41,625 bases of DNA. Source: Salinivenus sp. GTDB taxonomy: Bacteria; Bacteroidota; Rhodothermia; Rhodothermales; Salinibacteraceae. Numbering within the stretch: the first letter of the stretch is position 1; every line of letters starts with the position of its first letter. The stretch lies in the NCBI GenBank assembly GCA_018609755.1, contig JAHENZ010000087.1, positions 1-41,625 on the forward strand, in the 5' to 3' direction. The notes under the pieces are model-generated. The model was not told the origin of the DNA and searched no databases. It saw only the letters and a list, made by a program, of their open reading frames with translations. Both the position numbers and the translations under genes were made by a program. Below, one piece after another: positions 1-41,625 of the stretch.

Positions 1-247
1 GGGTCGTCTCGTCGAGCAGGCCGAGCACGTCGGCGGCCTCGTCCGGGTCGAGGCGCGCGAGGAACTGCCGCAGTTGCCCCGTGTCCATGTCCGCAACGAG
101 GGCCTCCCGGACCGACTCGGGCAGGTGAAAGAAAAGATCCCTCTGCTGAACCCCTTTGAGCTGGCGAAAGACCGCCGCCGGTGTGTCGGACTGGGCGAGG
201 TCCTGCTGAATGTCCGCCGATGGGGCGTCGGGCGTGCCTGTAGCCAT
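1..247 (-). CDS. mgtE: MgtE-type magnesium transporter, N-terminal fragment
   Basis: The reverse strand reads from an ATG at 247 to the window edge without a stop, giving about 82 residues; the rest lies outside the window. After an acidic, disordered start, the protein enters an alpha-helical repeat containing LDPDEAADVLGLLDE. This is the typical repeat of the MgtE intracellular N domain, which senses Mg2+ and gates the membrane pore together with CBS domains. Only this cytoplasmic domain is visible, so the CBS and membrane parts cannot be checked. The gene is divergent from the K+ channel gene at 1178 and would add Mg2+ uptake to the neighbouring ion-transport cluster. The family call rests on the repeat motif alone. 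Confidence 0.75.
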   Translation of the reverse strand, partial: MATGTPDAPSADIQQDLAQSDTPAAVFRQLKGVQQRDLFFHLPESVREALVADMDTGQLRQFLARLDPDEAADVLGLLDETT

Positions 248-1177
248 GAATTGTGTGGACTTGTTATAAGTGTCTTTGCACAACAGCGCACCGACGGCTG
301 ATCGCACCGTATGGAGTCGACATGCCGTCTGATTGTCGTGTTGCGGCTTGATACAGACAACCTCGTCATCGTCGCAACGTTCGGTCACGCCCCAGCGCAA
401 AGAACACGCGGGGACTGGCCCACGGCCCCGAGGAGGCCGACGGTGCGCGTACCGATCCGTGAGAACGTACGTGAATGCCTCTTCCGGATGGATGGGGACC
501 GAAGGCGACAACGGATGTCGAAAACGTATACCAACTACTACTGCGTCAACCGTCAATGTTTGGGCATGAAGAGTCCTGACACGCCGCGCACATGTTTTGC
601 GATTCCGCTCAAAATCGCCCTTGTAGCGCCGTTGGACTCCAACGGCGCTACAAACGGGTCGCTCTTTCCAATTTGACCTACCGCAAGAATCATAGCTGAC
701 GCTGCACTACGCAGGAGACGAAAATCAAGGCCTCCCTCCCCACGGCAATTGCATCTTCCTTCTGATACAAAATCCGACTCACGATGTCGGGATCTCAGAA
801 GGTGGATTCGTCCCTGAACGGCGTATAGCGCCCTTTTTGAAGAGATTGGCTCCGCCATGGACCGTCGGATTCCGTATAAAATCGGATGAGACCTCAATCT
901 AGCGTACGCCGGTCGGTCGCCCACACGCCCATACGCCCGTTCATTCGGGCTCAATCCATCAGAAAATCGGCAACTGAGCCACCCTCACCCAGACAAGAGT
1001 CTAACATGCGATAGCCCTGCCTCCCTCTCCCCATCGCGCGATGGGACGAACCCGACATTGCGATACGTGATCCGGACACGGGGAACTTTGCAGTGGGGGC
1101 GAAGGAATTGAATGAACGCCCCGTTCGTCTTTGACGCCTTCCCCCTCAATCCTTTCGGCACCACCGCGCCCCTACCC
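248..1177. other. Long divergent intergenic region, mgtE / K+ channel
   Basis: About 900 bases separate two divergent genes. Several open frames of 70-130 codons exist, but none resembles a protein and they overlap each other on both strands. The only clear structure is a 33-base palindrome at 621-653 (listed separately). The base composition is lower in GC than the flanking genes. Promoters for both flanking genes must lie here, but I could not identify a convincing one. Confidence 0.6.
621..653. repeat. REP-like palindrome with GTAG/CTAC ends
   Basis: The 15-base arm TTGTAGCGCCGTTGG (621-635) is followed by a three-base loop and its exact reverse complement (639-653). The outer GTAG/CTAC ends are shared with the palindrome inside uvrA at 26653-26680, although the inner arms differ. 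A GTAG head is characteristic of some REP elements moved by REP-associated tyrosine transposases. No transposase gene is present in the window, so membership of that class is an inference. Confidence 0.65.
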
Positions 1178-2878
1178 ATGAAAACCATCAGCACCCACCT
1201 CTCCTACTTCCTGAAGGACCGCGAGGTGAAGCGCAACCTGTCCATCCTGCTTCGGTATGTCGTCTTTTTGCTGGTGGTGATTGCCATCTTTACGGTGGTC
1301 TTCCACTTCATCATGCTCTACGTGGAGGGGGAGGAGCACTCCTGGATCACGGGGCTCTACTGGACGCTGACGGTGATGAGCACCCTCGGCTTCGGGGACA
1401 TCACGTTCCAGTCGGACATCGGACGCCTCTTCAGCGTGTTTGTCCTGCTGTCCGGCATCGTGATGCTGCTCATTGTGCTGCCGTTCGCATTCATTCGGTT
1501 CTTCTACGCGCCCTGGCTGGAGTCGCAGATCCAAAACCGAGCCCCCCGTTCCCTCCCCGCCGGCACGTCCAATCACGTCATTCTCACCAACTACGACACG
1601 ATTACACAGGGGGTGGTGCGGCGGCTGGAGCGGGACGAGATTCCGTACGTCGTGCTGGAGCCGGACCCCGTCACCGCCGCCAACCTGTACGTCGACGGGG
1701 TGCAGGTGGTGACCGGCGAGGTAGATGATAAGGCGACTTACGAGGCGGTACGGGCCAACCAGGCGCGGTTCGTACTGGCCAACCACGACGATCAGACAAA
1801 CACAAACGTCACGCTCACGGTGCGCGAGGTGGCCCCGGACGTTCTCCTCGCTGCCCTCGTGAGTGACGACGATTCGCAGGACATCCTGGAGCTGAGCGGG
1901 GCCACGCAGGTGCTCCCAATCAAGCGGTGGCTGGGAGAACAGCTGGCCACCCGCGTGACCGCCCAGTACGGGGAGGTTCATCCCATTGGACAGTACCGCG
2001 ACCTCCGTTTCGCGGAACTGCCGGTGCACCACACCAACCTGGAGGGACAAACCATCCGGGAGGCCCGGCTCCGCGAACGGACGGGTGCTACTGTCGTGGG
2101 GGGCTGGGAGCGCGGGACGCTGCACCCCGTGCGCCCGAACACGCCGCTGGAACCCACGAGCGTGCTGGTCGTGACGGGGACGACCGAGCAACTCCGGACC
2201 CTCAACCGACAAGTCATCTCGGACGAGGAGCTCACCGAGCCGGTCCTCGTCATCGGGGGCGGGAGCGTCGGCGGGGCGGCTGTGCGGGCCCTCCACGAGC
2301 GCGGCGTGCCCGTCCACCTCGTGGAACGGGAGCGCGCTCGCTGTGAGGCGCTTCACCCGTACTGCGCCGCCCAGTTCTGCGGCGACGCGGCCGAGTATTC
2401 CCTGCTGAAGGAGGCGGGAATCGAGACGGCCCCGTCCGTTCTGCTCACCACGCACGACGACGCCACGAACATTCATCTCGCCGCGTACTGCCGTCGCCTG
2501 AATCCGGAGATGCGCGTGGTAAGTCGCATCACCCACCAGCGCAACCTGGAGGCCATCCACCGCGCCGGGGCCGACTTCGTGCTCAGCTACGCCACGCTCG
2601 GGGTTGATGCGGTCTACTCGGCGCTCCGGGGGCGGCGCCTGGTGGTGCTCGGGGAGGGAGTCGACCTCTTCACGCGGGCCGTGCCGCCCTCGCTGCAGGG
2701 CACGACACTGGCCGAGAGCCGCGTGGGGGCGCGCACGGGCCTCAATGTCGTCGCCATCGAGGACGGGGACACGTTTGAGACCGAGCTCACCGGTGAGACC
2801 GTACTTCCGTCGGACGGGAATCTGCTGTTGATTGGATCCGACGAGCAAATGGATGCGTTCGCCGACCTCTACGAATAA
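1178..2878 (+). CDS. Two-TM K+ channel with tandem RCK (TrkA) domains
   Basis: A 566-residue inner-membrane potassium channel. Residues about 20-50 form the first membrane helix. A pore loop with STLGFGD (a TVGYG-type selectivity filter) and a second helix follow up to about residue 105. Two cytoplasmic RCK modules, each TrkA_N plus TrkA_C, fill the rest. The second RCK has a good dinucleotide motif (VIGGGSVGG). The first has VILTNYDTITQG and has lost the GxGxxG glycines, as in MthK/BK-like RCK1 domains. An in-frame ATG at 1112 would add 22 residues. I prefer 1178 because MKTISTHLSYFLKD leads directly into the first helix. The gene is first in a plus-strand series of K+ and amino-acid transporters. 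Direction of flux (leak or efflux) cannot be read from sequence. Confidence 0.88.
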   Translation: MKTISTHLSYFLKDREVKRNLSILLRYVVFLLVVIAIFTVVFHFIMLYVEGEEHSWITGLYWTLTVMSTLGFGDITFQSDIGRLFSVFVLLSGIVMLLIVLPFAFIRFFYAPWLESQIQNRAPRSLPAGTSNHVILTNYDTITQGVVRRLERDEIPYVVLEPDPVTAANLYVDGVQVVTGEVDDKATYEAVRANQARFVLANHDDQTNTNVTLTVREVAPDVLLAALVSDDDSQDILELSGATQVLPIKRWLGEQLATRVTAQYGEVHPIGQYRDLRFAELPVHHTNLEGQTIREARLRERTGATVVGGWERGTLHPVRPNTPLEPTSVLVVTGTTEQLRTLNRQVISDEELTEPVLVIGGGSVGGAAVRALHERGVPVHLVERERARCEALHPYCAAQFCGDAAEYSLLKEAGIETAPSVLLTTHDDATNIHLAAYCRRLNPEMRVVSRITHQRNLEAIHRAGADFVLSYATLGVDAVYSALRGRRLVVLGEGVDLFTRAVPPSLQGTTLAESRVGARTGLNVVAIEDGDTFETELTGETVLPSDGNLLLIGSDEQMDAFADLYE

Positions 2879-2934
2879 CGCGGGGTCCGGCCTCCGAGTC
2901 ATCACGTCCTCTTTTCACGGTTTCCGAAATTGTC

Positions 2935-4977
2935 GTGGCCGAACAAGCGGGCTTTGAGCGGAATGTCGGGCTCTTTATGGCCGTTATGATCGGCATCGGG
3001 GCCATGATGGGGCCGGGGGTCTTCGCTCTGCCCAGTGAGGTCGCCGGATCGGTGGGGCCGCTGGGCATTGTGGCCTATCTGTTGATGGGCGGGCTCACGC
3101 TCTTCACGGCCCTCAGCTACAGCGAGCTGGGGGCGGCCATTCCCATTGCCGGCGGGGGCTACTCGTTCGTGAGCCGTACGCTGCCCGACCCAGTGGCCTT
3201 TCTCACGGGCTGGTTCTTCTGGATCGGCAACACGCTGGCCTGCTCGCTCTACGTGGTCATCTTTGCGCTCACGATCAAGAACTACTTTTTCCCCGAGCTC
3301 AGTGTAATTCTCGTGGTGGTGGCGACGACGGCCGTGTTTACGGCCTCCAACTACCGCGGGCAGGCCGAGGCGCTGAAGGTGATCACGGTGATGAACATTG
3401 TCGAGCTGGTCATCCTGCTGGGGGTGGGGGTGCTCGGCGTGCTGCAGGTAGAGCCGGCCAACCTGGAGCCGTTTGCGCCGATGGGGCTGGGCCCGCTCAT
3501 TCCCACAATGGGCATGATCTACATCTCGTACGTGGGGTTCGACCTCATCACCGTAGCCGCCGAGGAAATCGTCGAACCGGCCAAAAACATTCCGCGGGCC
3601 ATTCTCATCACCCTCGGCGTGGGCGTCGGCATCTACGTGCTGCTCCTCTACGTGATGATGGGCGTCGTGAACTACGCCGACCTGGCGCAGACGAGCACGC
3701 CGTTTATCTTCGTGGCCGACCACCTCTTCGGTCCCTGGGGTCGCTGGGCGGGGGTGGTGGCGACGATCATGGCGAGTCTCTCGGCCTTCAGCGTCACGCT
3801 GGGCGCCAGCTCGCGCGTGCTCTTTGCGCTCGGCCGCGACGGCTACGTGCCCAGCGTCCTCGCGCGCCTGCATCCGACGCACAATACCCCGCACATTGCG
3901 CTCTTCGTGTGTGCCGGGCTCGTCACGATCCTCGGCGCGTCGGGCATCGTGCGGCTTCTGGCGTCGGCCAGCAGCTTCGGCTACCTGATCGCCATCGGCG
4001 TCGTCAACTACGCCGTCATCGCCCTTCACCAGAAGATGCCGGCCCTGCGGCGCCCGTTCAAGATTATCCTCTACCCGACGGTGCCCATTCTGGGCCTCGT
4101 CTCGTGCTGGTTCTTCGTCCCGACGCTGGAGGTCAACAGCCTGATTCTCGGAAGTGGACTGACGGTCGTCGGCGGCGTGCTTTATTTTCTGCAGCCGGGC
4201 AACCGGGACGTGTTTTCCGGACTCCCGGCCGTGCTCCATCGTCTACGCCTTCGCATTCAAGCCTACTGGAGGCCTCACATGAATGTCCTCATCATCGGCG
4301 GCGGGAGTCAGGGCCGCAACATTGCCGACCGCCTGCTTACGCAAGACGAGTTTCGGATGGTCTTTCGGTCGTCCGAGTACCAGCTCACCTTTATCGAACA
4401 GAACGAGGGGCGCTGCGAGGAGCTGGAGCAGCGCTACAACGTCCCCATCTTCCAGGGCGACGGCACCAAACAGGAGGTGCTGGAGCAGACCGAGCCCCAT
4501 AAGATGGACGTGGCCATCGCCGCGACCAACGACGACGAGCGCAACACGATCGTGGCGCTGCAGGCCAAGCGGCTCGGCATCGAACGGGTCATTGCCATTG
4601 CGCGAGACCCGGACTACGTGTCGCTGATGGAGGACAGCGGCATCGTGTGTATCAGCGCGCCCTACGCCACGGCGGCGATGGTGGAAAACTACCTGGACCG
4701 GCCCGGCGTGGCCGACCTCTTCGAAATCGAAACCGGGGTGGCCAGTCTCATCGACATGGAGGTGCCGGACGACGGACGGGTCGTTGGGCAGAAAATTCAG
4801 GACATCGACATCCCCGAGCAGTGCGTGGTGGCGGCCATCATCCGGGGAGAGGAGTTCGTCGTTCCGCGAGGAAACACGGAAGTGCACGGAGGCGATCACG
4901 TCGTGTTTGTGGGGCCCAGCGAGGCCATTCAGACGGCCCACGACATCTTTTCCGCCGAAGCGGAAGCGGCGGCGTAG
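2935..4977 (+). CDS. APC-family amino-acid permease fused to an RCK domain
   Basis: A 680-residue protein starting at GTG 2935, 56 bases after the channel gene. Residues 1-435 are an APC permease: the first helix carries the IGIGAMMGPGVFALP substrate-binding loop, and about 12 hydrophobic segments follow. Residues 449-570 form a TrkA_N Rossmann fold beginning NVLIIGGGSQGRNIA, and 590-675 a TrkA_C domain. The permease probably moves cationic or other amino acids across the inner membrane, gated by nucleotide binding to the tail. The RCK part begins exactly at an internal ATG (4279) preceded by GGAGG, so a separate soluble RCK product is conceivable. No Shine-Dalgarno is seen at 2935. The transport substrate is not predictable from sequence. 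Confidence 0.88.
   Translation: MAEQAGFERNVGLFMAVMIGIGAMMGPGVFALPSEVAGSVGPLGIVAYLLMGGLTLFTALSYSELGAAIPIAGGGYSFVSRTLPDPVAFLTGWFFWIGNTLACSLYVVIFALTIKNYFFPELSVILVVVATTAVFTASNYRGQAEALKVITVMNIVELVILLGVGVLGVLQVEPANLEPFAPMGLGPLIPTMGMIYISYVGFDLITVAAEEIVEPAKNIPRAILITLGVGVGIYVLLLYVMMGVVNYADLAQTSTPFIFVADHLFGPWGRWAGVVATIMASLSAFSVTLGASSRVLFALGRDGYVPSVLARLHPTHNTPHIALFVCAGLVTILGASGIVRLLASASSFGYLIAIGVVNYAVIALHQKMPALRRPFKIILYPTVPILGLVSCWFFVPTLEVNSLILGSGLTVVGGVLYFLQPGNRDVFSGLPAVLHRLRLRIQAYWRPHMNVLIIGGGSQGRNIADRLLTQDEFRMVFRSSEYQLTFIEQNEGRCEELEQRYNVPIFQGDGTKQEVLEQTEPHKMDVAIAATNDDERNTIVALQAKRLGIERVIAIARDPDYVSLMEDSGIVCISAPYATAAMVENYLDRPGVADLFEIETGVASLIDMEVPDDGRVVGQKIQDIDIPEQCVVAAIIRGEEFVVPRGNTEVHGGDHVVFVGPSEAIQTAHDIFSAEAEAAA
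4268..4281 (+). promoter_or_regulatory. Internal ribosome-binding site and ATG at RCK boundary
   Basis: GGAGG at 4268-4272 lies six bases before an in-frame ATG at 4279. This ATG is the first residue of the RCK part of the permease fusion. Most genes in this window show no Shine-Dalgarno, so its position at the domain border stands out. The same bases also encode Trp-Arg-Pro-His in the linker, so chance is possible. Confidence 0.35.
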
Positions 4978-5017
4978 CGGGGAACGCCAGATTCCCGGAT
5001 GTGAGTGGGGGGCGATG

Positions 5018-5536
5018 TCACGGAGCGTTCGACGGGGCCGGACGCTCGAACGTCATCCGTTCGTCGGGCACGGCCGGCCCTTCCACAACAATGCTGTCGT
5101 CGTAGACGGTAATGTTGGTTCGTGAACTTGCGAGGACCGACGACATGTCGGGTTTCATCGTAAAAGGTACCATGAGGCGGGGCCCGTCGCTGCCAGTGGG
5201 GTAGAGGCGGAGTTCGTGAGTGGAGCCTACCGAGTATTTCTCGAAGGCTTTCGTGACGAAGCCTCCCTCTAAGGCATTGGGCTACCACTGGGCCGAACGG
5301 GGCGTCTCGACGAGAAAGTTTTCAGAAACGGGACGCTCGTCCGTGTTATCCTCGAAGCCGACGTTGAGCAGGATGGCTCGATCGGACGTTGCTTCTGTAT
5401 CGGCGGTGGATTGGTTCGAGGCCTCGTCGGGGCCGCGCCCCAGGGGGCCGAAACCGATGGCGGCGACGCCGAGAACGAGGACGGCGGGGACGAGGAGAGA
5501 GCGAACGGGTGATCGACGAGTCCCGGTTGCGGGCAC
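5018..5536 (-). pseudogene. Membrane-anchored periplasmic protein interrupted by one TAG
   Basis: From ATG 5536 the minus strand encodes an arginine-containing N terminus and one membrane segment (LLVPAVLVLGVAAIGFG). A periplasmic part follows, reaching an in-frame TAG at 5282-5284. The same frame then continues for 87 more codons to a TGA at 5018-5020. That downstream stretch looks coding: EGGFVTKAFEKYSVGSTHEL, then RLYPTGSDGPRLMVPF and an acidic tail. The full frame would give 172 codons. It follows the DUF3124 gene by 46 bases on the same strand and may be co-transcribed with it. Possible explanations are a nonsense mutation, a sequencing error, or readthrough. I do not recognise the family. 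Confidence 0.6.
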
Positions 5537-5582
5537 GTGCGGAACGGTTTGTTGATGGTTGACGGGAATAGCCGAACGGGAG

Positions 5583-6206
5583 CTATGGACCCGTCTGTGA
5601 CCGAGAAAGGGAGTCGGGCCGAGCGGAGACCGGGACGCGATCCTCGTACAACACGCGGGCCGGACTCCGGAAGGAAATGCCCTGCGTCGACTCGGTGGTG
5701 ATCATGACGGTCTCTACGACCGGCGGCGGCACCGGCGTCTCGGCGTGCCACCGTACCAGGAAGTTGGCGCCGACGCCGCCTCGAATGTCGTCCTGCTCCA
5801 CGACAATGTACGTCGAGGCGAGAGGATCGAGTACACGCGTCGTGTCCAGATAGTCCCGCACGTGATTCCCACTGCTGTCGTAGTACTCGATCGCCGAGAG
5901 CTCGATGGGCGATTCCGGACTCGTGTTGCGGAGGCTGAGGGTCGTGGCGAGGTTCATCGACCGCTGGGCGTCCCGAATGTAGATGTGGGAGTAGGCCGGA
6001 ACGTAGAGAGTTTGGCTGCGGACGAGCTTCGGAGGCGTACCGCGGTCGTAGGAGGAAGGGGAAGTCGTCGATAGACTGTCGAGGTGGGAGGGCGGCGGCT
6101 GAACGTTGGGCGGGGCCGATTCGGGAGATTCGCAGGCCGTTCCGAGGATGCCCAGCAAGAGGCCGCCCACACAAAACAACAGAGAAGAGGGTCGAAGGAG
6201 GAGCAT
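5583..6206 (-). CDS. DUF3124 family lipoprotein
   Basis: A 207-residue exported lipoprotein. The chosen start at 6206 places a short hydrophobic signal (LLFCVGGLLLGILGTAC) and a lipobox cysteine near residue 27. A longer frame from 6356 would bury this signal in an arginine-rich extension. After a Pro/Ser-rich linker, residues about 65-190 match DUF3124 in pattern: YVPAYSHIYIRD, then SLRNTSPESPIELSAIEYYD, and DPLASTYIVVEQDD. The function of this family is unknown; it is a beta-rich periplasmic domain. The gene is divergent from trkA and upstream of the amber-interrupted gene. Its position within the ion-transport island suggests, but does not prove, a periplasmic role connected with salt adaptation. 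Confidence 0.75.
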   Translation of the reverse strand: MLLLRPSSLLFCVGGLLLGILGTACESPESAPPNVQPPPSHLDSLSTTSPSSYDRGTPPKLVRSQTLYVPAYSHIYIRDAQRSMNLATTLSLRNTSPESPIELSAIEYYDSSGNHVRDYLDTTRVLDPLASTYIVVEQDDIRGGVGANFLVRWHAETPVPPPVVETVMITTESTQGISFRSPARVLYEDRVPVSARPDSLSRSQTGP

Positions 6207-6441
6207 GCTGGGCAGATGAAAAAGACGGAACCATGCCGGATAGGGCCGAACATATCTCCGGAGGAGGCGGGCGGTTCCGGAGTCGGAAGCGGGCGTCCGT
6301 CGTGAGTTCTCTGTAAGAAGGAGAGAATCCCTTCTCCGACTGCCTTCGAGACGCATGTCGTTGCGGTGACCTCACACGTTCTCCGTTGCAGTTTCGGTCG
6401 TTGTCGATAATCTTTCGGCGTGGAGCTGTTTTTTTCCCGAC

Positions 6442-6456
6442 TAATGACCGTCATTA
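6442..6456. promoter_or_regulatory. Perfect inverted repeat abutting the trkA start codon
   Basis: TAATGAC (6442-6448), one central C, and GTCATTA (6450-6456) form a 7-1-7 inverted repeat that ends at the base before the trkA ATG (6457). It is AT-rich within a GC-rich region and is preceded by a T-run. The form suits a dimeric repressor operator; a small hairpin at the start codon is the alternative. No regulator gene is adjacent. Confidence 0.45.
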
Positions 6457-7797
6457 ATGAAAGTCGTCGTTATTGGCGTTGGGCAGGTGGGCCGCAGCGT
6501 GGCCCATGCGCTCGCCCAGGACCATCAGGTCGTTGCCGTCGACAAAAATCCCGAGCGTCTCGATTCGCTCCGGGCCGAGGCGGACGTGCTTACGTATGAA
6601 GGCAACGGCGCCAAGCTCGACGTCCTCCAGACGGCGGGCGTTCAGGACGCCGACCTCGTGATTGGAAGCACGAGCGACGACCGGAGTAACATTCTGATCT
6701 GCAGTACGGCCCGGGCCCTTCACGGGGACGCGTTCACCATTGCCCGCGTCGCCGAGACCGAATACCTCGCCACTTGGTCGCAGCTGCGCGAAGCGTTCAA
6801 CGTTGACTTTATGGTCGGGGCCGACCACCTTACGGCCCGAAGCATCGTGGAGGTGGCCGGTCTTCCGACGGCCCGGGACGTCGAATACTTCGGCCAGGGG
6901 CGAGTCGTCATGGCCGAGTTCACCATTCCCGAGGGGAGTCCGATTGCGGGGAAAACCGTACAGACGCTCGACTTGAGCGACGCCGTCAACCTCGTCGCCG
7001 TGTTCGACGACGATTCCATGGAGATCGTTCGGGGGTCCACCCGGCTGAAGGCCGACACTCGGCTGCTGGTGATCGGGCGGCCGAGTCAGGTCGAGAGGTT
7101 TGGGAGTCGGCTCGTCCCGAAGACGCAGCTGAAAGAGACGCGCCACGTCATGATTCTGGGCGGCGGCGAGATTGGATATCAGACCGCCCGCCTGCTCGAA
7201 CAGCGCGGCCTCCAACCGAGCCTCGTCGAGAGAGACCCGGACCGCGCACAGGAGCTCGCTCAGGAACTGCCCGACACGTTGGTGCTCCAGAACGATGCGA
7301 CGGACCCGGACTTTCTGCGCCGGGAGGGTGTATCGGACGCCGACCTCGTGGTCTCTGCCCTCACGCCGGACGAGCGGAATCTCCTTGCGTCGGTTCTGAG
7401 TCGCGAACTCGGCGCCAACAAGGTCCTTTCGGTGGTCCACAACGGCGCCTACGAATCGGTCTTTACGTGCAGCGGCATCGACGCTATCGTGAATCCGCGC
7501 CGGGAAGTCATCGAGGAAATCCTTCGTCACACTCGCGACCGGGACGTCGAGAAAATCACGTTCGTCGAGCACGAACGGGGCGAGGTGGTCGAAATTGAGC
7601 TCGACGCGGAGAGCCTGCTCGTGGGCCGTCCCCTCCAGGAGGCTGTGGACGAGGTTCCTCACAATTTCGTGCTCGGGGCGGTCGTTCGAGACGAGGACGT
7701 CCTCACGCCTCGGGGTCAGAGCGTCCTGCAGGCGGGTGACCACGTCGTCATGTTTGTCGACGCGGAGGTGGCCGACGAGGTGCTGGAGGCGATATAG
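6457..7797 (+). CDS. trkA: Trk potassium uptake regulatory subunit TrkA
   Basis: A 446-residue soluble protein with two RCK modules in the TrkA order. The first TrkA_N (residues 1-130) begins KVVVIGVGQVGRSVA with an intact GxGxxG, followed by a TrkA_C domain. The second TrkA_N begins HVMILGGGEIGYQTA at about residue 228, and a second TrkA_C ends the protein. Length is close to the family norm of about 458. TrkA binds NAD(H)/ATP on the cytoplasmic face and gates the TrkH channel. trkH lies 83 bases downstream on the same strand, so the pair is probably one operon. A 15-base inverted repeat sits directly before the ATG. No Shine-Dalgarno is visible. Confidence 0.95.
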   Translation: MKVVVIGVGQVGRSVAHALAQDHQVVAVDKNPERLDSLRAEADVLTYEGNGAKLDVLQTAGVQDADLVIGSTSDDRSNILICSTARALHGDAFTIARVAETEYLATWSQLREAFNVDFMVGADHLTARSIVEVAGLPTARDVEYFGQGRVVMAEFTIPEGSPIAGKTVQTLDLSDAVNLVAVFDDDSMEIVRGSTRLKADTRLLVIGRPSQVERFGSRLVPKTQLKETRHVMILGGGEIGYQTARLLEQRGLQPSLVERDPDRAQELAQELPDTLVLQNDATDPDFLRREGVSDADLVVSALTPDERNLLASVLSRELGANKVLSVVHNGAYESVFTCSGIDAIVNPRREVIEEILRHTRDRDVEKITFVEHERGEVVEIELDAESLLVGRPLQEAVDEVPHNFVLGAVVRDEDVLTPRGQSVLQAGDHVVMFVDAEVADEVLEAI

Positions 7798-7880
7798 CGC
7801 TGCCTGAATCGAGCGTTTCGACCCCCTCTGCGTTCGATCGAGCGACATTCTGAATTGACACATCAATTGAGTACCGCGAT

Positions 7881-9380
7881 ATGATAGCGGGTCGTCGATT
7901 TCGTCGGGTCAGCAGTGTTCTCGGGCCCACACTGAAGTGGTTTGCGGCTCTTTTCCTCGTACCGGGAGGGGTGGCACTGTACAACGGGGAGTCGGTGGGG
8001 CCCTTTCTCGTACCGCTGGTCGTGGCGTTTGGCATCGGGTGGGCGCTGGAGTGGATCGGGAGCGACAATGAGCTGACGGTCACCGACGGGTTTCTGCTCG
8101 TCACCCTCACCTGGATCGGGGTCTCGCTTCTGGGGAGCATTCCCTACCTGATGAGTGGGACGGGGAGCTTTGCCGTGCCCATCAACGCTATCTTCGAGAG
8201 CTTCAGCGGCTTTACGGCCACCGGGTCGACGATCCTGCTGGACATTTCCATCGAGAAGCACGGGACGGGCATCATGCTGTGGCGCCAGCTCACGCAGTGG
8301 ATTGCCGGCATGGGCATCCTCGCCCTGGCCGTGGCCATTCTGCCCCGCCTTTCGGCCGGGGGCGCCCAGTTTCTCGACGCCGAGGTGCCGGGGCCGCGCG
8401 TGGAGCGGTTGACGCCTCACATCGCAGAGACGGCCCGCCGCCTTTGGCTGTTGTACCTCGCGTGCTCGGCGGTGCTGTTTGTTCTCTTCCTGGGGGTGCA
8501 CTACGGGGGGCTCGCGCCCAACATGTCGCCGTATCAGGCTCTCGCCCACACGTTTACGACCATTCCGTCCGGCGGCTTCTCGCCGGAGGCGCGCAGCGTC
8601 GAGGCGTTCTCGCCCACGGTGCAGTGGATCATCATTCCGTTCATGTTCGTGGCCGCGATGAACTTTACGCTGCTGTGGCAAACGCTCTTTTCGGACCCGG
8701 CGGCCCCGGCCCGAAACACGGAGTTCAAGGTCTACCTCTCGATCTTTGCCGGGGGAAGTCTGCTGGTGAGCCTGATGCTCTGGGGCAACGGGCAGTTCGC
8801 ACGTCTTGAGGAGACGCTCCGGCAGGGCACGTTCCAGACGGCCACCCTGCTCACCACGACCGGCTACGCGAGCACCGACTTTGCCGTTTGGGGCGAGGAG
8901 GTGTTGGCGGTTCTGTTCGTACTCATGTTTGCCAGCGGGTGCGTGGGCAGCACCTCCGGCGGCCTGAAGCTCATGCGGTGGATCGTCGGGTTCAAAGTTA
9001 TTGGACGCGAGCTCTTTCAGATGATCCATCCGTCCTCGGTCCGGCCCATGTGGCTGGGGCGCCGCGCGGTAAAGGAGCCGGTGGTGCGGGGCATCCTGAT
9101 CGTGATTCTGGCCTACCTTCTGCTGGTCGTGGGGGGCACCGGGTTCGTGGCCGTGGACGCGCACCGGGTCGGAATCGACCTCACGCTCACGGAGGCCCTG
9201 TCGGGCACCCTGGCGGTGCTGGGCAACATTGGCCCGGGGTTTGGGACGTTGGGCCCGATGGGCGGGTTTGAGGCGCTTCCCGTCCCGACGAAGATCTTCA
9301 TGTGCCTGCTGATGGTGGCCGGGCGACTGGAGGTCATGACGTTCCTGGTGGTCCTGATGCCGGGCTACTGGCGGGGATAG
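7881..9380 (+). CDS. trkH: Trk potassium channel/transporter subunit TrkH
   Basis: A 499-residue polytopic inner-membrane protein, the K+-conducting partner of TrkA. Four pore-loop signatures of the Trk/Ktr/HKT fold are seen in order: GFTATGS near residue 108, TTIPSGGFS near 228, TTTGYAST near 325 and GNIGPGFG near 449. Each pore loop carries the filter glycine. The first helices (LKWFAALFLVPGGVALY onward) and the ending WRG agree with family length. It follows trkA closely. A hairpin at 9416-9444 may terminate the transcript. In halophiles using a salt-in strategy this system loads K+ into the cytoplasm, which fits the acidic proteins around it. Confidence 0.95.
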   Translation: MIAGRRFRRVSSVLGPTLKWFAALFLVPGGVALYNGESVGPFLVPLVVAFGIGWALEWIGSDNELTVTDGFLLVTLTWIGVSLLGSIPYLMSGTGSFAVPINAIFESFSGFTATGSTILLDISIEKHGTGIMLWRQLTQWIAGMGILALAVAILPRLSAGGAQFLDAEVPGPRVERLTPHIAETARRLWLLYLACSAVLFVLFLGVHYGGLAPNMSPYQALAHTFTTIPSGGFSPEARSVEAFSPTVQWIIIPFMFVAAMNFTLLWQTLFSDPAAPARNTEFKVYLSIFAGGSLLVSLMLWGNGQFARLEETLRQGTFQTATLLTTTGYASTDFAVWGEEVLAVLFVLMFASGCVGSTSGGLKLMRWIVGFKVIGRELFQMIHPSSVRPMWLGRRAVKEPVVRGILIVILAYLLLVVGGTGFVAVDAHRVGIDLTLTEALSGTLAVLGNIGPGFGTLGPMGGFEALPVPTKIFMCLLMVAGRLEVMTFLVVLMPGYWRG

Positions 9381-9415
9381 GACACTACTCTTCCTTCTTC
9401 TCCAACCCGGACATT

Positions 9416-9444
9416 CGCCCCCTGTGCCACTCGCACTGGGGGCG
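9416..9444 (+). terminator. Possible terminator hairpin after trkH
   Basis: CGCCCCC (9416-9422), a T, GTGC, a five-base loop, GCAC, a T and GGGGGCG (9438-9444) form an 11-pair stem with one T-T mismatch. The following bases are only mildly U-rich (gttctattt). It lies 36 bases after the trkH stop. Confidence 0.45.
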
Positions 9445-9600
9445 GTTCTATTTGGCATGGCTCCGCCCGTCCCCTGGCCTACGTTCTCGGACACGGGCGC
9501 AGGTGTGCCTTCTTTGGAAACAGACGAAACCACGAGAGTCGGTCTCCGGTAGCCCCTCCGTCCCGGCGTCTTCGTCGCTCACAATCCGGTCCGCCTGCTC

Positions 9601-11481
9601 GTGACATTCCTCTTTGGCGTCGCACTCATTCTGATTCTCGGCGTTGGTGCGCAGTGGCTAGCGTGGCAGACCCGGCTGCCGTCGATTCTGCTACTGCTGG
9701 TCGCCGGATTTCTGGCCGGACCAGTGTCTGGGATTATCGACCCCACGGTGTTGCAGGGAGAGTGGGTCTACCCGTTTGTGTCGATCTCGATTGGAATCAT
9801 CCTCTTCGAGGGCGGTCTCAACCTCCGGCTCTCGGAGCTACAGGAAGAACGCGGACCCATCCTCAATCTGATCACGATCGGCGTGCTCGTCACGTGGATT
9901 TTGGGATCCGGGGCCGTGTACCTGATCGAAGATTTCCGGGTCGAACTCTCGGTGCTTACGGGCGCCATTCTGGTGGTGACGGGGCCGACCGTCGTCATGC
10001 CCCTGCTACGCGAGATTCGTCCCAAGGGGCGAATCGGGGCCGTGGCGAAGTGGGAGGGCATCACCATCGATCCCGTGGGCGCCATCCTGGCCGTCCTGGT
10101 GCTGGAGGTGCTTCTTCTGCTGAACGACCCCGAAAGCATTCGGGGCACGGCGGGCGCCCTCGACGCTACGCTACACGTTTTGGAGGGCATCGGCCTGGCC
10201 CTCGGGGCGAGCGTGGTCATTGGGGGCGCCGCCGCGGCGCTCATCGTCTACACGCTGCGCCGCCGACTCGTGCCCGGCTACCTCCACAATCCGCTCACGC
10301 TTACGCTCGTGGTGGTGGCGTTTGTAGGAGCAGAGGCCATTCAGCACGAGGCGGGCCTCCTGACGACGACCCTCATGGGGCTGGCCCTCGCCAACCAGTC
10401 GTACGTACCGGTCAATCGGATCGCGGAGTTCAAAGAAAACCTGCAGGTCTTGCTGCTCGGGGTGCTGTTCATCGTACTAAGCGCACGGCTCGACCTGGCG
10501 ACGTTCGAGTACGTCGGGGGGCGCACGCTCCTGCTGATCGGAGTGCTCATTCTGGTCGTTCGTCCGCTGGCGGTGTTCGTCTCCTGCGCGGGCACGACGC
10601 TGTCCTGGCGCGAGCAGGCGTTCCTGGCGTGGCTGGCGCCGCGCGGCATCGTGGCAGCGGCGGTGGCGTCCCTCTTTGCCTTCGACCTGCAGGGCATCTT
10701 TCCGGAGGCCGCCGACGCACTGGTCCCCGTCGTCTTTCTCGTAATTGTGGGAACGGTGGCGATCTACGGACTCACCATTCCGTACGTGGCCCACTGGCTC
10801 GGCCTCGCCGACCCGAATCCGGAGGGGGTCCTCTTCGTGGGGGCCGACACCTGGGTGCAACGCATCGCGGAGACGCTCCAGGACTTGGGAATCACCGTGC
10901 AACTGATTGATTCAAATCCCGACCACGTACAGCGGGCCCGCACCCGGGGCCTCCACGCCGAGCGGGGCGACGTGCTGTCGGAATCGGTGGTGGAGGAATT
11001 GGATTTGAGCGGAATCGGTCGCCTGCTGATTACGATTCCCAACGACGAAGTGGCGTCTCTCGCGGCACTGCATCTGTCCGAGATTTTCGACGTCAACGAC
11101 ATCTTCCAGCTGCCGGCACGCTCGACCCGGGAACACGCGGAGGGCGAGGTGCCCGAACACCTGCGCGGTCATCTGCTGTTTGGAAATGACACCAGCTGTG
11201 AACGCATGCGGGATTGCTTCGATCACAATCACGACGTGTTCGTGGTGGAAACGGACCGGGCCATGACGCGAGCCGAGATGGAGGAGCACTTCGGCCCGGA
11301 GTCGTTTCCGCTGTTCATCGTACGGGGCACGCAACTGGTCGTCCTCTCAGACGAGGAAACCAAGCAACCGCGCGCCGGCGATCACGTCGTGGTGCTCGCC
11401 GAGCGGGGGCAAGTCCAGAAGACGGAGGCCCTCTCAATAGCAGACGCCGAGTCCTCCACGGAGGCGGTGGAGCTCGGGTAA
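9601..11481 (+). CDS. CPA-family Na+/H+ (or K+/H+) antiporter with RCK tail
   Basis: A 626-residue protein beginning at GTG 9601. Residues 1-400 are a cation:proton antiporter membrane domain of about 12-13 helices, with the ligand region GPTVVMPLLREIRPKGRIG and the EGITIDPVGAIL motif containing the transport aspartate near residue 156. Residues about 409-525 form a TrkA_N-like domain, but its first loop reads FVGADTWVQRIAETL, so the canonical GxGxxG is modified. An additional TrkA_C-like domain (RAGDHVVVLAERG) ends the protein. It probably exports Na+ or K+ in exchange for protons under cytoplasmic nucleotide control. It follows trkH by 220 bases in the same direction. Ion selectivity is not decided by the sequence. 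Confidence 0.88.
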   Translation: MTFLFGVALILILGVGAQWLAWQTRLPSILLLLVAGFLAGPVSGIIDPTVLQGEWVYPFVSISIGIILFEGGLNLRLSELQEERGPILNLITIGVLVTWILGSGAVYLIEDFRVELSVLTGAILVVTGPTVVMPLLREIRPKGRIGAVAKWEGITIDPVGAILAVLVLEVLLLLNDPESIRGTAGALDATLHVLEGIGLALGASVVIGGAAAALIVYTLRRRLVPGYLHNPLTLTLVVVAFVGAEAIQHEAGLLTTTLMGLALANQSYVPVNRIAEFKENLQVLLLGVLFIVLSARLDLATFEYVGGRTLLLIGVLILVVRPLAVFVSCAGTTLSWREQAFLAWLAPRGIVAAAVASLFAFDLQGIFPEAADALVPVVFLVIVGTVAIYGLTIPYVAHWLGLADPNPEGVLFVGADTWVQRIAETLQDLGITVQLIDSNPDHVQRARTRGLHAERGDVLSESVVEELDLSGIGRLLITIPNDEVASLAALHLSEIFDVNDIFQLPARSTREHAEGEVPEHLRGHLLFGNDTSCERMRDCFDHNHDVFVVETDRAMTRAEMEEHFGPESFPLFIVRGTQLVVLSDEETKQPRAGDHVVVLAERGQVQKTEALSIADAESSTEAVELG

Positions 11482-11626
11482 CATCGGCAGATTTTGCCCT
11501 CCTCTCCATCTCTTAATAGGGCACCCTAGGCGTTACACCATTATCACCTTCGTCGAGTGGAGGAACCTACCGGAAAATTTGGCCTAGAGGTAGCTCCTGC
11601 CTTCATATACTACAGCCACGAGTCCC

Positions 11627-13759
11627 ATGCCTTCGGACTCCTCTCTCCAGAAGACCCTCACCCTCTACGACGTCTACGCGATCAGTACGGGGGCGATGTT
11701 TAGCTCCGGCTTCTTTCTGCTTCCGGGCATCGCGGCGGCGGAGACGGGGCCGTCCGTGATTCTCGCGTACCTCGTGGCGGGACTCCTCATTTTGCCGTCC
11801 ATGTACAGCATGGCGGAACTGTCCACGGCCATGCCCAAGGCGGGCGGCACCTACTACTTCCTCGATCGAAGCCTGGGCCCCCTGGCCGGCACCGTGGGGG
11901 GGCTGGGGACGTGGCTGGCCCTCGTCTTCAAGAGTGCGTTTGCCCTCATCGGGATGGGGGCGTATCTGGCCATTTACGCCGATGTCCCTATCAAGCCGCT
12001 CGCCGCGGCCCTCGCGGTGGCCTTCGGTGTGCTCAACGTCGTCGGCGCCAAGGAGAGCAGCTGGCTGCAGCGCATTCTGGTGACAGTCCTGGTCGCAGTG
12101 CTCGCCTTTTACGCCGCGCAGGGCGTGATGTCCGTCTGGGGCGGCACCTCGGCAGCCGGGGGAGCTGTCGGGGAGTTTTCCCCCTTCTTTACGGAGGGCG
12201 CGCGCGGCTTTCTCGCCACGATCGGCATCGTATTCGTGTCGTACGCGGGGCTTACGAAGGTCGCGAGCGTGGCCGAGGAGGTACAGAACCCGGACCGCAA
12301 CATTCCGCTGGGCATGGGGTTGTCGCTGCTGACCGCCACGGCCCTGTACGTCATCGGGGTCGCCATCATGGTGGCGGTGCTGCCCGCAGCAGATCTCCAC
12401 GCCGACCTTACGCCGGTCTACACCTCCGGCGAGGTCTTTTTCGACTGGCTTCCGTACTCGATTGGACCGATTCTCATCGTCGTTGCGGCCGTTGCGGCCT
12501 TTGCCTCCACCGGCAACGCGGGCATCATGTCGGCCTCGCGCTACCCCCTGGCCATGGCACGGGACAAGCTGCTCCCCGACGGATTCGCGAAAATTGGGCG
12601 CTTCAAGACGCCGACCCGCTCGATCGTGGTGACGACGGCCCTCATGCTCGTCATCATCTTCGTGCTGTCGGAGGAGGGGGTGGCCAAGCTGGCGAGTGCG
12701 TTTCAACTCTTGATCTTTGCCCTCCTCAACTTCGCGGTGATCGTGATGCGGGAGAGCGAGATTCCGTCCTACGCTCCCGGCTATCGCTCGCCGCTCTATC
12801 CCTGGATGCAGGTGGCGGGCATCGCCATTCCGTTTTTCCTGATCTCGGAGATGGGGACGCTGGCCATCGTCTTCACCGGCGTGGTGATTCTCTTCGGCAT
12901 CGGGTGGTACTTCTACTACGCCCGCACGGTGCCCCGGGAGGGCGCCATCTTCCACCTCTTTGCCCGCCTCGGAAAGCAGCGGGACGACGGCCTCGACCGC
13001 GAGCTGCAAACGATTCTGGAAGAGAAAGGCGTGGGGCATGACACGGCCTTCGACCGGCTCGTCGCCCGGTCCGAGGTCATTCACCTCGACGATCCTGTGC
13101 CCTACGAACAGGTGGTCGAGGACGTGTCCGGCCGGCTCGCCGACGAGTTCGGAATCTCCACGGAGACACTCAAGCACGGCTTTCTGGAAGGGGCGCCCTA
13201 CAGTGCTGTGTCTGTCACCCACGGCGCGGCCCTGCCGTACTGCCGACTCGACGGCATTGAGGACCCAAAGATGGTCATGGTCCACTGCCAGTCCGGTATT
13301 TGCGTCGACCTGAAGGATGACATCGAAGACCTTGACCTTTCCGAGCCGGTGTACGCCTTCTTCTTCCTGGTGAGCCCAAAGGACGATGAGGGCGAACACC
13401 TCCGCACACTTGCGACCCTCGCCAATCGGGTCGACGAGGAGCAATTCCTCGTCGAGTGGCGTGCGGCGACCAACGAGCAGGAGGCCAAGGAAAGCCTGTT
13501 GCACCACGAGCGGTACCTTACGCTCCATTTGCTTACGGGCACCAGCACGGAAGAAATCATTGGGCGCCGGGTCGAGGATCTCAACCTGCCGGCAGGAGTG
13601 CTCGTGGCGCTCATCCGGCGCGACGAGCACATCACCGTCCCCAACAGGGAATCGACACTGCAGGAGGGCGACCGCGTGACGATTATCGGCAATCCGGCGG
13701 GCATCGACCGGCTCTACGAGCTCTATCGCTCGGGAGAGCGAGAGGGCGTGGTGCAGTAG
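11627..13759 (+). CDS. APC permease fused to degenerate PTS-EIIA and RCK_C domains
   Basis: A 710-residue protein. Residues 1-440 are an APC permease of about 12 helices. Residues about 460-605 resemble a fructose/nitrogen-type EIIA domain. The phosphohistidine motif, normally A-x-P-H, reads AALPYCRL with tyrosine 538 in place of histidine, so phosphotransfer is unlikely. Residues about 640-700 form a TrkA_C domain (LPAGVLVALIRRDEHITVPN). The permease core is clearly paralogous to the APC-USP protein encoded at 16997-19228: both have GPSVILA and SAFALxGxGAY at matching positions. The tails therefore appear to have been swapped. Likely role: amino-acid uptake or exchange gated by ligand binding. 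The EIIA assignment is from motif layout and length. Confidence 0.82.
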   Translation: MPSDSSLQKTLTLYDVYAISTGAMFSSGFFLLPGIAAAETGPSVILAYLVAGLLILPSMYSMAELSTAMPKAGGTYYFLDRSLGPLAGTVGGLGTWLALVFKSAFALIGMGAYLAIYADVPIKPLAAALAVAFGVLNVVGAKESSWLQRILVTVLVAVLAFYAAQGVMSVWGGTSAAGGAVGEFSPFFTEGARGFLATIGIVFVSYAGLTKVASVAEEVQNPDRNIPLGMGLSLLTATALYVIGVAIMVAVLPAADLHADLTPVYTSGEVFFDWLPYSIGPILIVVAAVAAFASTGNAGIMSASRYPLAMARDKLLPDGFAKIGRFKTPTRSIVVTTALMLVIIFVLSEEGVAKLASAFQLLIFALLNFAVIVMRESEIPSYAPGYRSPLYPWMQVAGIAIPFFLISEMGTLAIVFTGVVILFGIGWYFYYARTVPREGAIFHLFARLGKQRDDGLDRELQTILEEKGVGHDTAFDRLVARSEVIHLDDPVPYEQVVEDVSGRLADEFGISTETLKHGFLEGAPYSAVSVTHGAALPYCRLDGIEDPKMVMVHCQSGICVDLKDDIEDLDLSEPVYAFFFLVSPKDDEGEHLRTLATLANRVDEEQFLVEWRAATNEQEAKESLLHHERYLTLHLLTGTSTEEIIGRRVEDLNLPAGVLVALIRRDEHITVPNRESTLQEGDRVTIIGNPAGIDRLYELYRSGEREGVVQ

Positions 13760-13959
13760 CGAATGGGCATGGGAGAGGAGAGCGTGGGGAAGCGGGCGTG
13801 CGGACGATGAGGCGTGGAGGGACAAGCGTATGAGGGAAAGCGACCGGAGACGGTCGTCCTTTAGACATTTTTACGTCGGCGGCGGATCGTTTCGGGCGGA
13901 CGGATCTATCCCTGATGCATCATTCGGCTTGTCTCGTTTCACAAACCCACTTCCTGTCT

Positions 13960-14727
13960 ATGCCCCTTTCCGATTCCGTTTGGCGTTTCGTCTCGGCCGC
14001 GGTCCTCTTCGTCGCTGTCGGGATTGGCCTTACGACGACCGCTCACGCACAAATTTCGGCCGATCGCCCTGGATTCGGGGACGGCACCACCACCGTTGCC
14101 CCGGGGACGTTTCAGGCCGGCCTCGGCTATGCCTTCAACGGAAACGGCGTCAACAACCACGAGCTCGGCCAGCTGCTCCTCCGCTTCGGCGTAACGCCCG
14201 GCCTTGAACTGCGGGGCAGCGTCGGCTCGTACGTCGTCAACGAGTCGCCCTTCGACAACGGGTACGCCGGCTCGGCTGTGGGAACGAAGGTACGCCTCTT
14301 TCAGAATGATGTCTCGGCTCTGAGCGGTGTGGCCACGCTGGGCCTGCCGACCGGAACGGGCGTGTACGACAGCGTCGACGACCGGGCGCGACAAGAGTTG
14401 AAGCTGGCCTTCGACGGGGCACTTGGCGAGGACATCACCCTCAGCATCAACGGAGGGACGAGCTTCTACTACGCGTCGGGCGTGCAGGACGACAGAGCCG
14501 TCGAAATTCTGTTCATTCCTACTCTGTCTTTCGCCATGACGGAGACGACCGGGGGGTACGTCGGCTATGCCGGCTTTTACGACGACGGGCCCAACACGAA
14601 CTGGGTCGAAGGAGGTGTCACCTTCCTCACCGGTACCGACACGCAACTCGATCTGAATACAGGCCTTCAGATCGACGACAACGGGGATCGCTTCTTCTTC
14701 GGTGCTGGCGTGGCACATCGATTTTAG
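13960..14727 (+). CDS. Outer-membrane transporter-like protein (MetA-pathway phenol degradation family type)
   Basis: A 255-residue exported protein. The start at 13960 gives a good signal peptide ending TTTAHAQ; an upstream ATG at 13915 would put 15 extra residues before it. The mature part opens with [20 protein letters not shown] and continues as amphipathic beta strands, ending in a terminal aromatic (AHRF). This pattern is typical of the transporter-like outer-membrane beta-barrels annotated as 'MetA-pathway of phenol degradation'. Despite the name, no link to phenol is implied. The gene at 15102 is a close paralogue. Their position amid inner-membrane transporters suggests an outer-membrane pore for the same solutes, which is an inference. 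Confidence 0.72.
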   Translation: MPLSDSVWRFVSAAVLFVAVGIGLTTTAHAQISADRPGFGDGTTTVAPGTFQAGLGYAFNGNGVNNHELGQLLLRFGVTPGLELRGSVGSYVVNESPFDNGYAGSAVGTKVRLFQNDVSALSGVATLGLPTGTGVYDSVDDRARQELKLAFDGALGEDITLSINGGTSFYYASGVQDDRAVEILFIPTLSFAMTETTGGYVGYAGFYDDGPNTNWVEGGVTFLTGTDTQLDLNTGLQIDDNGDRFFFGAGVAHRF

Positions 14728-15101
14728 AGACTGTTTTGATTTTTGGATCGTGCTCATTCACGAGGTCGCTCCGTTTTCCCCAGGAGACTCGCGAGGACTG
14801 TGAGAGCGACGAACGGTTGGAATCGACCAAATTGCAGTCGTCACGCGAGACTCATTACGCCAGCGTGTGAAATCAAAGCAGTCTCTTAGCGTCCCAATGA
14901 AGGAGGAAAGGGATCTTCCGGAATGGAAATCTCCCGTCGAGGAGGAGAACCGCCACCTCCCTATTTTTGGGTATAATATTTATTTTACTCGTTCGTTAGG
15001 ATGTTGTGGTGCGAGCTCGCATGAGTACAATCGAATTCATGCGCACGCACATCTCGAGAAATAGATCGGTGTTGCATTTCATCCACAACCCTCGAACGAC
15101 C
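14728..15101. other. Intergenic region with AT-rich promoter-like stretch
   Basis: A 374-base gap between the two paralogous outer-membrane protein genes. TATAAT at 14972-14977 lies in an AT-rich island (14965-14987) that is exceptional here. It could be the -10 element of the promoter for the gene at 15102, though no matching -35 box is clear. The remainder shows no gene or strong repeat. Confidence 0.45.
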
Positions 15102-15935
15102 ATGATTGATTACACTCGATTCTCTGCATGGCTGGGAGTGACAGCAGCGATTCTTTTTCTACCTCTGAGCGTTCCGTTCTCTGCACACGCCCAGATTTCT
15201 GCCGATCGCCCCGGCTTCGGAACCGGGAGTGCAACGGTAGGCGCCGGGACGTTCCAGGCCGAATTGGGCTATCAGTTTCGGTCCATTTGGATACCAGGCG
15301 TCGGTGATGGATTCGCCACCGGAGCCAACACCCATGAGATTGGCCAAGGACTCCTCCGGTACGGCATAACCGACGCCTTCGAAGTCCGAGCGGGCCTGAA
15401 TTCTTATGTTTTAATCAGTGGTAGCAATAGCGGCTATAGGGATTACTATAGTGGGACTTCGCTTGGGGCAAAAGTGCGCCTCTTCCAGACCCCGACGATG
15501 CGTCTGAGTGGTCTTGCGACGCTTGATCTGCCCACTCAGCTTCCGGACGCCCCCAATGATCGGGCCCGGCAGGACCTGAGGCTTGCGTTCGATACGGATC
15601 TCGGCGATCGGTTTCAGCTCGCGATCAATGGTGGCACAAGCTTCTACTATTCCGCAGGAATCCAAAACGATCGAGGTGTGGAGTGGCTCTTCATCCCGAC
15701 CCTCTCTGCCGATCTCACCCCGACGCTAGGAGCCTACGTGGGATACGCCGGGTTTTATTCAGTTCGCGACGGCATCGATTCTGACGAGTCCTTTCACAGC
15801 AGGGACTGGGTGGAGGGCGGCGCTACCTATCGCCTCACGCCCGACACTCAGCTCGACCTAAACGTCGGGACGCGGCTCGGAACTGACAACCTTTCCGACC
15901 TCTCGATCGGCATTGGCGTCTCCAAGCGGTTCTAG
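15102..15935 (+). CDS. Outer-membrane transporter-like protein, paralogue
   Basis: A 277-residue exported protein. The start at 15102 yields a signal peptide ([21 protein letters not shown]); upstream starts at 15006 add an unlikely leader. The mature N terminus, [20 protein letters not shown], and the block [20 protein letters not shown] match the upstream paralogue closely. It is about 20 residues longer through insertions in loop regions (for example [16 protein letters not shown]). It ends GVSKRF, a typical outer-membrane C-terminal phenylalanine. An AT-rich promoter-like stretch lies about 130 bases upstream, so it may be expressed separately from its neighbour. The two genes appear to be a tandem duplication. 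Confidence 0.72.
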
Positions 15936-16015
15936 CGTGTGGATTTTGGAATTCGGATTGGGGATTTTCGAGGTTGTGTCCGTCAACTTCCTCCCCATAC
16001 TCTCCCCTCCGATTC

Positions 16016-16864
16016 GTGCACATTGACGCAGAAACCCAGGTCGTTACGCTCCTCGGCCACCCGGTCGAGCATTCCCTCTCCCCCACCATCCACAACACCG
16101 CGTTTCAGGCACAGGGCGTGAACGCGATTTACGTGGCCACGCCGGTGCGGCCGGAGGTGCTGGCCGACGGCGTGGCCGGCCTGCGGGCATTGCAGTTTCT
16201 GGGGGCCAACGTGACGGTCCCGCACAAGGAGGCGGTGCGTCCGCTGCTGGACGACGTGTCGGAACGGGCCGCGGCGGTGGGAGCCGTGAACACGATCGTG
16301 CGCGACAATGACACGCTCCGCGGGGACAATACAGACGTAGAGGGCTTTCTGACCCCCTTGAGAGACACGGTCGGCGATTCGCTTGCAGGAGCCCCGATGG
16401 TGATCTTTGGGGCGGGTGGAGCGGCACGGGCCGTCGTGTACGGCCTGCTCGACCACTATGCGCCCGAACGCCTCACGCTCGTCGCCCGGCGCCCAGAACA
16501 AGCCGAGGCGCTCGCGGCGGACCTGGAGGGCTACGACCCGCAGGACGCCCTCCGCACAGCCACGTTCGACGATGCGACGACCGCCGTTCGGGAGAGTCGG
16601 CTCCTTGTCAATGCGACGCCGGTGGGCATGTCCCCAAACACGGACGCCACGCCCTGGCCGGACGCGGACGACTTCGGGACCGACCAGGTGGCGTACGATC
16701 TCGTCTACACCCCGGAGGACACCCGCTTTCTACAAGACGCATCGGCCCGGGGCGCGACCCCAATCGGCGGGCTCGACATGCTGGTGGAGCAGGCAGCGGC
16801 CTCCTATCGGCAGTGGACGGGTCGGGAGATGCCTCGGGACATCGTGTATGAGGCGCTCCGATGA
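16016..16864 (+). CDS. aroE: Shikimate dehydrogenase
   Basis: A 282-residue enzyme that reduces 3-dehydroshikimate to shikimate with NADPH in aromatic amino-acid synthesis. The substrate-binding start [16 protein letters not shown], catalytic lysine 71 in VTVPHKEAV, and aspartate 107 in NTDVEGF are all present. The NADP-binding loop GAGGAARAV follows. The C-terminal [19 protein letters not shown] is also typical. I chose GTG 16016 ([10 protein letters not shown]) because it gives the family length; a GTG at 15974 would add 14 residues of low-complexity sequence. The gene is a metabolic island within the transporter cluster. It ends 132 bases before the convergent APC-USP gene, with a heptamer repeat between them. 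Confidence 0.93.
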
Positions 16865-16914
16865 CCTCAGGCCAGTTTCGCAGAGGAGAAGCCTCTCCGG
16901 TTGAGGAGATAGTG

Positions 16915-16995
16915 CGTGAGTCGTGATGCGTGAAAAGACGTCCTCAGTGTATTTCGGCAGCAGTCCGTATCACGCTTCACGTATCACGCTTCACG
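16915..16995. repeat. CGTGANN heptamer array, inverted
   Basis: Three tandem heptamers CGTGAGT, CGTGATG and CGTGAAA occupy 16915-16935. After a 32-base gap, four heptamers in the opposite orientation (TATCACG, CTTCACG, TATCACG, CTTCACG) occupy 16968-16995, ending one base before the stop codon of the convergent permease gene. The arms can pair as an imperfect hairpin. A related array lies at 39635-39693. It could serve as a bidirectional terminator or be a mobile or expansion-prone repeat. Confidence 0.7.
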
Positions 16996-16996
16996 G

Positions 16997-19228
16997 TCAG
17001 AACACGTATCGCTCGATGAGACGGCGGAGGGGCTTGTTCTGGCGCGGGCGCTGCGGACGGACCAGGAGCACGTTGCAGGGCAGGGCCTGCACGAGGTCCG
17101 TCGTGCGATTGGAGAAGAGCAGGTCGCGGAGACGCGAGCGCGCCAGTTTCCCAACGATCGCGAGGTCGGCGTCGCCCGTTGCGTCCACGAGGCCATTCGT
17201 CACGTCGTCGGTACAGATGATGTTGCTCGTCGTGACACTGTCGCAGTGGTCGGCCAGCCGGTCGTGGAAGGCCTTCACCGTGTGTACTTCGTCGTCCGAG
17301 GCATCCGACGGCATGGCCGTGAGGAAACGAATCTGGGCATCGTGTGCCCGGGCGAGAGCGTCGGCGATAAAGGCCTTGAGTGGTCCGTAGGGGGCGCGGG
17401 GGAGGAGGATGACGATTTCGTCGAGGGCATTGGCCCGTCCATCGGAAGCCGCCTGTGGGACCAGAAATGCAATTTCGCAGGACGCCTCTCGGACAAACCA
17501 GTCGGTATCAATACCGAGCAGTTTGGGGCGCCAGTGCCCGGGGTCAACAGTGCCCAGCATGAGCCGCACGTCCCGCGTTCGGGCGAAATGCAGTGCCGCA
17601 CGCCCTGGATCGTGGCAGACGATCTCATGTGCCTCAGTGGGCACCCCATCCGTTGCCTTGAGGGTCTTCACCTGTTCCTCGAAGTGTTGATCGGCCTCTG
17701 TCGTTCGATCCGCCGCGTCGGGCAAACTTACCTGCTCAGGCACTGGTTCAAACCGCGTCGCGAACACACGCCCCTTCCAGGATTGCGCAATGTCGCCCCC
17801 CATCGATAGGATCTCTCGGGTCGCGTGCTCCGGGGTGTCCTCCGAGCAGACGACCATCACGTTCCCAATCTCCATCGAAAAGGTCTCATGCATTCGGGCA
17901 AACAGCGACGTGCGCATCGATTGCCGGAGCGCGTTGAGGGTAACGCCCTCCCGATCGGTACGCGCGTCTCCGTAGCCCCAATACCACACGACTCCCCCCG
18001 CAATGATGCCGGCGGCGCCCAGAATGGGAATCCAGCCCATCTGCGTGAGCATGAGCAGGCTCCCCAGGATCCCAAATGCCTGCACCCATGGGTATCCCGG
18101 GCTTCGGAATGCCGGATCGTAATCTTCAACGTCGCTTTCGCGAAAGGCGATCAGGGCGACGTTCGTGAAGACGAAAATTAAGATCTTAAACGCACTCGCG
18201 AGCTTCGCCAATTCAAGGACCGGCACAAACGCAATCAGCAAAAGGAGGAGCCCGCCCGTGATCAAAATGGAGCGGGTTGGGGTCCGAAACTTATCACTGA
18301 TGACCCGGAAACTCTCCGGCGCCAGCTGATCTCGGCTCATCGCCAGGGGAAAGCGGGAGGACGACAGCACCCCAGCGTTGGCCATGCTGACCAACGCGAG
18401 AACGGCGATGATCGAGATCCCAATTTTGCCGCCCGTGCCGATCATTTGGCCCGTGGCGTCCGCGAGTGGGGTCAGGCTCGAGTGAAGTACCTCGGGCGGG
18501 GTCACGCCCACCACGACGAACGTGACGATGACGTACACAGGAATCATGAGGCCGAGGGACACGAGAATGCCGAGCGGAAGGTTGCGGTCGGGCTCCTCCA
18601 CTTCCTCGGCAATGCTCGCGATCTTCGTGACGCCCGCGTACGAGACGAAGACGAAGCCGGTGGCGGCCAAAAATCCACTCGCTCCTTTTGAAAAGAACGG
18701 CTGAAACTGCTCGGGTTGCACCCGGATGACGCCTCCGGCCCCAAACATGACGAGGACAAACAGGGCAAAGGACACGAGCAGGGCCTGAAAGTGCCCGGAC
18801 TGCTTCACGCCGAGAATGTTGACCAGAATGATGACGCCTCCCAGGCCCAGGCTCACCAGCTTGAGCTCGGCGGCGGGGAGGGGAAGAGCCAATGCGAAGT
18901 ACGCGCCGAGTCCCACGAGGGCGAACGCGCTCTTGAACACGAGCGAGAACCAAGCCCCCAATCCAGCAATCGTCCCCATGAGCGGCCCCATGGACCGGTC
19001 GATGTACAGGTACGTGCCGCCCGACTCCGGCATGGCCGTCGCCATCTCGGCCTTTGAGAGGGCTGCCGGCATCACGAGAAGCCCTGCAAGCAAAAAGGCG
19101 AGGATGACCGACGGGCCCCCCTTGGCCGCTGCCAGGCCGGGGATTACGAAGAGCACCCCCATCATCGCCCCAATGCTCACGGTGATCGTCGTATACAGCC
19201 CGAGGTCGCGTTCTAAGTGTTTTGGCAC
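16997..19228 (-). CDS. APC permease fused to tandem UspA-like domains
   Basis: A 743-residue protein. Residues 1-435 are a 12-helix APC amino-acid permease (VSIGAMMGVLFVIPGLAAAKGG at the substrate loop), highly similar to the core of the EIIA-fused permease at 11627. Residues about 450-600 and 605-725 form two universal-stress-protein-like domains. The first begins IGNVMVVCSEDTPEHA; the second DEIVILLPRAPYGPLKAF and ends with LAIVGKLARSRL and LPCNVLLVRP. The usual GxxG-x9-G(S/T) ATP motif is degenerate in both. Similar permease-USP fusions are common in haloarchaea. Likely role: amino-acid transport modulated by adenine nucleotides. It is transcribed convergently to aroE. Confidence 0.88.
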   Translation of the reverse strand: MPKHLERDLGLYTTITVSIGAMMGVLFVIPGLAAAKGGPSVILAFLLAGLLVMPAALSKAEMATAMPESGGTYLYIDRSMGPLMGTIAGLGAWFSLVFKSAFALVGLGAYFALALPLPAAELKLVSLGLGGVIILVNILGVKQSGHFQALLVSFALFVLVMFGAGGVIRVQPEQFQPFFSKGASGFLAATGFVFVSYAGVTKIASIAEEVEEPDRNLPLGILVSLGLMIPVYVIVTFVVVGVTPPEVLHSSLTPLADATGQMIGTGGKIGISIIAVLALVSMANAGVLSSSRFPLAMSRDQLAPESFRVISDKFRTPTRSILITGGLLLLLIAFVPVLELAKLASAFKILIFVFTNVALIAFRESDVEDYDPAFRSPGYPWVQAFGILGSLLMLTQMGWIPILGAAGIIAGGVVWYWGYGDARTDREGVTLNALRQSMRTSLFARMHETFSMEIGNVMVVCSEDTPEHATREILSMGGDIAQSWKGRVFATRFEPVPEQVSLPDAADRTTEADQHFEEQVKTLKATDGVPTEAHEIVCHDPGRAALHFARTRDVRLMLGTVDPGHWRPKLLGIDTDWFVREASCEIAFLVPQAASDGRANALDEIVILLPRAPYGPLKAFIADALARAHDAQIRFLTAMPSDASDDEVHTVKAFHDRLADHCDSVTTSNIICTDDVTNGLVDATGDADLAIVGKLARSRLRDLLFSNRTTDLVQALPCNVLLVRPQRPRQNKPLRRLIERYVF

Positions 19229-19533
19229 GGACGCACCGAACGGTGTTCAACAAACGACGAAGCGATTTAACTCCAGCCGGGACCGGCAATCTCGTGGGGG
19301 GAGAGCCGGTGGAGGAGGACAGGAGCCGCTCCCTGCAAGGACGGATTCCCTTTTTCTGCTAATGTAGGGAAGAGTTCGGGGGAAGCGCCGAAGCGAGCGG
19401 TTATGTTTCTTTGAATCCTGAACGGGCTCTACGGTACGATGATGAGGCCCAATTTCGGGGTGCCCCTTGGATCCGGATCGGGAGGGTCGGATAGAAGAGA
19501 GGGCACCGATTATTCGAATACAACACACAGACA
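19229..19533. other. Divergent intergenic region
   Basis: About 305 bases between the minus-strand APC-USP gene and the plus-strand 121-residue gene. It should hold promoters for both. I see no gene, no long repeat and no convincing promoter pair. Confidence 0.5.
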
Positions 19534-19899
19534 ATGGGACTGAACCGACTGGACTACTTTTGGGGAGCGTATTCGGCCGTGGAGGATGCCACCCCCGATG
19601 AGGCGGAAGGGCAGGTCCACCTCGCCGAGGACGAGATTCCGGCTTCGTTGGTGGAATCGTTTCGGGAAGAGGAAATTTCCCGCCTCAGTGGGGAATATGG
19701 ACGACGGGGCGTGGGGAAACCCGAACAGGTCGAAAAGCTTCGGTACGTGCAGGACGACTCTGAGCACAAGATCGTCGTCGTAAACCGGGCGATTATGTTG
19801 TTCAAAACCGACGATCCGATCATGCGTCGGCTCCATCGCTTCATCGAAACGATGAAGTCTGAGGCGGCATCCGAGGAGAGCACCCAAGACTCTCACTAA
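19534..19899 (+). CDS. Hypothetical acidic protein, 121 aa
   Basis: I do not recognise this protein. It is small, soluble and charged, with no signal peptide or membrane segment. The N terminus MGLNRLDYFWGAYSAVEDAT is aromatic. The middle (EEEISRLSGEYGRRGVGKPEQVEKL) is helix-prone, and a C-terminal helix (DPIMRRLHRFIETMKSEA) precedes an acidic tail. Codon choice and amino-acid composition match the other acidic proteins of the window, which supports a real gene. It is followed after 30 bases by the zinc-finger gene in the same direction, so the two may be co-transcribed. Confidence 0.6.
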   Translation: MGLNRLDYFWGAYSAVEDATPDEAEGQVHLAEDEIPASLVESFREEEISRLSGEYGRRGVGKPEQVEKLRYVQDDSEHKIVVVNRAIMLFKTDDPIMRRLHRFIETMKSEAASEESTQDSH

Positions 19900-19929
19900 C
19901 GCATTGCATCCAGCCTATAGATCTCGATT

Positions 19930-20604
19930 ATGGCAGATTCTCCTCAATGGCAGGGCACCTGTTCGTACTGCGACACCTCCTACGCTAAGGGCGGCATGAT
20001 CCGGCATTTGCGTACCTGTTCGGATCGAGAGGCGGCGATTTCCGCGGCGAACGGGACGGAGAAAACGCTCTACCACCTGCGCGTGGACGACGAGTGGGCG
20101 CCGCCGTTCTGGCTGGATCTGGAAATGTGGGGGGCAGCGCCGCTCGGAGCCCTCGATTCCTACCTCCGATCCATTTGGCTGGAGTGCTGCGGGCACCTGA
20201 GCCAGTTTACGACTGGGGGCTGGGGGAGCCGGGAGTTGTCGGACGATCGCTGTGCCGACGAGGCACTGGGACCGGACACGGAATTGGTTCATCTCTACGA
20301 CTTCGGCACCACGTCGGAAACACGCATTCGGGTGATGGACGTGCGTGAAGGAGCGCCAACGACGGATCGTCCTATCGCCCTCATGGCTCGCAACGAGATG
20401 CCGGATGCTCCCTGCATGGAATGCGACCGGCAGGCCGAATGGATTTGTGTGGAATGCATGTACGAAACGGACGACACCGGCCACTTCTGCGACGAACACA
20501 TTGACAGTCATCCGCACGACGCCTACGGCGAGCCGCTGCCCCTCGTCAACTCGCCGCGGACGGGTATGTGTGGGTACGAAGGTCCGGCCGAGCCGCCGTA
20601 CTGA
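19930..20604 (+). CDS. pRiA4b ORF-3-like protein with zinc-binding motifs
   Basis: A 224-residue protein. It opens with a CxxC-H-C zinc motif (TCSYCDTSYAKGGMIRHLRTC). A central region (YHLRVDDEWAPPFWLDLEMW, then SYLRSIWLECCGHLSQF) matches the layout of the pRiA4b ORF-3-like fold. Near the C terminus is a second cysteine-rich cluster (CMECDRQAEWICVECMY) and HFCDEHIDSHPHD. The ORF-3-like domain is known as a passenger of some transposons, but no transposase or terminal repeat is seen here. The biochemical function is unknown. The zinc motifs suggest nucleic-acid or protein binding. Start ATG 19930 is the first possible start after the neighbouring stop. Confidence 0.7.
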   Translation: MADSPQWQGTCSYCDTSYAKGGMIRHLRTCSDREAAISAANGTEKTLYHLRVDDEWAPPFWLDLEMWGAAPLGALDSYLRSIWLECCGHLSQFTTGGWGSRELSDDRCADEALGPDTELVHLYDFGTTSETRIRVMDVREGAPTTDRPIALMARNEMPDAPCMECDRQAEWICVECMYETDDTGHFCDEHIDSHPHDAYGEPLPLVNSPRTGMCGYEGPAEPPY

Positions 20605-20685
20605 CCCGTCGGTCCGTCCCCTACTCGATCGCGTCGAGAGCGTCCGACTCACCGAGTTCCCAACCTCGCCGCTCCCTCCTCCAGC

Positions 20686-21594
20686 GTGATGTTGTTCTTG
20701 ACGTTCGGACTCGCCCTTTGTCCCGGCCTCGCGGCGTTCATGGCGTGGCGGGGACCGCGTGTGGCGGTCGGCGCACAATTGGAGCCGCCGGACGTGTCGC
20801 TCGCGGAGGCCGCCGTGCTGCGCGACGGGGCGGTGGGTGCCACACGCTGGGCATTCGCGGCGCTCGTCGTGACACTCGCTCGGGACGGACACTGCACCCT
20901 CGTCCGCACCCGAAAACGCCGCTGGGTGCGCAGTCGACCGGTCCTAACGGTCGACCTCCATGCAGACCCAACCGCCCTCTCGCCGTTCGAGCACACGGTG
21001 GTGCGACAGCTGGGTCGACACGACACCCTCAACGGATTCGGTTTTGCGGGCTCCACCTTCCGCCGCCGCACGCTGCGCGACGTACGCGCCGATCTCGTCG
21101 AGCGCGGCTGGCTGCTCGATCGACACCGGCGATCGAACGCGTGCCTTGCGCTCGGGCTCGTCCTCGTAGGCATTGGCCTCGTCGCGGGCCTGAGCCTGCT
21201 CACAGGCGCGACGAGTATCGGCCTCGGAGTGGGAAGCCTCCTCGCTGCCCTTCCGCGCTACCCTGTGACGAAGGCGGGCGCACGCCGTCGGGCCTCCCAC
21301 CGGGCGTACGCGGAATCTCAGCATGACCAGATTCGCACGCACCTGTCCGACGCCCCTGCCCGAGCCTCCGCCCAATTGCTGGATGTGCTCCCGCATCTGA
21401 TACTCGAGCGGATCGCGACGCCTCGCTGGCTTGGTGCCCTTGCCGATCGATTGGAGACTGCTGACGTGGGTCCGCCCCCCGACTGGATTCGTAGCGAAAC
21501 CGATAAGCGTTCTTCATTTGCCGACGGATGTCGACTGATTGGCAACACCCTAACCGCACTGGGGGCCCGTCCCGTCCGAGATCGGTTCCGTTAA
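20686..21594 (+). CDS. DUF2207-like or TIGR04222-like membrane protein
   Basis: A 302-residue protein with an N-terminal membrane helix (LFLTFGLALCPGLAAFMAW). A domain follows that reads PPDVSLAEAAVLRDGAVGAT, then RWAFAALVVTLARDGHCTL, like the winged-helix-type segment of DUF2207/TIGR04222 proteins. A second hydrophobic pair (ALGLVLVGIGLVAGLSLLTGATSIGLGVGSLLAALP) lies near residues 150-185. The C-terminal part is cytoplasmic and helical. The function is not known. Its stop overlaps the stop of the convergent DUF2007 gene by four bases (TTAA). It is 82 bases downstream of the zinc-finger gene on the same strand. Confidence 0.65.
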   Translation: MMLFLTFGLALCPGLAAFMAWRGPRVAVGAQLEPPDVSLAEAAVLRDGAVGATRWAFAALVVTLARDGHCTLVRTRKRRWVRSRPVLTVDLHADPTALSPFEHTVVRQLGRHDTLNGFGFAGSTFRRRTLRDVRADLVERGWLLDRHRRSNACLALGLVLVGIGLVAGLSLLTGATSIGLGVGSLLAALPRYPVTKAGARRRASHRAYAESQHDQIRTHLSDAPARASAQLLDVLPHLILERIATPRWLGALADRLETADVGPPPDWIRSETDKRSSFADGCRLIGNTLTALGARPVRDRFR

Positions 21595-21821
21595 TCGCCT
21601 CCCCCCGTCTCCTCCAGCAGTGCATTCGCCTCTTCGACCCGATCCGCAGGCACTTTCACCTGCACCCCGCCGCGAGTCGCGTCAAACATCATGGCCAGGC
21701 CGGCCTGCGCCTCGTTCGCCAGCAGACAGGGAATGCCTGCATCCTCCAGACGAGCTTTCGCAAGGTGAGCGTCGCCCTGCGTGTCGTAGCGAGCAACGCG
21801 AACGAGGGGCTCATCGGACAT
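21591..21821 (-). CDS. DUF2007 family small protein
   Basis: A 76-residue protein starting at ATG 21821 (MSDEPLVRVARYDTQGDAHL). It has the DUF2007 layout: a short strand, the helix DAHLAKARLEDAGIPCLLAN, and GGVQVKVPADRVEEANALLEE. This ferredoxin-like fold is annotated as 'putative signal transducing protein', though its role is not established. A longer frame up to 22085 is a fusion with noncoding sequence and was not used. It is convergent with the DUF2207-like gene. Confidence 0.82.
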   Translation of the reverse strand: MSDEPLVRVARYDTQGDAHLAKARLEDAGIPCLLANEAQAGLAMMFDATRGGVQVKVPADRVEEANALLEETGGGD

Positions 21822-21966
21822 TGTAGAGGAATCATATCTGAACGGACGAGGTCTTCTCGACAACATGTTTCTGCCATGCCGGGATCCTGAACGGTATTTG
21901 GAGCCGTGTTCGGGAACGTTAGACATGGGGATGTCTGCGTGTCTACCGGGTCCACATCTCCTCCGG

Positions 21967-22452
21967 ATGAACAGCCTCTTCGTCCCCATGCCGGATGCTC
22001 GTCGCGTCTTCGCCGTTCTTCTTCTTCTTGGATTCTGTCTCACGACGGGGGCGCTCGCCCAGCCCCAAACCGACACCACCATCACGTGGCGCAGCTACAG
22101 TCACACAGGCACCGCTGCGGTCGAAATCTACCCGGGGCCACCGGATGAGGAGGAAACCCACACCATCCTTCTCCGCGAGCTGGCAAAAAACCGAGGCCCC
22201 TCGACCGTAAAGGACCTGCAGTACCTGGCCGACCTCGTGGGGCGCCGCTTCGGCATCGACCCAACGACCGCATACTGGGTCCTCCACTGGGGGGGATTCT
22301 CGTTCAAAGGGGCCGACCCCGAGACCGACAAGGCGCTTTTTCTCCGCGCCACGTTCAACCGCACGAAGAGCGGCAACCTGAGCAGTCCCTACTGGAACGT
22401 CATCTCGGAATCGGACGTGCGGAAACTAACAGACCGACGCTGGACGGAGTAA
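21967..22452 (+). CDS. Secreted hypothetical protein
   Basis: A 161-residue protein with a clear signal peptide (VFAVLLLLGFCLTTGALAQ) after ATG 21967; ATG 21988 is an equally possible start. The mature part is about 130 residues: TDTTITWRSYSHTGTAAVEI, a helical segment (HTILLRELAKNRGPSTVKDL) and a C-terminal stretch with many aromatic residues (YWVLHWGGFSFKGADPE). I do not recognise the family. It probably acts in the periplasm or is exported. It ends before a structured region with minus-strand terminators. Confidence 0.7.
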   Translation: MNSLFVPMPDARRVFAVLLLLGFCLTTGALAQPQTDTTITWRSYSHTGTAAVEIYPGPPDEEETHTILLRELAKNRGPSTVKDLQYLADLVGRRFGIDPTTAYWVLHWGGFSFKGADPETDKALFLRATFNRTKSGNLSSPYWNVISESDVRKLTDRRWTE

Positions 22453-22457
22453 AGCAC

Positions 22458-22495
22458 AAAAAATACCGCCGACCCTGACCAGTCAGGATCGGCGG
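22458..22495 (-). terminator. Rho-independent terminator (minus strand), distal
   Basis: CCGCCGACCCTGAC (22466-22479) pairs with GTCAGGATCGGCGG (22482-22495), with one mismatch in 14 pairs. The adjoining AAAAAA at 22458-22463 becomes a T-run 3' of the hairpin on the minus strand. It would end either readthrough from the OmpA gene or a separate small RNA. Confidence 0.6.
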
Positions 22496-22600
22496 CACCA
22501 CCACTCATCGCTATGCTGAGGGAGGATTCCGGCGTGAGCAAACCGTCCTGCGGTCCGGAATCTCCCTCCCACACTAACCCCAACGGGGGCCGGGCCGGGA
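22458..22600 (-). ncRNA. Candidate small structured RNA on the minus strand
   Basis: Between two minus-strand terminators lies a segment with strong structure: a 14-pair stem with one bulge (22518-22532 with 22555-22568) and a 3' hairpin followed by a T-run on the minus strand. TAATAAT, a possible -10 element, lies near 22601-22608 on the minus strand. No open frame explains the pairing. I could not match it to a known RNA family, and it may simply be a set of terminators between convergent genes. Confidence 0.3.
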
Positions 22601-22656
22601 TTATTATTCCGGACGCGAGAACCGAAGGAGACGGCCCACTACACCAGAATCCCAAC

Positions 22657-22692
22657 AAAAAAGGGCGGACCCACCGTGTGGCGGGTCCGCCC
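22657..22692 (-). terminator. Rho-independent terminator of the PKD-OmpA gene
   Basis: GGGCGGACCC (22663-22672) pairs exactly with GGGTCCGCCC (22683-22692) around a 10-base loop. Six A residues at 22657-22662 give a U-tract on the minus strand. It lies 55 bases after the stop of the PKD-OmpA lipoprotein gene. Confidence 0.85.
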
Positions 22693-22747
22693 AAGTCTTC
22701 TGTCATCCGTTCAGAAGAACGGAGGTACGTCGTCATTCAGCGTCAGC

Positions 22748-23707
22748 TTAGCGCTGCGGAATGGAGTCGGCGCGGCGGTACTCACGCGTGCCTCCCTTCT
22801 TGGAGGTCACACCGCTCACTTCGCCTTCGCCACTCGTGGTGATGCGGCTGCTCTCAACGTCGTTGTTCGAGTAGTAGTCCGCGACCGCTTGCGCCCGATC
22901 CTCGGAAAGCGACTGTGCGTTGCGCTCGCCCGGGGCGGCATAGCCTTCGATCCGCACGCTCAGGTTCGGGCACTGCGAGAGGAGGTCCGCGTTCTCCTGA
23001 AGACTCTTCTCCCCCTCGTCGGTAAGGGTGCTGGAGTTGCGCCCGAAGAAGGCCGAGTTAAACTCGCTCACGGTCGTGCAGATCTCCGGAAGCGCCCGGT
23101 TGACACGCACCGTGACGGAGCGAGTGTCAGAGCCGACGTTGTTGGAAGCCTCCAACCGAACGGTGTACTGGCCGGCCGACTCGAAGGTGTGAGAAGCGGA
23201 GCTACCCGAGGCACTGCTCCCATCGCCGAAGCTCCAGCTGTACTCGAGCGGGCTATCGCCCTGCACGTTGCTTGTGAAGCGAACCTGGTTGCCCGCATCG
23301 ACCGGGTTCGGGTTCGCGTTGATCGAGGTCACCTGAGCAGGCTGCGGCGGGCGTACCACCGTTACCGTCGAGCGGGAAGAGTCGGCCCCACCCTCGTTGC
23401 TCGCGCTAAAGAGAATCGTGTACTGGCCGGTCGAATTGTACGACTTACTCGCCATGAGGCCAGAGCCGGTCGAGCCATCACCATAGTCCCAGGTGTAGGT
23501 CAGGGGCTCGTCGGCATCCTCCGAGTTCTCGATGGTCGCCTCAAAATTACCCGACTCGCCCGTCTCAAGGGTGTCCGGGGTGCTGATGGAATTCACCACG
23601 GGCGCTGTCGCTCCGCATCCGGCAAGGAGCAACCCGCCGAATAGAAGAAGTACAGGGAGCCAGAGTGAAGAATATTGTCGTGTATTCACAGATGTTGTAG
23701 TTGTCAT
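22748..23707 (-). CDS. PKD-domain OmpA-family lipoprotein
   Basis: A 319-residue outer-membrane-associated lipoprotein. The signal ends in LLLAGC with the lipidated cysteine at residue 31. Two PKD domains follow at about 36-115 (TYTWDYGDGSTGSG) and 120-205 (EYSWSFGDGSSASG). The C-terminal OmpA domain (about 215-319) has VRIEGYAAPGERNAQSLSEDRAQAV, which matches the peptidoglycan-binding signature NxxLSxxRA. It probably links the outer membrane to the cell wall and may bind extracellular partners through the PKD repeats. A strong terminator follows the gene. It is convergent with the secreted-protein gene at 21967. Confidence 0.88.
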   Translation of the reverse strand: MTTTTSVNTRQYSSLWLPVLLLFGGLLLAGCGATAPVVNSISTPDTLETGESGNFEATIENSEDADEPLTYTWDYGDGSTGSGLMASKSYNSTGQYTILFSASNEGGADSSRSTVTVVRPPQPAQVTSINANPNPVDAGNQVRFTSNVQGDSPLEYSWSFGDGSSASGSSASHTFESAGQYTVRLEASNNVGSDTRSVTVRVNRALPEICTTVSEFNSAFFGRNSSTLTDEGEKSLQENADLLSQCPNLSVRIEGYAAPGERNAQSLSEDRAQAVADYYSNNDVESSRITTSGEGEVSGVTSKKGGTREYRRADSIPQR

Positions 23708-24401
23708 GGTGTAAGGATAGTTGCGCTACGTCAGAGGGAGCGAAGACCGAAAGGGAAAGAAGCTCTTCCGTAAGAAAAAGCTTCCTGAAAGAAGAAGCCG
23801 TGGAGTTCGTCCTAAAAACGCGATGCAAGGCCGTGATGGGGAGTCACTAGAGAGGGGGAGCCACTCGGACTAATTCCTGAATCGCGAAGAATGGCAACAC
23901 CCGTCAAATCGATCGCAGCCAAGGGCATCTAGTTTTGGACGATAAAAAAACGAGCCACATCCCGAACACGCAATGTCGTTGAAAATTGCTCATCTCGTTC
24001 GTGGAGGGGAAGAGGGGACAACGCTCCTCCGCCCCGCAAGCTCCACCTCAGAAGACGAGAAAAATCCACGGACACCGAGGAATGCAAAGGGTGATCATCA
24101 GGGACTGGACCGCGTCCCTCAAGATGTATTCCCCAACCGTTGCCAGAATAGGGGACAGTGGACATCTATTTCAAACTCGGAGAGAAGTGTAGGGATACGC
24201 CCAGAAAACCACAACTTTTCTCGTTACGAATATGCGAATAGCCAGGTGATTCGTGGAGAATTTTCACCCTATCTACAGGAGATTGGAGATGACCTCCAAT
24301 CTCTGTGGCGGGGCAGGATGGATGCTGTAGTCTGAATACCGTAGAGCGTACACGTACGTGTACTCTTTTTCTTGGTACGTTGGTGCGCTTCCTGCTGAAA
24401 C
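23708..24401. other. Long gene-free stretch upstream of the PKD-OmpA gene
   Basis: About 690 bases with only short, unconvincing frames (the best is 120 codons and unlike any protein). It contains a 10-pair hairpin without a U-tract (24279-24303, arms GAGATTGGAG/CTCCAATCTC). It also contains a 16-base palindrome, GTACACGTACGTGTAC, at 24348-24363 followed by TCTTTTTC. The PKD-OmpA promoter should be near 23710-23800. No RNA gene was recognised. Confidence 0.5.
24348..24363. repeat. 16-bp perfect palindrome
   Basis: GTACACGTACGTGTAC is self-complementary without a spacer and is followed by a short T-rich run on the plus strand. It lies about 40 bases beyond the stop of the minus-strand deacylase gene. 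It could be a protein-binding site or part of a terminator. Confidence 0.4.
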
Positions 24402-25199
24402 TTATTCGACGGACGGAGGACTCTCCCGTGAGGAGGCGATAGGTCCCAACCGCCGGGCCTTGAAGCCGATCCGATCCGTATAGCCGTGAGTGGACATGAG
24501 AACAGGATAGAAGTCGTGCGTCGCTCGGCGGTCGACCCCGTTCTTCGTCGCGAATACCTCCCCCTCCGCTACCCGTCGGAAATTTTCGGCCACGAAGGTG
24601 TAGCCGCGGCCCTCGGCCTCCCCAAAGACCTCGTACAAGGTGGGGATGGAGCGAGTGTATTCGTGGTCGATAATGCCCTCGGCAGCCAGGAAGTGGAGAA
24701 GAATGCGGTGAGCCATCGTCGCAGCGTCTTCGTCGTCGTAGTAGCCACACTCTACGGCCACGCCCGTCACGTCCTGGGTCACGCCCCCATTGTAGAGGCT
24801 CATGTCCACTACCCGATCGAGCCCCGTCGAACGGGCCAGCTGGAGTGACGCGTCGTCTCCCCCGGTGACGATGGCATAGGGACACCCCTTCGACTCCGTG
24901 GAGTGGAAATCGAGCACCGTTGTGCCTTGAAGTTCCCGGTAGAGCCGGGCTGCAAGCCGTTCCTCGTGCTTGGCGCTTGAGGCATCGCCCGGCGTCACAC
25001 GGTTCAGATCGGCGTCGCAAAACCGAAGCCCCAGCTTAAATGCACGCTCGTTGGCAAGGATGAACTTGACCGGTTCGCGGACCACGACGTCACTCGCCTT
25101 GAGTCGGTTGAAGGCATGCCAGCCGCACGTTTCGTCGCCGTGAACACACGCGACAATGGTGTAGGCGGGACTGCCCTCCCCCAGCGTTTCAACGTGCAT
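24402..25199 (-). CDS. Succinylglutamate desuccinylase / aspartoacylase family deacylase
   Basis: A 265-residue zinc enzyme of the AstE/AspA branch of the M14 fold. Zinc ligands H20 and E23 lie in CVHGDETCGW, and a third histidine is in LDFHST. An arginine/asparagine pair of the substrate site is visible in the DADLNRVTPG segment. The enzyme hydrolyses an amide bond of an N-acylated amino acid or small peptide in the cytoplasm; no signal peptide is present. A substrate cannot be assigned. Homologues act on N-succinylglutamate, N-acetylaspartate or acylated osmolytes, and the last would suit a halophile, though this is speculation. The gene is flanked by long gene-free regions and seems to be transcribed alone. 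Confidence 0.82.
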   Translation of the reverse strand: MHVETLGEGSPAYTIVACVHGDETCGWHAFNRLKASDVVVREPVKFILANERAFKLGLRFCDADLNRVTPGDASSAKHEERLAARLYRELQGTTVLDFHSTESKGCPYAIVTGGDDASLQLARSTGLDRVVDMSLYNGGVTQDVTGVAVECGYYDDEDAATMAHRILLHFLAAEGIIDHEYTRSIPTLYEVFGEAEGRGYTFVAENFRRVAEGEVFATKNGVDRRATHDFYPVLMSTHGYTDRIGFKARRLGPIASSRESPPSVE

Positions 25200-25793
25200 T
25201 GGGATCGTGTCGGGATGTCGTTCAGAAAATGAAGCACACAGCGGGGCATCTTCTCCACCATTTAGAATTGTATTCGGAGCCTTCGCTGTGGCTTCCCGGT
25301 GAGCATGGAAATGTCGTCAATACGACCACGATCCACGGAAGTCCTCGCCCAAAACTCGATGAGCCTACTTCTCCTCCCCGTTGCCTCGTCGGAATTGGCG
25401 TCTCTGTCCCCCAGCGCAATCGAATAGCGCGTGTGCCGAGCGCCACTGGCACCGACTTTCGGTACACACACGAGAAGATGAGCCCGTCAGAAATTCGTTC
25501 TTCGTACCATTGTGCCCTTTTGCTTCAACCGGTCTCCCACCGAAAAGCCCCTTCCCAAAAAGAACGGAAAACGCCTCAGCCGATTCTCTCGCCCGGCCCC
25601 CCATTGTTACGCAGTCCTCATTTTCCTGTATGCTAGACGAGCATCAATGCCGTCCTCCTGACGTAAGAGTCACGGGATCTGAGGTTTTCCTGCTCCTCAT
25701 TCCCCTGAGTTGTGCCCCCGTGCGAACGGGGGAAGCAACCCGTTCGGAACGTACACCCCCTTCCTTCCAAGCGCCCTCTCCTGAACTCAGACG
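25200..25793. other. Divergent intergenic region upstream of uvrA
   Basis: About 590 bases between the deacylase (minus) and uvrA (plus). No credible gene is seen. The hairpin CCCCCGT-GCGA-ACGGGGG at 25715-25732 lies 62 bases before the uvrA ATG and could structure its leader. No SOS-type operator was recognised. Confidence 0.5.
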
Positions 25794-28724
25794 ATGCCCA
25801 CCGCCGAATCCCTTCCTACGCAAGACCCCGTCATCGCCAACGCGTCGGTCACCGCCCGCGAGTCGGCGCAGGACCACATCGTGATCCGCGGGGCGCGGCA
25901 GCACAACCTGAAGGACGTGGACCTCGACCTGCCGCGCAATGAACTCATCGTGTTTACCGGCCCGTCCGGCTCCGGCAAGTCGAGCCTCTGCTTCGACACG
26001 ATCTACGCCGAGGGCCAGCGCCGGTATGTGGAGAGCCTGAGCGCCTACGCCCGCCAGTTCCTGGAGCGGATGGACAAGCCGGAGGCCGACCTCATCACCG
26101 GCCTCGCCCCCGCCATCGCCATCGAGCAGAAAACCTCGGGCAACAATCCGCGCTCGACCGTCGCCACACAGACGGAAATCTACGACCACCTGCGCCTCCT
26201 CTTCGCTCGCATCGGCACCACCTACTCGCCCGTCAGCGGGCGGCCCGTGAGCAAGGACACGCCGCACGACGTGGTCAATGAGATTGAGAACGAGCTTGAC
26301 GACGGGGCGCGCTTCTATCTCTGCGCACCCATCCCGGAGCACTCCGACATGGCCCTGCGCGACGAGCTGCGCAGCCTCCGCGAGCGCGGCTTCTACCGGA
26401 TCCTCCTCCTCCCCACCGAGCGGCAGGCGGAGAAGGGCGAAACGCCCGAGACCATTGACCTCAACCAACAGGACCCCAGCAGCGTCAACAGCTACGGGCG
26501 CGACCGGCTGCTCATCCTCATCGACCGCCTGAAGGTGAAGGCCGGGGACGAGGACACCCGCTCCCGCATCGCGGAATCGGTGGAGCAAGCCTTTGAGGAG
26601 GGCGACGGTCGCTGCACGATTGTGCCTGCAATGCGAGGCGATCGGGAAAATCGTAGGGACGACCGGCCGGTCGTCCCTACCTTTGAATATAGTTCCCACT
26701 TCGAACGGGACGGCAAAATTTTCAAAGAGCCGACGCCGCAGCTCTTCAGCTTCAACAGCCCGGTGGGCGCGTGCCCCACGTGCCAGGGCTTCGGGCGCGT
26801 GGCCGGGCTCGACGAGGACCTGATCATCCCGAACAAAGAGCTCTCGATTCGAGAGGGGGCCCTCGCGCCGTACCGCGGCGACAAGTGGAGCAAACACTTC
26901 AAGGACCTGATCGCCGTGGCGGCGGACGTGGGGCTCAACATCGACTGCCCGTACCGCGAGCTGGAAGACTGGGAGAAGGAGCTCGTGTGGGAGGGCGAAG
27001 GCGACTACATCGGCCTCAAGGGCTTCTTCCGCTTTCTGGAGGAAAACTCCTACAAGCGCCATTACCGCATCTTCCGCGCCCGCTTCCGTGGCTACTCCGA
27101 GTGCCCGGACTGCGAGGGCCACCGCCTGCGCGACGACGCCCTCTACGTGAAGGTGGGCGGCGATTCGGTCGAAAAGAAGCACATTGGGGAGATCTGCGCG
27201 ATGACGACGCGAGAGGCCCGCGATTACTTCGAGAACCTGGAGCTGACGGAGTACGAGCAGGAGGTGGCGGGGCGCGTGATGGAGGAGCTCCGCAAGCGCA
27301 GCCGCTACCTCGTGGACGTGGGCCTCGACTACTTGACGCTCGACCGTCTGGCGCAGACGCTCTCCGGCGGCGAGACCCAACGCATCAACCTCTCGACCTC
27401 CCTCGGCTCCTCGCTCGTCGGCTCCCTCTACGTGCTCGACGAGCCGACCGTGGGCCTCCACCCCCGCGACAACGAGCGCCTCATCGATATCCTGCAGCGC
27501 CTGCGCGACCTCGGCAATACCGTCCTCGTGGTGGAGCACGACCCGGTGACGATGGGCGCCGCCGACCAGATCGTGGACCTCGGTCCCCGCTCCGGCGCGT
27601 TCGGCGGCGAGGTCGTCTTCCAGGGCACCTACGACGAGATTCTGGAGGACGAGGACTCGCTCACCGGCCAGTACCTGAGCGGCCGGAAGAAGATCGAAGT
27701 GCCCGACGAGCGCCGTCCGGTCGACGAGGAACACGTCATCACGATTGAGAACGCCCGGCAGCACAATCTCAAGAACGTCGACGTCGACATTCCGCTGGGC
27801 ATGATCGCGTGCGTGACCGGCGTGAGTGGCTCCGGCAAGTCCACTCTCACCAACCAGACGCTGTTCGAGGGCCTACACCGGCTGAAGGGCGGCAGTGGCG
27901 ACGGGAAGGTGGGCGCACACGACGCCATTCGTGGACACGAACATGTGGACGCCGTGGAGATGGTGGACCAGTCCTCCATCGGACGCTCGCCGCGCTCCAA
28001 CCCGGCCACGTACACGAACGCGTTCGACGGCATTCGCCGCCTGTTCGCCAAGACGCGGCAGGCCAACGTCCACGGCTACGACAAGGGCTTCTTCAGCTTC
28101 AATACCACGGGGGGGCGCTGCGAAGAGTGCGAGGGACAGGGCGTCGTGAAGGTGGAGATGCAGTTTCTGGCCGACCTCTATCTGGAGTGCGAGGCCTGCA
28201 ACGGCCGACGCTACAAAAAGGAGGCCCTCGACGTGACGTACAACGGCAAGAACATCGCCGACGTGCTGGACATGACCGTCGACGAGGCCGCCGACTTCTT
28301 CGAGGGAGAGCGCTCCGTCACAAATAAGCTGGAGACGCTGCAGGAGATTGGGCTCGGCTACCTCACGCTCGGCCAGCCCTCCACCACCCTCAGCGGGGGC
28401 GAGGCGCAGCGCATCAAGCTGGCGAGCCACCTCAACAGCCGCTCCTCGGACCGCACGCTCTACATCTTCGACGAGCCGACCACCGGCCTGCACTTCGACG
28501 ACATCAAACAGCTCCTGAATGCCTTTGAGCAGTTGGTAGGCGACGGCCACTCGGTGATCATTATCGAGCATAACCTCGACGTGATCAAATATGCCGATTA
28601 CGTGATCGATCTCGGACCAGAGGGGGGCGATGCGGGGGGGGAGGTCGTCGTGTCGGGGACGCCCGAAGAGGTAGCGGCCTGCGACAACAGTCACACGGGA
28701 CGGTTTCTTCAGGACGTACTGTAA
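25794..28724 (+). CDS. uvrA: Excinuclease ABC subunit A
   Basis: A 976-residue damage-recognition ATPase of nucleotide excision repair. Two ABC modules are complete: Walker A GPSGSGKSSLC (about residue 60) and GVSGSGKSTLT (about 677), and signatures LSGGETQRINL (about 521) and LSGGEAQRIKL (about 865). The C-terminal zinc finger has its four cysteines (CEECEGQG ... CEACNGRRY). Zinc finger 1 has only the second pair (CPTCQG), as in Bacteroidota UvrA. An oddity is a 28-base palindrome at 26653-26680 within the frame, encoding about ten extra residues (NRRDDRPVVPTF) before zinc finger 1. The start at 25794 gives 25 residues before the conserved IVIRGARQHNLKDVDL. Confidence 0.97.
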   Translation: MPTAESLPTQDPVIANASVTARESAQDHIVIRGARQHNLKDVDLDLPRNELIVFTGPSGSGKSSLCFDTIYAEGQRRYVESLSAYARQFLERMDKPEADLITGLAPAIAIEQKTSGNNPRSTVATQTEIYDHLRLLFARIGTTYSPVSGRPVSKDTPHDVVNEIENELDDGARFYLCAPIPEHSDMALRDELRSLRERGFYRILLLPTERQAEKGETPETIDLNQQDPSSVNSYGRDRLLILIDRLKVKAGDEDTRSRIAESVEQAFEEGDGRCTIVPAMRGDRENRRDDRPVVPTFEYSSHFERDGKIFKEPTPQLFSFNSPVGACPTCQGFGRVAGLDEDLIIPNKELSIREGALAPYRGDKWSKHFKDLIAVAADVGLNIDCPYRELEDWEKELVWEGEGDYIGLKGFFRFLEENSYKRHYRIFRARFRGYSECPDCEGHRLRDDALYVKVGGDSVEKKHIGEICAMTTREARDYFENLELTEYEQEVAGRVMEELRKRSRYLVDVGLDYLTLDRLAQTLSGGETQRINLSTSLGSSLVGSLYVLDEPTVGLHPRDNERLIDILQRLRDLGNTVLVVEHDPVTMGAADQIVDLGPRSGAFGGEVVFQGTYDEILEDEDSLTGQYLSGRKKIEVPDERRPVDEEHVITIENARQHNLKNVDVDIPLGMIACVTGVSGSGKSTLTNQTLFEGLHRLKGGSGDGKVGAHDAIRGHEHVDAVEMVDQSSIGRSPRSNPATYTNAFDGIRRLFAKTRQANVHGYDKGFFSFNTTGGRCEECEGQGVVKVEMQFLADLYLECEACNGRRYKKEALDVTYNGKNIADVLDMTVDEAADFFEGERSVTNKLETLQEIGLGYLTLGQPSTTLSGGEAQRIKLASHLNSRSSDRTLYIFDEPTTGLHFDDIKQLLNAFEQLVGDGHSVIIIEHNLDVIKYADYVIDLGPEGGDAGGEVVVSGTPEEVAACDNSHTGRFLQDVL
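26653..26680. repeat. GTAG-headed palindrome inserted inside uvrA
   Basis: GTAGGGACGACCGG (26653-26666) is followed immediately by its exact reverse complement (26667-26680). It is read in frame as part of UvrA (about residues 287-296). The segment is poorly conserved in UvrA and lies before the zinc-finger 1 cysteine pair. Two of its three frames are free of stops, so such an insertion can be tolerated. The ends resemble those of the palindrome at 621-653. It looks like a REP-type repeat captured by a gene, similar in principle to the palindromic elements of Rickettsia genes. Confidence 0.75.
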
Positions 28725-29045
28725 ATGAAGACGGGCTCTCTGTCATACAGCCTGAAAGGCTCCAAGTCTCTTCTCCACTGGAGGTCTCCCGGAGCCCTGG
28801 AGCCCAGTTCAGCAAACGCACTGCAACGACCGCGATCCCGGACCCGTCTGGGGGACCCTTTCCCGTTCTACTACGCGACGTGCTCGCACGAACTGGAACT
28901 GGAACCACACACCTCGGAAGTGCTTCCATGAAGCAACGGCCTGGCTTCTACCGCCCCTCTCCGAGCCCCCGCCGGGCCTGCGACGATCGCCATTCTTAGG
29001 TGGCGGAGCCCTTTGACTCTCTCTACTGCACCAATTGCGTCTGAC
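28725..29045. other. Gene-free stretch between uvrA and the metalloprotease
   Basis: About 320 bases with no supported gene. The segments GGCTCC (28758) and GGAGCC (28792) could pair, but no U-tract follows. A leader for the metalloprotease probably begins here. Confidence 0.4.
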
Positions 29046-31649
29046 ATGCGACCCCGTACGGTTCTCTGGATTTTTCCCCTTCTCCTGATTGTCGGTTGTA
29101 GCAGCTCGGCACAAATGACCGAGCAGTCGGCCGAATCGAAGCAGGCCAACCAAGCCGACGAGGAAAAAACCGATTTCGACAAGGCTGTGGCCAAGAGCGA
29201 TTCACTCGGCGGCCTGTTCACCGTCTACCGAGACACGACGAACGGCTCGTTGAAAATGGCTATCGACACGAGCCAAATCGGTGAGAAATACATCTACTTT
29301 ACCCACACCGTCGATGGCGTGCTGGAAGCCGGCACCTTTCGCGGCAACTACCGCGACAACGCCGTTTTCAAGGTGCGACGGCACTACGACAAGATTGAGT
29401 TTGTCGAGGTCAACACCAACTTCCACTTCAACGACGAAAGCGCCCTGACCCGCGCCTCGGATGCCAACGTCAGCCCCTCGGTCCTGCACGTCGAGGAGAT
29501 CGTCGCGACGGACTCTACGAATGGACGGATTCTGATCGAGGCCGACAACCTGTTCCTCACCGAATCGCTCACGCAGGTGAAGCCCTCCCCCTCTCCTGAT
29601 CAGCCCCCGACCGCCTTCAGCCTCGGCAACCAGAGCAAAGAGAAGTCGAAGGTACAGACGGTCCACAACTATCCGAAGAACACGGACGTGGTGGTCGACT
29701 ACGTCTTCGAAAACCCGCGTCCAGTCAACTCCGGCTCCGACGCCGTCACCGACGCCCGCAACGTGACGATCACGCTGCGGCACAGCCTCATCGAGGTGCC
29801 GGAGAACGACTTCGAGCCCCGGTTTTCGGACCCGCGCGTGGGCTTCTTCACTCAGCAAAAGGACGACCTGACGTCCACCAGCGCCACGCCCTACCACGAC
29901 CTCATCAACCGTTGGCACCTGAAAAAGAAAAACCCGGACGCCGAACTCTCCGAGCCGGTGGAGCCGATTACGTGGTGGATCGAGAACACGACGCCCGAAC
30001 GCATTCGGCCCATCATCCGCGAGGCCGTGCTGGAGTGGAACGAGGCCTTCCGAGAGGCCGGCTTCGAGAATGCCATTCAGGTAAAGGTACAGCCAGACAC
30101 CGCCTCCTGGGACGCGGGCGACATCCGGTATAACGTGCTGCGCTGGACCTCCTCCCCCAATCCCCCCTTCGGCGGCTACGGCCCCAGCTTCGTCAATCCG
30201 CACACCGGCCAGATTCTGGGAGCGGACGTGATGCTGGAATACAGCTTTCTCACCAACCGCGTCTCGTACAACAAGCTGTTTGAGGCGGCCGGTCTCCCGC
30301 TGCAGTCGTCCAAAAACGAACCCCAAAATCTGCCGAAGCACGCCTGTACGCTGCCCTCCTTTCTCCACGTGAACACGATGTTCGGCCGCACCGTGCTGGA
30401 GCCGACCGCCGGGTCCGACGCCGACAACACGCAAGATGGTCCGTCGGACCTCGACGGTGAAATCACACAGCTCATGGAGGAGTCCATCTACTACCTGGCC
30501 CTCCACGAGGTGGGGCACACGCTGGGCCTTCAGCACAACATGAAATCCTCCCAGCTACACTCCGCCGACGAAGTGCACGACGCCTCTGTGACCCAGGAGG
30601 AGGGCCTCACGGGATCGGTCATGGACTACCCCGCCATCAATGTGGCGCCCCCGGATACGGACCAGGGCCAGTACTACACCACGAAGCCGGGCCCCTACGA
30701 CGAGTGGGCCATTGAGTACGGCTACACGCCCGGCATTGGCGAGGCGGAGCTGAACGACATCCTCTCGCGCTCGACCGAGCCGGCGCTGGCCTTCGGCAAC
30801 GACGCGGACGACATGCGCGCCCCCGGAAAGGCGATCGATCCCGAGGTCATGATTGGCGACATGTCGAACGAGGCCCTCGACTATGCTGAGGGCCGCCTGC
30901 AGCTCGTGACCGACCTCATGGACGACCTGCTCCAGAAGTACGAGGACCCGGGGCAATCGTACGAGGAGCTGCGCGACGCCTTTCTCGTCGCCACCGGCCA
31001 GCACGCCCAGATGGCGGCTGTGCTCTCCCGCTACGTCGGCGGCGTCTACGTCGACCGCGCGTTCATCGGGCAGGACGGCGCCACGGAGCCGTATCGTCCC
31101 GTTTCCCTCGACAAGCAGAAGCGGGCGCTCGACCTTCTGAGCGAGCACCTTTTCGCGCCGGACGCCTTCGAGATGATCCCTAATGAACTCTACCGCCACT
31201 TGCAGCCGCAACGACGGGGCTTCAACTTTTTCGGGGAGTCGGAGGACCCGAAAATCCACGCCCGGGTGCTCGAAATTCAGGAGAGCGTCCTCGCCCACCT
31301 CCTGCACCCGAATGTGCTGGAGCGGATGACCGACACGCGACTCTACGGCAACGAGTACGACCTGGCCGGCTACATGGACGACCTCACGAACGCCGTCTTC
31401 GCCGCCGACGCGGACGGCAACGTGAATACGTTCCGCCAGAACCTCCAGGTCGCGTACGTCGAGTCGCTGGCGACGGTCGTAGGCGACGCGGGGGACGAGC
31501 AGTACGACCATCTCGCACAGTCCGCTGCCCTGCAAAGCCTCCGGCAGATTGAGAGCATGATCGAGGACAAGCGCGGCGTGAACGCGGAGACGCAGGCGCA
31601 TACCAATCACGTGCTCCACTTGATTGAAGACGCCACTAGCACCGAGTAA
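29046..31649 (+). CDS. Zinc-dependent metalloprotease lipoprotein (DUF5117/DUF4953 type)
   Basis: An 867-residue exported lipoprotein. Start ATG 29046 gives MRPRTVLWIFPLLLIVGCSS with the lipobox cysteine at 18; a start at 29013 only adds 11 residues. The DUF5118/DUF5117-type region (about 55-400) leads to the metzincin site HEVGHTLGLQH at residues 487-497 (H487, E488, H491, H497). The family is common in Bacteroidota and is thought to act at the cell surface, but its substrate is unknown. The gene ends in a strong terminator at 31712. It belongs with the M14 peptidase at 32473 to a set of exported proteolytic enzymes. Confidence 0.88.
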   Translation: MRPRTVLWIFPLLLIVGCSSSAQMTEQSAESKQANQADEEKTDFDKAVAKSDSLGGLFTVYRDTTNGSLKMAIDTSQIGEKYIYFTHTVDGVLEAGTFRGNYRDNAVFKVRRHYDKIEFVEVNTNFHFNDESALTRASDANVSPSVLHVEEIVATDSTNGRILIEADNLFLTESLTQVKPSPSPDQPPTAFSLGNQSKEKSKVQTVHNYPKNTDVVVDYVFENPRPVNSGSDAVTDARNVTITLRHSLIEVPENDFEPRFSDPRVGFFTQQKDDLTSTSATPYHDLINRWHLKKKNPDAELSEPVEPITWWIENTTPERIRPIIREAVLEWNEAFREAGFENAIQVKVQPDTASWDAGDIRYNVLRWTSSPNPPFGGYGPSFVNPHTGQILGADVMLEYSFLTNRVSYNKLFEAAGLPLQSSKNEPQNLPKHACTLPSFLHVNTMFGRTVLEPTAGSDADNTQDGPSDLDGEITQLMEESIYYLALHEVGHTLGLQHNMKSSQLHSADEVHDASVTQEEGLTGSVMDYPAINVAPPDTDQGQYYTTKPGPYDEWAIEYGYTPGIGEAELNDILSRSTEPALAFGNDADDMRAPGKAIDPEVMIGDMSNEALDYAEGRLQLVTDLMDDLLQKYEDPGQSYEELRDAFLVATGQHAQMAAVLSRYVGGVYVDRAFIGQDGATEPYRPVSLDKQKRALDLLSEHLFAPDAFEMIPNELYRHLQPQRRGFNFFGESEDPKIHARVLEIQESVLAHLLHPNVLERMTDTRLYGNEYDLAGYMDDLTNAVFAADADGNVNTFRQNLQVAYVESLATVVGDAGDEQYDHLAQSAALQSLRQIESMIEDKRGVNAETQAHTNHVLHLIEDATSTE

Positions 31650-31711
31650 TCCGCTGAGGTGAGGGAGGGCTTCGCTCCCGATTCGGGATCCGGCACGTGC
31701 CACTGAGACGG

Positions 31712-31748
31712 AAGGCCTCAGGTCAAGAAGCGACCTGGGGCCTTTTCT
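31712..31748 (+). terminator. Rho-independent terminator of the metalloprotease gene
   Basis: AAGGCCTCAGGTC (31712-31724) pairs with GACCTGGGGCCTT (31732-31744), one mismatch, followed by TTTCT. It lies between the convergent metalloprotease and Uma2 genes. The flanking AA/TT pairs allow it to act in both directions. Confidence 0.8.
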
Positions 31749-31773
31749 GTGTCGCAACCAGCCCGGAAAACAC

Positions 31774-32391
31774 CTACGGAAGAATGCCGTCGACCGGCAC
31801 CGCCTCCATCTCGGGCAACTCAGAAACCGTGAGGGACTCCTCGCGGCGGTACCGAGTGCGGTTGGCGTAGCCATCCTCTTCGGGTTGGCGATGCACGTCC
31901 ACGACCTCGTTCGTCAGATCGACGAGCCAGTACTCGACAATTCCGGCGGCCGCGTAGTGCGTGGCTTTCACGTTGCGATCGTAATCCATGGTGCTATCGG
32001 CAACCTCGACGACGAGATAAATGTCATCGGACCGAGGATGCCGGTCGCGAGGCATATCGGGATTGTAGAGGACGACATCCGGTTCCGGCGCGCTGTACTC
32101 ATCCAGTTGAACTGGATTTTGAATGCTGATCCGAGCCAATTCCTCTTTTCTAGTGTACAGCCGCTGAGCAAACAGCCTTTCGAGATCATTAACGCTGTGA
32201 CTGTGCGGAGGACCAATCGGCGGCATGTCAATCAGGCGACCGTTTAGGAGCTCGACCCGGTCGTCTTCGCCGAGCACACCGGCCTTCGCCATCGCAAAGT
32301 ACTCCTCAACCGAAAGGCGCCGCTCACGGAGATGAAGCTGCGCATCCGGAGACACCGCCAAATCAGGACGGGAGGCAATCGATGGAGCCAT
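31774..32391 (-). CDS. Uma2 family (DUF820) restriction-endonuclease-fold protein
   Basis: A 205-residue protein with the Uma2 layout: RLSVEEYFAMAKAGVLGEDD, ELLNGRLIDMPPIGPPHS, then EPDVVLYN and DDIYLVVEVADST, and KATHYAAAGIVEYWLVDL. The PD-(D/E)xK nuclease-like residues are the D of EPDVV and the E-x-(A/S) of VVEVADS, and the lysine of the K-x-x-x-Y segment. These proteins occur in many copies in cyanobacteria and in some Bacteroidota. Their function is not established, and DNA cleavage by them has not been shown in general. It stands alone, convergent with the metalloprotease gene. Start ATG 32391 is the first and only reasonable start. Confidence 0.85.
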   Translation of the reverse strand: MAPSIASRPDLAVSPDAQLHLRERRLSVEEYFAMAKAGVLGEDDRVELLNGRLIDMPPIGPPHSHSVNDLERLFAQRLYTRKEELARISIQNPVQLDEYSAPEPDVVLYNPDMPRDRHPRSDDIYLVVEVADSTMDYDRNVKATHYAAAGIVEYWLVDLTNEVVDVHRQPEEDGYANRTRYRREESLTVSELPEMEAVPVDGILP

Positions 32392-32472
32392 GACGAGCCG
32401 GGTCGTTGAGGAAAGGAAGTGTAATTTTAGGAATGACCGGCGTCAGTTCGCAGTTCCCCCCACTCGGCCTGA

Positions 32473-35016
32473 TCAGTCGTTGCCGACGAAAAACACGGCA
32501 TTACTGAAGAGCACGTGCCCGCCGTACCAGAAGCCCCGGAAGAGCGGATTGTCCACAAAGTACACCACGTGCCCCTCCCCCAGGCGCTGCGTGCCGAAGA
32601 TGGTGGTTTCCTCAATCTGCTGCTCTGCCTCCTGCCCGATAAAGCCGCTTACCGGCGCACTGTCCTGGAGTGCCCCCACCGTCCACCCGTTTTCCAGGTA
32701 CGCAAAGGCCTCGCTATTCCGTTTAAGCGTGAAGTACGGCGATCTCAGCCCAAAGCCCAGCGGATGGGTGGTGTCGAGTTGCACCCGGTGGATGCTGCCC
32801 GGGATGGATCGGGAAAGGGCGGCCTGCGACTGCGACCCGTACTGTTGGAGGTCAACCGTCGTTGAGGTCGTGTCGGAGTCGCCCCCGGTCTCTTTGCGCG
32901 CCAGCCGGTACCCGGACCGTACCGCCAGCGCGTCATTCGCATCGCCGAGCGCGAGGAGGCGCCCGCCCTGTCGCACCCAACGCGTGATCGCCTCCGCCCG
33001 CCCGTCGGTAAGCCACGTGCCGTAGCGCCCGTCCGGCAGCACGAGCACGTCAGTGTCGTTGAGCATGGAGGCCTCGAAGTCGTCCGCGGGGAGCAGGGTG
33101 ACCGGGTACTCGATCTGCCGGTCAAAGAAGTGCCACACCTCCCCCACGCTGCCACTGGACAGCGGCGGCCCCGACAGCACAGCAACGTTCGGGCCATCGA
33201 TGAATCCGACGCTGCCGGAGCCGAGATCGGGGCCGCGATCGGTAAATCCCGTCTGAATCGCGTGGAGCGGCTGCTCATGCTCCTGTGCAACCCGGCGCAC
33301 GCGGTCGTCGAAAGTGTCGATCCGGTTCGTGTTGCCGCTTCGGGTAATGAGCAGCGTCCCCGGCGCGAAGGTGCGGTCGCCGACGGTGAACGACTCCGTC
33401 GCAAACCGGAGATGAAGGCCGTCCTGAAGCAATGCGCCGGCAAAGCGCGCGTCGGCCCGGCTGCGCCACGGCGTCACGTAGGCGTACGGCTGATTCGTAT
33501 TGCCGGTGAGCGACGGCTGGGTCGGCGGCGTCGATGCCGTGTCGACCGGCACGCGGCTGGAGAGGGCGTGGGCGTCCACCCCGTAGGCGTACGGCAGGCC
33601 CCAGGCCGTGATGTCGTACGTGAGGGAATCGGGGACCCTCGTGGTCGGTTCAAAAAGAACTTTGACGAGCCGGCTCTTCGGCTGGGCGGCGTGCACGACG
33701 AGGTCTCCCGATTGAACCTGAACGTCCTCCGTCGTGCCCCGGCGGTAGGAATATCCCTCGGCCGCTTCGCTCTCCGTCGCGTACCCGTACCGGATGCGCT
33801 GCCGGTCGAGGTGGGCGGCGAGTGCCTCCACCCGTTCGCCCTGCCCCTCCCGGTGGACGACGTAGGTCTCGTACGTGCCCGGCGGATCCTGTTGGGCCGA
33901 CTGATAGTAGTCGGCAAATTCCTGCGTCACCCGCTCGTGATGCTGCGCCGTCGCCTCCACCGTCGAGAGCGCGCTGGTGTGGTGGTGTGCAATGCGCTCG
34001 GCCAGCGTGAGGGTGTCGCCCTCGCTCGTCACGATGGCCCGCCCGGCGCGCCCGCCCCCGCCCTGCTCGTACGTCATGCCGATGGCGCCGTTGAAGAGCG
34101 GCCACGTGTCGCCGTAGCCGGGATAGAAGAGGTCGAACACCTCCTGCGTAAAGTAGAGCCAGCCGTTGCGGTCGAAGTAGGAGGCGTTGTTGCGGCCGAC
34201 CGTAAACTGAAACTCGCGCTGCCAGTCGGTCAGGTTCTCGTGGAACGGCTCCGTCCCGGGGGCAAAGTAGTAGGGGTCGTCGACGCCCATCTCGTGGTAG
34301 TCGACGTGCACGTTGGGCATCCAGCGGTGGTACACGTCCAGGCGCTGCCGCGTCTCGGGCTGGACGGCCCACGCCCAGTCGCGGTTGAGGTCAAAGTAGT
34401 AGTGGTTGCTTCGTCCCGGTGCCCAGGACGGATTGTGTTCGCGGGCGGAGGGATCGGGATTGACCGACGTGCCGACCGTCTCTCGAAACCACTGCACGTA
34501 GCGCTGTCGCCCGTCGGGGTTGAGGCACGGATCGAGGAGGACGACGGTATTTTCCAACCAGCTCTGCGGGCGAGCCCGAGACGTGTCAGCCAGGGCGTGG
34601 AGCGTCTTGAGGGCCGCCTCGCTGGACACGGACTCGTCGCCGTGCACGTTGTAACTGAGCCATACGACGGCCGCGTCGGCCTGGGGCGCCCCCTCAGTCA
34701 TGCCCGCGCGCTGGAGGTTGGAGCGGCGGAGAGTTTCGAGCCGGTCGTGGTTGTCGGGCGTCGTGATTGTGGCCAGGAGCAGGGGCCGGCCCTCTACGCT
34801 GGTGCCGTACTGCTGGACGGAAACGGCGGGCGACCGGGCCGCCACGTGTTGCACGTAGTCGACGACGCGGTGGTGGGGGGTAAACTGCTGGCCGAGTTCA
34901 TAGCCGAGGTACGTGGCCGGGGCCTGGAGCGCGGTGCTTTGCTGTGCGTGCGCCGGAGCGACTGCAAGGAGTACAGCGAGGACCGCAAAGGGGAGACGAA
35001 GACGAGCCACAGGCAT
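32473..35016 (-). CDS. M14 zinc carboxypeptidase with C-terminal GATase-like domain
   Basis: An 847-residue exported enzyme. The start at 35016 places the signal peptide MPVARLRLPFAVLAVLLAVAP, ending at AHAQ. The M14 zinc site is H125 and E128 in SYNVHGDES, and a later histidine is in HVDYHEMGVD. Residues about 580-760 look like a glutamine-amidotransferase-like domain (VAVLSGPPLSSGSVGEVWHF and LVLPDGRYGTWLTDGRAEAI) lacking an obvious catalytic cysteine. This two-domain arrangement is common in Bacteroidota. It probably trims C-terminal residues from peptides in the periplasm or outside. The gene is divergent from the PHA-system gene by 155 bases. Confidence 0.9.
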   Translation of the reverse strand: MPVARLRLPFAVLAVLLAVAPAHAQQSTALQAPATYLGYELGQQFTPHHRVVDYVQHVAARSPAVSVQQYGTSVEGRPLLLATITTPDNHDRLETLRRSNLQRAGMTEGAPQADAAVVWLSYNVHGDESVSSEAALKTLHALADTSRARPQSWLENTVVLLDPCLNPDGRQRYVQWFRETVGTSVNPDPSAREHNPSWAPGRSNHYYFDLNRDWAWAVQPETRQRLDVYHRWMPNVHVDYHEMGVDDPYYFAPGTEPFHENLTDWQREFQFTVGRNNASYFDRNGWLYFTQEVFDLFYPGYGDTWPLFNGAIGMTYEQGGGGRAGRAIVTSEGDTLTLAERIAHHHTSALSTVEATAQHHERVTQEFADYYQSAQQDPPGTYETYVVHREGQGERVEALAAHLDRQRIRYGYATESEAAEGYSYRRGTTEDVQVQSGDLVVHAAQPKSRLVKVLFEPTTRVPDSLTYDITAWGLPYAYGVDAHALSSRVPVDTASTPPTQPSLTGNTNQPYAYVTPWRSRADARFAGALLQDGLHLRFATESFTVGDRTFAPGTLLITRSGNTNRIDTFDDRVRRVAQEHEQPLHAIQTGFTDRGPDLGSGSVGFIDGPNVAVLSGPPLSSGSVGEVWHFFDRQIEYPVTLLPADDFEASMLNDTDVLVLPDGRYGTWLTDGRAEAITRWVRQGGRLLALGDANDALAVRSGYRLARKETGGDSDTTSTTVDLQQYGSQSQAALSRSIPGSIHRVQLDTTHPLGFGLRSPYFTLKRNSEAFAYLENGWTVGALQDSAPVSGFIGQEAEQQIEETTIFGTQRLGEGHVVYFVDNPLFRGFWYGGHVLFSNAVFFVGND

Positions 35017-35171
35017 GGCAATGGATCGTGGTGGAGAACCGGTCGATAGACGTTCCCAAACAAGGAGCCTCGCCCGGCAAAGGCAAGAGGGAACACCCGC
35101 CTCCGGCAACCGGTGCCGGACACGACCCCTTCTGGCAACGCTCTCCCCCCCTACCCACGCAACACAGTCCC

Positions 35172-35453
35172 ATGCCTGACATCGAACTCACTCGTTCCCA
35201 CTCCCTCGGCCTCGACGGCGGACGTGACGCCGTCGAGCGCGTGGCACAGGATCTCGAAACCGACCTCGGCGTGCGTTACGAGTGGGACGATAACACGCTT
35301 CTCTTCGGCGGCCAGGGAGCGGAGGGAGAGATTGCGGTCGACCCCGACACCATCCAGATCCTCATCAATCTCAGTGGATTTCTCAAACCCATGAAGGGGC
35401 GGTTGAAGAAGGAGGCCGAGCAATACCTCGACCGGTATCTCGACGAAACGTAA
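35172..35453 (+). CDS. Polyhydroxyalkanoate-system family protein
   Basis: A 93-residue protein. It matches the PHA-system (TIGR02610-type) layout: IELTRSHSLGLDGGRDAVER, the DLGVRYEWDDNTLLFGGQGA segment and a C-terminal helix (FLKPMKGRLKKEAEQYLDRY). In bacteria making polyhydroxyalkanoates these proteins are linked to granules. Here no PHA synthase is seen in the window, so the role is unproven. Start ATG 35172 is preferred because a frame from 34944 prepends unrelated, basic sequence overlapping the divergent peptidase gene. Confidence 0.75.
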   Translation: MPDIELTRSHSLGLDGGRDAVERVAQDLETDLGVRYEWDDNTLLFGGQGAEGEIAVDPDTIQILINLSGFLKPMKGRLKKEAEQYLDRYLDET

Positions 35454-35561
35454 CTCGACAACCTCTGGATGTGTCCGATATTCGGCAGCTTTTTCGTGTC
35501 AAGAACCGAGACGAGGAAGTCACCTTCTCGCCTACCCTTCACGCAATACGGGCACGTATTC

Positions 35562-36245
35562 ATGAAACGATTCGCCACCTTCCAGCTCGTCCTCGCTGCT
35601 CTTCTTTCCCTTCTCATTCTCCCGGCCTGCGACTCCGGCGGCTCGAATGAGGAGCCCAACAACCACGAGTTTCAACTCGACATTAGCCCACTCTCTTCTC
35701 AGTCCACGCAGAAGGTGACGACGGGAGCGGATGAAGACACGACACTCAACGGCTACTCCTTCTACCAGAATCCGCCGGCCAGCCAGTCGCCCGGGGATCG
35801 CAACGTCTTCATTATCTACATGAACGAGAATGAGACCCTGGAGGAACGCCGAAACCAGGAGGGACTGCTCGGCTTTGCGAAGTCTCTTGGCGGCCGTATG
35901 GGACCCGGAGAGCATCCGATCGTCAAGGCCTCAAGTGATGCCTATCTGAACGGGGAGGCCTTCATCTTCGCACTGTACTACGACTTCAGTGCCGTTCTGA
36001 ACGGCGACATCGAAGGGCTGGTGTATTACTCTGTGATTGACGGGACGATCACGTTTGAGGGAGGAGACTCCCGAACCGTCGTTGGATCCGTCGACGCTGT
36101 CGCTGAAGCCATCCGCTACGCCAACCCGGACTCGACGGCCGGATACGAAATCATCCGCGACACGACTCAAATTACGGGCGAATTTCAAGCGAAGGATGCA
36201 GAGACGTTCCTGTCGGTCCCGTCCGGCTCCCCAGAGCCGTATTAG
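35562..36245 (+). CDS. Hypothetical lipoprotein, 227 aa
   Basis: An exported lipoprotein with signal MKRFATFQLVLAALLSLLIL and lipobox PAC (cysteine at about residue 23), starting at ATG 35562. The mature protein is acidic, begins DSGGSNEEPNNHEFQLDISP, and has a beta-rich body (VFIIYMNENETLEERRNQEG, EAFIFALYYDFSAVLNGDIE and GTITFEGGDS). I do not recognise a family. A start at 35469 would extend it with unlikely sequence. It is 109 bases downstream of the PHA-system gene and convergent with the TolB-like gene. Confidence 0.72.
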   Translation: MKRFATFQLVLAALLSLLILPACDSGGSNEEPNNHEFQLDISPLSSQSTQKVTTGADEDTTLNGYSFYQNPPASQSPGDRNVFIIYMNENETLEERRNQEGLLGFAKSLGGRMGPGEHPIVKASSDAYLNGEAFIFALYYDFSAVLNGDIEGLVYYSVIDGTITFEGGDSRTVVGSVDAVAEAIRYANPDSTAGYEIIRDTTQITGEFQAKDAETFLSVPSGSPEPY

Positions 36246-36274
36246 AGAGCCCCCAGATTCCGGTCTCCCCTCGC

Positions 36275-37825
36275 TTACTCCATCCCGGTGTTGCTCACGA
36301 AGGCAATTCGCTCCCCGTCCGGCGACCACGAGGGCACGTTGATCGTGCCCTGCCCGCCGTACACATAGGCAATGACCTCCGGCTCGCCTCCATCCGCGGG
36401 CATCCGGCGCAGGTACACCTGCCTGTAGAACGGATGGTCGCCAGGGGGGACGCTCGGCAGATACGAGAGGAAGACGATCGATTCTCCGTCCGGCGACACG
36501 TGCGGAAACCAGTTGTTGAACCGGTCGTCGGTGAGCTGCTCTTTGTCGGAGCCGTCCGGAGCCATTCGCCAGATCTCCATGCTGCCGGTGCGGACGGAGT
36601 TGAAGTAGATGTACTCGCCGTCCGGTGAATACTCGGAGCCGTCGTCCAGTCCCTCCGCCGTCGTCAGGCGCACTTCCTCGCCCCCCTCCACCGGAATCTT
36701 GTAGATGTCGTATTCGCCGTCTCGTGCGCCGGTGTAGGTCAGCCACTGCCCGTCGGGCGACCAGCCGTGCAGGTACGACGGCCCCTGCGGCGTCACCTGC
36801 GTCGGCGTGCCGCCGTCGATGGGCACGGTGTAGACAATGGAGTTGCCGTCGTGCTCCTCCGCGTGGTGGCTAATGCCGATCTGCTCTCCGTCGAAGGAGA
36901 GGACGTGGTCGTTGTTGTTGTCGTCCGCAAAGCCGGTGTCGATCTCCTTCGGCGTGCCCGTGGCGAGATCGAAGCGGTAGAGCAGCCCCTCGCTGTTGTA
37001 GATGAGCGATTCGCCGTCCAGTGTCCAATTGGGCGCCTGAAGGGAACGGGGCTCTTCGTGCACCACGGTCCGGTGCCTGCTCTCCACGTCCATCGTTTCC
37101 ACACGACTTCCCAGATATTCGTCATACTGCGTGAGGGAGTCCGACGCCGGCTTCACGATGCGCACGTTCCGAAAGGTGGCGGTTTCGGTCGTCCCCTGCG
37201 TGTGGGAGCTCACGAAAAGCCCCACGTACACGCTATCGCCCAAGGCCACAGACGAGACGGTATCCCGCGTAAATGGATCGCCTGCCTGCGCCACCGACAT
37301 CGTGTAGGTGCTGTCCTCGCGGGCCAGCTGAATGACATCGGCGCCGGTCACCGAGGAACGAACCTCGTCGGTGCTGTCCCCCGCGGCGGGCCGGTACTGG
37401 AGCGCCGTACGGCCGTCGCCGTGGACGGCGGCACTCACGTGGGCCGCGTCGGGCGACAGGTCGGATCGAATCATCCAGCCCATTGTCCTGTGCTCGTGTG
37501 CCCCTTCTCCCTCGAAGGCCCCGCGGGCCCGAAGCAGCACGTCGCCGCTCACCCGAGTCCAGGCCACGTGAAAGGCATCCTCCTGCCCCCACACGTTGGC
37601 GCCCCCGCCCACAATGTGGTAGCTCTGATCGGTGGTGTCATACTGCACCGACCCGGCCGCCTCTACCTCCCCCACGTCGGCCTGTCCCTCAAAGGCTCCG
37701 AGGTCGGTGGGTTGTGGCGACCGCGAATCGCAGGACGAAAAAAGAAGAAGAGCCATGCAAAGTGCGGCGAGCAGCCCGGACGGAAACATGTTCATCAGGA
37801 CGTGGGACGTGTGGAGAAGTGTCAT
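36275..37825 (-). CDS. TolB-like PD40 beta-propeller lipoprotein
   Basis: A 516-residue exported protein. A lipobox (LLFSSC) follows a hydrophobic segment; ATG 37825, 37795 and 37789 are all possible starts. Residues about 40-240 resemble a concanavalin-like/DUF1349-type domain (AFHVAWTRVSGDVLLRARGA). The rest contains several PD40 repeats with the SPDG signature (WSPDGQWLTYTG, YSPDGEYIYFN, VSPDGESIVFLS and WSPDGERIAFVS), forming a TolB-type propeller. Such proteins bind peptides or polysaccharides at the periplasm or surface; no catalytic residues are seen. The gene lies 76 bases downstream of the TauE/SafE gene on the same strand. Confidence 0.82.
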   Translation of the reverse strand: MTLLHTSHVLMNMFPSGLLAALCMALLLFSSCDSRSPQPTDLGAFEGQADVGEVEAAGSVQYDTTDQSYHIVGGGANVWGQEDAFHVAWTRVSGDVLLRARGAFEGEGAHEHRTMGWMIRSDLSPDAAHVSAAVHGDGRTALQYRPAAGDSTDEVRSSVTGADVIQLAREDSTYTMSVAQAGDPFTRDTVSSVALGDSVYVGLFVSSHTQGTTETATFRNVRIVKPASDSLTQYDEYLGSRVETMDVESRHRTVVHEEPRSLQAPNWTLDGESLIYNSEGLLYRFDLATGTPKEIDTGFADDNNNDHVLSFDGEQIGISHHAEEHDGNSIVYTVPIDGGTPTQVTPQGPSYLHGWSPDGQWLTYTGARDGEYDIYKIPVEGGEEVRLTTAEGLDDGSEYSPDGEYIYFNSVRTGSMEIWRMAPDGSDKEQLTDDRFNNWFPHVSPDGESIVFLSYLPSVPPGDHPFYRQVYLRRMPADGGEPEVIAYVYGGQGTINVPSWSPDGERIAFVSNTGME

Positions 37826-37901
37826 GGGAGCGCCGACCTCATCGGCCCTTCCATGATAACAACCACGCCACCCTGATTGAAATGAATTCAATACATCCGC
37901 G

Positions 37902-38945
37902 TCACGACGACGGAGCCACCGGCCCCCACCGCGTCAGCTGAAAGAAGAGCAGGACCCCGAACCCGAAGATTCCCGCCGAGAAGAGAAGGAGCGGCAGTGC
38001 CGGCTGAATGATCCAGAGGGCACTCAGAAATTGAACGACAATCACCACGTAGAGCAGCGTGGCAATGTAGAGGCGGGGCACCCGGTTCACCACGTAGGCG
38101 CCGAGCGGCGCTCCAAAGACGACGACCGGAATGCTGACCCACCAGAAGCGATACGCCTCCACCTGCATGTCTTGCAGCACGAGCGCGTGCAGGAAAAATC
38201 CGAGCACGGCGTTGAACGCCATGAGCGTCACGGAGGTGGGGGTAGCCACCTTTTCCGACAGGCGGTACTTGAGCGTGACGAAGGCGAAGGAGCAGATGTC
38301 CACGCCGTTGCCGAAAATGGCGCTAAGGGTCCCCCCAACGAGACCGATCCCCAGGAGCTCCGCCTTCTGTGTGCTCGTTAACGCCGGAAGGGTATCGGTG
38401 GCGTCCTCGTCCCGAATGTGGTTGATGACAAAGAGCGCCAGGCCATAGCTCAGGAAGAACGACACGAACATCATCTTCGCGTAGGCCGGGGGCACGTACG
38501 GCGCAATGAAGTAGGTGCCGCCCACGATGCCCGGCACACTCCCCGCCGCCACCAGCCACAGGTAGGTCGTCTCCACCGGAATGCGACGCGCCCAGATATA
38601 GAGGGCCGCCGCGGTCATGCCCACACTCTGAATGGCCAGACTAAAGTTGCGGGCCACCGTCGGATCGATGCTGAAGACGAGCGTCATGACGGGATAGGCC
38701 ACCGCCCCGCCGCCCTCCGAGCTCACGCCCGCAACGAACGATCCCGCTATCATCGTTATCGTCATGAAGCCGTGGGTCCGAAAGAGCGACCACAGCTCCT
38801 GCGTGCTCATGTAAATGCCCCAAACGAGAAGGGTGATCGCGATGGGAGCCACCACCCCCGCCGCGTAGCGCAGGGTCCATCGCTCTTGCTGAATGAACGG
38901 GGAGGAGGACACAACCACCTGAGGTCTATGAGTCGGGCAAACCAA
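37902..38945 (-). CDS. TauE/SafE family sulfite/anion exporter
   Basis: A 347-residue inner-membrane protein with eight or nine hydrophobic segments. The paired TauE/SafE motifs are seen: AGSFVAGVSSEGGGAVAYPV in the first half and GLVGGTLSAIFGNGVDICSF in the second. The family exports sulfite, sulfoacetate or related organosulfur anions. The start at 38945 could be replaced by a GTG at 38918, which would place the first helix nearer the N terminus. The TolB-like gene follows on the same strand. The ligand cannot be assigned from sequence. Confidence 0.85.
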   Translation of the reverse strand: MVCPTHRPQVVVSSSPFIQQERWTLRYAAGVVAPIAITLLVWGIYMSTQELWSLFRTHGFMTITMIAGSFVAGVSSEGGGAVAYPVMTLVFSIDPTVARNFSLAIQSVGMTAAALYIWARRIPVETTYLWLVAAGSVPGIVGGTYFIAPYVPPAYAKMMFVSFFLSYGLALFVINHIRDEDATDTLPALTSTQKAELLGIGLVGGTLSAIFGNGVDICSFAFVTLKYRLSEKVATPTSVTLMAFNAVLGFFLHALVLQDMQVEAYRFWWVSIPVVVFGAPLGAYVVNRVPRLYIATLLYVVIVVQFLSALWIIQPALPLLLFSAGIFGFGVLLFFQLTRWGPVAPSS

Positions 38946-39090
38946 TCGCAGAGTACAGCTTCGGGGCCCCTCTGTTCAGGAGCGGCCATTACGTTTCAGA
39001 TACGTCCCCAGTACAGCACGTGGGAGAACCCGTTCTCGCCCCCATCGTTGACGAATCGTCGTCACTTTCCCAATCAACGCGTTCCCCGTC

Positions 39091-39288
39091 GTGTCCAAAT
39101 TCTGGAAAACGGTTTTGCTCACCGCAGCCGCCACCGGCGCTGCGGCCCTCCTCCTCCACCAGCTCGACCTTGAATCGGCGCGCGAAGAACTGCGCGAATC
39201 GGGCCCTGACTTTCCCGACCTCGACCCCGACGACATGCAGGAGGAAGACGTGGCCATGCTTCTGAATGAACTGGCCTCCCAGCTCTAA
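39091..39288 (+). CDS. Small acidic membrane-anchored protein, 65 aa
   Basis: A GTG start at 39091 gives MSKFWKTVLLTAAATGAAAL, a short N-terminal hydrophobic segment, then an acidic tail (ESAREELRESGPDFPDLDPD, ending EEDVAMLLNELASQL). The family is unknown. The strong acidity and signal-like N terminus support a real gene. It precedes the zinc-ribbon protein by 85 bases on the same strand. Confidence 0.5.
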   Translation: MSKFWKTVLLTAAATGAAALLLHQLDLESAREELRESGPDFPDLDPDDMQEEDVAMLLNELASQL

Positions 39289-39373
39289 TTCCTTCACGCG
39301 CTCGCGCTCCGGGCACCACTCGATATTCTGAGCCAACAACGCTGCCCTCCTCCGGCGACCCTTCAATACACAA

Positions 39374-39571
39374 ATGCCCTCCACGATGGCCTCCGTTCGA
39401 GAATGTCCGTCCTGCGCCCTGGAGTTCGAGGACACCGGCAACGTAAAAGAGTGCCCGTACTGCGGATACGAATTTCCCCAGCAGCGAGACAGCATCGGCT
39501 GGATCGCGTGGCTCCTGGTCCTGCTCCTCCTCTGGCCCGCCATCAAAGGCCTGATGTATCTTTTGGGATAG
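39374..39571 (+). CDS. Zinc-ribbon protein with C-terminal membrane helix
   Basis: A 65-residue protein. A zinc ribbon (CPSCALEFEDTGNVKECPYCGYEF) is followed by one hydrophobic helix (IGWIAWLLVLLLLWPAIKGL), so it is a tail-anchored inner-membrane protein. ATG 39386 is an alternative start. Similar small proteins are widespread and unstudied. Confidence 0.75.
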   Translation: MPSTMASVRECPSCALEFEDTGNVKECPYCGYEFPQQRDSIGWIAWLLVLLLLWPAIKGLMYLLG

Positions 39572-39634
39572 AGGGCAATCGTCCGGCCGGAGCCGTCTCC
39601 GCAGTGGGCCACTGCACCTGTACTGGAATTGAAT

Positions 39635-39693
39635 CGTGAAGCGTGAGCATCGGCGCCCTCACGCATCGCGCGCTTCACGCATCACTTTTCACG
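39635..39693. repeat. CGTGANN heptamer array, inverted
   Basis: CGTGAAG and CGTGAGC (39635-39648) are followed, after a spacer, by opposite-strand heptamers CCTCACG (39657-39663), then CTTCACG, CATCACT and TTTCACG in direct contact (39673-39693). It ends 15 bases before the roxA-like ATG. It belongs to the same family as 16915-16995. Confidence 0.65.
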
Positions 39694-39708
39694 CAGCACA
39701 TTCGATCC

Positions 39709-40890
39709 ATGGACACCGCGACGCCTACATCAACCCTCCTCGGCGACCGCTCTCCAGCTGACTTTCTTGATACGTACTGGCAGAAGCAGCCGCTCGTCGT
39801 CCGCGACGCGCTGCCAGACTTTCAGTCGCCGCTCTCGCCCAACGAACTCGCCGGACTGGCCTGCGAGGACGGGGTCGAGAGCCGCCTGATCTTGAAAGAG
39901 GGCGGCGCGCATCCCTGGGAGCTGCGTCACGGGCCGTTCGCACAGGACGACTTTCTCGAATTGCCGGAAACGCACTGGACCGTGCTCGTGCAGGAGGTTG
40001 ACCGGCTCATTCCAGAAGTCGGCGCGCTACTCGATCACTTCCGCTTCTTGCCCGACTGGCGCCTCGACGACATCATGGTGAGCTACGCCCCCACGCACGG
40101 CACGGTGGGTGCGCACATCGACAATTACGACGTCTTCCTGCTGCAGGGCCTCGGCCATCGCCGCTGGCAGATCGGGACTGAGCCGGTGGAAACCGAGGAG
40201 ATTGTCCCGGATCTCGACGTGCGCATCCTGGCTGATTTTGAACCAGACGAAGAGTTTGTCCTCGGCCCCGGCGACATGCTGTATCTGCCGCCCCGCGTGG
40301 CCCATCACGGCATCGCCGAAGACGACGAGTGCATGACCTATTCGGTCGGCTTCCGTGCCCCCCGCCACCAGGACCTCGTGGGCGAGTTCCTGCAACACGC
40401 GATGGAGCAGGTCGACCCGGACGCTCGCTACAGCGATCCCGACCTGTCGCCGGTCGAGCATCCGGGCGCCATCCCCAAACAGACGCGTACCAAAGTGTAC
40501 GCTCTGCTGCGCGGCCTCGTGGACGATGACGCGACGATCGACCGCTGGCTCGGGCAGTACCTCACGCGGCCGGATCGCAACCGGCAGGCCGTGCCGCCGC
40601 AAACACCGGTCTCCGCCACTGCCCTCGTCGACGCGCTGAAACAGGGCACTGACCTGCGGCGCGGCCCCGTCTCGAACCTCGCCTACGTCGAGCACGAGGA
40701 CACGGCCCTCCTCTTCGTCAACGGCGAGGCCCGCCGGCTCGACCCGGACCTGGCCTACGCCGCTCCCGTCATAACGGGCCGCGAGGTGCTTCCGGCCGAT
40801 CGCCTCACGCCCCACCTCGACGACGACGCGTTCGTCGATCTGCTCGTCTCGCTGGTGAATGAGGGCGTGCTGGAACTGGCCACCGCATAA
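39709..40890 (+). CDS. JmjC/cupin ribosomal-oxygenase-like protein (RoxA/YcfD type)
   Basis: A 393-residue Fe(II)/2-oxoglutarate oxygenase. Metal ligands H136 and D138 lie in GAHIDNYDVFLLQ and H199 in ARVAHHGIAED. The N-terminal LLGDRSPADFLDTYWQKQPL also matches the family, and the C-terminal region is a winged-helix-type domain. E. coli YcfD (RoxA) hydroxylates arginine 81 of ribosomal protein uL16, so the same type of activity is likely here. Start ATG 39709 is preferred; a frame from 39643 would include a heptamer repeat. The DinB-family gene follows by 19 bases and may be co-transcribed. Confidence 0.88.
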   Translation: MDTATPTSTLLGDRSPADFLDTYWQKQPLVVRDALPDFQSPLSPNELAGLACEDGVESRLILKEGGAHPWELRHGPFAQDDFLELPETHWTVLVQEVDRLIPEVGALLDHFRFLPDWRLDDIMVSYAPTHGTVGAHIDNYDVFLLQGLGHRRWQIGTEPVETEEIVPDLDVRILADFEPDEEFVLGPGDMLYLPPRVAHHGIAEDDECMTYSVGFRAPRHQDLVGEFLQHAMEQVDPDARYSDPDLSPVEHPGAIPKQTRTKVYALLRGLVDDDATIDRWLGQYLTRPDRNRQAVPPQTPVSATALVDALKQGTDLRRGPVSNLAYVEHEDTALLFVNGEARRLDPDLAYAAPVITGREVLPADRLTPHLDDDAFVDLLVSLVNEGVLELATA

Positions 40891-40909
40891 CACCCGCGAT
40901 TCCCTTCCT

Positions 40910-41473
40910 ATGCACAATCAGTTAGAAACGTACCGCTCCGACTTTCTTGCACTGAAAGACGAGGCGACGAGCCTCGTGGACGGGGTGGCTGCGGATACGC
41001 TTCGCCAGTCCCCGGATCCGGAAACGTGGTCGTTCGTCCAAGTCTTCGATCACATGATTGCGACCGGGGAACCGCTCCTCGGGGCACTCGAAACTGCCAT
41101 TCAGAACGGTCGGGAAAAGGGCCTGTCCGGCACTCCCCCCTTCGAATACGGCTTTGTGAGCCGGTGGTTTGTTCACCTCATGAAGCCGTCCTCGGACTGG
41201 TCTCTTCCCGCCCCCTCTATGTTCGAGCCAAAGGACACGTCCGCGCTGGTCCCTCGCGAAGTACTTGAGGACTTTCGCTCTCTTCAAGACCAGTTTGCCG
41301 GTTGCGTGGCCGACGCCGACGGGCTCGACCTCCGACGTCTCCGGGTACCGTCGCCCGCGTTTCCTCTTTTGCGCATCAGCCTCGGGGCCTGGTTTGAAGC
41401 CACCCTCGCCCATCAGCGACGCCATCTCAACCAGGCACGAGATATCATTCAAGAACTGCAAGACGAGACGTAA
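40910..41473 (+). CDS. DinB superfamily protein
   Basis: A 187-residue protein with the four-helix DinB layout. Metal-binding histidines are suggested by VQVFDHMIATGEPLLGAL and the C-terminal HQRRHLNQARDII. The opening helix (MHNQLETYRSDFLALKDEAT) is typical. The fold serves as thiol-dependent transferase or damage-induced protein in other bacteria; no function is assigned here. Start ATG 40910 gives the family length, whereas a start at 40859 overlaps the preceding gene. A group II intron 3' end begins 13 bases after the stop, on the opposite strand. Confidence 0.82.
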   Translation: MHNQLETYRSDFLALKDEATSLVDGVAADTLRQSPDPETWSFVQVFDHMIATGEPLLGALETAIQNGREKGLSGTPPFEYGFVSRWFVHLMKPSSDWSLPAPSMFEPKDTSALVPREVLEDFRSLQDQFAGCVADADGLDLRRLRVPSPAFPLLRISLGAWFEATLAHQRRHLNQARDIIQELQDET

Positions 41474-41486
41474 TTCAGTGAACTAA

Positions 41487-41625
41487 ATCGAGTAGGGAGT
41501 GGGGCCGGGCGAGCCAGCCCCACGTCCCTCTCACACCACCGGGCATGCGTGCTACGCACCTGGCGGTTTCATTGAGTGGTCAACCGTAGTGGTCCAGTAA
41601 GCTGAAGAGTCCGATCGATCCGAAC
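41487..41625 (-). mobile_element. Group II intron, 3' end (domains V and VI), partial
   Basis: On the minus strand the sequence near 41533-41568 folds as domain V: ACCGCC pairs with GGTGGT, the inner stem is GTGCG/CGCAT, and a CGC catalytic triad is possible. It is followed by GTGAGAGG. Domain VI (41495-41530) is a hairpin with arms GTGGGGC/GCCCCAC. After it the strand ends CCTACTCGAT at 41487, with a branch-point-like A. This closely resembles bacterial introns with CTACTCGAT ends. The intron body, and any reverse transcriptase/maturase, extends past the window. It lies antisense to the DinB gene. Confidence 0.8.

Follow-up and report, generated by a model that had tools for sequence, protein, structure and literature searches.

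A permease with a fused EIIA-like domain lacking its phospho-histidine in the Salinibacteraceae hypersalinity island

The window, meaning the whole 41,625-nucleotide stretch of DNA that was analyzed, is an entire contig, and its leftmost gene (MgtE) is truncated by the contig end. The features of interest, with the match on which each is called, are as follows.

2 to 556, minus strand: MgtE N-terminal domain, truncated gene (Pfam MgtE_N 4.4e-8)
1178 to 2878, plus strand: K+ channel, Ion_trans_2-RCK_N-RCK_C-RCK_N-RCK_C (Pfam Ion_trans_2 1.3e-12, two TrkA_N, two TrkA_C)
2935 to 4977, plus strand: APC amino-acid permease with an RCK_N-RCK_C tail (Pfam AA_permease_2 1.1e-41, TrkA_N 6.6e-21, TrkA_C 3.5e-16)
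5583 to 6356, minus strand: DUF3124 lipoprotein-like frame (Pfam DUF3124 1.4e-47)
6457 to 7797, plus strand: TrkA (NCBIfam NF007034, 643 bits against a cut-off of 344)
7881 to 9380, plus strand: TrkH (Pfam TrkH 6.3e-48)
9601 to 11481, plus strand: CPA cation/proton antiporter with RCK_N (Pfam Na_H_Exchanger 3.8e-38, TrkA_N 1.3e-10)
11627 to 13759, plus strand: APC permease-EIIA_2-RCK_C (Pfam AA_permease 2.5e-45, PTS_EIIA_2 1.1e-10, TrkA_C 6.3e-16)
13106 to 13498, plus strand: EIIA_2-like domain of that permease, residues 494-624, the pseudo-EIIA (Pfam and alignment)
13238 to 13240, plus strand: codon TAC for Tyr538, at the EIIA(Ntr) phospho-His position (alignment to 1a6j and 2a0j)
13547 to 13723, plus strand: RCK_C (TrkA_C) domain of the same permease, residues 641-699 (Pfam 6.3e-16)
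13915 to 14727, plus strand: MetA-type outer-membrane protein 1, flanking (Pfam Phenol_MetA_deg)
15006 to 15935, plus strand: MetA-type outer-membrane protein 2 (Pfam Phenol_MetA_deg 2.3e-13)
15974 to 16864, plus strand: aroE (Pfam Shikimate_dh_N 1e-28)
16997 to 19228, minus strand: APC permease with a tandem USP-like tail (Pfam AA_permease_2 1.5e-44, Usp 2e-7)

Domain searches recovered every transporter and tail named in an earlier sequence-only reading of this DNA, including MgtE_N at the edge. As that reading held, the EIIA- and USP-fused permeases share an APC core (47% identical) and carry unlike tails. The DUF3124 gene, the two MetA-type proteins and aroE are island genes absent from its list, and the APC-USP gene follows past aroE, encoded on the opposite strand. 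Transporter clustering is far above chance: the 18 kb island, 0.36% of a 5.0 Mb draft, holds 3 of the 7 APC genes and 4 of the 10 TrkA_N-bearing frames of the genome, and the binomial P for at least three of seven APC genes, calculated by hand, is ~2e-6. Long opposite-strand ORFs within the island have no Pfam match, and its repeats are short and lie mostly within coding domains.

The window genome falls in the same genus-level group as Salinibacter. Its locus is homologous to, and partly collinear with, loci in S. altiplanensis and S. ruber (a genome we take to be M31), with a mosaic gene order. Identities between the S. ruber locus and the window are 76% for TrkA, 85% for TrkH, 89% for APC-EIIA-RCK_C, 70% for DUF3124 and 72% for aroE, and Trk K+ uptake and CAT-type amino-acid transporters occur together at the homologous locus. 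The channel-RCK gene, 83% identical in S. altiplanensis, is paired with APC-RCK in the window, S. altiplanensis and one further genome, whereas the S. ruber locus has only a distant channel/RCK match (29%). The DUF3124 frame is a conserved island member (68-76% identical in relatives), MetA-type protein 1 adjoins APC-EIIA in three other genomes too, and aroE is the conserved right border. These homologous loci rule out a cluster unique to the window genome. The sequence-only reading had likened the locus to the "hypersalinity island" of S. ruber, which is right in substance; of the conservation it looked for in relatives, gene content bears it out, and gene order does so only partly. By homology, the window locus appears to represent, in a related species, the hypersalinity island of Salinibacter, and the island itself is already known (Mongodin et al. 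2005, as cited in PMC5624296 and PMC13384644).

The central island gene appears to encode a CAT/ApcT-like permease with EIIA(Ntr)-like and RCK_C domains. The score is 200 bits against NCBIfam TIGR00909 (CAT/ApcT-type; curated cut-off 557), and its best solved-structure relatives are CAT4 and GkApcT. The EIIA domain matches EIIA(Ntr) by Pfam PTS_EIIA_2 (1.1e-10) and by phmmer to 1a6j (E 0.0013); a model of the EIIA-RCK_C tail from 11 homologues reached a mean pLDDT of 42.7 and was not used, so that the fold assignment rests on sequence. Phosphoryl transfer by EIIA(Ntr) uses the His of an [IL]PH motif, and the window permease has Tyr538 there instead. Tyr fills this column of APC-EIIA in 20 of 20 Salinibacteraceae copies (19 genomes) and His in 45 of 45 copies from other families of the order, so that within the order the loss is limited to Salinibacteraceae, whose APC-EIIA tails form a single clade (support 100/100). 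In CPA-EIIA antiporters the column is His in 18 of 18 copies, three of them from Salinibacteraceae. Five positions are near-fixed for differing residues between Salinibacteraceae and the other families, and four of these (G526S, P529S, H538Y and R553H) fall around the active site, in a stretch of 28 residues. The pseudo-EIIA domain is under strong purifying selection, with a dN/dS of 0.05-0.10 that is similar to that of the membrane core. The relay genes are also still encoded: EI and HPr were each present in 20 of the 21 genomes searched, and GLGLPH or GLALPH is intact in all five stand-alone EIIAs read, which come from Salinibacter-type, Longimonas and other genomes of the family.

The same column changes in family f18, where 9 of 49 copies have Tyr and 3 have Phe, and some of these stand in tandem with a copy that has His; a paralogue clade there lost the phospho-His independently. 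Because His loss also occurs in f18 and independent events are few, its link to the salt-in habit is a correlation only, and for His loss against pocket change there are 3 independent pairs, below what a test needs. As a separate observation, APC-EIIA tails are twice as acidic in Salinibacteraceae as elsewhere (9.9 vs 5.0 excess acidic residues per 100); the whole-locus comparison of acidity tells little, since this GC-rich DNA adds spurious opposite-strand ORFs to the genes compared.

APC-EIIA-RCK_C proteins are widespread across the order and the phylum, which rules out that halophiles invented this architecture and that it is limited to the island; the sequence-only interpretation stands in its Salinibacter link and needs the correction that the architecture is not specific to a salt-in island. 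A K+ transporter near APC-EIIA-RCK_C went undetected in most of the non-Salinibacteraceae regions examined, and the open-licence literature searched yielded no description of an APC-EIIA fusion. The EIIA-RCK_C module is shared with CPA-RCK_N-EIIA-RCK_C antiporters of the order, which adjoin APC-EIIA-RCK_C in two genomes and retain the phospho-His, unlike the Salinibacteraceae APC-EIIA. The Salinibacteraceae antiporter, in most of the genomes read, stops after RCK_N and a short extension, and the window antiporter is without the EIIA-RCK_C tail carried by relatives outside its clade. In the tree the tail-less antiporters group together in a single clade (100/99), surrounded by antiporters that bear the tail; tail loss would be the parsimony reading of this tree, in which the deepest forks are left open.

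The tail of the APC-USP permease is predicted to be a tandem USP fold (model pLDDT 74.6; Foldseek E 4e-8 to tandem USPs), and the ATP motif G-2X-G-9X-G(S/T) is missing from both halves. An APC-USP protein of the archaeon Haladaptatus halobius, plasmid-borne and encoded beside TrkH/TrkA, matches the window protein along its whole length with 52.5% identity and lacks the motif too; Trk genes are paired with APC-USP genes in haloarchaea as well. In the APC-USP tree Salinibacteraceae sequences are intermixed with haloarchaea, and the window gene belongs to a different haloarchaeal-type clade from that of S. ruber, to which it is not orthologous. A single Salinibacteraceae clade was rejected (p-AU 3e-54, for a group picked after the first tree). 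Together this suggests that APC-USP is an island member shared with haloarchaea by transfer.

The GxGxxG motif is missing in 2 of the 6 island RCK_N domains. The K+ channel keeps it in its second RCK_N and lacks it in its first, it is intact in the APC-RCK permease (2935-4977), and the RCK_N of the CPA antiporter is degenerate. With an EIIA lacking its phospho-His, USP halves lacking the ATP motif and two RCK_N domains lacking GxGxxG, a sensor domain cannot be equated with an active nucleotide sensor: the RCK and USP domains of the sequence-only reading are present, and their reading as active sensors is not supported. None of the identified island genes is a regulator gene, and the Rfam search of the island gave neither a c-di-AMP riboswitch nor any other convincing family; an exact pattern search returned no consensus sigma-70 promoter. 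A MicL match in Rfam fell below threshold and was judged chance. Regulator genes and Rfam riboswitches thus gave no evidence for coordination of the island genes.

We hypothesize, and consider it probable, that the permease has come off the phosphorelay, with the EIIA fold kept as a scaffold and RCK_C gating in step with the K+ transporters. In relatives, the resident EI-HPr relay could plausibly phosphorylate the His-bearing EIIA in a regulatory, PTS-Ntr-like manner, an ancestral input that may tie the flux of amino acids to the status of nitrogen or phosphoenolpyruvate. His would have changed to Tyr on the Salinibacteraceae stem, as would three pocket residues near it, and the antiporter next to the permease appears to belong to a clade without the EIIA-RCK_C tail; given these changes, the island permease is most likely relay-blind. 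The kept fold would be locked in an unphosphorylated-like state; unphosphorylated EIIA(Ntr) contacts KdpD (PMC9239096). Gating would be left to the RCK_C tail, whose ligand is plausibly c-di-AMP or a nucleotide, and may run in step with the adjacent RCK-gated K+ channel, Trk and antiporter. For c-di-AMP as this ligand speak the receptor literature on RCK_C and USP domains and the diadenylate cyclase count, both given in the next paragraph.

Another reading, which we regard as unlikely, is that c-di-AMP is the signal common to the USP and EIIA/RCK tails and controls the island as a set, as it does Gram-positive KtrA, CpaA and KdpD. Domains of both the RCK_C and the USP type act as receptors for c-di-AMP in K+ transport (PMC10243994; also PMC8214093), c-di-AMP affects Haloferax osmoregulation (PMC6741144), and a Trk/APC-USP cluster on a plasmid of Haloarcula hispanica includes a diadenylate cyclase gene. 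Diadenylate cyclase was found in 26 of 26 genomes, so that it co-occurs with the RCK_C domain in the genome, c-di-AMP binding itself being putative; however, the enzyme is present throughout the order whether or not the island is, and the absence from the island of any detected c-di-AMP riboswitch and from both USP halves of the ATP motif also argues against this reading.

Neutral build-up of salt-related transporters with ordinary tails, Tyr being tolerated where phosphorylation never mattered, is decidedly unlikely. It would fit the scarcity of detected K+ transporters beside homologues outside Salinibacteraceae, and in the literature found phosphorylation of a fused EIIA is shown for no species. 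However, it sits poorly with an invariant His in all the APC and CPA copies counted above, with a His loss that coincides with clustered pocket changes, with purifying selection on the domain and with gene clustering above chance. Continued phosphorylation elsewhere in the Salinibacteraceae EIIA (at His533, His553 or Tyr538), with the relay input re-sited, is very unlikely: His533, five residues before Tyr538, is present among the Salinibacteraceae copies listed, position 553 is His in 19 of 19 aligned, His591, the other conserved His of EIIA, is kept and EI and HPr are available, but EIIA(Ntr) phosphoryl transfer goes via the [IL]PH His, and three f18 copies have Phe with Gln at 553, where neither phosphohistidine nor phosphotyrosine is possible.

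Extending the relay-blind reading, we suggest tentatively, as possible rather than probable, that PTS-Ntr-type phosphorelay control of amino-acid permeases through a fused EIIA-RCK_C tail is widespread in the phylum, that on two or more occasions a change of the phospho-His to an aromatic residue shut this input off with the domain kept, and that the Salinibacteraceae permease became a relay-independent, RCK-gated part of the K+ island. What appears new here is the phospho-His loss in the fused EIIA of Salinibacteraceae, beside an antiporter of a tail-less clade; the independent loss, to Tyr or Phe, in a paralogue clade of another family; and a haloarchaeal-type APC-USP, non-orthologous to that of S. 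ruber, with USP halves lacking the ATP motif. The loose idea of sensor-fused permeases in a salt island becomes a testable, residue-level one: a site-less fused regulatory domain in 20 of 20 copies of a halophilic family, kept by selection with the relay genes still encoded. One amino-acid permease gene of the island, APC-USP, also belongs to different haloarchaeal-type lineages in different Salinibacteraceae.

Among known systems, KCC/NKCC and prokaryotic cation-chloride cotransporters likewise join an APC fold to USP-like tails, and KCC C-termini rank beside tandem USPs as Foldseek matches to the window tail; they differ in substrate family, and CCC Pfam tails fall below threshold in the window gene. 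The pseudo-EIIA is homologous to EIIA(Ntr) (1a6j of E. coli, 2a0j of Neisseria), a component of the nitrogen PTS; unlike EIIA(Ntr), it sits inside a fusion protein, with a permease before it and RCK_C after it, and has Tyr for the phospho-His. EIIA(Ntr) is reported to regulate E. coli TrkA (Lee et al. 2007), and for this reason the EIIA-RCK_C fusion looks like the EIIA(Ntr)-TrkA partnership made permanent.

In the permease APC-EIIA-RCK_C (11627-13759, plus strand), the residue that aligns with the phospho-accepting His, both in the Pfam match and in the alignment to EIIA(Ntr) (1a6j), is Tyr538 (codon TAC, 13238-13240). Across the order, this column is Tyr in 20/20 Salinibacteraceae copies (19 genomes) and His in 45/45 copies from the other families, and the EIIA carried by CPA antiporters has His in 18/18 cases, including three from Salinibacteraceae. 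The Salinibacteraceae APC-EIIA tails are monophyletic (support 100/100), and five tail positions are near-fixed differently from those of the others (K465E, G526S, P529S, H538Y and R553H), four of which surround the active site. Salinibacteraceae cells retain the remainder of the EI-HPr phosphorelay; EI and HPr are present in 20/21 genomes searched, and a stand-alone EIIA with an intact His occurs in those Salinibacteraceae genomes that were read. The altered domain shows no decay: its dN/dS is 0.05-0.10, as compared with 0.07-0.08 in the membrane core; values for RCK_C are 0.10-0.26. Judged from its residues, we consider the EIIA of the Salinibacteraceae protein to be a pseudo-domain.

The phospho-His was also lost more than once. 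In another family of the same class (f18), 12/49 copies are non-His at the site (nine Tyr, three Phe), and these form a separate, well-supported clade. When the active-site columns are left out, the tree needs three changes, and one copy within the f18 clade reads His again. Three genomes carry a Tyr/Phe copy in tandem with a His copy (loci L165, L166 and L179), the non-His copies having Gln at the Arg553 position as well, and each tandem could possibly be an active/pseudo pair. In every case seen, the replacement of the phospho-His is aromatic. An EIIA tail kept by selection without its phosphorylation site, and the recurrence of this state, are worth following up.

APC-EIIA-RCK_C is old: homologues over the full length occur across much of the order, and 71/395 genomes of the phylum give matches at E 1e-60, with the permease core alone matched in a minority of the 71. 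In the regions read outside Salinibacteraceae, mostly no K+ transporter was detected adjoining it. No full-length copy was found in two small-genome Salinibacteraceae (G059 and G061), where a CPA with a His-bearing EIIA is kept (L139:115-2727). The adjacent pairing of a CPA with APC-EIIA-RCK_C goes deeper, as it is also found in three other Salinibacteraceae genera (G053, G054 and G074) and in G045 and G018, there with the CPA itself ending in EIIA-RCK_C. A prokaryotic cation-chloride cotransporter/SLC12-type protein directly follows APC-EIIA in G045 (L067:12075-14303), and another lies in the island region of G063 (L059:4935-7310). Those relatives of the window CPA that lack EIIA-RCK_C group with it in a single clade (100/99), set among CPAs that carry the tail, with the deepest forks open, and the simplest reading is that this clade lost the tail. 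In that case, this lineage would have disconnected each member of the old pair from the relay by a route of its own.

The sequence-only reading had described a cluster of transporters with fused tails, and domain calls together with conservation in relatives confirm it. Every transporter it listed was found by domain calls, and the MgtE at the window edge is genuine, although truncated by the contig end. Further island genes are two MetA-type outer-membrane proteins, aroE and a DUF3124 lipoprotein-like gene (5583-6356), which accompanies the island in several Salinibacter-type genomes mapped. A stretch of 18 kb holds 3/7 APC genes and 4/10 TrkA_N-bearing frames of the whole genome; GxGxxG is kept in 4/6 island RCK_N domains and absent from 2/6. 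Elsewhere in the window are the following.
22748-23707, minus strand: protein with two PKD domains and an OmpA domain
25794-28724: UvrA-like protein, 976 aa
29013-31649: large metallopeptidase-like gene (DUF5117/DUF4953), adjoining the UvrA-like gene
32473-35109: large metallopeptidase-like gene (M14), near the UvrA-like gene

The source genome, a 5.0 Mb draft in 328 contigs of which the window is one entire contig (C87), belongs to the genus-level group of Salinibacter. The nearest named genomes for APC-EIIA-RCK_C are Salinivenus lutea and S. iranica (90%), S. altiplanensis (89%) and Longimonas halophila (79%). Mapping of relatives with domain HMMs and tblastn showed that gene content is conserved and gene order is mosaic. 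In S. altiplanensis the order is channel, APC-RCK, DUF3124, TrkA, TrkH, two CPA-RCK antiporters, APC-USP, APC-EIIA-RCK_C and aroE; in a genome that is probably S. ruber M31, the block TrkA, TrkH, CPA, CPA, APC-USP, APC-EIIA-RCK_C and aroE is arranged in the same way. The left half of the window arrangement recurs in S. altiplanensis and the right half in G068 (CPA, APC-EIIA, outer-membrane protein, aroE, and APC-USP on the opposite strand). Since a CPA-RCK and APC-USP pair on contig C213 of the same genome (L158, 2663-7242) is part of this island in relatives, the island probably extends beyond the window contig and is split by assembly. It is the island already known from S. ruber, which is mentioned with its transporters in later literature.

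The EIIA-type APC cores are monophyletic, and their sister group is a clade of APC-USP proteins mixing haloarchaea and Salinibacteraceae. Along its entire length, the window APC-USP shares 52.5% identity with a Haladaptatus halobius plasmid gene that sits between Trk genes, and, with those of G068 and G074, clusters with Haladaptatus and Halorientalis; the island copies of S. ruber, S. altiplanensis, S. lutea and G072 cluster with other haloarchaea. Because a single Salinibacteraceae clade is rejected (p-AU 3e-54, for a group chosen after the first tree was seen), two or more transfers or replacements must have taken place, in a sample whose haloarchaea all came from plasmids. Haloarcula hispanica plasmid pHH126 has a related APC permease with TrkH, a TrkA C-terminal protein and USP, and a diadenylate cyclase gene lies inside this cluster (L156:2595-3146). 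The USP tail is a tandem USP by structure prediction (pLDDT 74.6), its structure matches include KCC cotransporter C-termini, and a motif check found the ATP motif in neither half.

Coordination of the island with salinity, as the sequence-only reading proposed, is something we infer; among the genes of the island no regulator was recognized, and a riboswitch search of the island found none. In the best-supported model, amino-acid flux would ancestrally have been controlled via phosphorylation of the fused EIIA, and in Salinibacteraceae this control would have been abolished, so that the RCK_C domain and an EIIA scaffold in a fixed state would remain. The leading candidate ligand would be c-di-AMP, since RCK_C and USP domains bind it in known K+ systems (PMC10243994), diadenylate cyclase is present in 26/26 genomes searched, and c-di-AMP affects Haloferax osmoregulation (PMC6741144). 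An EIIA fixed in an unphosphorylated-like state beside K+ transporters would be reasonable as a regulator, given that in several bacteria the unphosphorylated form of EIIA(Ntr) makes contact with KdpD, a K+ sensor (PMC9239096).
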